DNA from: Candidatus Methanophagales archaeon
Lineage (GTDB): Archaea > Halobacteriota > Syntropharchaeia > Alkanophagales > Methanospirareceae
Assembly: GCA_017883965.1 (NCBI GenBank)
Contig: JAFNKG010000014.1
Coordinates: forward strand, 1 to 40,133
Direction of reading: 5' to 3'
Length of the DNA: 40,133 bases
The notes under the pieces were generated by a model. The model saw only the letters and a list, made by a program, of their open reading frames with translations, had not been told where the DNA came from and did not search any database. The translations under genes and the position numbers were made by a program. Numbering within the stretch: position 1 is the first letter of the stretch; each line of letters opens with the position of its first letter. Of the stretch, positions 1-40,133 are shown piece by piece.

Positions 1-647
1 CTTTCTCCTATTACCACATCGCCGCCTATTCTCAACGTGGAACCCGTCACGAGAGGAACGCCAGCCGCATCTGATACCGCAGAAATCCCCGCAACGTGGT
101 CGAATATCTTCGCAACATCGCCATCATCCGCCACGTGAATGTCCGAGAATAGCGCAACTGGTGTAGCGCCCATTACGTACACGTCACGAAGAGCCGCTCT
201 TGCCACATGAAAACCAGCAAGAAAAGGGAAATCGCTCAGTCTCGAATGCATTCCATCCACAGTTACCACGATAAACTTTTCTTTATCGCCGTCCAGAAAA
301 CGCACCACTCCCGAATCACTCAGGGTTGATGAGTCAACCACGGCCTTTGTTGGACCTATTATCTCCCCTATTTTCTCATGAACATAAAAATCACCGGATC
401 CTCTCGACCCGACACCCAACTCGCCCATTCTTACGTCCGATTTTATTTCAGTGAAAATACCCGATTCGTCTTTTAAATCAATCGTTCTCTTCGCTTCCTC
501 CAGAATTGCCCTCGAAATCGCTTCAGCCTCTTCCTTTCCTATACGATTGCGCTTTATCTCTGCTATGCGACGCTGCATTTCAAGAATGATTTGCTCTTCT
601 TTTTCACCCGCTCTTAACTTCCTCTTTGCAAATCCCTCAAGGTCCAT
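1..647 (-). CDS. AIR synthase-related (PurM/HypE-like) protein, 3' end outside window
   Basis: Read from the reverse strand; the ORF track omits it because it runs off the left edge, so only the N-terminal 215 residues are visible. It starts MDLEGFAKRK, followed by a charged helical region of about 70 residues. A glycine-rich segment GELGVGSRGSGDFYVH comes next, and then VDGMHSRL and RAALRDVYVMGATPVALFSD, which are typical of the PurM/HypE/ThiL/SelD ATP-binding fold. Members of this fold bind ATP and activate a substrate by phosphorylation. The substrate of this archaeal branch is not known to me. The start ATG has GAGGCG upstream as a possible ribosome site. It is divergent from the TPR gene and probably shares an AT-rich promoter with it. 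Confidence 0.75.
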   Translation of the reverse strand, partial: MDLEGFAKRKLRAGEKEEQIILEMQRRIAEIKRNRIGKEEAEAISRAILEEAKRTIDLKDESGIFTEIKSDVRMGELGVGSRGSGDFYVHEKIGEIIGPTKAVVDSSTLSDSGVVRFLDGDKEKFIVVTVDGMHSRLSDFPFLAGFHVARAALRDVYVMGATPVALFSDIHVADDGDVAKIFDHVAGISAVSDAAGVPLVTGSTLRIGGDVVIGE

Positions 648-671
648 TTTTCACACGCCTCTGCGCAAGAA

Positions 672-684
672 GTTATATATTTTA
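672..684. promoter_or_regulatory. Shared divergent TATA region
   Basis: The sequence TTATATATTTTAA lies between the divergent PurM-like and TPR genes. On the plus strand it sits about 30 bp before the TPR start. On the minus strand it sits about 30 bp before the PurM-like start. Archaeal initiation occurs about 25 bp from TATA, so both transcripts would have very short leaders. Inferred from spacing only. Confidence 0.45.
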
Positions 685-712
685 ATAGAGTGAAGTAAAA
701 TGATATATTGCT

Positions 713-1141
713 ATGGGAGAGGAAGGAGAAGAAAGAGAAGCGGATGAGATAGAAGAAGAGAGAGCTGAGGATTTGCTTATAATCGCGGGGGAATATCTTG
801 CGGAAGAGAAATATGAAGAAGCAATAGAAGTTTACAAAGAGATAGTAAAGAAGAATCCAATTCGTCCTACGCTGGCTAAGGCTTGTAACGATTGTGGAGT
901 TGCTTATGCAAGTTTAGAGCAGTATGAAATGGCGATTGGATTCTTCAACGCAGCACTGAATCTCAAGGATTATCTATTAGACGAAGGTATATCGGCTTGT
1001 TATAATCTTGGGCTGGTTTACAAAACTATGGGCGATGCGGAGAAATCCGAGCAGTATTTCAAGCGTGCGGAGATGATAAAGCGGGAATATAAACGCAGGA
1101 TTGAAGAGGCACAGGGTATATTCTCTTCTGATGTGCCTTGA
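713..1141 (+). CDS. TPR-repeat protein
   Basis: A 142-residue acidic protein of unknown partner. After a Glu-rich N-terminus (residues 1-18) come three helical repeats: YLAEEKYEEAIEVYKEIVKK, then AYASLEQYEMAIGFFNAAL, then CYNLGLVYKTMGDAEKSEQYFKRAE. These match the tetratricopeptide consensus (W/Y-LG-Y-A-F-A-P pattern), so it is most likely a cytoplasmic protein-interaction scaffold. There is no signal peptide or catalytic motif. The start ATG has no clear Shine-Dalgarno and lies about 30 bp after a TATA-like block, so the message is probably leaderless. It is not obviously part of an operon with the FBP aldolase/phosphatase gene, which has its own promoter-like region. Confidence 0.75.
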   Translation: MGEEGEEREADEIEEERAEDLLIIAGEYLAEEKYEEAIEVYKEIVKKNPIRPTLAKACNDCGVAYASLEQYEMAIGFFNAALNLKDYLLDEGISACYNLGLVYKTMGDAEKSEQYFKRAEMIKREYKRRIEEAQGIFSSDVP

Positions 1142-1197
1142 AGTTCTGGCTTTGATAGCTCTAAAAATTCCAAATTACACTACAATACATACACAAA

Positions 1198-1211
1198 CTC
1201 GCTGAAGCGAG
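1198..1211. other. Small hairpin (CTCGC-TGAA-GCGAG)
   Basis: A perfect 5-bp stem with a TGAA loop, in the 126-bp gap after the TPR gene. It precedes an AT-rich TATA-like run (about 1217-1230) for the next gene. Its role is unknown. Another TGAA-loop hairpin occurs at 3316-3335. Confidence 0.3.
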
Positions 1212-1267
1212 AAATACAAATATTTTTTATTTATGGAGGGCAAGAAGAAGAAAAGGAGTGGAAAAAA

Positions 1268-2383
1268 ATGGAGAAAATAACCGTAAGTTTGATAAAAGCG
1301 GATATTGGTGGATTTCCAGGGCATTCGACTGTGCACCCGAAGTTAAAGGATAAGGCGAGGGAGCAGATGGAGAAGGCGAAAAAAGAAGGATTGCTCGTGG
1401 ACTATCATGTCTTGAATGCTGGCGACGACCTGCAGTTGCTGATGAGTCACCGGAAAGGTGTAGATGCAGAAGAGATACATGGATTGGCGTGGGAAACGTT
1501 TGAAGAGGCGACGAAAGTGGCGAAGGAGCTCAAGTTGCACGGTGCAGGACAGGATTTGCTGGTGGATGCGTTCAGCGGGAACATAAGGGGTATGGGACCG
1601 GGGATAGCGGAGATGGAAATCACGGAGCGCGGGTCAGAGCCGTTAGTTGCATTTATGATGGACAAAACGGAGCCCGGTGCGTTTAATTACGCGATATTCA
1701 AGATATTCGCAGACCCGTTCAATACCGCGGGGCTTGTCATAGACCCCACGATGCACGATGGATTCGTGTTTGAAGTATGGGACATAAAAGAGAAGACGAG
1801 AGTATTTTTGCGATGCCCAGAAGAGCTGTATGCTTTGCTCGCTTTAATAGGAGCGAAGAGCAAGTACGTGATAAAGAGGGTGTATCCGAAAGATACGAGT
1901 CCAATACCAAAGGAAGAGCCGGTGGCGGCGATAAGCACGGAGAAGTTGTTCTTTACCGCTGGTAAATACGTGGGCAAGGACGACCCTGTCGCATTGGTTC
2001 GGTCACAGGGTGGATTGCCGGCGCTGGGTGAGGTTTTAGAGCCTTTTTCACTACCCTATCTCGTCAGTGGCTGGATGCGAGGTTCGCATAATGGACCTAT
2101 AATGCCCGTTCCTTTCAGATATTCGCAATGCACGCGGTTTGACGGACCGCCACGGGTTATCGCTGCGGGTTTCCAGATAAGTCATGGCAGTTTAGTGGGA
2201 ACTGCGGATTTGTTTGATGACCCTGCCTTTGACCTCGCGAGGAGGAAGGCACAGGAGATAGCCGACTACATGAGGGCACATGGACCTTTCGAGCCGCATA
2301 GACTGCCTGTGGAGGAAATGGAATATACAACACTGCCTGATGTATTGAAGAAGCTTGAGGGAAGGTTTGAAGAGGTGGAATAA
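1268..2383 (+). CDS. fbp: Bifunctional fructose-1,6-bisphosphate aldolase/phosphatase
   Basis: This cytoplasmic gluconeogenic enzyme condenses dihydroxyacetone phosphate and glyceraldehyde-3-phosphate, then dephosphorylates the product to fructose-6-phosphate (archaeal class V FBPase). The N-terminus MEKITVSLIKADIGGFPGHS and the segments HVLNAGDDLQLLM, HGAGQDLLVDAFSGNIRGMGPG and GWMRGSHNGPIMPV are family signatures carrying metal-binding Asp/His residues. The Tyr-Lys-Asp group that forms and handles the Schiff base is present as GKYVGKDD (Tyr234, Lys237, Asp238). At 371 residues it has a normal length. AAGGAG stands 8 bp before ATG. Downstream T-runs probably terminate the message before ftr. 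Very secure assignment. Confidence 0.96.
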   Translation: MEKITVSLIKADIGGFPGHSTVHPKLKDKAREQMEKAKKEGLLVDYHVLNAGDDLQLLMSHRKGVDAEEIHGLAWETFEEATKVAKELKLHGAGQDLLVDAFSGNIRGMGPGIAEMEITERGSEPLVAFMMDKTEPGAFNYAIFKIFADPFNTAGLVIDPTMHDGFVFEVWDIKEKTRVFLRCPEELYALLALIGAKSKYVIKRVYPKDTSPIPKEEPVAAISTEKLFFTAGKYVGKDDPVALVRSQGGLPALGEVLEPFSLPYLVSGWMRGSHNGPIMPVPFRYSQCTRFDGPPRVIAAGFQISHGSLVGTADLFDDPAFDLARRKAQEIADYMRAHGPFEPHRLPVEEMEYTTLPDVLKKLEGRFEEVE

Positions 2384-2385
2384 AT

Positions 2386-2411
2386 CTTCTTTTTTGATTT
2401 TTTATTTTTAT
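2386..2411 (+). terminator. T-rich terminator after fbp
   Basis: The gap between fbp and ftr is almost pure T/A (TCTTCTTTTTTGATTTTTTA and onward). Oligo-T runs are the usual archaeal intrinsic terminators. The distal part (TTTTATTTTTATT) could also be the TATA region for ftr, whose ATG at 2425 has no Shine-Dalgarno. Confidence 0.45.
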
Positions 2412-2424
2412 TGAATTTTGAAAA

Positions 2425-3300
2425 ATGGAAATAGAAGACACCTACTGTGAGGCATTCGATGGGTTATTTGTAAGAATATGCATAACAGCGAGAGATGAGA
2501 AGAGATTGAAGCGAGCGGTTTACGGCGCCACTGCATTGCCTTCCACTGTCTTTGGTGAATCAGAGGGTGGTGTAGAGAAGTGGTTGAAGGAGCACGAAAC
2601 GCCTGACGGCAGGAAAGGAGCGCTGGTTCAACTATGGGTGAATTATGATAAAGGCGCGGCAAAGAAGCTTGAATACGAAATATCGAAACGAATACGGCAG
2701 GGTATACTGGTAGTGCCTACGACATCGGTCTTCAATGCGCTTCCCGATGGAAAAATTGATACCATGAATAGAATAGGGCATTGCGGCGATGGATACGAGA
2801 CAATTGAGCAAAGGTTTGGAAGAGAAGTAATAGTGGTACCGATAATGATGGGTGAATTCCTCGTGGAACACTATTTAGGCTATAATAAGGGAGTGATGGG
2901 TGGAAACGTATGGTTCTTTTGCGAAAGTTTAGAGGCAGCGTTAGAAGCGGGTGAAAAGGCAATCGCATCAATAGAAAAAATAGAAGGCGCTATTACTCCT
3001 TTTGATATTTGCTCTGCCGGCTCTAAACCGGAAACGAAATATCCTGAGATAGGTCCCACGACTAATCACCCTTATTGCCCCTCGTTAAAGCAGAAAATAA
3101 GCGCGTCAAAAGTCCCGGAAGGTGTAAATTTCATTCCCGAAGTTGTTATAAATGGTGTCTCTCTTGATTCGGTGAGAGAAGCGATGAAAGCGGCGATAGA
3201 TAGCGTGAGAGATGTCGAAGGACTGGTGAAAATATCAGCGGGAAATTACGGTGGTAAATTGGGGAGATATAAGGTTTTTTTGAAGGCGATGGTGGAATGA
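2425..3300 (+). CDS. ftr: Formylmethanofuran:tetrahydromethanopterin formyltransferase
   Basis: Ftr moves the formyl group between formylmethanofuran and tetrahydromethanopterin. This is a cytoplasmic step of methanogenesis that runs in reverse in methane oxidisers. The protein (291 residues; family about 297) starts MEIEDTYCEAFDGLFVRICI. It continues with the family segments HETPDGRKGALVQLWVN, VVPTTSVFNALPDG, CGDGYE, KGVMGGNVWFFCES and near the end GLVKISAGNYGGKLGRY. The match extends over the whole length. There is no ribosome site before ATG, so a leaderless message from the T/A-rich gap is likely. It marks the organism as a methanogen, ANME or close relative (Archaeoglobus also has the enzyme). 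Confidence 0.96.
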   Translation: MEIEDTYCEAFDGLFVRICITARDEKRLKRAVYGATALPSTVFGESEGGVEKWLKEHETPDGRKGALVQLWVNYDKGAAKKLEYEISKRIRQGILVVPTTSVFNALPDGKIDTMNRIGHCGDGYETIEQRFGREVIVVPIMMGEFLVEHYLGYNKGVMGGNVWFFCESLEAALEAGEKAIASIEKIEGAITPFDICSAGSKPETKYPEIGPTTNHPYCPSLKQKISASKVPEGVNFIPEVVINGVSLDSVREAMKAAIDSVRDVEGLVKISAGNYGGKLGRYKVFLKAMVE

Positions 3301-3315
3301 GCTACAACCACACCA

Positions 3316-3335
3316 CGCTGCTTTGAAAAGCGGCG
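3316..3335 (+). terminator. Hairpin after ftr
   Basis: An 8-bp stem (CGCTGCTT/AAGCGGCG, one T-G wobble) with a TGAA loop, 15 bp after the ftr stop. The position suggests a 3'-end structure or terminator, but no strong T-run follows it directly. Confidence 0.35.
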
Positions 3336-3408
3336 CATCCTTGGCAGTTGTTTTGGCTTTGTGCTCTTTATCCCTAATCTTCCAGTAAAAATTGAATTTC
3401 ATTCACAA

Positions 3409-3422
3409 CCTTTATAAAAAGG
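3409..3422 (+). promoter_or_regulatory. TATA promoter of the ribosomal protein operon
   Basis: CCTTTATAAAAAGG is a perfect palindromic arm pair around a strong archaeal TATA box (TTTATAAA). It lies about 65 bp before the eL18 start, giving a predicted transcript start near 3440. It is the first clear promoter of the eL18-uL13-uS9-RpoN-tRNA-RpoK group. Confidence 0.65.
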
Positions 3423-3474
3423 TATCTTCAAATGTTCAAAGGCGAAGGGTGAAGGTAAAGGCAAAAGCGAAAAG

Positions 3475-3834
3475 ATGAGAAGAAAAAGGAAGACGAATCC
3501 GAGGATTGACAAGCTAATAGAAGATTTAAAGAGGATTGCAAGAGAGAGCAGCGCACCTATATGGAAGGATATAGCGAAGCGATTGGAGAAGCCACGAAAG
3601 AATTATGCAGAGGTAAACCTGAGCAAGATAAATAGATATTCAGATGCGAATGATATGATATTGGTGCCGGGGAAGGTACTGAGCGCTGGAGCGATTGATA
3701 AGCCAGTCACCGTTGCTGCGTTGGGGTTCAGTAAAAAGGCGTATGAGAAAATCAGCGAGCACGGGAAGTGTGTGAGCATTGAGGAACTGATGGAAAATAA
3801 CCCGAAAGGGTCAGGTGTGAAGATTATCGTTTAA
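3475..3834 (+). CDS. rpl18e: 50S ribosomal protein eL18 (L18e)
   Basis: A 119-residue, strongly basic protein of the large ribosomal subunit. The segments [62 protein letters not shown] and the C-terminal KGSGVKIIV are diagnostic of archaeal L18e, with normal length. It heads the conserved archaeal cluster L18e-L13-S9-RpoN-RpoK. The upstream GAAGGGTGAAGG could act as a ribosome site but is some distance from ATG. A 12-bp hairpin directly after its stop separates it from uL13, so this could be an attenuation or processing point. Confidence 0.95.
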
Positions 3835-3836
3835 TA

Positions 3837-3863
3837 ATCAAACCTTTTAGAAAAAGGTTTGAT
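3837..3863. terminator. Perfect 12-bp hairpin between eL18 and uL13
   Basis: ATCAAACCTTTT and AAAAGGTTTGAT form a perfect 12-bp inverted repeat around a 3-nt loop, beginning 3 bp after the eL18 stop. It is AT-rich with a central CTTTT...AAAAG core. The same design recurs at 31785-31809 and 35711-35735. It could be a terminator/attenuator, an RNA-processing site, or a dispersed small repeat. Confidence 0.6.
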
Positions 3864-3914
3864 CCAAAAAACAAAATAAGTTTTATCAAAAAAACAGAGG
3901 CGATGGGTGAGGAA

Positions 3915-4346
3915 ATGGAAATAATAGATGGCGAAGGTCTCATTCTGGGAAGATTGGCGAGTGAAGTGGCGAAGAAGCTGCTGAAAGAGAAAGATAAGGA
4001 AATCGCAATCGTTAATGCTGAACGAGTGATAATAAGTGGTGCTAAAGAGAGAATATATAAGGATTACAAAGAAAGGAAGGACAGGGGGTCGAGAGAGAAA
4101 GGACCCTTCTTCCCTAAAATGCCCGATAGAATTGTGAAGAGGACAATAAGGGGGATGCTTCCCTATAAGCAGGCAAGGGGAAGAGAAGCTCTTTCTCGTT
4201 TGAAGGTCTATCTTGGCATACCGGAAGAATATGAAAAGAGTGAGAGGAAAAAGGTGGAATATGCAAAGGCAGAAAGATTATCTCGTAAGTATGTAACCTT
4301 AGGGGAGGTGAGTGAGAAGTTAGGATGGGTACCAAAGCAAAGGTAA
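3915..4346 (+). CDS. rpl13: 50S ribosomal protein uL13
   Basis: Large-subunit ribosomal protein, 143 residues. MEIIDGEGLILGRLASEVAKKLL is the typical archaeal L13 start, followed by VNAERVIISG, KGPFFPKMPDRIVKRTIRGMLPYKQARGREAL and VYLGIPEEY. The ORF track starts 12 bp upstream (MGEE...). I prefer the internal ATG because family members begin here and GGTGAG lies 3 bp before it. The 3' end overlaps the uS9 start by 22 bp, indicating translational coupling within the operon. Confidence 0.94.
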   Translation: MEIIDGEGLILGRLASEVAKKLLKEKDKEIAIVNAERVIISGAKERIYKDYKERKDRGSREKGPFFPKMPDRIVKRTIRGMLPYKQARGREALSRLKVYLGIPEEYEKSERKKVEYAKAERLSRKYVTLGEVSEKLGWVPKQR

Positions 4347-4756
4347 AGAAAATAGTGAATCAGGTGGGTAAGAGGAAGACGGCAATTGCACGAGTAACCA
4401 TAAAAGAGGGTAAGGGTCTCGTGAGGATAAACAAGAAACCGCTGGAAATAATAGAGCCAGAAGTGGTAAGGGCAAAGATAGCGGAACCATTGTTTATCGC
4501 TTCTCAGCTTCCTGACGTGGATATTGATAGCATTGATGCGGAGGTAAATGTGCGCGGTGGCGGTTTCATGGGGCAAGCAGAAGCAGCACGAACTGCTATT
4601 GCTCGTGGATTAGTGGATTGGACAGGGGATGAAGAACTAAAGCAGTCTTATCTGAGATATGATAGAAGCTTGTTGGTTAGTGACATGAGGAAGAAGGAGC
4701 CAAAGAAGTTTGGTGCAAAAGGTGCAAGAGCGAAGCGGCAAAAGTCTTATCGGTGA
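4325..4756 (+). CDS. rps9: 30S ribosomal protein uS9
   Basis: Small-subunit ribosomal protein, 143 residues. Diagnostic segments are VGKRKTAIARVTIKEGKGLVRIN, RGGGFMGQAEAARTAIARGLVDW and the invariant basic tail KEPKKFGAKGARAKRQKSYR, whose last Arg contacts P-site tRNA. It overlaps uL13 by 22 bp and is followed 19 bp later by rpoN, so it is transcribed in the same operon. The start MGTKAKVKKIV carries a GGGGAGGTGAG-like ribosome site inside the uL13 coding region. Confidence 0.95.
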   Translation: MGTKAKVKKIVNQVGKRKTAIARVTIKEGKGLVRINKKPLEIIEPEVVRAKIAEPLFIASQLPDVDIDSIDAEVNVRGGGFMGQAEAARTAIARGLVDWTGDEELKQSYLRYDRSLLVSDMRKKEPKKFGAKGARAKRQKSYR

Positions 4757-4775
4757 ATCCGTGGTGTGAAGTCTA

Positions 4776-4961
4776 ATGATTCCCGTCAGGTGTTATACAT
4801 GCGGAAAAGTAATATCCGATGTCTGGGAGGAGTATAGGGAGAGGATAAAGCACGAGGAACCGGGGAAGGTGCTGGACGGCCTGGGAATAACCAGATATTG
4901 CTGTCGAAGAATGCTTTTAACGCACGCAGAGCTGATAGACGAGATAGCACCGTATGGATAA
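4776..4961 (+). CDS. rpoN: DNA-directed RNA polymerase subunit N (RpoN/Rpb10)
   Basis: A 61-residue zinc-binding RNA polymerase subunit. It begins [20 protein letters not shown], with the CxxC motif, and the second zinc pair is the adjacent Cys-Cys in [11 protein letters not shown]. This gives the family's atypical zinc ribbon. Length and sequence match archaeal RpoN throughout. It lies 19 bp after uS9 and 14 bp before a tRNA-Pro gene, so it belongs to the ribosomal/polymerase operon. Confidence 0.95.
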
Positions 4962-4975
4962 GAGTGGAGATAAAG

Positions 4976-5050
4976 GGGGTTGTAGGGTAGCTTGGTCTAT
5001 CCTTCGGCGTTCGGGACGCCGAGACCTGAGTTCAAATCTCAGCAACCCCA
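4976..5050 (+). tRNA. tRNA-Pro (anticodon CGG)
   Basis: A full cloverleaf can be folded. The 7-bp acceptor stem is GGGGTTG/CAACCCC with discriminator A. The D-arm lies in GGGTAGCTTGGTCTATCC. The anticodon stem is CGGCG/CGCCG around the loop TTCGGGA, placing CGG at positions 34-36 with G37. The T-arm is CTGAG-TTCAAAT-CTCAG. CCA is not encoded. No intron is visible. It lies between rpoN and rpoK on the same strand, with gaps of 14 and 30 bp, so it is probably co-transcribed and cut out of the operon mRNA. Confidence 0.93.
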
Positions 5051-5080
5051 TTTTCTCATTCAAATCAAATCAAGGAAAGG

Positions 5081-5272
5081 TTGATCTTCTTGGAAGAAGA
5101 AAGAGATAAATACACGAAATACGAAAAAGCACGTATCATAGGAGCAAGAGCACTGCAGATAGCCATGGGTGCACCAGTGCTCATAGAAACAGAAGAAATA
5201 GACCCCATAGAGATGGCTATCGAGGAATTTGAGAAAGGAGTTATCCCGATAACAGCGAAAAGGGAGAGATAA
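5081..5272 (+). CDS. rpoK: DNA-directed RNA polymerase subunit K (RpoK/Rpb6), TTG start
   Basis: A 63-residue RNA polymerase assembly subunit. [26 protein letters not shown] is the highly conserved Rpb6/omega core, and the C-terminus [13 protein letters not shown] is also typical. The start is a TTG. The track uses 5081, directly after AAGGAAAGG. An in-frame TTG at 5090 (LEEER) leaves better spacing from that ribosome site and is a good alternative. No ATG is available upstream of the core. It is the last gene of the eL18 operon before the strand changes. Confidence 0.9.
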
Positions 5273-5305
5273 ATAACTTGTATTTGTTTAACTGCCAAGT
5301 TTCAA

Positions 5306-5321
5306 GATGCAAGATACAGGA
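5306..5321. repeat. Left 16-bp inverted repeat of S23-gene cassette
   Basis: GATGCAAGATACAGGA directly abuts the stop codon of the four-helix-bundle gene. Its exact reverse complement is at 5705-5720, just outside the other end of the gene. Confidence 0.7.
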
Positions 5322-5702
5322 TTATGATTTATGACCAGATTCCACAGCTTTAATGAAATTGTGGATTTTTCGTCCTAATTCTTCATATCTCAGGATAAAG
5401 CTATCAAAAATATCGTTATCATTGAGTGCCTCTGTCTCATACAAAATTTTAAGATGCTCTTTTGTTTCATCGCATGATGCCAAAGCAAATGTAAGAAATC
5501 GGATAAAATCATTTTTGTATCGGCGGCGACCAAATCCCTCAACGATATTCACAGGAATTGCCTTAGCAGATCTCCTCAGTTGGCTCCCTTCTTCGTATAA
5601 CTCGAATTTCGGCAAGCTAAGGCTTACCTTATGAATTTCAATTGCCAAATCATGACTTAACTGATATATTTCCAAATCCTTATATGTCTGAAATGCCCTC
5701 AT
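5322..5702 (-). CDS. Four-helix-bundle protein (S23 / 23S rRNA intervening-sequence family)
   Basis: The protein [20 protein letters not shown]... has the family pattern: an aromatic/Leu-rich N-terminus, then [40 protein letters not shown], then an acidic C-terminal helix. Relatives are found inside 23S rRNA intervening sequences and scattered in genomes, and their molecular function is poorly known. The track starts 8 codons earlier (MHDARYRR), but those codons are the inverted repeat itself. I prefer the second ATG, preceded by AGGAGG, although spacing to that site is almost zero. The gene is framed exactly by 16-bp inverted repeats, as expected of a mobile cassette. Confidence 0.8.
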
Positions 5703-5704
5703 CC

Positions 5705-5743
5705 TCCTGTATCTTGCATCATGCATCTTGTATCATGCATCTT
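5705..5743. repeat. Right inverted repeat plus two direct repeats
   Basis: TCCTGTATCTTGCATC (5705-5720) is the exact reverse complement of 5306-5321. It runs into two direct copies of ATCATGCATCTT (5719-5730 and 5732-5743 within one base). These short related words look like slippage or repeated insertion/excision products beside the four-helix-bundle gene. Confidence 0.65.
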
Positions 5744-5769
5744 CATCGACTATACAAATACTTTTATTC

Positions 5770-6648
5770 TTATCGTTGCTGCCACTTCTCTTTTGTCCTC
5801 TTCCTGATTACCTGACCTATTCTCATCATCTCTTCTGGTGGTAATGGCTCAGGAACTGAAGTCTGCGTGTTAGTGTAGATTCCCAGAGCTAACTCCCGGA
5901 ACAAATCGGCAATATCGCTATTGGGGTCATATTCAATCACGGTATTACCCTCAATCTCTGATTCTGCGACCTGATGTGCGTTAGGGACATGTCCAATAAC
6001 TTGCGACATGACTTTTTCTGCGAAGTCGTGAACGACTGCTTCGTCGTCAAGCATGCCTCTGACATTATAGACAATACCACCTAATGGAGACCCCCCTTTG
6101 GTTGCGAACTCGCTGATACCTTTGCAAATGTTGTTTGCAGCGTAAAGAGCAAGATAATCCGCTGATGTTACAATATAGACCTCATCTGCCAAACCTCTCC
6201 GCAGGGGCATCGCAAAACCACCACATACTACGTCTCCCGGCACGTCATATATCACCACGTCCGGCATTAGTTCTTCGAAGGCATTCAGCCTCTTAAGCAA
6301 ATCTATCGCAACGATGACGCCTCTACCAGCGCATCCAACACCCGGTCTTGGACCTCCACACTCTGCACAGTAAACACCCCTGTAACCTTTGTAGAGGACT
6401 TCATCAAGCTCGATTTTATTTCCTTCTACCAGCCCTTCAAGACCCAACTGCTCTATACCTTTATCGCGTGATACATCGAGAATGGTCGGTATCTGTACCT
6501 CGCCTGTCAGATTTCTGGTGCAATCTGACTTGGGGTCACAGCCAATCATCATCACCGATAGTCCATGTTCAGCCAATGCAGCCACAATGTTTGACCCTAT
6601 CGTTGATTTTCCAATTCCGCCTTTGCCATAAAACGCTATTTGTCTCAT
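5770..6648 (-). CDS. cfbC: NifH-like iron-sulfur ATPase, probably CfbC (Ni-sirohydrochlorin a,c-diamide reductive cyclase reductase)
   Basis: Family members are homodimeric ATP-dependent reductases passing electrons to a NifD-like partner. CfbC serves coenzyme F430 synthesis; BchL and NifH are relatives. [16 protein letters not shown] is the P-loop. The two cysteines that hold the shared [4Fe-4S] cluster are present in [10 protein letters not shown] (Cys106) and [11 protein letters not shown] (Cys142), and CDPKSDCTR is the second nucleotide motif. The track start is a TTG 21 codons upstream; the ATG beginning at the P-loop strand fits the family. It lies about 100 bp behind an ABC operon, with its own TATA/inverted-repeat region. 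No CfbD partner is in the window, so BchL-like or other roles remain possible. Confidence 0.8.
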
Positions 6649-6704
6649 ATAGACTAAAGGGTTCTTGATATTTTTGTCTCTTAGATATTTCAGGTCTCTT
6701 ACCA

Positions 6705-6723
6705 ACAACAAATAATATGTTGT
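6705..6723 (-). promoter_or_regulatory. Inverted repeat over a TATA-like core upstream of cfbC
   Basis: ACAACA-AATAATA-TGTTGT is a 6-7-6 perfect inverted repeat. Its spacer on the minus strand (TATTATT) resembles a TATA box placed about 60 bp before the cfbC ATG. A repressor at this site would block TBP. Which protein binds is unknown. Confidence 0.4.
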
Positions 6724-6750
6724 GAAACTTTATTAAGCATTAGCTCGAGC

Positions 6751-7524
6751 TTAATTCACTTCAACGCTTCTAAAAAAGTACGTGCTTAAACATATCATAA
6801 AGGCACAAAAACATACTAAAACGAACAGGTCCAGGGTTAGAGAGAAATGCGCCATCCCAATTAGACTGTACCGCAGTCCATCAACACCGTATGTTAACGG
6901 ATTGATGTAGGTCAAATATTTTAGCCAGAGCGGCAATTGCTCTAATGGAAATAATGCGGAGGATAAGATAAAAATAGGAAACGTGAATAGACTCACTATT
7001 AAATGAAAACCCTGCATGTCATTTATTATTGATGCGAATATCAGTCCCAAACAAACAAATGAAGTAGCAATTAGAATCATGCAGATTACAGAGGATAATA
7101 ATCCTAAAACTCCTGTTATCTTGAATCCAATCCCCACCGCGATTAGCAATATTAGAAATCCTTGTAGTAGTGCCGTTGTCATCCCCCCCAGTGTTTTGCC
7201 TAAGGCAATAGAGACCCTGCTAACTGGTGTAACCATTATTTCTTTCAAGAATCCAAACTGTCTATCCCAGATAACGGACATCCCACTCGTAATTGAATTG
7301 AAAAGCAAAACCATTCCAATAATGCCCGGTGCAAGAAAAGCGATATAATCGATTCCTGGTGGCATGTCGGAGAATTTAAAAGCAGCGTTAAAGCCCATCC
7401 CTAAAAAGACAAGAAAAAAGAGCGGCATCGCCAATGAACCAATGAGTCTGCTTCTTGCCCTGAAAAACCTCTTCATTTCCCTGAGCCAGATGGTATAGAT
7501 TGCAGTAAAATCAATTAATTTCAT
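6751..7524 (-). CDS. ABC-2 type transporter permease (DrrB-like)
   Basis: A 257-residue integral membrane protein with about six hydrophobic segments. Its N-terminus, FTAIYTIWLREMKRFFRARSRLIGSLAMPLFFLVF, is the ABC-2 family pattern: a cytoplasmic basic helix followed by the first span. Later segments include GIIGMVLLFNSITSGMSVIWDRQFGFLKEIMVTPVSR and ALGKTLGGMTTALLQGFLIL, the conserved coupling regions. The start ATG overlaps the stop of the upstream ATPase gene by 4 bp, so the pair is a translationally coupled exporter. The substrate is unknown. Its placement behind the chelatase/importer genes suggests an export function linked to metal or tetrapyrrole handling, but this is inference. Confidence 0.9.
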   Translation of the reverse strand: MKLIDFTAIYTIWLREMKRFFRARSRLIGSLAMPLFFLVFLGMGFNAAFKFSDMPPGIDYIAFLAPGIIGMVLLFNSITSGMSVIWDRQFGFLKEIMVTPVSRVSIALGKTLGGMTTALLQGFLILLIAVGIGFKITGVLGLLSSVICMILIATSFVCLGLIFASIINDMQGFHLIVSLFTFPIFILSSALFPLEQLPLWLKYLTYINPLTYGVDGLRYSLIGMAHFSLTLDLFVLVCFCAFMICLSTYFFRSVEVN

Positions 7525-8537
7525 CTTTTTCCTCCCATTCTCATACTTGCTTTTGCTTTCATTCTATTTTGCTCTTTTGCACTTGCCTCTTGCTCTCTGA
7601 TCGTTCTTCCGGTGAAATGTAAGAAGACATCTTCTAAAGTCGGTTTGCGCAAACTAACAGAGTGAACAAAAACGCCATCTTCATGGGCAAGATGCATTAT
7701 CCGCGGTATCATCTTTTCACCATTTTCCACACTCAAAAATAAAAAATCATCATGCAATTTCATTTCTTTTATGAACTCAAATTTTGATAACATATCTGAA
7801 AAGTTTCCACCATCAGAAACCCGTAAAGATATTATATCCTCACCAATAGCGTTTTTCAGGTTGTTTGGCTTATCTAATGCGATTATTTTGCCATGATCAA
7901 TGATTGCAACTCTGTCACAAAGATAATCCGCCTCCTCCATGTAGTGAGTGGTTAAAACAACCGTTACCTTTTCTTCTTTGTTTAATCTTTTGACATACGC
8001 CCAAACGCGCCGCCGTGTCTGAGCATCTAAACCAAGAGTTGGCTCATCTAAAAAAAGAACCTTGGGATAGTGCATTAGTCCGCGAGCAATTTCTAATCTT
8101 CGCTGCATTCCGCCTGAATAAAATTTAACGAAAACTTTTGCTCTATCGTTTAGCTCAACCAAATCAAAGACTTCATTGATTCTCCTTTCTCGCTCCTCTC
8201 TGTTTAGACCATACATTCTGGCATGAAAATCCAGATTCTCTCTACCCGTTAATTCCGTGTCCACACTGGGGTCTTGAAAAACGATGCCAATAGACCTTCT
8301 CACTGCATCCTGTTCCTTTAGAATATTGTGGTGCCATACTTCTGCAAAACCAGAGGTGGGTTGAAGTAAAGTAGCCAGCGTTTTGATTATTGTCGTTTTA
8401 CCCGCTCCATTCGGACCAAGTAAACCAAATATTTCGCCCTTTTCAATGTTAAGATTGATATTACTAACCGCTGTAAAATCACCAAACTTCTTGCTAAGTT
8501 CCTCGATTTCTATTGCATATTCCATTTGCTTTCGCAT
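7521..8537 (-). CDS. ABC transporter ATPase (DrrA-like)
   Basis: A 338-residue ATPase partner of the ABC-2 permease. It has Walker A GPNGAGKTT, Q-loop VFQDPSV, signature YSGGMQRRLEIARGL, Walker B VLFLDEPTLGLD and switch His in LTTHYMEEAD. The long C-terminal extension (about residues 230-338) ending in HSVSLRKPTLEDVFLHFTGRTIRE is typical of the DrrA/exporter group. The start lies 28 bp inside the preceding FecE-type gene, with GGGAAGGG just upstream. An internal ATG (MEYAIEI) is the alternative. It is part of the same operon as chlID and the FecCD importer. Confidence 0.92.
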   Translation of the reverse strand: MRKQMEYAIEIEELSKKFGDFTAVSNINLNIEKGEIFGLLGPNGAGKTTIIKTLATLLQPTSGFAEVWHHNILKEQDAVRRSIGIVFQDPSVDTELTGRENLDFHARMYGLNREERERRINEVFDLVELNDRAKVFVKFYSGGMQRRLEIARGLMHYPKVLFLDEPTLGLDAQTRRRVWAYVKRLNKEEKVTVVLTTHYMEEADYLCDRVAIIDHGKIIALDKPNNLKNAIGEDIISLRVSDGGNFSDMLSKFEFIKEMKLHDDFLFLSVENGEKMIPRIMHLAHEDGVFVHSVSLRKPTLEDVFLHFTGRTIREQEASAKEQNRMKAKASMRMGGKR

Positions 8538-9325
8538 GTTCCCTTCCCATTTTGTTTTACGGGTCTTATAGGCACGATGTACGGTCTTCCGTTGTTATTG
8601 TTCACCTCAGCTTCCACACCGTAAACCCATTTTATATTATCCGGCGTAAGGACAGAAACCGGGTTGCCTGCGGCAAAAATCTTACCGCTATTCATCATTA
8701 GTATCCTATCGGCGTATCTTGAAGCTAAGTTAAGGTCGTGGATAGCCATTATAGCCGAGATCCCCTTTTCTATCACGATGTTTTTTATGATGCCCATTAC
8801 TTCAAGCTGGTGTCTGATGTCGAGGTTGGAGGTAGGCTCATCGAGCAAAAGGACATCAGGCTCTTGTGTGAGTGCGCGTGCAATGAACACCTTCTGCTGC
8901 TGACCGCCGCTGAGTTCATTAATGTCACGCATGGCGAGTTCTTCGATGTTCAGCATCTGTAGAGTCTCTAAAGTCTTTTCAGTGTCTTTTTCACTGCTTC
9001 GCCAGTCGAGATGAGGACGTCTGCCCATGAGAACAGTATCGAAGACCGTAGCAGGGAAGACCTGGGAAGTACTTTGCGGGATATACCCCATTTTTTTGGC
9101 AAGTTCCATTAGACGCATATCTTTTATATCCCGCTCATCCAGTAGTATGAGTCCGCGCTGAGGCTTTAAAATCCGGTCTATACATCTGATCAACGTAGAT
9201 TTCCCAGCTCCATTTGGACCAACAACGCCTAACATCTCCGATTCAGCAAGCTCTATGCATACCTCCTTGAGTACCGACACGCTTGCATAGCTGAACTCCA
9301 CATCTTTTACTTTTAGTTTCGCCAT
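8510..9325 (-). CDS. ABC transporter ATPase for siderophore/haem/corrinoid import (FecE/BtuD type)
   Basis: A 271-residue ATPase of the metal-chelate importer group. It shows Walker A GPNGAGKST, the family segment GYIPQSTSQVFPATVFDTVLMGRRPHLDW, signature ELSGGQQQKVFIARAL, Walker B VLLLDEPTSNLD and switch His IMAIHDLNLASRYAD. The pattern FPATVFDTVLMGRRPH is typical of FecE/BtuD/HmuV proteins. It follows the FecCD-type permease by 15 bp, so the two form one importer. The matching binding proteins are encoded about 15 kb away in this window. The substrate could be a corrinoid, haem, another tetrapyrrole or an iron chelate; sequence alone does not decide. Confidence 0.92.
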   Translation of the reverse strand: MAKLKVKDVEFSYASVSVLKEVCIELAESEMLGVVGPNGAGKSTLIRCIDRILKPQRGLILLDERDIKDMRLMELAKKMGYIPQSTSQVFPATVFDTVLMGRRPHLDWRSSEKDTEKTLETLQMLNIEELAMRDINELSGGQQQKVFIARALTQEPDVLLLDEPTSNLDIRHQLEVMGIIKNIVIEKGISAIMAIHDLNLASRYADRILMMNSGKIFAAGNPVSVLTPDNIKWVYGVEAEVNNNNGRPYIVPIRPVKQNGKGTCESKWNMQ

Positions 9326-9340
9326 TTATCTTATTTCACC

Positions 9341-10471
9341 TCACCAATACTCTTTTCTTCTTCTTATTAACAAGAAGAATAAAAACGGACCTCCTGTCAG
9401 GGCTGTAACAACTCCTACGGGGAGGATTACGGGTGCCATGATTGTTCTTGCTACAATATCACAGGCGAGTAAAAAAGCGCCGCCGAAAAGACCCGATGCA
9501 GGAATTAAAAACCTGTTATCCCCTCCGATAATTATTCTGCATATATGCGGGACAACCAATCCTACAAATCCAATGGTTCCGGTGAAGCATACGATGGCTG
9601 CGGTTAGCAAGGACGCAAGTATCAATACAAATATTCTGGTTCGCTCGACATTTACGCCGAGGCTTTTCGCAGTCTCATCTCCAGCACCCATTACATTGAC
9701 ATCCCACGACTTCCATATAAGCGGGATAACGCAGCCTATAAGCACGGCAGGCACCGGGCCTGGAAGGGGTATAGAAACTTGACCTAGATTTACGTGGAAG
9801 ACAATCTCATCCCATGATGTTTTTCCAAGACTGCCAACCATCCAGAAGTATGCTGCTTTTACCGCTTCTGATTCGGAAAAATAATTTATTAAGTGTGTCA
9901 GCGCAGAAAAGATATACATCATCGCAATACCAGCGAGAATCATTGTCTCGGGTGTCGCTCTTTTGTAGCGTGTCAATCCGAGGATAATAAAAGTTGGAAT
10001 CAAAGAGAAGACAAATGCATTTCCTATTATGAGATACTTCCCAGCGACAAAACCTGCACCTAAACAAATGGCGATAACAGCACCAAATCCCGCACTGGAT
10101 GCGATTCCCAACGTAAATGGACTTGCAAGTGGATTTCTTAAAATCCCTTGCATCATCGCGCCTGCAATTGCAAGCCCTGTGCCAGCTAAGATCCCCATTA
10201 TGATGCGTGGTAATCTCAAGTTCCAGACGACAATCTCTTTGGTCGTTTCGGGATTTTTAAATAGACCATGCCAGATTATTGAATATACCTCAGTGACTGT
10301 GATAGGATAAGAGCCAAGCGTTGCGGATACGCCTGCGATAATAAAAATTAAGACGAGGGTAGAGAAAATAAATAGAATTTTTCTTCCGATAAACTTTTTG
10401 TATTGCTCTTTTATTTCCGCTCTCTTAGTTCTCGTTCCAGATATGGTCTCAGTGCTCGATGCCATTTTCAT
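9341..10471 (-). CDS. FecCD/BtuC-type ABC importer permease
   Basis: A 376-residue membrane permease with about ten hydrophobic segments. Diagnostic FecCD sequences are [60 protein letters not shown] and [21 protein letters not shown]. It works with the FecE/BtuD-type ATPase and extracytoplasmic binding proteins to bring in metal chelates such as vitamin B12, haem or siderophores. The start overlaps the chlID stop by 4 bp (ATGA), so import and chelatase genes are translationally coupled. Its cytoplasmic N-terminal 26 residues ([14 protein letters not shown]...) have a decayed copy at 19205-19285, behind cobN copy 2. Confidence 0.94.
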
Positions 10472-12543
10472 CCCAAAACAGCCTGTAAATCATTCGATAA
10501 GCTTCGCTCTCGCTCCTGAATCACAACATCCCGCACTGCCTGCGATGTTAAATCAGCGACGGGATAATATTTTCCCCCTGAATAGCTCGCTATATCTCTG
10601 CAATATCCAAGCTGCATTTGTATGAATGATTTATTAACTGCCTCGGTATCAATCACAATCACATGTATGCCCTTAGCACGTGCCTGCTCAGCGAGCGCTA
10701 ACAACTCCACTTTAATATCTTTATTTGAAGATGAAACATTTGCACGACCGTCAGAGATTAACAGCAGGATAGGTATCGCTCCTTCATCCCTCTGCTTTTC
10801 ATTCATCAGAAGATTTAATCCTCTTTCCAGACCTGCTGATAGAGGTGTTCTTCCGCCAGTAGGGAGTTCCTTCAAGCTTTTATATGCTAAATCTACGCTT
10901 GAACATAGAGGAAGCAAAACATCTGCCTGGTTACCTCTAAACGCAACCATTCCAACCTTGTCTCTTTGTTGATACGAATCCAGTAATAAAGAGAGGACAG
11001 CACCTTTCGCACTCTCCATTCTTCGATTCGCACCCATTGAACCAGAGGCATCCACAACAAACATCGTTGCTGTTGACAGTTTTCCTACACGAATCTTCTC
11101 TCGAATATCCTGAGTTGTTATAACAACAGCTAAATCAGAATCAGCCCTTCGCTCTTTCTGGTAAGGTGCCGCAGCACGTATCGTAGCATCAAGTGCAACG
11201 TCCTTTATTTCTCCTTTCGGGAATCCATAGCGCACATACTTCCCGTTATTGCGAAGAGAGAGCGTGGGTATTCTTCTTCCAGAGATTTTCCTGCGATATA
11301 TCCTGTCTTTCTTTTCTTTTTGTCTTACTACTTTTGTATCAATCGGATCGCCGATGTCAAAAACAAACTCCTTCTGTGGTTCTTTTTCGTTCTTAATATC
11401 ATTGTTGTTAGCATCTTCACTTTCTGGATTTGTGGGAGTGTGTTGATGTTCGTGTTCTTTCCTTTGCTGTTGATCATTCTCTTGTTTCTCACCTTTATGC
11501 TGCTCTTTTGTGTCTGACATCATATCATCGAGTTTTTCAGTATCCAAACTTGGCGGCTCAAAAGGCTTTCTGCGCATTCTGTGCGGAAGTGCTAATTCCA
11601 TCGCCTCTTTTATGTCCTCAAAAGTGACTTTTTTTCTGCTATCAAGTGCAGCAATCGTTTTTGCCGCTCTGGTTATAACGATTTCAGCTCTGTGTGTCCT
11701 GACGCCGAGTTTAATGCAGGTATCTGCGGTTAGTTTCAGTAAATCATCGCTAATCTCCACATCATTAACCATTTGTTTCGCTTGCACAATTTTCTCTCTC
11801 AACCCTTTTTGTTTTTCCTCGAATCGCTCTTCGAACTCTCCCGGGTCCCTTTCAAAACCTTCTACCAGCTTCACTATTTCTACCCTTTTCTCTGCATCAT
11901 CTATACTTTCCACGCTTGCTTGAAGACCAAATCTATCCAGGAGTTGAGGTCTGAGCTCGCCTTCCTCAGGGTTCATTGTCCCCACCAGAATGAATTTAGA
12001 GGGATGAGAAACCGAGACACCTTCTCTCTCGACAACATTTATAGACATCGCAGCCGAATCCAAAATGACATCTGCAACGTGGTCATCTAAAAGATTTACC
12101 TCGTCAATATAGAGAATGCCTCTATTTGCAGCAGCCAATATACCCGGCTCCAGCGCCTTTATTCCCTCTTTTATTGCCTTTTCAACATCTATTGAACCCA
12201 CGACGCGGTCCTCGGTAGCACCTAACGGGAGGTCTATGACCCACATCCTTCGCTTCGCCGCTTCCAGATTTTCACCATTCGTTTTTTCGGGGTAGCATAG
12301 GTCGCACATCTCCCTCTCGTCATAAGGATTGCAATTGAACGGACATCCGTTAACCACCTCGATCTCCGGTAACAGTTCTGCAAGTGCCCGAACGGCAGTG
12401 GACTTCGCAGTTCCTTTCTCGCCCCTTATAAGCACTCCGCCTATCCTTGGGTTAATAGCGTTCAAAATAAGCGCTTTCTTCATCTTCTCTTGCCCTACAA
12501 TCGCCGTAAATGGCAATATCTCCCTTCTAACGTGGTGCGTCAT
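10468..12543 (-). CDS. Chelatase ATPase/vWA subunit, fused ChlI-ChlD
   Basis: This AAA+ motor subunit of class I metal chelatases drives the CobN/ChlH large subunit. From the ATG at 12543 it has 691 residues. PFTAIVGQ is followed by Walker [10 protein letters not shown] (41-49) and a cysteine group CPFNC...CDLC (Cys67, 71, 80, 83). Walker B is GILYIDEVN (142-150). A hydrophilic Gln/Glu/His linker covers about 345-400. The vWA domain carries the MIDAS motif DASGSMG (about 498-504). The track start 22 codons upstream is too close to the TATA box; the chosen ATG has AGGGTGAG before it. It heads the operon with FecCD, FecE and the DrrAB-like pair. One such subunit could serve both CobN copies. 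Confidence 0.93.
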
Positions 12544-12610
12544 TTTTTTTCTCACCCTTTCTTTTTTTTCCTTCTTTGTTTTTAACTGTTCGAGATAATA
12601 TAATAACATT

Positions 12611-12715
12611 TAATTTGATGTGCATAGTCATATTAAAAGATTTTTGGTTTTATTAAAATCATATATATTTATATATTGAGATACAAAAAGCATAAAATAA
12701 AAAATTTTGTAAGAA
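12611..12715 (-). promoter_or_regulatory. Promoter block A of chlID, near-identical to block B
   Basis: Read on the minus strand, about 105 bp here match 27778-27883 at roughly 90 percent by eye. Contained are an ATATATAAATAT run, an inverted repeat GATTTT-N10-AAAATC, and a BRE/TATA-like CAAAAATC...TTTAATAT followed by GACTATG. TATA at about 12629-12637 predicts transcription starting near 12607, giving a leader of about 65 nt before the chlID ATG. The distal half matches what, in block B, is the promoter of the divergent cobN operon. Here it runs into the end of a convergent gene. Confidence 0.75.
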
Positions 12716-12722
12716 AATAATT

Positions 12723-13694
12723 TTAGATTACCAGTAATGCTATTATGAATAGCACATCTATGGCAAGCGTTGTCGCAGCATTTACCGCAACCGTCTTGCT
12801 TCCCAATTTAGGACCAAAAAGCGACACATGCAAGGGTAATGAATGTTTTACAAATTTTGTAGAGAATGATACCACATTGCCCAGTAATAGAGCGATTAGC
12901 ACCCCTTTTGTCGAAATCAATCCTTTACCCATAAGGCTGCCTGCAAGGATTAGCCCGGAATAAGTGTTCACAATCTCGGTTGCGCTGATTATAACGACTT
13001 CGCTTTCCAATTCCAAGATATTTGTGAAAGGTTCCAAAATTGTAGAAAATGAATCGAACACGTTCAGCTCCATCGCCACTGATACCAGAAACAGGGTGAT
13101 GAACATCGTGGGCACAATCCTTTTGAGCATTTTGTATGTGCTCATAGCGCTTTTATTCAATTCCTGTTTTTTATCCTCAATTGGAGCATTGTCATGAGTG
13201 GTGGATAACTGCGGTTTGGCTGAAAAAGCATTAGCGTCTTTTAGCCATATTCGTGCAAGAAATATTCCAAAACACGTTTTCAAGAATGCTACAAGCCCCA
13301 TCAGGCACGCATAAATTGACCCGGTAGTGAGGCCGAGAATAGGAATCACCACAGGTATGTAAAACGTGAAGAGGTGATAGAGGCTGCTTGGAAAGGAACT
13401 GATTACCGTGGTTGCGATGACTTCTCGCTCGGAAATCATTTTCTCGTTCAGTCTATCAGATAGCATGGAGTAACCAGCAGTAGTGCTAAACGTGCACGTT
13501 ACCACCGAGAGCGCCGATAGCGTGCTGATATTCGCTTTACTGGAAAGAGGTTTGATTAGCCTGTCGAACTTTTTCATCAGCCCGAGGTTAACTGCAAAAC
13601 TCGTCGCAAAAATGCCTATGGCTATGACAGGAACAATTTTTGCCACCCAGTAAAGGGCATATATCAGGGAGGTATATATAATATAGCTAATCAT
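12723..13694 (-). CDS. Nucleoside-recognition (Gate) domain membrane protein
   Basis: A 323-residue integral membrane protein with about eight hydrophobic segments. The segments VPVIAIGIFATSFAVNLGLMKKFD, VTCTFSTTAGYSMLSDRLNE and the second-half repeat SEVVIISATEIVNTYSGLILAGSL show the Gate (nucleoside recognition) pattern, with two related halves separated by a hydrophilic loop near residues 165-185. Gate proteins are thought to be transporters or transport-associated; the substrate here is unknown. It is not overlapped with neighbours. Its stop codon lies 8 bp from promoter block A of the chelatase operon. A role in moving a metal or tetrapyrrole is only a context guess. Confidence 0.75.
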   Translation of the reverse strand: MISYIIYTSLIYALYWVAKIVPVIAIGIFATSFAVNLGLMKKFDRLIKPLSSKANISTLSALSVVTCTFSTTAGYSMLSDRLNEKMISEREVIATTVISSFPSSLYHLFTFYIPVVIPILGLTTGSIYACLMGLVAFLKTCFGIFLARIWLKDANAFSAKPQLSTTHDNAPIEDKKQELNKSAMSTYKMLKRIVPTMFITLFLVSVAMELNVFDSFSTILEPFTNILELESEVVIISATEIVNTYSGLILAGSLMGKGLISTKGVLIALLLGNVVSFSTKFVKHSLPLHVSLFGPKLGSKTVAVNAATTLAIDVLFIIALLVI

Positions 13695-13814
13695 TTATCC
13701 TGCAATCACTCCTAATATCTATAAACCATAGGGCGTTTATATCTTTTATATCGTCCATAAAATTTGTTTGATTTCACGATTCAGAATGCTCGGTAAAGGA
13801 CATATTCACCGACA

Positions 13815-13844
13815 TTTAAATAGTTGAATCACAAGTATATACTT
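13815..13844 (+). promoter_or_regulatory. TATA box and 12-bp palindrome before ATPase gene
   Basis: TTTAAATA (13815-13822) is a good archaeal TATA box, placing transcription initiation at or next to the ATG at 13845. The perfect palindrome AAGTATATACTT (13833-13844) ends exactly at that start codon, where a bound dimer would block initiation of a leaderless message. Confidence 0.5.
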
Positions 13845-15263
13845 ATGCTTCAAAAATTTGTGGATAGAGCGAGGGAGTTGGAATTTATGGAGCGGCACTT
13901 TAAGAATGGGAAAGTGGGATTCATAGTGCTCTATGGAAGACGAAGAGTGGGGAAAACAGAATTGATAAACCGATTTATTAAGAATAAAAAGCACATTTAT
14001 TTCCTTGCTCGCAGGGAGTCGGAAGTGGAGACTTTTAACAGGCTGTCTATGGAGTTATTTAAGGTGTTTCACGATGAGTTGCTGATCTCAAGACCTTTCT
14101 CCTCCCTTGATTCCTTTTTCGATTATTTATACGAGAAAGCGAAAGAAGAGCGGATAGTTGTGGTTATAGATGAATTTCCCATGCTTATAGAAAGATTTCG
14201 AGGGCTGCCGTCTGTTCTGCAAGACTACTGGGATAATAAGTTAAGATTCTCAAAACTATTCCTTATTCTCTGTGGCTCAAGCATAGGCATGATGGAAACA
14301 GAAGTGCTGGGCTACCGATCGCCACTTTATGGGAGAAGAACAGGGCAGTGGAAAGTGGAGCCTCTGAATTTCTTTGAGCTCATTGAACTTTTTCCGAACT
14401 ATTCTACTGAAGAAATAGTAAAGGTATATTCTGCACTCGACGCTATTCCTGGCTATCTCGTAAAGTTTGATCCAGTCCTACGCGTTGAAAAAAACATAGA
14501 GGAGAGAATATTTAGAAAGGGTGAATTTCTTAACCTCGAACCGGAATTTCTGCTAAAAGAGGAACTGAGAGACCCATCCAACTATATGAGTATCTTACGC
14601 ACGATAGCGGCAGGGAGTTCGACATTCAATGAGATATGTAATTCCACAAGACTTGACAAATCGCTTGTTTCTAAATATTTAACCATCTTAGATAACTTAC
14701 ACATAGTGGAGAAGACTTTTCCTGTGATAGCTACGGGGAAAGCAAGGTTGAAAGGTAAAGGTTCTTACCGAATAAAAGACAAATTTTTTAATTTCTGGTT
14801 TCGCTATGTATATCCCTTTCAGGATTATCTCGAGAGGGGTGAAATTGGGGTTGTTGTGGAATTCCTGAATCGGGATTTCAACACGTACCTGGGTTTTGTG
14901 TTTGAGGATGTGGCAAGGGAATTTTTGATACGCCTGAAGAGCGAGAGTACGAGTGAGACTCCGTTGAGGATAGGAAAGTGGTGGCATAAGGATAAGGAGA
15001 TTGACCTTCTTGTTTTGAATGAAACGAAAAAGGAGTGTGTTTTTTTCGAGGTTAAATGGAGCGAATTAAAGAGAAGAGAATGTGAAAAGGTCCTTGAAGA
15101 GCTGATGGAGAAATCCGCCTATGTTGAATGGCATGGAAAAGAAAGAATAGAGCGATATGGAATAATCGCAAAGCGTATGGGCACCGGCGACAAAAAAGAC
15201 TTTCGAAGCAAGGGCTATCTCGTCTACGATTTGGAAGACTTTGAAGCGTTGATGAAACGATGA
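13845..15263 (+). CDS. Archaeal AAA ATPase with DUF234-type C-terminus
   Basis: A cytoplasmic P-loop ATPase of 472 residues. It begins MLQKFVDRARELEFMERHF, the usual start of the archaeal ATPase family. Walker A is GRRRVGKTEL (about residue 31), Walker B is IVVVIDEFP, and the sensor region is LILCGSSIGMME. A winged-helix-like segment (FNEICNSTRLDKSLVSKYLTILDNLHIVEK) follows. The C-terminal domain has GKWWHKDKEIDLLVLNE...CVFFEVKW, a PD-(D/E)xK nuclease-like pattern as in DUF234. The track start is a TTG 21 bp upstream; I use the ATG that fits a leaderless transcript. Members are abundant and often strain-specific in archaea, with unclear role. It sits alone between two minus-strand operons. 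Confidence 0.85.
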   Translation: MLQKFVDRARELEFMERHFKNGKVGFIVLYGRRRVGKTELINRFIKNKKHIYFLARRESEVETFNRLSMELFKVFHDELLISRPFSSLDSFFDYLYEKAKEERIVVVIDEFPMLIERFRGLPSVLQDYWDNKLRFSKLFLILCGSSIGMMETEVLGYRSPLYGRRTGQWKVEPLNFFELIELFPNYSTEEIVKVYSALDAIPGYLVKFDPVLRVEKNIEERIFRKGEFLNLEPEFLLKEELRDPSNYMSILRTIAAGSSTFNEICNSTRLDKSLVSKYLTILDNLHIVEKTFPVIATGKARLKGKGSYRIKDKFFNFWFRYVYPFQDYLERGEIGVVVEFLNRDFNTYLGFVFEDVAREFLIRLKSESTSETPLRIGKWWHKDKEIDLLVLNETKKECVFFEVKWSELKRRECEKVLEELMEKSAYVEWHGKERIERYGIIAKRMGTGDKKDFRSKGYLVYDLEDFEALMKR

Positions 15264-15304
15264 AAAGCACCATAGAATATAATTTGACTTTGTCACATTT
15301 CAAA

Positions 15305-15337
15305 TTCACCGCAGAGAACGCTGAGTTCACAGAGAAA
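15305..15337. repeat. Degenerate CGCAGAGAA-type repeat
   Basis: TTCACCGCAGAGAACGCTGAGTTCACAGAGAA consists of near copies of a 9-10 bp word (CGCAGAGAA, CGCTGAGTT, CACAGAGAA) between convergent genes. Similar words recur beside mobile small genes in many environmental genomes; that is recollection, not a search. Confidence 0.35.
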
Positions 15338-15364
15338 ATCCTGTATTCGATCTTGAGTGCTTTT

Positions 15365-18300
15365 TCACTCCTTCTGTCTGTCTTTCATCTTAGCCGCCAA
15401 TGCTTCGACATCCCCCATCGTCATCACATCTATCGCCCCTCCTTGAAAATCTCCTTTCGCATCGCCCATCTTCTCTTCTATCCACCCTTCCATCTCAAGG
15501 TATGCGCTCTTCAAACCTTCAATCACTTCTTCGTCTGCATCCCATAATCCGCGCTCATAAGCTTCCAACAACCTCCTTCCAATCTCCTCAAGCGCCCATG
15601 GATTAGTCTCCTCAAAGAACTCCCTCATTTCTTTATCTAAAACGAACGTCCTTGCAATGTCATCAAATATCCAGTCATCTACCTCCTGCGTTGTCGCTTC
15701 CCAACCGTAAACTCTTCCTATTCGTTTTGATATGTCCCCTGCACCCTTGTATCCATGACGTTTCATCCCTTCTATCCACTTTGGATTTAGTAACTTGGAA
15801 CGAACAATTCTTCTCATCTCGTCTGCAAGGCTTCTTACTTCTATCTTATCCTGGTCTCTCGTATCGCCATAATATGCTGAAACGTCGTGTCCCGATAGCT
15901 CTCGTGCAGCAGTTGTGAGTCCACCGTGCGTTCCAAAGTAGCAACAACAGCCGCACAGGTCGTATTCATCTGTAACCGTCTTATTGAAAGTCAAATCAAC
16001 GGTTTTAAGCTGTGATACAAAACTATCGTGTGCTTCAACACCAAAATTGTTTTTACCGTAGGCATACCCGTTCCAATGCACGAAGACATCCGACAAATCC
16101 TTCTCCTCTTTCCATGCCGATGCATATACCGCTAATTTTACACCATTCCCGTAAGTCCCGGGCTTACTTGCGAATATACGCGCAAATTCAGTCCCATTTT
16201 CATTTGTAGTTTCACGCACGTTCCCCAATGCCGATACGTGCTTTCTCAAATAGTTCTTTTCCATGGGCTCGTCAAGCATTGCAACCTCATGTATTGCCTC
16301 GTCTAAAAGCTCGATGCAATTGTAAAAGCAATCTCTCGTAATCCCACTCACTCTTACCGTGACATCTATTCTGGGGCGACCGAGCTCTTCCAGAGGAATT
16401 ATCCGGTATCCTTTTACCCTTCCATCTTTCCAGACAGGCTCCACACCGATTAAATGCAGTATCTGTGCGAACTGCTCTCCATCTGACCACATGATATCGG
16501 ATGCCATCCAGTACATTGCGATGTTTTCGGGAAGCTTTTCGTTCTCCTCTTCATATTTCCTTATCACGCCATCTGCAAGTCGCTTACCAATCTCCCATGC
16601 TGCCTTTGTTGGTATCTTGAAAGGGTCAAGGGAATAAAAGTTCCTGCCTGTTGGTAGTATCTCTGGCTTACCCCTTGTTATGAGCCCCGAAGGTCCTGGT
16701 TCGATGTAGCCTGCATCAAATCCGTGAAACAAACTTCCCATCTCATCCGATGCTTCTATCCTTGAAGAAATATCCATTACCTTTTCTTTCATCAAAGAAA
16801 GCTTATTTTCATCTTTTATCTTCAATCTATCGCCTAATATCCTCTTCGCAGCTTCTAAAGGCTCTTCTTCAGTCAGGAAAGTAAAAATAAATTCCTTTGC
16901 AATACTATCCACCTCAGCTAAAAACTCGCTTTCTGCCTCTGAAGGCTGAATATCCAGTCCCATAAGCTCGAAAATCAATTTCCTTAGCTCTGAATCATGT
17001 CTCAGTATCGAGTTGATGAACTCAACCTTCTTATCACCCTCTGGAACTTCACCGAAGATATGCATACCATCAGGAATCTGCGTGTTGTATATGCGAGTGA
17101 TAGCCTCATGTGCAATGTTTATTATTTTCTCAAAGGAATGCCCACTCTCTAACTTTTTATCAAGCTTTATCTCTTCTGATAGTTTCGTTTTCCTTATCAA
17201 ATCAATAATAATGTGCTCCAGGGCATGTGCCCTTGCCTTATCCGATGTTTTTGTCCTGTTATATTCTGCGATAAGGTCTTCAAGCTCCTTTAAGTCGCCA
17301 TACAAACCACTTTCAGTCATAACGGTTTGCATGTGGTCTATGAGCGTTGCATAACTTCTTCTCTTTGCAATTGTCCCTTCCGGCGGGTTATCAGAATTAT
17401 ATATGTATAGGTGAGGCAGATTTCCGATAGCAATGTCGGGGTAACAGCTTTCTGAAAGTGCAACAGATTTACCAGGCAAAAATTCCAGGTTTCCATGCGT
17501 TCCTACATGGATAATCACGTCTGCACCGAAGGTAGTTTCCAGGTAATGATAGGTTGCGAGGTATTGATGAGGAGGAGGCAATTCCAGATCGTGAAGGATC
17601 TTGCAGACCTGCCCATCGCATCTTGAACCAGCGCATCCTCGCTTCGGCTGAACGCACACCACTGCGTTTCCATATCGAACGCCTGTTACCACGATTTTAC
17701 CATTATAAACCATTGCTGCGGGGACACCATTCTTTTCTTCGCCGGGCGGATTTCCCCATGCTTCACACGTCCTTTCCTTCACGCTTTGGTCAAAGGTATC
17801 AAACCACATTTCATAATCCTCCTTGCTTATTAGCGCAAGTGCACCACCTTTACTTACGATTTCATCCACTGTTGTCCATCTGAACTCGGTAATTGCTTTG
17901 CGATCCATGATGGTCTCTATAAGCTCTTCACCGTCCTCAGGCGTATCAACCGAATACCCTGCATCGTTCATCTGTTTTAATATCCTTGCTACACTCTCCA
18001 GGGTATCAAGATGTGAACCGCTTCCTACCGTTGCCTCAACGCTTGCACAGGGATTGTTATGGAGGATGAATGCAACTCTTCTTTCGGATTTAGGTTTATC
18101 TTTTAGCTCTATCCATCTCTTCACCCTATTCACAACCTTTTTCGCCCTTTCATCTACCTGCGTATGTCGCTCAAAATCATTATCGCTATCTCTTCTTGAT
18201 GCTCCGATAATTATCGGTTCGATTACGCCCTCTAATTCCGGCATCGCAACACTCCAGCCAACCTCCATGCTGCTTATTCCTTGAGTATCCGCTCTCCATT

Positions 18301-19105
18301 CTTCTTCTGTATTGTAGTATGCCATCAATGGGTGGAATACCGGGACATCGAGTTTTTTCAGTGCATTGACAGAGCCTTCATTGCTTCCAGCATGAAAGAC
18401 AGATTGAAGGTTTATGAGTGCATCAATCCTGTTAATGAAGAATGCTTCAATGACTTCACCGCTCGATTTAGCACCTAATTCTTTATCACCCAGTCCATAG
18501 CAGAAGGTTGGAATTACATCAAACTCGTTTTCCAATTCACGAATTAGTGCATTCACGATCTCAAGGTCTCTGTTCGCCCAATATGTACGAAAGAAGAGAA
18601 TGCCAACTTTGTGTTTGTGCGAAGGTTTATACCATGCGAAATAGTCCTCTATGCTCTCGAAAGCAGTTTCGGCATCTGGATGATATATTCCCTGCCACAT
18701 CGTCTCCTTTGGATTCTCGTATTTATAATCCAGACCTAAAACCTCTTTTCCGATGTATCTGAGCATATTCGTTATGTTCTCTGCCCCTCCGTATACATGG
18801 TAGGCATTGACCGTTGCAACAACCTCTAAGGGAACGTTTGAAAGCCACCAGAAGGATGAATCATGCCCAAAAGAGATCGTTGGCATATCTTTATTCAGTC
18901 TCTCAACTATCTCATCCCAATATTCCTCATTTGACGGATGTAAGAGGACGATGTCCGCCTGCTCAAAAGATTTTATACACTCCGTTCGCTCCTTCTCTTC
19001 TTCCACATCATGTGTAGACCAGGCGTTTAACTCTATTCCAAGCACCTTGCATGCATTAACGAGCAATGCCATATCACTTCCCCATGTTATTGCTGTTACT
19101 TTCAT
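15365..19105 (-). CDS. cobN: CobN/BchH-type chelatase large subunit, copy 1 (Cys-rich)
   Basis: This substrate- and metal-binding large subunit of an ATP-dependent chelatase has 1246 residues, normal for the family. The core motif HVGTHGNLEFLPGK (533-546) is followed by SESCYPDIAIGNLPHLYIYN and EGTIAKRRSY. PPPHQYLATYHYLE precedes it. Unlike copy 2 it has four cysteines in CVQPKRGCAGSRC...C (Cys484, 491, 496, 501) and a second group CGCCCYFGTHGGL near the C-terminus, possibly for Fe-S or metal. AGGGGTATGAAAAATG is the ribosome site. TATTTATAAT about 40 bp upstream suggests its own promoter besides read-through from cobN copy 2. True substrate unknown: cobaltochelation, other tetrapyrroles or dechelation are all possible. 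Confidence 0.93.
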   Translation of the reverse strand: MKVTAITWGSDMALLVNACKVLGIELNAWSTHDVEEEKERTECIKSFEQADIVLLHPSNEEYWDEIVERLNKDMPTISFGHDSSFWWLSNVPLEVVATVNAYHVYGGAENITNMLRYIGKEVLGLDYKYENPKETMWQGIYHPDAETAFESIEDYFAWYKPSHKHKVGILFFRTYWANRDLEIVNALIRELENEFDVIPTFCYGLGDKELGAKSSGEVIEAFFINRIDALINLQSVFHAGSNEGSVNALKKLDVPVFHPLMAYYNTEEEWRADTQGISSMEVGWSVAMPELEGVIEPIIIGASRRDSDNDFERHTQVDERAKKVVNRVKRWIELKDKPKSERRVAFILHNNPCASVEATVGSGSHLDTLESVARILKQMNDAGYSVDTPEDGEELIETIMDRKAITEFRWTTVDEIVSKGGALALISKEDYEMWFDTFDQSVKERTCEAWGNPPGEEKNGVPAAMVYNGKIVVTGVRYGNAVVCVQPKRGCAGSRCDGQVCKILHDLELPPPHQYLATYHYLETTFGADVIIHVGTHGNLEFLPGKSVALSESCYPDIAIGNLPHLYIYNSDNPPEGTIAKRRSYATLIDHMQTVMTESGLYGDLKELEDLIAEYNRTKTSDKARAHALEHIIIDLIRKTKLSEEIKLDKKLESGHSFEKIINIAHEAITRIYNTQIPDGMHIFGEVPEGDKKVEFINSILRHDSELRKLIFELMGLDIQPSEAESEFLAEVDSIAKEFIFTFLTEEEPLEAAKRILGDRLKIKDENKLSLMKEKVMDISSRIEASDEMGSLFHGFDAGYIEPGPSGLITRGKPEILPTGRNFYSLDPFKIPTKAAWEIGKRLADGVIRKYEEENEKLPENIAMYWMASDIMWSDGEQFAQILHLIGVEPVWKDGRVKGYRIIPLEELGRPRIDVTVRVSGITRDCFYNCIELLDEAIHEVAMLDEPMEKNYLRKHVSALGNVRETTNENGTEFARIFASKPGTYGNGVKLAVYASAWKEEKDLSDVFVHWNGYAYGKNNFGVEAHDSFVSQLKTVDLTFNKTVTDEYDLCGCCCYFGTHGGLTTAARELSGHDVSAYYGDTRDQDKIEVRSLADEMRRIVRSKLLNPKWIEGMKRHGYKGAGDISKRIGRVYGWEATTQEVDDWIFDDIARTFVLDKEMREFFEETNPWALEEIGRRLLEAYERGLWDADEEVIEGLKSAYLEMEGWIEEKMGDAKGDFQGGAIDVMTMGDVEALAAKMKDRQKE

Positions 19106-19141
19106 TTTTCATACCCCTTCTTATTTTATGTCTCTTATTTT

Positions 19142-19151
19142 ATTATAAATA
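19142..19151 (-). promoter_or_regulatory. Possible promoter of cobN copy 1
   Basis: On the minus strand CTATTTATAATAAAA provides a TATA-like box about 40 bp before the cobN copy 1 ATG, in the 176-bp gap behind cobN copy 2. Without it, copy 1 would depend on read-through from the upstream operon. Confidence 0.4.
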
Positions 19152-19204
19152 GAGAACAAAAAGGAAGAAAATAGGAAATATGTCATCCTCCCAGCAAATT
19201 TTTC

Positions 19205-19285
19205 TTATTTTTCGTATTGCGCTTTTATTTCCACGCTCTTTGCTCGTGTTCCAAATATGGTCTCAGTGCTTGAGGTTATTTTTAT
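19205..19285 (-). pseudogene. Remnant of a FecCD permease N-terminus
   Basis: Reading from the end of cobN copy 2, the 26 codons IKITSSTETIFGTRAKSVEI... followed by a stop match the first 26 codons of the intact permease at 10471 ([14 protein letters not shown]...). About 63 of 78 bases are identical by hand count, and 17 of 26 residues. Both ATG positions have become ATA. The remnant overlaps the cobN stop as the intact permease overlaps the chlID stop. It is a decayed copy showing that a permease gene once followed this cobN, or that recombination copied the junction. Confidence 0.8.
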
Positions 19286-22200
19286 TTCACCTTTAATGCC
19301 TCTTCTATGTCACCTTCCATTTCTAAATATGCCTGTCTCATTTTCTCCAGTTCCTCTTCCGTTGCCTTCCAGTATCCTCTTTTTTCTGCTTCAAACAATT
19401 TTTCCATTATTTCCACTGCGGCGAATTTGTTGTTCTCCTCCAGTCTTCTTCTCATTTTCTCGTCGAGAACAAAACGCTCAGCAATAGAAGACCATACCCA
19501 GTTAGGGACGGCATTTGTGGTGGCAGCCAGTCCCAACGTATTTTCTACACGGTCTGCGATTTGCTGTGCTCCATGATAGTCATGTTCCAGCATCCCGTCT
19601 ATCCATTTTGGATTCAGCAACCTTGTCCTTGTCCCCCTTACTATAACAGCTCCCACGTCTTCAGTTTTTATCACCTCTTTTGTGGTATCCGTGACCATCA
19701 TAGCAGCTTTTTCGCCTTTAACAGTTTCTACCGCCTTTGATAGCCCACCAAAGAACTCGTAGTAATGGTCGAGGTCAACTATTTCATAGTCATGCGAATC
19801 TCTGACTTGCGACACCAAATCTATTTTTGTGAGGTTCTTCCTGAATAACGAATCTCTTTTCTGTGCATGAATATTTTCCACGTATAAATGGTTCATAGAT
19901 TGGATATAGACTTCTGCCAGGTCTTTTTCTTCTTTCCAGATGGCGTCCTCAACTAAAGGAAGCATTCTTGTGCCATATTCCCCTGCTTTTGGACCGTATA
20001 TCCTTCCGCATGCAATTTTATTTGCAGTTTTTTCGTCTATCACACCTTTTTCGAGTTCTGTTTTCAGCGTATCGAGGTTTTCAAGCGAATGTTTCTTGAC
20101 AAAGTTCATCTCTATTGGTTCATCGAGACTTGCCGTGAGCGTAAATGCCTGATTCAGCAGTTGAATGATGTTTGGGAACATGTCACGAAAAAATCCGCAG
20201 ATATTGAGAAGGCAGTCAATTCTGGGTCTTCCAAGCTCCTCCAGGGGAATAATCTCTAATTTTGGATACCATGAGCCAGTTTCTTTAATGAGTTTCACAC
20301 CCAAATAATGAAGAATCTGTCCAATGGACTCTCCACCTGTTTTTGTCGTTTCAAATCCCCATAGCACGATGCCAACACTTTCAGGATATTTGCCATCCTT
20401 TCCCAGGTATCTCTTTATCGTATTCTCGGCTATTTCAGTTCCTCTTTCTGAGGCTGTCGAAGTTGGTATTTTATTAGGGTCAAACTGATTGATATTTCTC
20501 CCGGTAGGAAGAACTTCTGGTGTCCTTACCACGTCTCCACCAAGACCGGGTTCGATAAACTCCGTATTCAAGCCACGCAAGCAACTTTCCAGCTCGGTAG
20601 AATTATCAGCATAATTCTCTCCCACTTCGATTCCAAACGCTAAAGTCTTATTCAAATCCTTTCTGTGCTTACTATCCGCATTGCTTTTCTTGACTGCACT
20701 TTCAACCGATTCCTCAACACAACAATCTACAAGGTCTGCACATTTATTGTCTATTTTATCGAGCTCCGAAGCATATTTTTCTTTGTTCCTCAATGCGGAG
20801 TCGTAATCAATACTCGTTGATTCTGCTAATATTCGGTTGAGCGATTTTATGCCCTCTCGGTCATACCTAAGGATAAATTCGGTAAATTTCTTGAGGTCTT
20901 CTTTCTCGTAGCGCTGTCCAAGTATGTGGAGTCCTTTTGGTATTATGCTTCGTTTCATCTCATAGAGCTCTTCGTGAATCTTCTCGATACTGTCGCCCTC
21001 AAATTTCAGTTCCTTTGCCTTCTCCAGGATTTTCGCTTTCACTTTCTCACTTCTCAACCGGTCTTCCAGCATGGCTTCGTGATATTCGTCAATCAAATCC
21101 TGTAGCTCAGCATAGTCCTCATACAGGTCTGAAGTGGTGTAAGGAGGCGAGTTATAGCTAATCATCGTGCCATAAAGCCGCCGCTTTGCTATTGTTGATT
21201 CCGAGGTGTTCAACACGTGGTAAATGTAAAGATGCGGCATATTTCCAATCAAGATGTCCGGGAAACAACAGGAGCTCATTCCCACTTCCTTACCCTTCAT
21301 AAATTCCGCCAGACCGTGAGTCCCTACATGGAATACAGCATCTGCGCCCCAGACTTCCTGCAACCAGAAATAGAATGCGAGATATTGATGATGTGGCGGT
21401 TTTGTTTTGTCGTGAGCGGCTTTAGCTAAGTCAGATTCATCAAGCGGAGGTCTTGCAGGCTGAATTCCAACGAATACGTTGCCGAGTTCAATCCCGAGTA
21501 TCAGAAGTTTGGTATCAACGGTCATCACATTTCCCGGGGGCTCTCCCCAATCCGCAATAACATCGTTTTGCACCTCCTCAGGTAGTGCATGGAAAAATTC
21601 AAGATAATCTTTTAAATCAATAGAATAACAATTTTCCAGCGTTTTGTCCTCCCAGAACCATGTTCCAGAGTTTACGATTGCCCTCTCCTCAAATAAATCG
21701 TATAATTCTTTCTCCGGAAGTTCTGCCTCATATCCGCTCTCTTTTAAACGCTCTAACAAACAGTTTACAGATTGAAAAACGTCAAGATAAGCTGCTTTTC
21801 CTATATTCTCCTCGCCGGGCGGATAGTTATAGACAATAATAGCGAGTTTCTTTTCGTTATTTGGCATTTCCTTCAACCTCAGCCAATTTCTTATCCTGCC
21901 TGCAATGCGTTCAACACGATTTTCAATTGGTGCGACTTCCTTTGCCTCCATCTCGCCGACCATTATATTTTGCATACCACAGGAAGGTATGGGCTCAATA
22001 CATCCATCGAGTTCCGGCCAGATAACGGCAGCAATAATCTCGATTGGCGAAAGACCAGTTGCCGATTCCTTCCATTTTTCCACCTCTCGCACGAACATAG
22101 GTGCGGGAGCGAAAATAGGCACGTTCAACTCTTTCAGTAATTCAGCAGTCAAAGCCGGGTTTCCGCCAAGAGGACCTCCGTTTATCCTGAACCACATTAA

Positions 22201-23055
22201 ATTTATGACTGCATCAACAAGCGGTTTACCATTTCTGAAAAAATACCGTTTTATCGCTCTTAAATTATGGACTCCATCAGCATAAACAGGAATGAAATTG
22301 AACTCCTTAAGCTCGTTTATGAAAGCTCTCACGGTTGATACACTCTGGTCAAAGTGCATCCCGCCGTAGAAAAGAATGCCAATCGTTGAACGCATTTCCT
22401 CAAAATCTGATGCCGTCATGAACTCTTTCAGGTCCGTGAAATGCCCATAATGCGGATGGTAAATGCCATATTCCGGGAATTCAACGGGTTCTTTTGCCTT
22501 TGGCAGCTCGTATTCAAAGTATTCGCGGAGAAGAAGCAGGAACAGATTATAATAATTCTCCTTGCCCCCGTATCGCCAGTATCTGGTTATCGTAATATAA
22601 TTTCTCGCATCCTTTACGGATTTGATTGGTAAGACTTTTCCTGCCGTCTCCACCATATTCTGAGCTCGCTCTATCTTTTGCCACAGTTCTTCCGGATTGT
22701 CCACCTCAGTGGAAGAGCTTATTCGAGATGCGATTTTCGTACCCGCGAAAGAGCCGAGCCTTGTTATCTCCATTAGCTTACTCATGGGACCTACGAGGTT
22801 TAAGACGATATTTTTCGCTTCTTTTAACGCATCGTAAGCGATTTCACTTGACCTCCCTCCACCTCTTATGTCAATCAAAACGATTTCTGAACTTCTTAAA
22901 TCATTTTTTACGTTTTCTCTGTCAACCTCTTCCTCGTCAATCTGGTGTGGATAGTACATTTTGAAATCCACGTTTAATTCAAAGTCTTCGTTTAGTTCAT
23001 TCATTGCCTCCGCGAGTGCTGGTGTTGGAACCGTCGAGATACAGGTGATTTTCAT
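19282..23055 (-). CDS. cobN: CobN/BchH-type chelatase large subunit, copy 2 (canonical)
   Basis: A 1257-residue paralogue of the downstream copy. The core motif is HVGTHGLAEFMKGK (576-589), with SSCCFPDILIGNMPHLYIY and STIAKRRLYGTM after it and PPHHQYLAFYFWLQ before it. It lacks the four-cysteine insert of copy 1. Its C-terminal DLDHYYEFFGGLSKAVE is the standard CobN form, where copy 1 has CGCCCYFGTHGGL. The two proteins are clearly diverged over the N-terminal third. The ATG follows the methyltransferase stop by one base, so it is translationally linked to that gene. It would use the ATPase subunit encoded by chlID. Substrate unknown. Confidence 0.93.
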   Translation of the reverse strand: MKITCISTVPTPALAEAMNELNEDFELNVDFKMYYPHQIDEEEVDRENVKNDLRSSEIVLIDIRGGGRSSEIAYDALKEAKNIVLNLVGPMSKLMEITRLGSFAGTKIASRISSSTEVDNPEELWQKIERAQNMVETAGKVLPIKSVKDARNYITITRYWRYGGKENYYNLFLLLLREYFEYELPKAKEPVEFPEYGIYHPHYGHFTDLKEFMTASDFEEMRSTIGILFYGGMHFDQSVSTVRAFINELKEFNFIPVYADGVHNLRAIKRYFFRNGKPLVDAVINLMWFRINGGPLGGNPALTAELLKELNVPIFAPAPMFVREVEKWKESATGLSPIEIIAAVIWPELDGCIEPIPSCGMQNIMVGEMEAKEVAPIENRVERIAGRIRNWLRLKEMPNNEKKLAIIVYNYPPGEENIGKAAYLDVFQSVNCLLERLKESGYEAELPEKELYDLFEERAIVNSGTWFWEDKTLENCYSIDLKDYLEFFHALPEEVQNDVIADWGEPPGNVMTVDTKLLILGIELGNVFVGIQPARPPLDESDLAKAAHDKTKPPHHQYLAFYFWLQEVWGADAVFHVGTHGLAEFMKGKEVGMSSCCFPDILIGNMPHLYIYHVLNTSESTIAKRRLYGTMISYNSPPYTTSDLYEDYAELQDLIDEYHEAMLEDRLRSEKVKAKILEKAKELKFEGDSIEKIHEELYEMKRSIIPKGLHILGQRYEKEDLKKFTEFILRYDREGIKSLNRILAESTSIDYDSALRNKEKYASELDKIDNKCADLVDCCVEESVESAVKKSNADSKHRKDLNKTLAFGIEVGENYADNSTELESCLRGLNTEFIEPGLGGDVVRTPEVLPTGRNINQFDPNKIPTSTASERGTEIAENTIKRYLGKDGKYPESVGIVLWGFETTKTGGESIGQILHYLGVKLIKETGSWYPKLEIIPLEELGRPRIDCLLNICGFFRDMFPNIIQLLNQAFTLTASLDEPIEMNFVKKHSLENLDTLKTELEKGVIDEKTANKIACGRIYGPKAGEYGTRMLPLVEDAIWKEEKDLAEVYIQSMNHLYVENIHAQKRDSLFRKNLTKIDLVSQVRDSHDYEIVDLDHYYEFFGGLSKAVETVKGEKAAMMVTDTTKEVIKTEDVGAVIVRGTRTRLLNPKWIDGMLEHDYHGAQQIADRVENTLGLAATTNAVPNWVWSSIAERFVLDEKMRRRLEENNKFAAVEIMEKLFEAEKRGYWKATEEELEKMRQAYLEMEGDIEEALKVK

Positions 23056-23056
23056 T

Positions 23057-23953
23057 TTATTGGCCTTCTTTAATTTTTAGGTTAGTCAACGGCTTTGCGA
23101 TAATGTCAACACTGCTTGGATAGCCACCAAGTTTATCAATAAGTTCTAATCGTCTGATATTCGTATGCTCTTTGCCTTGTGCTGCTACTGAGTTCATCCA
23201 TACATTCTTTGGCAGAATAACCGGAGTCTCTGATATAATTTCAAATCCACAATCGTAGAAAATTTCATCGAGCTCCGAGCGATAGTACGATTTTAATATC
23301 CGATAAAAAGGTATCTTTTCGCCTTCCTTATTGGTGATAGAGCCTATCGGTTTCAGTCCTTTTTTATTCTCAATGGATGGATGACGGGTAAGATAGAAAC
23401 ATCCTGTATCTCTATCGAAAAAATCCTCCGCAAAGCAGTACTTTTCTCTAATTTCTCCGCTAAGAACGTTAGCCCGGAATAAACCATTAGGAGCGAGTTT
23501 TCGCCTGAATACTCTGAGCGCAGCCAACGGATTAATGTCCTGAAAAGCATTGACCATGATAATCCGGTCAACAGAGCCATCCGGAATCTCGAACAGCGGA
23601 TCGTAATCCACATCAGCACAGATGAAGATTACTTCTACTTCTGTTTCTACATCCCGAATGCGTTCTCTTACCAGGTTCAACATCCCTCCGGACATATCTA
23701 CAATATAATATTTTTTGAGTTCTCTCCTCTTCCTTACAACCGCTTCGGCAAACTCACCCCTACCTGGTCCAACCTCCATTGCAGTTCGTGATTCCACAAA
23801 CCAATCAGTTGCAGATTTTATCCACTCCGGGTCGTTTACCGGACTTGGAAAGTGACGAGGCTGGGCAATTGCTGCCACAGCCTCATAATATTCCGGATAC
23901 ACCTTCTTCCCGGTTTCTGTTCTTTCAGTCTCTATCATGTTCTTAATTTCCAT
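23057..23953 (-). CDS. Class I SAM-dependent methyltransferase
   Basis: A 298-residue soluble protein. Motif I AMEVGPGRGEFAEAV (about 57-71) binds S-adenosylmethionine; YYIVDMSGGML is the acidic loop region and PDGSVDRIIMVNAFQDI the later strand. The N-terminus has EYYEAVAAIAQPRHFPSP. The fold is a Rossmann methyltransferase, but the substrate is not identifiable. It is wedged between a binding protein (11-bp overlap) and cobN copy 2 (one-base gap), so co-translation is strongly implied and its substrate may be the imported or chelated tetrapyrrole. GGAGGAG lies 8 bp before ATG, supporting this start. BchM is the analogous neighbour in chlorophyll synthesis, though no specific BchM similarity was recognised. 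Confidence 0.85.
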   Translation of the reverse strand: MEIKNMIETERTETGKKVYPEYYEAVAAIAQPRHFPSPVNDPEWIKSATDWFVESRTAMEVGPGRGEFAEAVVRKRRELKKYYIVDMSGGMLNLVRERIRDVETEVEVIFICADVDYDPLFEIPDGSVDRIIMVNAFQDINPLAALRVFRRKLAPNGLFRANVLSGEIREKYCFAEDFFDRDTGCFYLTRHPSIENKKGLKPIGSITNKEGEKIPFYRILKSYYRSELDEIFYDCGFEIISETPVILPKNVWMNSVAAQGKEHTNIRRLELIDKLGGYPSSVDIIAKPLTNLKIKEGQ

Positions 23954-25187
23954 CAGGATGCTCCTCCGGATGATACACGAAGACGCCTTGCTCGTTCAGA
24001 TCAATGTCCAGTCCCTGGAATCTTCTCAGATATTCTTGATGGATCGCTTGTGGGTCGAACTCTGTATCTGGAAAGAGGTCTGGATGGAACCATTTTGCCA
24101 GGTAGCATTGCCCCACAAAAGGTCTGCATCCGCTTGCAGGTAAATAAGTCCAGAGTTCAGAGCTTATTATGTAAACACTTTCATTGTCCACAGCAGTTTT
24201 GTTCCAAGCATGGTCAGTAGCTCTGGTTAAAATCTCACTTCTTACTCCCTTCAACCTTCCTATAACACCTGGAGAGGGAGTAAGACCATAACCTGTCTCA
24301 CCCATGTATACCGCTCTAATTACAATATCCGGCTCTTCTCTTATTAGCGTTTCAACATCTGCTTCTTCCGGTATACCTGCGAGAATATCCACACCGCCTG
24401 CCGCGGCAATTATGTCGTCATCTGCCGTGCTAATCATATATGGCCAGTGTTCAGCGTACACCTTTTTTCTATCCGCACCAGAGAGCTCCGTTTCGATTGA
24501 ACTCAAAATATCATCATGCCAGGCAATGAAATCATCGGCTTCCTCTTCTTTTTCAAAGACGTATCCACACTTTTCTAATTCTTCTGAGAAAGTTTCTGGT
24601 TGATTGAAGCAGAACCGAAGCACAGTTACGTCCATTGACTCCAGCAGTTCCGTCTCTTCGTCTGCGGTATAACCATAGGGTCCTCCACAAGATGGTAGAA
24701 TAACAACTTCAGGGTCCTGGGCTAATATCGTTTCAACAACAGGGTTCCATGGGCCGCCTTCACCCCCAACATCTGTCACTTCACGGAACTCCGGGAAAAA
24801 AACTGAATCTAAGTCTGATGGCACGCCAACTATTGTATCTTTAGAGACTTTAAGTATTCGTAACGATTCAAGATGTTGTGACAAAGTGCAGGCTAATCGT
24901 TCTATCGGCTTGAATATCGTCACGTCTCTTCCAACAGAATCCTTGATAGGCCTCGGATAGTACACGTGGATATGTGCAATCTCTCTCACCTCATCCAACC
25001 CAAGATGCCCTTCTTCTCCAAGCATATACGGAATGATTACACTCGCAAGCTCACCCCTTGATACGATCTTATCTCCATCTGTATCGCCTGGAACCACTAT
25101 ACCTTGTGCAACCACAGGCATAACCGCCAGCGGCACACAAGATGCAAGAAGCACCATTACCAATATGCTCGACAATATTTTCTTCAT
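23943..25187 (-). CDS. Metal-chelate ABC transporter substrate-binding protein with EF-hand/dockerin-like N-module
   Basis: A secreted binding protein of 414 residues. The signal peptide is MKKILSSILVMVLLASCVPLAVMPVVAQG. A calcium-loop-like DTDGDKIVSRGELASVI (about 34-50) opens a helical module ending in the YYPRPIKDSVGRDVTIFKPIERL segment, which starts the BtuF/FepB-type domain. The last 30 residues, DPQAIHQEYLRRFQG...GVFVYHPEE, are shared with the binding proteins at 31813 and 25184. It overlaps the upstream binding protein gene by 4 bp and the methyltransferase by 11 bp. A cysteine sits near the end of the hydrophobic signal, but no clear lipobox is seen. The ligand is presumably a corrinoid, haem-like or iron chelate. 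Confidence 0.9.
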   Translation of the reverse strand: MKKILSSILVMVLLASCVPLAVMPVVAQGIVVPGDTDGDKIVSRGELASVIIPYMLGEEGHLGLDEVREIAHIHVYYPRPIKDSVGRDVTIFKPIERLACTLSQHLESLRILKVSKDTIVGVPSDLDSVFFPEFREVTDVGGEGGPWNPVVETILAQDPEVVILPSCGGPYGYTADEETELLESMDVTVLRFCFNQPETFSEELEKCGYVFEKEEEADDFIAWHDDILSSIETELSGADRKKVYAEHWPYMISTADDDIIAAAGGVDILAGIPEEADVETLIREEPDIVIRAVYMGETGYGLTPSPGVIGRLKGVRSEILTRATDHAWNKTAVDNESVYIISSELWTYLPASGCRPFVGQCYLAKWFHPDLFPDTEFDPQAIHQEYLRRFQGLDIDLNEQGVFVYHPEEHPDGN

Positions 25188-26386
25188 TCTTCAACCTCCG
25201 GATACACAAATATCGCATTTCCGTATGATATACCACCCATGAATTCCGTTAGATACTCCTTGTAAACTGCTTCTGGATCCAAGTTTAGCTCTGGATGAAT
25301 CAACTCAGCCCAATATGTGAGTCCAACGACACTATCCAACCCATAGAGTGGTTCATTACAGAATGCGTAAACTCTGTCGTCCTTCACTGCAAATATGCTT
25401 TCCGCACTTGGTCGGCCCTTAATTTCGTCTATCAGTCCTTCAGGCTCGTCAATGCTGCTCCAGCCCCAGTCATCCGTGTATACTCCTTTGATTATCACAT
25501 CTGGATTCTGCTTCAAGACCCATTCCCACTCCACATACGGATACTTCTCACTCTGGTCACCAGCGACATTTTTTCCACCTGCCATGGTGCATGTGGAGTC
25601 ATCGGCTGACCCGGGTCCCTTGGTCGCAATGTCTCCCAATCCCTTCACCGTTCCTTCTATGAATACCCATGGCGTCAGTTCGTAAGAATGGAACCAAGCA
25701 AGCCTTCTCAACCTATCCAGCTCTAAATGTTCTACCGTCTCCCCAAGGTATGTTGCCCTAAGATATGACAGAACCGCATTAGCAAGCTCCTCTCTTGATA
25801 CCGGTTCAAGACCTTCAACAGAATTTGTGACTGCTGCCTCCTTCGCCTGATACCAATTGTTATAGCTCTCTGCGGCATCTGTTGCATTAAGGACCATCCC
25901 AAGTTTTGTTACTTCTTCATGCAATGTCTCGTGCTTATAAAAGTCAAATACCACCACCGTGATATTTTCAAAATCTTTTAATTTCTCAACAGGCTCTAAT
26001 TTAAACGTATAAGTAATTACGAGTGTAGGGTCTGTTTTCTCTGTGGTCTCGTTCGTTGCAAGATTTGCAATCTCCCCATAATCAAACTCCTTCCATGTGC
26101 CAACAAATCCTGTACCCTTCAATTCCGGGAAGTAATAACTCTTCTTTGTTTTTATGCTCTCAGTCACACCAACGATATTGCCGACTTCTCCAAGCACTTT
26201 GACAGCTTCCGCAGCATCACTGTTCAAGACGATTATTTTTTTTGGTTCCATTTCAATCGTTACTTCTCTATCAGCGGAATCTGTAATAGATATAGGATAA
26301 GCACTTACACTTGCAGGCATCACCATCAGCAGTGTGCATAATGCAAGAAGCGCCGTTACCAATATACAGGATATTATCTGTTTCAT
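25184..26386 (-). CDS. Metal-chelate ABC transporter substrate-binding protein with internal helical module
   Basis: A secreted 400-residue binding protein. The signal peptide MKQIISCILVTALLALCTLLMVMPASVSA is followed directly by YPISITDSADREVTIEMEPKKIIVLNSDAAEAVKVLG, the start of the BtuF/FepB-like lobe. Unlike its two paralogues, the REELANAVLSYLRATYLGE helical module is not N-terminal but inserted between the lobes (about 195-240). The C-terminus DPEAVYKEYLTEFMGG...AIFVYPEVEE matches the other two. Both ends overlap neighbouring genes by 4 bp (ATGA), so translation is coupled to the surface protein upstream and the second binding protein downstream. Confidence 0.9.
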   Translation of the reverse strand: MKQIISCILVTALLALCTLLMVMPASVSAYPISITDSADREVTIEMEPKKIIVLNSDAAEAVKVLGEVGNIVGVTESIKTKKSYYFPELKGTGFVGTWKEFDYGEIANLATNETTEKTDPTLVITYTFKLEPVEKLKDFENITVVVFDFYKHETLHEEVTKLGMVLNATDAAESYNNWYQAKEAAVTNSVEGLEPVSREELANAVLSYLRATYLGETVEHLELDRLRRLAWFHSYELTPWVFIEGTVKGLGDIATKGPGSADDSTCTMAGGKNVAGDQSEKYPYVEWEWVLKQNPDVIIKGVYTDDWGWSSIDEPEGLIDEIKGRPSAESIFAVKDDRVYAFCNEPLYGLDSVVGLTYWAELIHPELNLDPEAVYKEYLTEFMGGISYGNAIFVYPEVEE

Positions 26387-27753
26387 TTCACATCACCTCC
26401 TTTCCTTCTCTTTCCAAACACATACCCAATTATCAGCGCTACCGATACGAAAAAAACCACGAGTATCAAAGAAAGTGCTGGCAGGGTAACTTCAAAGCCC
26501 GGCACCTCAGACGTTGATGCTGGCGTTGGACTCGGCGTTGGTACCGCTGTTAAAATTACCACCGTCGTTTCATCCGTATGTCCATCTTCATCATCTACCT
26601 TTACCGTGTGCATTCCTCCTATTGCACCTGTTGTGTCAAACATTGCGTTGAACGTACCTTTTTCTACTTTAACGGTCTGAGGTGTAAGCTCCGTCGGTCC
26701 CTTAACCGAGATAACGATTGGAAACCCTTCCTTTCTGTTAGTAGTTCCGGTTACAACCAGCGGTTCTCCAACTCCTACACTTGCAATTGTATCGAGCCTC
26801 ACGTACGCCGTTTCCACTTTCTCCTCACCTGTTACTGCGAACTTAGAAAATCCAGGCGTCTCTGCTTCGAAATAAACAAAGTTATCATCCTCACCGACCT
26901 TTGTAGTTGGAAGCGCCATCCATCCTTCGTTTTCAACGTATCTGTTCAGCTTGACCGTTGCCTCGTCAATATTGTTATCCACAAGCCACGATTTCATTAC
27001 TTTGAACTCAACACTGCCTTCTATTTTCGCACCGCCGGCATTTTCCTCCGTTATGTCAAGATAAGTGTATGCTACGCCCGAAGGCTCAGGTATGTCCGGA
27101 GTTTTCTCTATTCTCTCGACCTCCACCTTCACATCGTTCACATTTTTATCCGCTTTCAGCGCAATCATTGAAACGTCCATGTCTTCGAAAACCATCGCAC
27201 TTTCTTTTTCCGCTTCCATCACCGGAACGACCCTGCTCGCTTTCGTTACTGTGGGAACTGCTGGCGTTGGCGTTGGTGTTGGGGTAACGTCTTCTTCTTG
27301 TGTGCCCGCACCTCCACCACCGACTATGACAGTAGTATCTGCTATGTTCCCTTCTTTCTCGCTTAGCATGTCTATCCATTTCCCTGTGAAAGTGTCTTCA
27401 CCAGAAGGAGGCGCCATCACTTTATATTTTATCTCCTTTTCGTTTATCACCGCAAAAGCAATCATCTGCCCTGAGACACTGTAATTGTCCGCCGGATGCG
27501 TTGTGCTCACAAATCTAAACCCACTCGGGATCGTCTCAACAATACCACCGACTAAAGGAAGTTCACCGTTAATCCTTAACGTCACGTCAAACTCCTCACC
27601 CGGAGCGGGACCAGATGGAGCATACCTCGTCACGCTCTCTACTTCCGCTCCCTGCACCGCCGTAACCGTCCACGCAAGTAAAGCAGCAGTCGCTAACAGC
27701 ACGAACAAAGACAATGGCTTCAATCCTTTCCATTTTTCTCTTTTTTCCCTCAT
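26383..27753 (-). CDS. PGF-CTERM surface protein with PGF-pre-PGF domain
   Basis: A 456-residue exported protein heading the cobN operon. After a signal segment (about 12-36) comes a beta domain with VGGIVETIPSGFRFVSTTHPAD, shared with the protein at 34200. A TPTPTPAV linker follows. The PGF-pre-PGF domain (about 165-315) has YLDITEENAGG, FKVMKSWLVDNNID and FEAETPGFSKFAVTGE. A further domain (VRLDTIASVGVGEPLVVTGT) is shared with the large protein at 27916. Last come a TPSPTP linker and VPGFE plus a hydrophobic span and RRKGG, the archaeosortase tail. It is expected to be anchored at the S-layer. GGAAGGTGATT precedes the ATG. It probably holds or gates the binding proteins; this is inference. 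Confidence 0.85.
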   Translation of the reverse strand: MREKREKWKGLKPLSLFVLLATAALLAWTVTAVQGAEVESVTRYAPSGPAPGEEFDVTLRINGELPLVGGIVETIPSGFRFVSTTHPADNYSVSGQMIAFAVINEKEIKYKVMAPPSGEDTFTGKWIDMLSEKEGNIADTTVIVGGGGAGTQEEDVTPTPTPTPAVPTVTKASRVVPVMEAEKESAMVFEDMDVSMIALKADKNVNDVKVEVERIEKTPDIPEPSGVAYTYLDITEENAGGAKIEGSVEFKVMKSWLVDNNIDEATVKLNRYVENEGWMALPTTKVGEDDNFVYFEAETPGFSKFAVTGEEKVETAYVRLDTIASVGVGEPLVVTGTTNRKEGFPIVISVKGPTELTPQTVKVEKGTFNAMFDTTGAIGGMHTVKVDDEDGHTDETTVVILTAVPTPSPTPASTSEVPGFEVTLPALSLILVVFFVSVALIIGYVFGKRRKGGDVK

Positions 27754-27777
27754 CTCTTTTTAATCACCTTCCTTTTA

Positions 27778-27883
27778 TTCTTACAAAATCTATTTTTTTA
27801 TGCTTTTTGTTCTTCTAATATATAAATATGTATGATTTTAATAAAACCGAAAATCATTTAATATGACTATGTATATCAAATTA
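27778..27883 (+). promoter_or_regulatory. Divergent promoter block B, near-identical to block A
   Basis: This intergenic block drives both the plus-strand S-layer-like gene and, from its left part (GCATAAAAAAATAG on the minus strand), the cobN operon. On the plus strand CCGAAAATCATTTAATAT resembles BRE plus TATA at 27849-27864, predicting a start near 27886. The inverted repeat TGATTTT-N10-AAAATCA overlaps it and is a good operator candidate. About 105 bp are shared with 12611-12715 upstream of chlID. Confidence 0.75.
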
Positions 27884-27915
27884 TCCAAATAATAAACAAA
27901 AAGGGGTGATGAAAA

Positions 27916-30237
27916 ATGAAAGGTGTTAAGAAAGGAATATTGGAACTGGAAAAAGTAACGGTTGGAATGTTAGTGGTAGCAGTGGTGATGACTTTTGCAT
28001 TCGTGACGTTGATGCCATCTGCATCGGCAAAAGTAGTCCCGGCAACGCAGACTATAACAAGCTATGGGCAAGACTTCGTTGTCAACTACGACAATATTAC
28101 CATCTGGCTGGACGGAACCAAGTCATCGGCAATCGTTGGTCAAGTGATACAGTTCTACAATGCCACTGGTAATGCCTCTGGGAAGGTGACGTTAACCGGG
28201 ATTAGCGAGAACAACGCCGGTGAGGTGAAGTTCTCAGACCCTAATGGAAGGATAGATATATCAGGGATAAAGACGGGTGATTATAATGTCACGGGGGAAC
28301 CCGATGCCATAGGATGTAATGCAACGGTGATCAGTGTCGGTGAGGGAACTACGGAGTTAAAGCTGAAGAAGGGAACTAAAACAATAAGCAGTATCCCACA
28401 AGGAACTCGAATCACGGTAAAGTTTACTACTTCCTTAGACCCGAACGATGGGGTAACCTTGAAAGTGACTTACCCCAACGGTGATACGATGAAAGTAAAT
28501 CCTGCTGATGCCAACGCAGTCTTCGATAAAGTCAACGTTTTCCATGTCACCGACTTGGAAATAAATACCGCCGCAGGATGGGAACTTGGAATTTATAAAT
28601 TCAAAGTTTCCACTGAGGAGGAGTATGCACGTGGGCTGCGAAAGGACAGTGACGAGGTAAAATTAGAGATAGTGAGCCCTGAACTTAAGATAAAAGCGGA
28701 GAAGACGGAAGTGGTGGTGTCGGAGAAGGTTAAGTTGACAGTGACAGGCGTGCCTGACCACAACATTTCCATTTACGTAGAGAGGGGTGCAGAACATGCT
28801 ACGTTCCCTGGCGGTATAAATGATAACCCCGCAGGAAACAAAATTGGCAATCTTAGCGACTTGATGATAGACGCCGACGGCAAGAGTGAATATGTAGTCT
28901 ATTTTGATAAGATAGGCTCTTACACGGTGAAAGTAAGGGATTTGGATACTACTCCTCAAACTGAGTATTCCGTTGACATATCAGTTTCAAAAAAGAAGGT
29001 TACGTTCACCATGCCCGAGACATGCGCAATAGGAGCTGACCTTGTGATTAACGGAACGGCAAACACCGGAGATACCGTGGATATTGCCATCGAAAACCGA
29101 ATTGTGAAGGATGATGCGGCGATTGATAAGGGTAAGTTTGAGGTGAAGCTACTAACTCCTGCTACCTCAGGAACAGGCACCGAAGGCGCCATAAAGATAA
29201 AGGCATTCATAGATGGTGACTTTACCGATGGGGACGATGTTTCAGGTGTCCAGGATGACGGCTCAGCAATGGTATTGATGATAGTAGGTGATTTGACTGC
29301 GGAATCATCCTCTACATTAGTTTCACCGGGCGATTCATTTACGCTCAGCGGCACCGCAGCCGGCTCAAAAGTGGTGGACGTCCTCACTGTTGCCCCGAAA
29401 GGCGGCGGTGGAAACGGCATGAATCCAACGAATTCTGAAGATAACGGTCTGCCTCATGGAATTGTTTATGAAGCGGCATCTGTAAGCGGCGACTTTACGT
29501 GGTCCGTTGACATTGACGTTAACGAAGACGCTGACACCGGAACATATCTCGTGTTCGTGCTGAGTCCCGGGAGGAACAAGATATACGATGGGATTAGGAC
29601 TGGCGAGTTGCTGGACGGCATAGGAGCGAAGTATTTCGGAGGTGACCTCTTCAGGCTTGCAGGAAAGACACAGGAACAAATAAATGCCACACTCTGGGAC
29701 GGAACCATTGGCACTGCGGGCAGCGACGACTTCATGAAGAAATTTACAATAAAGATCGGGACGGCAGAAGTGAAACTATATTCAATTGCGGATGTAGTTA
29801 TTGGCGATGACCTGGTGGTTACCGGAACCTCAAACAGAGACGGACATTCCATCATTGTCAAGGTGAAAGGACCGGTAAACCTCGGAACGAAATTCGCAAC
29901 GGTTGAAAATGGTAAATTCAAAGCCACTTTCAGCACTTCCGAAGCTTTAACCGGTGAATATACCATAGAAGCAGATGACGGCGAAGGACACGGGGATGCA
30001 ACAACCGTAAACGTCATCACGCCAGTTCGAACAGAGGCATCGCCCACACCCACGCCAACAGCAACTCCAATGCCGACAACATCTCAGGAGATGCCAGCAA
30101 CACAAGCAGCAGCACAACTGGAGAACTCGTCAACGTCTACTTCGTCAGAGCTGCCGGGGTTCGAGGCGGTATTTGCGATAACAGCGTTCGCGGTGGTGTA
30201 TCTGCTCGTATTAGTGTCAAGAAAGAAACGGAATTAG
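27916..30237 (+). CDS. Large S-layer-like surface protein with PGF-CTERM tail
   Basis: A 773-residue exported protein. A long basic N-terminus and hydrophobic segment (VTVGMLVVAVVMTFAFVTLMPSASA, cleavage near residue 38) is followed by Thr/Asn/Asp-rich beta domains. These include ITIWLDGTKSSAIVGQVIQFYN, a region around KIKAEKTEVVVSEKVKLTVTG, and repeated units beginning with phrases such as DLVINGTANTGDTVDIAI and DLVVTGTSNRDGHSIIVKVKG. The final unit is homologous to the C-terminal domain of the divergent protein at 26383. A Thr/Pro linker (TPTPTATPMP) precedes LPGFEAVFAITAFAVVYLLV and RKKRN, the archaeosortase signal. Several N-x-S/T sites suggest glycosylation. AGGGGTGAT is the ribosome site. 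Likely cell-envelope component co-regulated with the chelatase operons. Confidence 0.88.
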   Translation: MKGVKKGILELEKVTVGMLVVAVVMTFAFVTLMPSASAKVVPATQTITSYGQDFVVNYDNITIWLDGTKSSAIVGQVIQFYNATGNASGKVTLTGISENNAGEVKFSDPNGRIDISGIKTGDYNVTGEPDAIGCNATVISVGEGTTELKLKKGTKTISSIPQGTRITVKFTTSLDPNDGVTLKVTYPNGDTMKVNPADANAVFDKVNVFHVTDLEINTAAGWELGIYKFKVSTEEEYARGLRKDSDEVKLEIVSPELKIKAEKTEVVVSEKVKLTVTGVPDHNISIYVERGAEHATFPGGINDNPAGNKIGNLSDLMIDADGKSEYVVYFDKIGSYTVKVRDLDTTPQTEYSVDISVSKKKVTFTMPETCAIGADLVINGTANTGDTVDIAIENRIVKDDAAIDKGKFEVKLLTPATSGTGTEGAIKIKAFIDGDFTDGDDVSGVQDDGSAMVLMIVGDLTAESSSTLVSPGDSFTLSGTAAGSKVVDVLTVAPKGGGGNGMNPTNSEDNGLPHGIVYEAASVSGDFTWSVDIDVNEDADTGTYLVFVLSPGRNKIYDGIRTGELLDGIGAKYFGGDLFRLAGKTQEQINATLWDGTIGTAGSDDFMKKFTIKIGTAEVKLYSIADVVIGDDLVVTGTSNRDGHSIIVKVKGPVNLGTKFATVENGKFKATFSTSEALTGEYTIEADDGEGHGDATTVNVITPVRTEASPTPTPTATPMPTTSQEMPATQAAAQLENSSTSTSSELPGFEAVFAITAFAVVYLLVLVSRKKRN

Positions 30238-30371
30238 GAATGTGTATGTAGGGTGTAAAAGAAAATTTCAGCCATAGGATGGGGTTACATCCATCCTTTA
30301 TGTTTTTTTCATCAGGTCTTTCAGAGGAAAAAATGTGTCCTTTCACTTTCGTAATGCAAACATATACCGCA

Positions 30372-30380
30372 ATCTTTATA
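30372..30380 (+). promoter_or_regulatory. TATA box of second AAA ATPase gene
   Basis: TCTTTATATC lies about 30 bp before the ATG at 30407, so the transcript would begin at or within a few bases of the start codon (leaderless). This supports the internal ATG over the GTG start used in the track. Confidence 0.45.
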
Positions 30381-30406
30381 TCTACTTTGCTTACTATATT
30401 TGCATC

Positions 30407-31777
30407 ATGGATAAAGAGTTCATAATCAGTTACCTGAAAACGAGAAACTACTGGTGGCAAACCCGAGAAGTATCGGCTGCGGACAAAGGTATTGTCAGGC
30501 ACGAATACCTCGAAAAAATACGTGAGATTGAGAAGCTGGAAAGAATAGTATGCCTGTCGGGAATAAGGCGGAGCGGTAAGACAACAATACTGTACCAGTG
30601 CATTGACCATCTCTTGAAAAACGCAGATGCAGAGCCGCAAAAGATCGTCTATGCTAAAGTTGACGACCTCCTGGGGAAAATAGACTCCATCCACGATATC
30701 CTGAACATATACCACGAACTCACCGGAATAAATCCGGTCGAGGAGAATGTATACATCTTGTTGGATGAAATACACGTCCAGAAAGAATGGCAACTACAAT
30801 TAAAATACTACCTTGACGCTCATGCAAAATGCAGGTTTGTTGTATCCGGGTCATCAAAGACACTGCTCTACAAGGATGCTTCCGAGAGCCTTGCCGGAAG
30901 GATAAGGTTTATAGACGTTTTCCCACTGACGTTTAAGGAATTCCTGGAGTTCAATGGAATAACTCTGCCAAAAGAGACAATACAAGTCAGTATTGATAAT
31001 TTTAAGCAAATAGAAAGTGCATACTTCGCTGTAGTTACGCAAAAACAACGGTTGTCCTATCTCCTGAATCAATATTTCGATATAGGTGGGTATCCCGAGT
31101 GGTTCAAAATCAAAGACATGGAGCAGTGGCGCAGAGTTCTTGTTGATGACTACTTCTCACTCATTTTATTCCGCGACATCGTCAGCGTATTCAGGGTGAA
31201 GGACCCTCTACTGCTTGAGAAGCTGGTAAGAGATATCGCCGTATTTTCTACCAATAGGTTCTCATATAAGGGTTTATCTGAACGATTGGGCATGGACCGG
31301 GAAACTTTGAAGCTCTACCTGTATTATCTGCGGAGTTCCATGCTCATATCAATAGCCGATGTCTATACCTATGCAAAAAAGGCAGTTGAGAAACGAGAAA
31401 AAAAGCTCTACTTCTGCGAAGAGGGTCTGAGAAGGGCTCTCACTCTCGATAGAGACGACGGTAAATCCGCGAAAAATGTCGTGGCATGGCATCTCATTAA
31501 AAGGGGCTACCGTTCAAAGGTGTTTTTCGAGCCCTATTACTGGAAAAACAAGCATGAGGTAGATTTTATCTATGACGATTCGGAACTCGTTCTTCCGGTT
31601 GAGGTGAAGTATCGCGAACACCCCGTATCAGCCGATACGAGAGGGCTCATAGAATTCATGCACACATTCAACTTGAACCAAGGGATAATCGTGACCAAGG
31701 ACATGCTTAAGAAAGAGATAATCGCTGGCAAGGAGATAATCTTCATTCCTCTCTGGCTCTTCCTGCCGCTTCTGTAG
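30407..31777 (+). CDS. AAA ATPase with DUF4143-type C-terminus
   Basis: A 456-residue cytoplasmic ATPase. Walker A is GIRRSGKTTILYQ, Walker B VYILLDEIHVQKEW and the sensor-like segment RFVVSGSSKTLLYKDASESLAGR; the following VFPLTFKEFLEF is typical of the AAA_14/DUF4143 family. A winged-helix-like part (YKGLSERLGMDRETLKLYLYYLRSSMLI) precedes a nuclease-like fold with KHEVDFIYDD...LPVEVKYRE. The track start (GTG, 24 codons upstream) is less likely than this ATG after a TATA box. Function unknown; such genes are common, patchily distributed and often near mobile or defence DNA. It stands between the two surface/binding-protein operons. Confidence 0.87.
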   Translation: MDKEFIISYLKTRNYWWQTREVSAADKGIVRHEYLEKIREIEKLERIVCLSGIRRSGKTTILYQCIDHLLKNADAEPQKIVYAKVDDLLGKIDSIHDILNIYHELTGINPVEENVYILLDEIHVQKEWQLQLKYYLDAHAKCRFVVSGSSKTLLYKDASESLAGRIRFIDVFPLTFKEFLEFNGITLPKETIQVSIDNFKQIESAYFAVVTQKQRLSYLLNQYFDIGGYPEWFKIKDMEQWRRVLVDDYFSLILFRDIVSVFRVKDPLLLEKLVRDIAVFSTNRFSYKGLSERLGMDRETLKLYLYYLRSSMLISIADVYTYAKKAVEKREKKLYFCEEGLRRALTLDRDDGKSAKNVVAWHLIKRGYRSKVFFEPYYWKNKHEVDFIYDDSELVLPVEVKYREHPVSADTRGLIEFMHTFNLNQGIIVTKDMLKKEIIAGKEIIFIPLWLFLPLL

Positions 31778-31784
31778 TCTTTTG

Positions 31785-31809
31785 ATAAAACTTTTCTTAA
31801 AAGTTTTAT
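31785..31809. terminator. Bidirectional hairpin between convergent genes
   Basis: ATAAAACTTTT and AAAAGTTTTAT form a perfect 11-bp stem with loop CTT, 7 bp after the plus-strand ATPase stop and 3 bp from the stop of the minus-strand binding protein gene. A/T tracts on both arms fit a terminator working in both directions. Same design as 3837-3863. Confidence 0.65.
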
Positions 31810-31812
31810 GGT

Positions 31813-33054
31813 TCAACTCCCTTCCATTGCCGGATACACAAACACCCCATGCTTTGTCACGTCGAAGTCTATACCACAGAATTTATCTATATATTCCTGA
31901 TGGATTGCTTGCGGGTCTAAATCCTCGAATTCTTCTGGATAAAACCACTTTGCCATGTATGCGAGACCAATCGGATATCCGGGAGCAAATGGAACACTGC
32001 TATCCTTCAAATAAACGTGCTCGTCTTCCACAGCCGTAATATTACCAAATTCGAGGAGTTCTATTATTCTTTCATACTCTTCCTCTATCCCTGATTCATC
32101 GTCGGTCTCGTAACCCCCACTGCTTGAAAGCCCGACGATAACTTCTGGATTATGGTCTAAAATCCACCCTAAATCTACTTCCGGATATGTTCCCTCAAGG
32201 TCTGCTTCTGTTGCTATGTTTATCCCTCCTGCGCGCTCACAAAGCGTGCTTATTCCACCTGATTGTTCCGTATAGGTCTTTCGCACCTTCGTTGACTCCT
32301 CGCCGCTCATGTCCAGGAAAACTTTGAGCCTCTCATCCTCTGGAATTTTCGACACTTTATCCTCTATTTCGTCAACGTATCCATCATGCCATTTGATATA
32401 TTCGGATGCGTTCTTCTCTTCGTCAAGTAAATAACCGAGCGTTCGCATTTCATCTCTAAGTGTTTCCGGCTTGTATAAGTCAAATCGAATGATGGTTATT
32501 GCGGGCAGTAACTTGTCCTCCAGCTTTTCTGGACTTTGCCATTCTGCATACGCAAATACTGCATTTGGCTCCAATACTACTACTTGCTCAACATCGGGAC
32601 CATACCACATCCCAACAGATAGTTTCTCGCTCAGCTCAGGGAAGAATGTATGCGCTTCTTTTATATTTTCAGTAACGCCGACTATCCTGTCCTTAGCACC
32701 TAAAGCACGAATCGCTTCCACTGCGTCTGGATTTAGCGCGACTATCCTCTCCTGTGGCTTGTATATCGTCACGAGTCTTCCAGCAGAATCTGTGATTTGC
32801 CGTGGGTACTGTGGATAATAACTCGCAATTTCCTTCAGTTCTCCTGATGAAAGACAATCTATTTCCTCGTCAAGATACCGCACTCTAAGATACCGCATGA
32901 GTTCATTGGCAAGCACTTCTCTCGCTACTTCTTCTATTTCTTCAACTGTGGAAGGCACACTGTTCTGTTTTTGCGCCACCGCCGGCATAACTGCCAACAG
33001 GAAACATAGCGCAAGAAACACCAGCACCAAAAGACAAGACAATATTTTATTCAC
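31813..33054 (-). CDS. Metal-chelate ABC transporter substrate-binding protein, third copy
   Basis: A secreted binding protein of 413 residues. The signal peptide MNKILSCLLVLVFLALCFLLAVMPAVAQ is followed by a helical module (EVLANELMRYLRVRYLDEE...SSGELKEIASYYPQYPR). The BtuF/FepB-like domain starts at ITDSAGRLVTIYKPQERIVALNPDAVEAIRALG. The C-terminus DPQAIHQEYIDKFCGIDFD...GVFVYPAMEG is nearly the same as in the copy at 23943. It is the last gene of a three-gene operon and overlaps the preceding surface protein by 8 bp. It has no permease next to it and may share the FecCD/FecE importer at 8510-10471. Confidence 0.9.
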   Translation of the reverse strand: MNKILSCLLVLVFLALCFLLAVMPAVAQKQNSVPSTVEEIEEVAREVLANELMRYLRVRYLDEEIDCLSSGELKEIASYYPQYPRQITDSAGRLVTIYKPQERIVALNPDAVEAIRALGAKDRIVGVTENIKEAHTFFPELSEKLSVGMWYGPDVEQVVVLEPNAVFAYAEWQSPEKLEDKLLPAITIIRFDLYKPETLRDEMRTLGYLLDEEKNASEYIKWHDGYVDEIEDKVSKIPEDERLKVFLDMSGEESTKVRKTYTEQSGGISTLCERAGGINIATEADLEGTYPEVDLGWILDHNPEVIVGLSSSGGYETDDESGIEEEYERIIELLEFGNITAVEDEHVYLKDSSVPFAPGYPIGLAYMAKWFYPEEFEDLDPQAIHQEYIDKFCGIDFDVTKHGVFVYPAMEGS

Positions 33055-34207
33055 TTTTTCTTTTTCTCTTTCCCTTTCTCTTTCTCAAAAATAGATACAC
33101 TATCCCTGGCACAAGCAGTCCAGCAAATGCGAATACTGCTCCAAACCCCGGCGGTAATTTCGATGCCGATGTTAAACTCGAAGAAGTTGCAGAAGTTTGT
33201 GATGCTGTTAGAGCTTCAAAAGAGGTTTCAGATTGCTCTTCTAATAGCGATTCCCCTCTCCCTTCCTCAGCAGAACACGGCATTCTCACGTATATCGGTT
33301 TTGATTCGTGTTTATTTATCCCATTCTTATAAACCGCCTTAAACTTGATTCCCCCTTCCTCAGCGTTATTGACTTTAAATACCGCGGTAGCCGAGTCGCC
33401 AGACTTTATACTGCCAATATATACTTTTTCTGGCTGGCATTCCGCTCCACTTGCATTTGAACCCACAGCAAGAACATAGACGCTATTAACATCGGATAGC
33501 CCTTCATTTATAACTTCTAATCTAATTTCGTGCTGCGAAACTTCCAGCGGCAATATGTTCAATGTGCCCTCAACGATAACAGGAATATAATAACGAATCC
33601 CTTTGCTGCTTTTGCCGTCCATATCCTCGATGTCCACAATGAATTTCAGCATGTATATGCCCTCCTCAAACGGCGCCTTTATCTTAAATGCTAAATCAAC
33701 TTTTTCATTCGGTCCTATTACACCAGCAGAGACATACCTGTTATAGACTTTGAAGTCATTCTCGGCAATGTAAGCTTCTTTTATGTATGCGTCCATTGTG
33801 AATCTTGTCTCGGCGTCAATATCTATCGTTCGCGTTACAGGTTCAATTTTTTCCTCTATTGTATGTTCCCTTATTGGTCCCTGACTCCCACTCGTTCTCT
33901 CTATCTCTTTTGTTGTCTCTTCCTTTATCGTATAGTTCCCCACTATCTCATCCTTTATATCTACATCCTTCTCTATCGGCTTATCTTGCATATTCTTAAG
34001 CGTTATCGTAAGCACACCTACATCACCGGGCATTAACGTCTCCGGGCTGAATTCGTAATCATACACCATTGCAGATGGTTTTGGGTCTGGAGCGACTGCA
34101 CACCTCTCTAACAGGTCGTCCACTTCATCTGCGAAAACTAAATTCGCGGAAGAAAACAAGACCAACACAGATAACAGGCAAAAAAATACCGCTTTTAACT
34201 TATTCAC
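33047..34207 (-). CDS. PGF-CTERM surface protein with CARDB/COG1361-like domains
   Basis: A 386-residue exported protein with a signal peptide (MNKLKAVFFCLLSVLVLFSSANLVFA). The segment YDYEFSPETLMPGDVGVLTITLKNMQDKPIE is the opening strand pattern of S-layer-related COG1361/CARDB beta domains. A second such domain (LEVSQHEIRLEVINEGLSDVNSVYVLAVG) follows near residue 225. A Ser/Thr-rich linker precedes LPPGFGAVFAFAGLLVPGIVYLFL and a very basic tail, a PGF-CTERM variant with PGFG in place of PGFE. Genes on both sides overlap by 8 bp, so expression is coupled with the binding protein. Probably a cell-surface scaffold; the ligand is unknown. Confidence 0.82.
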   Translation of the reverse strand: MNKLKAVFFCLLSVLVLFSSANLVFADEVDDLLERCAVAPDPKPSAMVYDYEFSPETLMPGDVGVLTITLKNMQDKPIEKDVDIKDEIVGNYTIKEETTKEIERTSGSQGPIREHTIEEKIEPVTRTIDIDAETRFTMDAYIKEAYIAENDFKVYNRYVSAGVIGPNEKVDLAFKIKAPFEEGIYMLKFIVDIEDMDGKSSKGIRYYIPVIVEGTLNILPLEVSQHEIRLEVINEGLSDVNSVYVLAVGSNASGAECQPEKVYIGSIKSGDSATAVFKVNNAEEGGIKFKAVYKNGINKHESKPIYVRMPCSAEEGRGESLLEEQSETSFEALTASQTSATSSSLTSASKLPPGFGAVFAFAGLLVPGIVYLFLRKRKGKRKRKSE

Positions 34208-34817
34208 GCTCCTTCACTTCACCTCCTTTTCTCCTGAATGAAACCAGAACTGCTACTGCAAAGAATCCAGCAACCGCAAATACCGCTTCAAATCCTGGTA
34301 CCGGAGGAGAGTGTGCATGCGCAGGAGTTATGGCTGGTGAAGGCGTTGGTATTTCCGTAGCACTCACAGAAACGCTCGTGCTACCAATATTTCCTTCCGC
34401 TTCGTTCAAAGCATCATACCACGTTCCACTGAAAGTCATACTTCCTTCTGCTTCCGATGACGCTTGCACTTTGTATTTTATCACGGTTTCATTGACCAGT
34501 GCAAACACAACCTTTTGTCCTGATATATCAGTTTGATTTGAAGGATGCGCTGTGCTGACAAATGCAAAATCATCTGGAATTGTCTCTACGATGCCGCCGA
34601 TTTGGAGCTTTGTTATGTTCAGCATCACGTCGAATGTTGAACCTGGAGTTGGGCTCGTCGTGGATAATGTGCGTGTTACAGTGGTGCTGGTATCGGCTCC
34701 AATAGCCATAACAATCGGTGCAACAGAGAGCATCGAAATCGGAAGTATCGCTATGCTTAATGTTAGTAACATCCGCGGTATTTTCTTATTATTCTCGTTC
34801 ATGCCCACATTTGCCAT
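34200..34817 (-). CDS. Small PGF-CTERM surface protein
   Basis: A 205-residue exported protein that heads the second surface/binding-protein operon. The signal segment is at about 15-42. Its single beta domain (TTVTRTLSTTSPTPGSTFDV, IGGIVETIPDDFAFVSTAHP, FSGTWYDALNEAEGNIGSTS) is homologous to the first domain of the protein at 26383. A short Thr/Pro linker precedes VPGFEAVFAVAGFFAVAVLV and RRKGG, the archaeosortase tail. An internal ATG (MNENNKK) 15 bp downstream is an alternative start. A BRE/TATA-like CCGAAAAATTTAAA lies about 40 bp upstream. Confidence 0.8.
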   Translation of the reverse strand: MANVGMNENNKKIPRMLLTLSIAILPISMLSVAPIVMAIGADTSTTVTRTLSTTSPTPGSTFDVMLNITKLQIGGIVETIPDDFAFVSTAHPSNQTDISGQKVVFALVNETVIKYKVQASSEAEGSMTFSGTWYDALNEAEGNIGSTSVSVSATEIPTPSPAITPAHAHSPPVPGFEAVFAVAGFFAVAVLVSFRRKGGEVKERE

Positions 34818-34850
34818 GCCTTTACCTATGATGCATAAAATTGAAAACCC

Positions 34851-34877
34851 CTGTTTTAAATTTTTCGGTTTTTATCC
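34851..34877 (-). promoter_or_regulatory. Promoter of the second surface-protein operon
   Basis: On the minus strand ATAAAAACCGAAAAATTTAAAA contains a BRE-like CCGAAAA and TATA-like TTTAAA about 40 bp before the start at 34817. The ATAAAACCGAAAA word also occurs in promoter block B and, with one change, in block A. This may mean a common regulator or only a common core promoter. Confidence 0.5.
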
Positions 34878-34964
34878 GTTGATTTTTAATTATACGTAAT
34901 TACAAAAGGTCGGTTTATATGATGGCGGATGTAAAAATGTTGTTTTGATAGATTAGCGAATAAT

Positions 34965-35657
34965 TTATCCCTTTTTCTTCGCCCATACCGCCTTCCCTCC
35001 TTCTTCTTCTTTACTTTTTATCTTACCATGAAACTCCATGTTCTCCAGAACCTCCTTTAGAAGGTGATAAGGCACGTAAAAGTCAAACTCTTCCTTCATA
35101 GACGCCCTTATTTCATCCAAACCCATCATCCGCTTCCCTCCTTTAGCAATCACCTTCTCCACCAGGTCCATCACGTCCTCATGGATGCTCCAGGGATATA
35201 TCACCCATTTCCATTCTTTTATAAGCTCGCCATAGAAATCGGGAATGAAAGAAGAGGAGGTTTTGTGATGCAAAGTTGCAGTTTTTACCTCCTTTGCGCC
35301 CAATGATTCCACATACTCAACGACAAGCTTTATGCTGTCTCCTGTGTCTGTTACGTCATCTGCTATTAATACTTTCTTCGCTCTTAGTCTCTTCTTCGCC
35401 GCATCGTCAAGCCCGTATTTCATCTCCGCTTCACCAGTAATTGTAGCCGTTATACCCCAGTGCTCCATCTTCAAACTGAACAAATCCTTAAGCAGGAAGA
35501 AATCACAAAGAACACGAGCTAAATACCAGCCTCCCCTCGCCACCCCAATTATAACGTCCGGCATGAATCCCGCATCCTTTATCTCCTCACTTACGTCCCT
35601 GCAAAGGTCGTATGCGTATCCCCAATCAATCACAACGCAGCTAAATTTCTCTTGCAT
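34965..35657 (-). CDS. Purine-type phosphoribosyltransferase
   Basis: A 230-residue cytoplasmic enzyme of the PRTase fold. The PRPP-binding motif is VLIADDVTDTGDSIK (about 92-106), and PDVIIGVARGGWYLARVLCD holds the pyrophosphate loop. The segment KEWKWVIYPWSIHEDV is the hood region seen in hypoxanthine/xanthine-guanine type enzymes and their archaeal relatives. The last about 65 residues are a helical extension ending in Lys. Exact base specificity cannot be read. It is monocistronic. An AT-rich region (CTTTATATAC) precedes the start closely and there is no ribosome site, so the leader must be short or absent. Confidence 0.85.
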   Translation of the reverse strand: MQEKFSCVVIDWGYAYDLCRDVSEEIKDAGFMPDVIIGVARGGWYLARVLCDFFLLKDLFSLKMEHWGITATITGEAEMKYGLDDAAKKRLRAKKVLIADDVTDTGDSIKLVVEYVESLGAKEVKTATLHHKTSSSFIPDFYGELIKEWKWVIYPWSIHEDVMDLVEKVIAKGGKRMMGLDEIRASMKEEFDFYVPYHLLKEVLENMEFHGKIKSKEEEGGKAVWAKKKG

Positions 35658-35710
35658 ATCTTTTTATTGTATATAAAGTATAGCTACCTTTTGTTTTATT
35701 TCTTTTGGTA

Positions 35711-35735
35711 AAGCTTTTCTTTCTAAGAAAAGGTT
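35711..35735. repeat. Near-perfect hairpin, third of the CTTTT/AAAAG family
   Basis: AAGCTTTTCTT and AAGAAAAGGTT pair in 10 of 11 positions around the loop TCT, between two divergent genes. Like those at 3837 and 31785 it has a 3-nt loop and a CTTTT...AAAAG core. It cannot be a terminator for flanking genes, which point away from it, so it may be a dispersed repeat. Confidence 0.5.
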
Positions 35736-35793
35736 TTTTATATGCCTTCTTTAGCCATATAGTTTATAGGAAGTATGGTGTGATAGTGAAAAG

Positions 35794-37029
35794 ATGAAAG
35801 CAGTGGAAAATAAAGAAGAGTATCTTATAAACTGTCTCAAGGAATTGGTCAGGATACCCACATTTGTGCCCCCGGGTGAGAATTACGGAAAGATAGTGGA
35901 TTTGCTTATTCCCGTATTTGAGGATTTGGGATTCGAATGCGAAAGGATAGAGATGCCCGATGATGTTTATGAAGCACGGCAGAAGAGTGAGGAGCTAAGC
36001 GGTGAGAGAGTGAACCTTCTCGCCACTAAAGATTTTGGTGCAAAGGAAAGTGTAGATATATACACGCATTTAGATGTGGTTCCAGCGGGGGAAGGCTGGA
36101 GCACGTCTCCCTTTGAGCCGGTGATTGAAGATGACAGGATATATGGGCGTGGTGTAGCGGATTCGAAAGGAAGCATTGCTTCGCTTTTAACTGCATTAAG
36201 CGTGATGAATGAGCAGGGATTAGAAAGCAAATATAATCTCCGGGTTGCGTTAACCACGGATGAAGAAGTAGGACTCTACTCCGGTTTGTGTTTCTTTGCG
36301 GATACAGGACTTCTAAAAGGCGATTATTTACTTTGTATGGATGGAGATAACGAAGGTATATGTGTAGCAACGAACGGAGTGATGAACTGGGAGATAAAGG
36401 TATATGGAAAATCATGCCACAGCTCTGTTCCTTTTTTAGGTGTGAATGCGATAGAAAAAGCAATGCTCGTGATGCACGAGTTAGATGTGCTGAAAAGGGA
36501 AGTAGAAAGCAGGGAATCGAAAGCGGCTTGCAGTCCTTACATGGTGGAGACAACGGGGCAGAAGCACATAACGCCTGTTTTTAACGTTACAATGATAACC
36601 GGCGGCGTAAAGGAAAATGTTATACCACCGGGTTGCATCTTGCGTGGCGACCGGAGATATATCCCGGAAGAGGCGGTTGAAGAAGTGATAAAAGAGTTCG
36701 AAGATTTTTTGCACCGCATAATAACAAAACATAACATAGAATTAGAGCTGCTTTGTAAACCCGGCTACCCGCCTATGTTCACTAACCCTGATGGCGAATG
36801 GGTAAGAAGAGTGCGGGATGCGGCATCTGACTCTTTCGGCGTTTCTAAAGAGATAACAGGTGTGCAGGGCGGTTTAGACGTCGCTTATGCCGTCCAGAGA
36901 ACGAACCAGCCGGTTTGTGCTTTTGGTGTTGGCAGTTCCATAGAGAGCAATGCGCATGGTGCGGATGAAAACGTTAGAATACGAGATTTGAAGGATTATG
37001 TGAAGTTTCTGGTAAGGTTGCTGACATAG
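35794..37029 (+). CDS. M20 family metallopeptidase (ArgE/DapE type)
   Basis: A 411-residue di-zinc amidohydrolase. The metal-binding order is present: IYTHLDVVPAGEGWSTSPF (His, Asp), IYGRGVADSKG (bridging Asp), TTDEEVG (catalytic Glu-Glu), LLCMDGDN (Asp) and SNAHGADENVR (final His). GKSCHSSVPFLGVNAIE is the lid/dimerisation domain. Members remove acyl groups from N-acetylornithine, N-succinyl-diaminopimelate or dipeptides; which of these cannot be decided here. No operon partner. TTTTTTATAT about 55 bp upstream could be the promoter. Confidence 0.92.
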   Translation: MKAVENKEEYLINCLKELVRIPTFVPPGENYGKIVDLLIPVFEDLGFECERIEMPDDVYEARQKSEELSGERVNLLATKDFGAKESVDIYTHLDVVPAGEGWSTSPFEPVIEDDRIYGRGVADSKGSIASLLTALSVMNEQGLESKYNLRVALTTDEEVGLYSGLCFFADTGLLKGDYLLCMDGDNEGICVATNGVMNWEIKVYGKSCHSSVPFLGVNAIEKAMLVMHELDVLKREVESRESKAACSPYMVETTGQKHITPVFNVTMITGGVKENVIPPGCILRGDRRYIPEEAVEEVIKEFEDFLHRIITKHNIELELLCKPGYPPMFTNPDGEWVRRVRDAASDSFGVSKEITGVQGGLDVAYAVQRTNQPVCAFGVGSSIESNAHGADENVRIRDLKDYVKFLVRLLT

Positions 37030-37326
37030 GCGGGCATTGGGCGTTCCTTGGACATTATGAAGTCTGAGGTATCAGTTTGGTGTGCGCAGGCTAAAAAGAG
37101 ATCAGCTCAATATTATAATCACTATTTAAACTTTTCGATGTTTTCAATTATTCCATTAATGAGAAGCAGATTATATTTGCATCTATAGAGCAAACCGAAA
37201 CGATTTAAAAATCGATGAAGGTTACCCGAAAAAACATTGAAGCGGAAAAGCGAAGCGAACGTGAAATAACTGATGAAAAAAGGTTTTGGAATTCTCGGTG
37301 CTTCTATCACTCTATTTTATAAGCGT
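37030..37326. other. Gene-poor intergenic stretch
   Basis: A 297-bp gap between convergent genes. It contains the palindrome CGATTTAAAAATCG (37201-37214) directly before a 35-codon reading frame (37215-37322, MKVTRKNIEAEKRSERE...) that I cannot support as a gene. The minus-strand track ORF 37122-37310 also has no recognisable features. No RNA gene was seen. Confidence 0.4.
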
Positions 37327-37524
37327 TCATTCCGCGCTGGCGCTATCTATGAATCTTATCAACCCCTTGTCCATTTTTATAAATGACCTGACCGCATGCC
37401 GTATCGCTTGACTCCTATTTTCAAACACACCTCTATCAATCAGAGCATCCAGATAGTCCAGATTTTCTTTTTCTATCCATATCGTAATATGCTCCTTCCG
37501 CTCATGCGTATTTTTCCGTCTCAT
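37327..37524 (-). CDS. Ribbon-helix-helix (CopG/NikR-like) DNA-binding protein
   Basis: A 65-residue protein. EHITIWIEKENLDYLDALIDRGVFENRSQAIRHAVRSFIK is a complete ribbon-helix-helix: a strand with alternating residues, helix 1, then the NRSQAIRHAVR second helix typical of CopG and the NikR N-terminus. It lacks the NikR metal domain, so it resembles an antitoxin or small repressor. No toxin gene is adjacent on the same strand. A palindrome TACAT-N6-ATGTA overlaps its start codon, suggesting autoregulation. CATATAAAGG upstream on the minus strand is its TATA box. Confidence 0.85.
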   Translation of the reverse strand: MRRKNTHERKEHITIWIEKENLDYLDALIDRGVFENRSQAIRHAVRSFIKMDKGLIRFIDSASAE

Positions 37525-37539
37525 ACATAGCCTAATGTA
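37524..37539 (-). promoter_or_regulatory. Candidate autoregulatory operator of the RHH gene
   Basis: TACAT-AGCCTA-ATGTA is a 5-6-5 inverted repeat overlapping the first base of the RHH start codon, about 15 bp downstream of the TATA-like CATATAAAGG. Small RHH proteins commonly bind such short inverted repeats in their own promoters. Confidence 0.45.
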
Positions 37540-37665
37540 GCCTTATCCTTTATATGCTTTCATGACTTAATTATTAATACATTTGAATTTTATAAGTGGC
37601 GAAGGCATCTGAGAAGAAGTTATACGGCGGTGGTTAGTATCGGCAATTTTAATTTGTTCATTTGA

Positions 37666-38634
37666 TCACACCCCGAATATTTTCAACCGCAATTTCCTCC
37701 AGAGTGGAATTCGATTGATGAATTTGTTTTGGTATATCGCTACTGCAAGTCTTATCCATAAAGGCACGAATTCAAACTTTGTTCTTACGTCTTCGATTCT
37801 CTCTCCAAACACCTCGTAATCGGTGCTGCCCAACTTCTGCGTAACCGCAAGCTTTAAATGAGTGATTTTGTCCGGGTTGAATCCCATGATTCTTGCACAT
37901 GCATGGTCAGTAGCTACTGCATCGTTTCCTATAACTAACAAGCCTAAGGGATTTGGTGCCCCCTTCGTGGGACCCGCACCTTCCATCGCAATAATGCCAT
38001 CCATTAAACATAGGTCGGGCAACCTCACTTTGTTTAAATCACATATTACCGCATCCAAATCTGGATGATATTGCGGTTTGTTTTTTATCGGGTTTGAACC
38101 GTATTGATTTTTAAGAATGCACGTGATTCCTGTCAGAGTCTGCGTCTTCAATTTTCCCACTGAGATTAAAAAATTAGACCCCATGTACGATTTCGACATT
38201 TTCAAATTTTTGAAGTGTAATCCATTCGGATTAACAGCAACATATTCATCTTTTGTTAGATTTAATAGCTTTGCATTAGGATATTGGTTAAAGGTATCTT
38301 CCCAGCCGAGGACTTTAAATGCTACATCAACGTTAAGTTCAGTGGTATCTGCTTCTCCAATTGTGATAGTTTCAATGTCGTAATTTTGTAATAGCCAATC
38401 TACGAGGCATTTAACGATAAAAGGGTCAACAGATACACCGGTTTCATAGTCGCTGACATGACAGATGTTCGGTTTGACCATTATATCTGCTTTTTGTGGG
38501 ATTTTGATTTTATTTCGCTCTTTCATCTGGTCTAATAGATTGAAAAGTGCCGCTTTAATCTCTGACTTGTTCTGGAGATGCTTTACTTTTGTGATTCCAA
38601 CAAAGTTTTTTTCTATTATTACACCAACCATCAA
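37666..38634 (-). CDS. DUF362 family protein
   Basis: A 322-residue protein. Family segments are KADIMVKPNICHVSDYETGVSVDPFIVKCLVDWL, ITIGEADTTELNVDVAF, GSNFLISVGKLKTQTLTGITCILKNQYG, CLMDGIIAMEGAGPTKGAPNPLGLLVIGNDAVATDHACARIMG. DUF362 proteins are widespread in anaerobes, sometimes with ferredoxin domains. This one has no Cys-rich ferredoxin motif. Function is not established. The start may be either of two adjacent ATG codons. TTATAAAAGACTGG on the minus strand about 25 bp upstream is TATA-like, so the message would be nearly leaderless. Confidence 0.8.
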   Translation of the reverse strand: MMVGVIIEKNFVGITKVKHLQNKSEIKAALFNLLDQMKERNKIKIPQKADIMVKPNICHVSDYETGVSVDPFIVKCLVDWLLQNYDIETITIGEADTTELNVDVAFKVLGWEDTFNQYPNAKLLNLTKDEYVAVNPNGLHFKNLKMSKSYMGSNFLISVGKLKTQTLTGITCILKNQYGSNPIKNKPQYHPDLDAVICDLNKVRLPDLCLMDGIIAMEGAGPTKGAPNPLGLLVIGNDAVATDHACARIMGFNPDKITHLKLAVTQKLGSTDYEVFGERIEDVRTKFEFVPLWIRLAVAIYQNKFINRIPLWRKLRLKIFGV

Positions 38635-38774
38635 TCAATACTATGCCAGTCTTTTATAAGTTTTTACGTATTACGAGGCGGTCTCACAATTCAAAATCTT
38701 AACAAAAAAATAGAAGCATAAAGCAATTCCAAACATTAACGCCTTCTTTTTATCTATGCTATCGCATTGGATTT

Positions 38775-38870
38775 AGCGGTTTATCATTCCGCTACATTCA
38801 CCGAAAAAGCGATAATGTGAAAAGCGAAGGGATATGAAATAAGCGGTGAGAAGAATTTCGTAGAATTGAA
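38775..38870 (+). pseudogene. Possible decayed small gene (PIN-toxin-like tail)
   Basis: Two broken frames read in order ALDLAVYHSATFTEKAI, stop, then KAKGYEISGEKNFVELK, stop. The pattern ALA-x-HSATF-T-EKA followed by a K-GYE tail resembles the C-terminal part of PIN-domain (VapC) toxins. No start or upstream part is visible. Weak evidence; chance is possible. Confidence 0.2.
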
Positions 38871-38908
38871 ATAATGCGAAGTTTTTATTATAGTGAGTAG
38901 AGTTTGTT

Positions 38909-39019
38909 ATGATAAGACAAATAGAAGAAGGTGATACAAAGGGGGGGATTATTATTCCGAAGGATATGTTTAAGGAGTTTGTGGAGTTTCAAAGGTGGTG
39001 GGTTGAAGGAGGGATATGA
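38909..39019 (+). CDS. Small hypothetical protein (36 aa)
   Basis: A 36-codon ORF not in the track: MIRQIEEGDTKGGIIIPKDMF... ending in WWVEGGI. A TATA-like TTTTTATTATAG lies about 20-30 bp before ATG, consistent with a leaderless message. The beta-strand-like GGIIIPKDMFKEF resembles short antitoxin or AbrB-like N-termini but is too short to assign. It could be a remnant antitoxin paired with the decayed sequence just upstream. Confidence 0.35.
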   Translation: MIRQIEEGDTKGGIIIPKDMFKEFVEFQRWWVEGGI

Positions 39020-39093
39020 CTGCCCAAAATAAGGGTAATAGAAGGTTTTTATATTGAAAAATCATAATAATATAGGCAATAAGGGATAAGAAA

Positions 39094-40133
39094 ATGTCAA
39101 AATGCGTATTCTTTTTAGGCGCAGGCTTCAGCAAAGATGCTGGTATTCCTCTCCAATACGAGTTATTGCCAAAATATCTTAAGAGAGGGGATAAACATAG
39201 AAAACAAATATTAGACTTTCTTTCTGATATTTATGCATTCGATTATCCCCCTAACAAGGATATCTATCCTAACTTAGAGGATATTTTTTCTGCAATGGAT
39301 ACTGCCATTATAAACGATGAGTGGCTTAAAACATACAGTCCTGATAAGCTAAGGGAAATTAGAGAAAACCTTGTATGTGGGATTATCAAGTTGATTGATA
39401 AATCTAAGGGAAATTCTGATTACATTGAGAAGTTTGCAGAAGTTCTAACAAATTTTAGGTTAAATTCCGAAAATAATGACCCCTTTGCTATAATCACAAC
39501 GAACTGGGACATTGTCTTATTAAATGCGTTTAGGAAATGTCATAACAAACTTATAAAAGATCGTTTTGGAAGTAACGACACACAAAATCTCAGGGGAATA
39601 CAGGAGAAAGATAGAGAAAACATAGCATTACTCGATTACTGTTTATACACTCACCCGTTGAGAGATGAAGATATTAAAAATCATATTCCGTCTTTAAAAA
39701 TAAAAGCCATGGGATATAAAAACATTAAGTTATTATATCTTCACGGCTCTCCTATCTGGCGTTATTGTAAAAAATGTAAGAAGATATTCTCTCCTCCATC
39801 GTATGGTGATATTCCAACTAAAGTTCTTATACAAAAAATAACTGATTGCTCAGAATGTTGTACCAATTCTACTTTATCTCCTGTTTTGATTATGCCGACA
39901 TATTATAAAATTATTCAAAATGTTCATTTGTTGGATGTGTGGCAAAACGCCGCAATGGAATTACAAGAGGCTACGACTGTCTTTTTTATTGGATACCGTT
40001 TACCAGAGGCCGATTATCTTATCCGAAATCTTTTAGTTTCTAATATTAATGATGATGGGCTTCATCCCGAAAGTCAATATAGATCGAGGTACATCCTCCA
40101 TCTTATCCTCGGCGGTGATAAACAATATCATAT
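39094..40133 (+). CDS. SIR2-like domain protein with zinc-type cysteines, 3' end outside window
   Basis: The ORF track omits it because it runs off the right edge; 346 complete codons are visible. It begins MSKCVFFLGAGFSKDAGIP, the NAD-binding GAG-x-S motif of sirtuin-like folds (residues 9-13). ITTNWDIVL (Asn127, Asp129) and LLYLHGSP (His217) supply the catalytic-type residues. CKKCKK and DCSECC (Cys225, 228, 252, 255) form a likely zinc site. LSPVLIMPTY and TVFFIGYRLPEADYLI complete the Rossmann half. SIR2-like proteins of this class often act as NAD-depleting anti-phage effectors. Whether this one is a defence NADase or a deacylase-like enzyme cannot be told. TTTTTATATTG about 45 bp upstream may be its promoter. 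Confidence 0.85.
   Translation, partial: MSKCVFFLGAGFSKDAGIPLQYELLPKYLKRGDKHRKQILDFLSDIYAFDYPPNKDIYPNLEDIFSAMDTAIINDEWLKTYSPDKLREIRENLVCGIIKLIDKSKGNSDYIEKFAEVLTNFRLNSENNDPFAIITTNWDIVLLNAFRKCHNKLIKDRFGSNDTQNLRGIQEKDRENIALLDYCLYTHPLRDEDIKNHIPSLKIKAMGYKNIKLLYLHGSPIWRYCKKCKKIFSPPSYGDIPTKVLIQKITDCSECCTNSTLSPVLIMPTYYKIIQNVHLLDVWQNAAMELQEATTVFFIGYRLPEADYLIRNLLVSNINDDGLHPESQYRSRYILHLILGGDKQYH

Follow-up and report, generated by a model that had tools for sequence, protein, structure and literature searches.

A candidate import-coupled tetrapyrrole salvage island with two divergent CobN-type proteins in an ANME-1 archaeon

Several described systems bear on the locus analyzed here. In Dehalobacter restrictus, the riboswitch-controlled corrinoid operon-2 comprises FepBCD, two CbiZ, CobN and Mg-chelatase subunits, and upon corrinoid starvation its first gene is 346-fold up and its proteins on average 46-fold (PMC4285132). 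HmuS, the haem de-chelatase of the hmu operons and a PF02514 protein, has the domain V motif LSLDHxxEFMGG, the haem ligands Met79 and His254 in its head/neck part, a membrane anchor and a methionine-rich insertion (PMC12583661). A third CobN-like type, BtuS, has been suggested to serve metalloporphyrin salvage (Rodionov 2003, cited in PMC6460266), and the B. fragilis proteins BtuS1/2 are predicted to be exported and membrane-anchored. Cobaltochelatases of the CobNST or CobN-ChlID kind pair a large subunit with an AAA+/VWA motor, and ABC-transporter binding proteins with dockerins are known from ANME archaea (PMC9012536).

The window, a stretch of 40,133 nucleotides (contig JAFNKG010000014.1), derives from an ANME-1 (Methanophagales) MAG with a genome of 2.48 Mb that is 92.7% complete. 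A sequence-only reading of this DNA had proposed a tetrapyrrole or metal-chelate uptake and processing island, and Pfam and NCBIfam profile searches found every gene it named; a Gate-domain protein (12723-13694) was missing from its list. The features are as follows:

5770..6711, minus strand: NifH-family reductase, group IV type (PF00142, 324 bits; NF009701, 440 bits, over cut-off)
6751..8537, minus strand: DrrB/DrrA ABC-2 exporter pair (TIGR01247 and TIGR01188, over cut-off)
8510..9325, minus strand: FecE/BtuD-type importer ATPase (best NCBIfam match haem ABC ATPase, 236 bits)
9341..10471, minus strand: FecCD/BtuC-type permease, sole copy in the genome (PF01032, 291 bits)
10468..12609, minus strand: fused ChlI-ChlD AAA+/VWA chelatase motor (ChlID), sole copy in the genome (TIGR02442, 798 bits, over cut-off)
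12610..12722, minus strand: copy 1 of the shared intergenic element, lying upstream of ChlID (89% identity to copy 2)
12723..13694, minus strand: Gate-domain membrane protein (PF07670, two stretches)
13824-15263, plus strand: ATPase gene between minus-strand units
15365..19105, minus strand: CobN1, class I chelatase large subunit, Cys-Cys clade (PF02514, 1307 bits; PRK05989.2-4, 1804 bits)
19209..19285, minus strand: relic of the FecCD 5' end, immediately after the CobN2 stop codon (82% identity to 10395-10471)
19282..23055, minus strand: CobN2, class I chelatase large subunit, HmuS-motif clade (PF02514, 1178 bits; BchH model, 991 bits, over cut-off)
23057..23953, minus strand: class I SAM methyltransferase (PF08241)
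23943..25187, minus strand: binding protein PBPa (PF01497)
25184..26386, minus strand: binding protein PBPb (PF01497)
26383..27753, minus strand: surface protein with a PGF anchor, combining a surfY-like beta-sandwich and a PGF-pre-PGF domain (TIGR04213, 110 bits, over cut-off)
27778..27883, plus strand: copy 2 of the shared intergenic element, in the gap that separates the PBPa/PBPb/CobN2 operon from the S-layer-like gene
27916..30237, plus strand: S-layer-like PGF-CTERM protein with a PGFEA tail (NF041431, 48 bits, far under the 600-bit cut-off)
30335-31777, plus strand: AAA_14 gene between minus-strand units
31813..33054, minus strand: binding protein PBPc (PF01497, 88 bits)
33047..34207, minus strand: PGF-anchored surfX (hydrophobic segment at the N-terminus, PGFGA motif and a TM segment at the C-terminus)
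34200..34817, minus strand: PGF-anchored beta-sandwich protein surfY, beside PBPc

The genes do lie in a single contiguous region, as had been claimed, but they do not form one operon: plus-strand genes split several transcription units, with ChlID-FecCD-FecE-DrrAB-NifH, Gate alone, CobN1 alone, PGF-pre-PGF/PBPb/PBPa/methyltransferase/CobN2, and surfY/surfX/PBPc on the minus strand. Overlaps within the reported range of 4-11 bp were found (4, 4, 4, 4, 8, 8, and 11 bp), but one more, between FecE and DrrA, measures 28 bp. Genome-wide profile searches identified one FecCD, one ChlID and three class III binding proteins (PF01497), all in the island, and three CobN proteins, of which the third (CobN3) is encoded elsewhere. 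Clustering within 29 kb has a chance of about 2e-11 if random placement is assumed. The 105-bp intergenic element, found both at the ChlID operon and in the divergent promoter region of PBP/CobN2, has no further full-length copy in the genome and is kept in a genus mate. The FecCD relic reads KITSSTETIFGTRAKSVEIKAQYEK* in in-frame translation.

Compared by gene set, the island resembles Dehalobacter operon-2 in that genes of the CobN and ChlI/ChlD types cluster with those of a FecBCD-type (FepBCD/BtuCDE-like) importer. In contrast to that operon it has neither CbiZ nor a riboswitch, and adds two CobN clades, PGF-anchored proteins, Gate and DrrAB. An archaeal riboswitch finds no support, as an Rfam scan of the window returned no match. 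By profile searches the BtuFCD-type component set is complete (FecCD permease, FecE ATPase and class III binding protein). FecE reached neither the haem ABC ATPase model (236 bits, cut-off 261) nor the corrinoid ABC ATPase model (233 bits, cut-off 537), and equivalog-level matches to BtuC (227/461 bits) and BtuF (31/234 bits) were likewise missed. DrrAB adjoins CobN1-type genes in archaea and in loci of Myxococcota, Nitrospirota and Thermodesulfobacteriota. Gate (PF07670), possibly a metal or solute permease, lies within 10 kb of 14 out of 30 CC-type CobN loci and recurs beside CobN1/ChlID.

Like the cobaltochelatases, the island combines large subunits of this superfamily with an AAA+/VWA motor. 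The two active sites, however, depart from the Asp-Asp domain V motif (DSDDYFQYHGG in Mtb CobN), which among the three CobN proteins of the genome is present only in CobN3 (DNDDYFQYLGG; contig C62), encoded in a cobalamin-biosynthesis operon. CobN1 (HVGTHGNLE ... EYDLCGCCCYFGTHGG; domain V LCGCCCYFGTHGG) has Cys-Cys in place of the active-site Asp-Asp, and CobN2 (HVGTHGLAE ... DLDHYYEFFGG) reads Asp-His. Both departures are consistent across dozens of orthologues in the motif table and the tree, in which the HmuS-motif proteins of the CobN2 type form one clade (support 100). The 10-kb surroundings of the CC-type loci examined contained no cbi-type genes.

CobN2 shares with HmuS the PF02514 family, the uptake-locus setting, the superfamily GTHG motif of domain III and DLDHxxEFxGG, agreeing with the HmuS domain V motif at 7 of 10 fixed positions, including the metal-facing His and Glu, which are kept through the clade. 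Unlike HmuS, it is cytosolic, lacks the membrane anchor and the methionine-rich insertion (hydrophobic segments are absent, and no stretch of 60 residues has more than 4 Met), and occurs with ChlID. With BtuS the window proteins share a tie to salvage and not to biosynthesis, but neither of them is exported or membrane-anchored as predicted for BtuS1/2; CobN1 has neither a signal peptide nor a TM segment. Identification of CobN2 as a Mg-chelatase (TIGR02025, over cut-off) was rejected, as the protein branches apart from six BchH-type proteins of Chlorobi and Anaerolineae and its motif differs. A plasmid search with CobN2 matched only distant CobN/BchH.

The joint system had been tied to conserved neighbourhood, and importer, binding-protein and CobN/ChlID genes indeed adjoin in numerous relatives as well as in distant bacteria; the case in which they are never neighbours therefore does not apply. 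FecCD lies within 6 kb of ChlID in 10 of the 13 ANME-1 genomes that have ChlID (chance about 1e-15). Genes for FecCD or a binding protein occur within 10 kb of 42/57 CobN loci of the CC or DLDH type versus 4/35 others (Fisher 6e-9), beside both clades and in both archaea and bacteria. One relative (G005) has a compact run of PGF protein-PBP-PBP-Gate-CobN1-ChlID-FecCD-FecE, and at several ANME-1 CobN1 loci the importer is missing within the stretch read. The corrinoid-salvage enzyme CbiZ is present in 10 of 14 ANME-1 genomes, including G008 and G047, where the sole FecCD adjoins CobN1; it was not found in the window's MAG (92.7% complete).

Among bacterial relatives from Firmicutes and Chloroflexi, the CobN2-type operon usually has a cobalamin riboswitch (RF00174) ahead of it, as at 9 of the 12 loci that could be tested (L021, L024-L027, L033, L037, L039, and L044). 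Clostridial operons identified in this analysis combine a gene set of the Dehalobacter operon-2 kind with the riboswitch. In Gram-negative operons of the CobN1 type, the B12 riboswitch is neighbouring and not leading, and the TonB receptors beside such bacterial operons best match the haem-receptor model, below its cut-off.

The four anchored surface proteins were recovered, with PGF-CTERM-type tails at 26383-27753, 27916-30237, 33047-34207, and 34200-34817, and their association with the binding proteins holds in relatives, where PGF-anchored neighbours of PBPs recur. The protein at 26383..27753 has a PGFEV motif and a C-terminal TM segment and is homologous to surfY, of which residues 47-151 were modelled (pLDDT near 90) with Foldseek matches to a CLIPPER domain, BslA and cohesins. 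We did not retain surfY/PGF-pre-PGF as cohesins, as Pfam gave none and cohesins appear only among the weaker fold matches; a cohesin domain was seen only in the relative L149. As in the described ANME binding proteins, PBPs of relatives (L103-L105, L005, and L009) bear N-terminal dockerins, but those of the window have a degenerate half at most, and PBPa has an EF-hand-like segment at its N-terminus (GDTDGDKIVSRGEL). The predicted fold of PBPc (pLDDT 89.9) is nearest to iron-siderophore binders of the YiuA/FepB type; structure did not separate ligands.

The NifH-family protein, which had been called CfbC, best fits PRK13230 and missed the cut-off of the NCBIfam CfbC model (338 bits versus 402). 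The genome holds a single strong NifH (PF00142) and a single PF00148 component-1 homologue, CfbD-like (G000:C91), which leaves this protein as the only NifH-type partner for CfbD in an F430-using organism (MAG 92.7% complete). It probably represents the CfbC of F430 synthesis and is loosely tied to the island; a place for it in the structure of the system was not borne out, as it adjoins the importer in a minority of relatives only. The NifH/CobN neighbourhood shared by L062 was discounted, being a phototrophy-type cluster whose CobN is of the BchH type. Methylation fared no better as a system function: the methyltransferase was dropped because it is found only in the window and one other contig (L041). 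Some islands of relatives also hold nitrogenase-like HDK sets and methyltransferases; the NifH-NifDK-like sets lack FeMo-cofactor ligands and are unclassified.

On balance we favour reading the island as an import-coupled tetrapyrrole salvage system. That importer and chelatases form one functional unit is highly likely, and a tetrapyrrole is the likely ligand. The proposed joining of uptake and metal handling is upheld by the neighbourhood, and a corrinoid or haem-like ligand is plausible in view of the B12 riboswitches, the HmuS-type motif and CbiZ in most ANME-1; methylation, structural CfbC and F430 were not upheld. Among ligands we put a corrinoid (B12 type) first, a specific assignment we make tentatively and at slightly less than even confidence, and the system would therefore salvage corrinoid or cobalt. 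Also in favour of the salvage system are the sole genome copies of FecCD and ChlID, the 105-bp element and the induction of Dehalobacter operon-2 by corrinoid starvation. Against it count the siderophore-type fold of PBPc, the haem-de-chelatase motif of CobN2, the failure to find CbiZ, the B12 riboswitches that neighbour but do not lead the Gram-negative CobN1-type operons, the haem-type TonB matches there, and the CobN1 loci of ANME-1 where the stretch read holds no importer.

Alternatively, haem or another iron porphyrin could be imported for its iron, with HmuS-like de-chelation by CobN2 and disposal of the porphyrin through DrrAB. The DLDHYYEFFGG motif with its metal-facing His and Glu (motif per PMC12583661), the best matches of FecE and of the bacterial TonB receptors to haem models, and the rise of Methanosarcina barkeri BtuS proteins when the iron/sulfur source changes (PMC10846266) speak for such haem-iron mining. 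We nevertheless consider it unlikely, given that CobN2 lacks the anchor and Met-rich insertion, that HmuS is ATP-independent (PMC12583661) yet ChlID is retained, and that Firmicutes members of the DLDH clade are under B12 riboswitches. An iron-siderophore or free-metallophore importer merely adjoining chelatase genes would fit the PBPc structure, and members of the FecCD family are hard to distinguish by sequence (also PMC2667541); mere neighbourhood is nevertheless very unlikely, because importer and ChlID are sole genome copies and co-locate with CobN across phyla.

Nickel-rich macrocycles are plentiful in mats of such archaea, which counts for salvage of F430 or methylthio-F430, with nickel or the macrocycle recycled from dead ANME or methanogen cells and CfbC as the biosynthetic link. 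ANME-1 use a modified F430 (PMC9012536), and the probable CfbC ends the importer operon. The family also occurs, however, in bacteria that do not make F430, CfbC is sited elsewhere in most relatives, and the island holds no other F430-specific gene; F430 as ligand is not directly supported, and we rate this reading as very improbable. The lowest probability goes to a role in de novo cobalamin synthesis, in which ChlID and CobN would serve late cobalt insertion as no more than motor and spare large subunits, and would lie with a B12 importer for reasons of regulation. CobN1 bears the NCBIfam label cobaltochelatase, and as the genome has no motor besides ChlID, CobN3 must use it if it uses any. 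The canonical motif and cbi location are nevertheless unique to CobN3, making CobN1 and CobN2 unlikely de novo enzymes, and the differences in their active sites hold across dozens of orthologues.

In the favoured salvage system, a metal-bearing macrocycle would be caught outside the cell by the three secreted binding proteins together with the PGF-anchored surface proteins, which would hand it to FecCD-FecE, the single importer. Once it is in the cytoplasm, CobN1, via a Cys/His site, and CobN2, via an HmuS-like His pair, would take out or swap the central metal, driven at least partly by the single ChlID, and DrrAB may serve to expel what is left of the macrocycle, or some other product. Gene content, the sole copies of importer and motor, the conserved neighbourhood, the separate active-site clades and the riboswitches of bacterial relatives are read directly from sequence; the ligand, the direction of metal transfer and the roles of DrrAB, Gate and surface proteins are those we infer. 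A wider ANME-1 tetrapyrrole economy is conceivable but doubtful: the core would import, the Cys-Cys and HmuS-like chelatases demetallate, and in relatives (such as G052, G027, G042, G048, and G024, which have the reductase and adjacent methyltransferase genes) NifH-NifDK-like reduction and SAM methylation would then yield a nickel or cobalt cofactor that is either salvaged or new, with the window species keeping the import/chelatase core and a CfbC-like reductase.

The 2025 HmuS paper called the archaeal use of many CobN/HmuS/ChlH homologues unclear (PMC12583661). For methane-oxidising archaea the island would offer a concrete answer, in which two defined chelatase clades go with a single importer and its set of binding proteins. 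Should the ligand prove to be a corrinoid or F430, the island would reveal how these uncultured archaea of sulfidic sediments come by scarce cobalt or nickel, and dozens of archaeal and bacterial genes now labelled 'cobaltochelatase CobN' would be re-annotated.

The MAG that carries the window (ANME-1, Candidatus Methanophagales; 2.48 Mb in 136 contigs, 92.7% complete, 1.3% contaminated) holds it as a 40-kb contig of even base composition; only the final 2 kb, beyond the island, deviate. All genes listed in the sequence-only reading were recovered with the same coordinates. Its description of one contiguous region, with the genes of each operon coupled by overlaps of 4–11 bp, stands in part: all genes lie there and such overlaps occur within units, but one overlap is 28 bp and three plus-strand genes interrupt the minus-strand units. 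The following features are considered here:

12610–12722: 105-bp element, copy 1, upstream of the fused ChlI-ChlD motor gene (ChlID)
12723–13694: Gate-domain (PF07670) membrane protein, missing from the sequence-only reading
19209–19285: relic of the FecCD 5' end (26 codons), directly behind the stop of the chelatase gene CobN2
27778–27883: 105-bp element, copy 2, in the divergent promoter region

The CobN family was classified with motif tables and a 118-sequence tree, which together separate four kinds; because the tree was built with a quick method from rows of uneven composition, its deep branching order was not used. CobN1 belongs to a Cys-Cys clade (HVGTHGNLE and EYDLxGCC[CSG]YFGTHGG) and CobN2, 92% identical to a protein of a Methanophagales MAG, to a single clade with support 100 (DLDH; HVGTHG and DLDHYYEFFGG); the others are BchH and the canonical Asp-Asp cobaltochelatases, including the third CobN of this genome (CobN3), located in a cobalamin operon. 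CobN2 shares the DLDH motif with the haem de-chelatase HmuS, in which the His of this motif and that of GTHG are oriented toward the bound cation (PMC12583661). Neither CobN1 nor CobN2 has a signal peptide, membrane segment or Met-rich insertion in its sequence, so neither fits the full definition of HmuS. A further ANME-1 CobN class of about 1,460–2,045 aa (L123–L130), related to CobN3, adjoins CbiMQO-like transporters and three small proteins in several genomes. The CobN1 of a genus mate, G023 (L102, 6286–10046), lies in two overlapping reading frames, by assembly frameshift or a real split. The window methyltransferase family was seen in one other place, L041 (1–3611), between two CobN2-like genes.

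The only FecCD permease, the only ChlID and all three PF01497 binding proteins (PBPs) of the whole MAG lie in the island, as do two of its three CobN; the probability of such clustering by random placement is roughly 2e-11, with genes treated as independent. Among 14 ANME-1 genomes searched, FecCD lies within 6 kb of ChlID in 10 of the 13 that bear ChlID (chance about 1e-15), and G005 has an unbroken run of PGF-anchored protein, PBP, PBP, Gate, CobN1, ChlID, FecCD and FecE. Sets related to the proposed neighbourhood of importer, binding proteins and chelatase are also present in Methanothrix, Methanoregula, Methanocella and Methanolinea, and in Myxococcota, Nitrospirota, Bacteroidales and Clostridia. 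Of the 57 CobN loci of CC or DLDH type, 42 have FecCD or a PBP within 10 kb, vs. 4 of 35 other CobN/BchH loci (Fisher 6e-9), statistics that are only indicative since the loci share phylogeny and a few were read twice. The island is a real, conserved import-plus-chelatase island.

The two copies of the 105-bp element are 89% identical, and no other full copies exist in the genome. G023 has three: one each upstream of ChlID and of the PGF-pre-PGF/PBP operon, and a third separating two S-layer-like genes close to the fourth PBP. The element may be a shared promoter or operator, or possibly a duplicated promoter without regulatory meaning. The relic suggests that FecCD once directly followed CobN2, and in L005/L160 FecCD is still one gene downstream of CobN2; we read it as a probable record of island rearrangement.

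The window NifH-family gene is the only strong one in the genome, and the single component-1 homologue encoded there is CfbD-like. Given the use of F430 by ANME-1, the gene is most likely CfbC, as the sequence-only reading had it, although the protein falls below the NCBIfam CfbC cut-off; group IV NifH of ANME-1 has likewise been taken as F430-related (PMC9012536). It adjoins the importer in the window's own genus and in G001 (copy 55% identical), but lies elsewhere in most other relatives (next to an ECF cobalt/nickel-type transporter in G005), and is a loose island member. A PF05635 (23S rRNA-intervening-sequence-type) protein (5322–5726) adjoins it, as in G023, and in L108 genes of similar type flank the NifH-like ones.

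Loci of the same kind in G052, G027, G042, G048 and G024 contain several NifH and PF00148 pairs; those loci that were scanned also have SAM methyltransferases adjoining FecCD/FecE, PBPs or Gate genes. Unclassified NifH-NifDK-like sets of ANME-1 relatives, accompanied by SAM methyltransferases, FecCD/FecE and many binding proteins, are:

L104, 1458–10686
L098, 11439–19847
L108, L109, L110, L111 and L141

None of the scanned PF00148 proteins reached an NCBIfam equivalog cut-off, and among them the D-like proteins have neither the Cys nor the His of the FeMo-cofactor site, as would be expected of tetrapyrrole-type rather than N2-fixing enzymes. CobN is not mentioned in PMC9012536.

At the surface, four window proteins carry PGF-type tails, and one (34200–34817, minus strand) has a domain modeled as a beta-sandwich of uncertain kinship. 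PBPs of relatives have N-terminal dockerins, reduced to half a motif at most in the window; ANME binding proteins with dockerin were already known (PMC9012536). In G027, one 50-kb contig (C10, L103–L105) holds >12 dockerin-bearing binding proteins, surrounding nitrogenase-like clusters and one FecCD-FecE importer. A PGF-anchored cohesin (L149, 157-aa ORF from 12445, minus strand) lies beside a binding protein in the G042 CobN island.

As for the ligand, scavenging of corrinoids, haem or F430 had been proposed. A corrinoid is favored by cobalamin riboswitches: of 12 testable Firmicutes/Chloroflexi loci, 9 have one upstream of the CobN2-type operon. No B12 riboswitch heads the Gram-negative CobN1-type operons (6 loci); a B12-riboswitch operon adjoins in four of these. 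In the similarly composed Dehalobacter operon-2, corrinoid starvation raised the first gene 346-fold and the proteins 46-fold on average (PMC4285132). CbiZ occurs in 10/14 ANME-1 genomes, two of them with their sole FecCD beside CobN1, and was not found in the window's MAG (92.7% complete). Haem is possible, given the HmuS motif, a haem-ABC model as best FecE match, and TonB receptors that score best on the haem model, though under its cut-off. The predicted fold of the binding protein PBPc would suit a siderophore, also a possible ligand, and for F430, likewise possible, the one supporting observation is the neighboring probable CfbC. With ligand and direction of metal transfer putative, the island would add a new archaeal variant to the corrinoid/metalloporphyrin salvage operons.

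Follow-up and report, generated by a model that had tools for sequence, protein, structure and literature searches.

A candidate cohesin-like tether for ABC-importer binding proteins, encoded beside its presumed partners in ANME-1 and methanogenic archaea

A methane-oxidizing ANME-1 (Methanophagales) archaeon codes for two surface proteins that share a GGIVETIP (GGIV) domain, and this domain is probably a surface receptor that holds the binding proteins of ABC importers at the membrane, in the way that cohesins hold dockerins. Gene order, a recurring pair of domains, their near-exclusive adjacency over the phylum, and the lack of C-terminal anchors on the partner proteins are observed and a cohesin-like fold is predicted, whereas we infer the contact, the tethering role, any calcium dependence, and the ligand. 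Gene context strongly supports attachment of the cohesin/dockerin type, and predicted structure supports it moderately.

Organization of the locus

The window is the whole stretch of DNA analyzed, 40,133 nucleotides, and is contig C33 of the genome assembly (Table 1). On its minus strand, S4, S3, and B3 form one overlapping operon, and a second run consists of S1, B1, B2, a methyltransferase, BchH/CobN-type and CobN-type chelatase subunits, a Gate-family protein, a ChlI/D-type ATPase, a FecCD permease, and a FecE-type ATPase. The stop codon of one gene overlaps the start codon of the next at S4/S3, S3/B3, S1/B1, and B1/B2, and S2 is divergent from S1. The open reading frames of S1 to S4 are as placed in an initial annotation of the stretch, which also described two operons that pair surface proteins with a chelate-binding protein. 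The pairing stands, and the number of binding proteins is corrected from two to three, with B1 and B2 behind S1 and B3 behind S3; these are the only three Peripla_BP_2 proteins in the assembly.

The GGIV domain is common to S1 and S4, as proposed earlier (41% identity over 174 aa, E 4e-32, 42 SD above shuffles). There are two significant copies in the genome, both at this locus and directly upstream of binding-protein genes. Its strands GGIVETIP and GxWxDxL are strongly conserved, and no Pfam or NCBIfam family is matched.

Table 1. Features of the window and the evidence for them
Feature	Coordinates	Strand	Comment
S4, candidate GGIV receptor protein, 205 aa	34200..34817	-	Signal peptide, GGIV, Thr/Pro linker, and PGF/TM/basic tail; first gene of operon
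S4 GGIV domain	34365..34682	-	Cohesin-like beta-sandwich in AlphaFold model
S3, membrane-anchored accessory protein	33047..34207	-	Between S4 and B3
B3, Peripla_BP_2 binding protein, without C-terminal anchor	31813..33054	-	E 8e-25
B3 candidate docking module, N-terminal, EF loop degenerate	32788..32958	-	Profile E 1.2e-19
S2, S-layer-like surface protein, VVTGT domain at 29758-30021	27916..30237	+	
S1, GGIV, PGF-pre-PGF (TIGR04213), VVTGT, and PGF/TM/basic tail	26383..27753	-	Heads chelatase operon
S1 GGIV domain	27316..27651	-	One of two significant copies in genome
S1 PGF-pre-PGF domain, TIGR04213	26827..27183	-	110.2 bits vs cut-off 28
S1 VVTGT (Ig-like) domain	26545..26817	-	Sequence comparison
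B1, Peripla_BP_2 binding protein	25184..26386	-	Start overlaps S1 stop
B1 candidate docking module, inserted near protein middle	25670..25825	-	Profile E 7.4e-20
B2, Peripla_BP_2 binding protein, without C-terminal anchor	23943..25187	-	Possible lipobox in signal peptide
B2 candidate docking module, N-terminal, canonical EF-hand-like loop GDTDGDKIVSRGEL	24939..25094	-	
SAM-dependent methyltransferase	23057..23953	-	Co-directional with B2 and chelatases
BchH/CobN-type chelatase large subunit	19282..23055	-	NCBIfam BchH equivalog 991.2 vs cut-off 829
CobN-type chelatase large subunit	15365..19105	-	1804 vs cut-off 1468
ChlI/D-type chelatase ATPase-VWA subunit	10468..12609	-	TIGR02442 798.2 vs cut-off 779.45
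FecCD-family importer permease	9341..10471	-	
Importer ATPase (FecE/HmuV/BtuD-like)	8510..9325	-	

A docking-type module on the binding proteins

B1, B2, and B3 each carry a candidate docking module of ~50 residues, a helix-loop-helix with EF-hand-like loops and the consensus PGDxDGDxxVSxxELxxAIxxYM...LxLDELRxAA, for which Pfam has no family. The strict EF-loop pattern is present in 16/46 modules, against 0.8 expected from shuffles, and the loop is degenerate in others, those of B1 and B3 among them, so that calcium dependence is, judging by these sequences, unlikely to be a general trait. We recorded the module as dockerin-like before the GGIV fold search was made. It has one loop at most, and two helices in the predicted model, rather than the two calcium-binding F-hand repeats that define a dockerin, and Dockerin_1 (PF00404) matches none of 26 modules. 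A fold search with the module model gave no significant match in the PDB (best E 2.9), with a cellulosome chain at rank 14 (E 9).

GGIV genes nearly always lie next to module-bearing binding proteins

Two separate profile searches, one for the GGIV domain and one for the module, covered a single draw of 295 genomes from the phylum, with adjacency defined as a module on the same strand and no more than 2.5 kb downstream of a GGIV domain with E<=1e-15. Profile search bears out the expectation that GGIV occurs near binding proteins, as 77/86 GGIV domains lie just upstream of a module-bearing one. Eight of the nine exceptions are explained by contig ends (G252, G132, and G041, where the partner opens another contig), by masked sequence within the binding protein (G008), or by a Peripla_BP_2 protein directly downstream whose module is weak and below threshold (G260, G174, G163, and G108), leaving G169:C59 as the sole real one. 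Sixty genomes have both domains, 7 have GGIV only, 14 the module only, and 214 neither; the Fisher test (p 9e-41) ignores shared ancestry and treats the genomes as independent, and its p value is therefore to be read as "very strong" and not literally. The link between GGIV and the binding proteins is real, and far stronger than the initial annotation was in a position to know.

Among 59 relatives, each strong GGIV match with a downstream gene on its contig is followed by a Peripla_BP_2 gene, directly or past an S3-like gene. The same order is seen in named genomes of Methanococcoides, Methanolobus, and other Methanosarcinaceae, where FecCD and FecE genes usually come next. In Methanoculleus and Methanofollis, GGIV is mostly paired with binding proteins of the SBP_bac_5 type. 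The SBP_bac_5 proteins beside GGIV genes in methanogens carry the same module (ten N-terminal examples were checked), and these pairs use permeases other than those of the FecCD pairs. Since the pairing recurs on the unrelated Peripla_BP_2 and SBP_bac_5 proteins, the common factor is GGIV plus the module and not the ligand.

These distributions bear on a different account, in which S1 and S4 are ordinary Ig-like proteins associated with the S-layer that stay in the operon for co-expression only, and the module does some other job, such as stability, permease docking, or dimerization. Beta-sandwich surface domains are abundant in archaea, and distant tandem relatives of GGIV match DUF11, although strong members of the family do not reach it. 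We nevertheless think this account quite improbable: GGIV is found solely beside binding proteins in this genome and nearly so across the phylum, and docking on a single permease is hard to reconcile with a module that occurs with two unrelated permease systems, the FecCD and the SBP_bac_5 types.

For at least 15 binding proteins with the module, there is no GGIV gene in the vicinity. Some of these lie at the end of a contig or adjoin masked sequence, and others (G001:C18 and G004:C67) are additional binding proteins of the same genome or region, which could use a receptor encoded elsewhere. Co-evolution was considered as proof of contact and set aside. GGIV distances track those of the module (r 0.64) but follow the binding-protein core at least as well (partial Mantel 0.32 for GGIV and module given the core, and 0.47 for GGIV and core given the module), so the co-variation is not decisive.

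Membrane anchors of the binding proteins

B1, B2, and B3 have no C-terminal transmembrane span. The 18 GGIV-adjacent Peripla_BP_2 proteins in a set of 15 genomes all carry the module, and a C-terminal span is absent from every one; three have a lipobox-like motif and could therefore anchor themselves. The 57 non-adjacent Peripla_BP_2 proteins of these genomes include 2 with the module (both in G001), 11 with a C-terminal span, 10 with a lipobox-like motif, and 18 with a full two-repeat dockerin at the module's N-terminal position. Over all 75 proteins, a C-terminal span occurs in 0/38 with a docking-type module and in 11/37 without one (p 2e-4), and the association of the span with GGIV adjacency alone is borderline (p 0.056).

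The predicted fold of GGIV and its similarity to cohesins

The AlphaFold model of GGIV has a pLDDT of 95 and nine predicted strands. In a Foldseek search of the PDB, cohesins take ranks 1, 3, 4, and 5, and the match with the best E value (1.5e-5) is a cohesin from a dockerin complex. We note, however, that the TM-scores to cohesins are just 0.52 to 0.57 and that beta-sandwiches match widely.

GGIV and the module might be a true cohesin and dockerin, highly diverged members of one family pair. This is a possible descent, if on balance an unlikely one, and it would accommodate both the cohesin-like fold and the EF-hand-like loops, as well as the presence, in G011 and G022, of paralogous binding proteins that have full two-repeat dockerins in the N-terminal place of the module. 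Yet hhalign gives a probability of 0.4% for the module against those very dockerins, the module has one loop and not two, and the Pfam Cohesin and Dockerin models go unmatched: PF00963 recognizes 0/30 GGIV members and has no match anywhere in the genome. Profile comparison of GGIV with a Pfam-recognized cohesin (L080) also gave no match, a weak test because one side was a single sequence. The question is one of ancestry, and the mechanism is unchanged either way.

Surface anchors and the VVTGT domain

S1 to S4 had all been described as archaeosortase substrates with PGF tails. PGFE or PGFG, a hydrophobic span, and basic residues are present in all four, but no PGF-CTERM score reaches its curated cut-off (for Pfam, with a cut-off of 18.8 bits, S2 13.5, S3 13.9, S4 16.7, and S1 unmatched; for NCBIfam, with a cut-off of 24.5, S4 18.1), and the PGF motif of S3 is not shared by its orthologues. 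The genome codes for archaeosortase A on contig C97 (TIGR04125, 201.9 bits against a cut-off of 75). A PF09721 exosortase-type protein on contig C47 was rejected as the relevant enzyme, being nearest to bacterial exosortases. The PGF-pre-PGF domain is optional, as it is absent from S4 and from most GGIV proteins.

The VVTGT domain is common to S1 and S2 (E 8e-25, 26 SD above shuffles), in agreement with the initial annotation. Four copies are present in the genome, two of them outside the locus, and the S1 copy is 77% identical to one in another S-layer-like gene on contig C22. We do not regard VVTGT as part of the system, as two of the four belong to S-layer-like genes for which the stretches examined contain no binding protein. 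Occurrence in unrelated S-layer genes without a link to binding proteins, named beforehand as the refuting outcome for GGIV, is seen for VVTGT and not for GGIV. S2 also neighbors the locus in G032, G023, and G025, and about a dozen ANME-1 genomes have S3 between S4 and B3. S2 is probably not core to the tether, and neither S2, which is of a generic S-layer type, nor S3, whose PGF motif is not conserved, is an equal member of the system.

Chelatases and the possible imported ligand

Two of the genome's three CobN-superfamily genes are in the operon with B1 and B2; the protein encoded at 19282 has ChlH as its best solved relative. The FecCD/FecE importer at 8510-10471 is the only FecCD importer beside these operons. 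Three binding proteins, this importer, and two CobN-superfamily genes together suggest a metal chelate or tetrapyrrole as cargo. Compared with solved structures, B3 is nearest to iron/siderophore-type proteins, with B12- and heme-binding proteins further down and no clear favorite, and B2 has weak matches. Of 33 GGIV loci with 5 kb or more of flanking sequence on each side, just 7 have chelatase genes near them. A chelatase link was therefore rejected as a general defining feature, and the chelatase part is specific to some lineages.

GGIV could itself bind the chelate or tetrapyrrole, as a surface hemophore of NEAT-like type, and hand it over to the adjacent binding protein. Its place in the operon right before a chelate-type binding protein, the chelatases in the window, and the strong conservation of its two strands are what such a role would lead one to expect. 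We consider it improbable, however, as the same domain pairs with SBP_bac_5 proteins of the peptide/nickel type, so that the module and not the ligand is held in common; the scarcity of chelatase genes at other loci and the absence of NEAT or hemophore folds from the 50 best structure matches of the GGIV model also speak against it. The initial annotation had envisaged a cell-wall-attached capture layer. The link to binding proteins that it drew is upheld, but a tether fits better than capture, since association with two unrelated binding-protein superfamilies indicates tethering.

A proposed model for tethered binding proteins

Tethering is favored because of the distribution of modules and anchors, the presence of the module on two superfamilies, and the standing of cohesins as the best fold matches of GGIV. 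In the proposed mechanism, S1 and S4 would be exported and anchored by their C-terminal tails, probably through archaeosortase A, and their GGIV beta-sandwich would bind the helix-loop-helix module of B1, B2, and B3. From the tethered proteins, a metal chelate or tetrapyrrole would pass to the FecCD/FecE importer, and once it is in the cell the two CobN/BchH-type chelatases and the ChlI/D ATPase may strip it of its metal or re-metallate it.

A broader reading, to which we give roughly even chances, is that GGIV and the module are a second receptor/docking pair, missed by cohesin and dockerin models, which serves methanogens and ANME archaea as a general device for retaining anchor-less importer binding proteins on the cell. 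The device would be exchangeable between at least two unrelated superfamilies, with the receptor encoded beside its partner, and in ANME-1 it would serve a tetrapyrrole or metal-chelate importer feeding CobN/BchH-type (de)chelatases. If true, this would explain how archaea without an outer membrane keep binding proteins that look soluble. A concrete function can now be tested for two domains that lack annotation and occur in roughly a quarter to a third of the 295 genomes sampled from the phylum. For the archaeal CobN/ChlH homologues, the operons suggest the hypothesis that metal is removed or exchanged after import. Gene order assigns presumed partners one to one, also in the culturable methanogens Methanococcoides and Methanolobus, and thus makes the questions of cohesin/dockerin partners and of archaeal CobN/ChlH function directly testable.

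Comparison with known systems

Pfam, NCBIfam (for GGIV), and the literature gave us no account of the GGIV domain, of the half-dockerin-like module, or of the two as a pair, and a literature search on cohesin-like tethering of binding proteins in archaea had no result. Among known surface proteins, the PGF-pre-PGF family (TIGR04213) shares its domain with S1 above the cut-off but not with most GGIV proteins, and DUF11 (PF01345)/BatD-like surface repeats are reached by the distant tandem relatives and not by the strong GGIV family. TIGR04281, a PGF-CTERM-anchored ABC binding protein, has the same import role and is the closest NCBIfam relative of B3 (89.4 bits) and B1 (69.4 bits). These scores, and the 38.9 bits of B2, compare with a cut-off of 325; B1 to B3 have no PGF-CTERM of their own, and the anchor is instead on a separate, GGIV-carrying protein.

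The Hmu heme system of Bacteroidota includes a CobN-like dechelatase, HmuS, and archaeal use of HmuS/CobN/ChlH homologues has been called unclear (PMC12583661). Both Hmu and the present locus code for a FecBCD-type importer together with a CobN-superfamily protein. In contrast to Hmu, the window ORFs examined include no protein of the HmuY hemophore or HmuR TonB receptor type, ChlH/BchH is the closer relative of the chelatase at 19282, and most GGIV loci have no chelatase nearby.

The closest parallel is with cohesins and dockerins. Two papers on ANME genomes report many such domains and leave open their partners and their function outside cellulosomes; one of these reports that ABC binding proteins commonly carry dockerin domains, whose partners it leaves to be determined (Chadwick et al. 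2022, PMC9012536). As in cohesin/dockerin systems, the proposed tether combines a predicted beta-sandwich receptor on an anchored protein with a small helix-loop-helix, EF-hand-like module on an exported binding protein. It differs in that PF00963 and PF00404 miss both parts and in that the module has a single loop, often a degenerate one, and, in comparison with the dockerins of PMC9012536, each receptor gene here adjoins the gene for its presumed partner.

Chelatase and importer genes

The BchH/CobN-type gene encodes a product above the NCBIfam cut-off for BchH (Mg-chelatase H), in a host archaeon that is presumably non-photosynthetic. Together with a SAM methyltransferase and a NifH-like reductase, this protein could form part of an unknown tetrapyrrole pathway. 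The chelatase/importer cluster is split by two opposite-strand archaeal AAA ATPase genes. A Gate-domain membrane protein repeatedly adjoins the ChlI/D chelatase subunit, both here and in other stretches (L052, L061, and L070), and is possibly a metal or precursor transporter.

Feature coordinates (window positions unless a genome or other stretch is named)
Feature	Position	Strand	Remark
BchH-type protein	19282-23055
SAM methyltransferase	23057-23953		adjoins BchH-type gene
NifH-like reductase	5770-6711		~13 kb from BchH-type gene
AAA ATPases, ATPase_2/DUF234 and AAA_14/DUF4143 types	13824-15263 and 30335-31777	+
Gate-domain (nucleoside recognition) membrane protein	12723-13694
Distant tandem GGIV (DUF11-like) loci	L072:7038-11004, L073:9332-13513, L075:1648-6164, L080:3-5800, L076/L078/L079
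Fused binding protein	L069:5088-7325
Peripla_BP_2 array	G011:C10:8000-46500 (L180 + L181)
Archaeosortase A (TIGR04125)	G000:C97:16569-17321

GGIV pairings and archaeosortase A

Distant surface proteins with tandem GGIV (DUF11-like) domains adjoin proteins with a C-terminal EF-hand/helix tail, ANME-1 SBP_bac_5 binding proteins among them, and GGIV-type pairing may extend beyond importers. At one locus (L069), a single gene codes for two fused Peripla_BP_2 domains with one helix-loop-helix docking module, directly preceded by a GGIV gene. Genome G011 carries ∼12 arrayed binding proteins of the Peripla_BP_2 type. The majority begin with a complete two-repeat dockerin, and none has a GGIV neighbor within the two stretches covered.

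Archaeosortase A is encoded in the window's own genome and in most ANME-1 relatives searched, in contrast to a 2017 survey reporting its absence from ANME-1.
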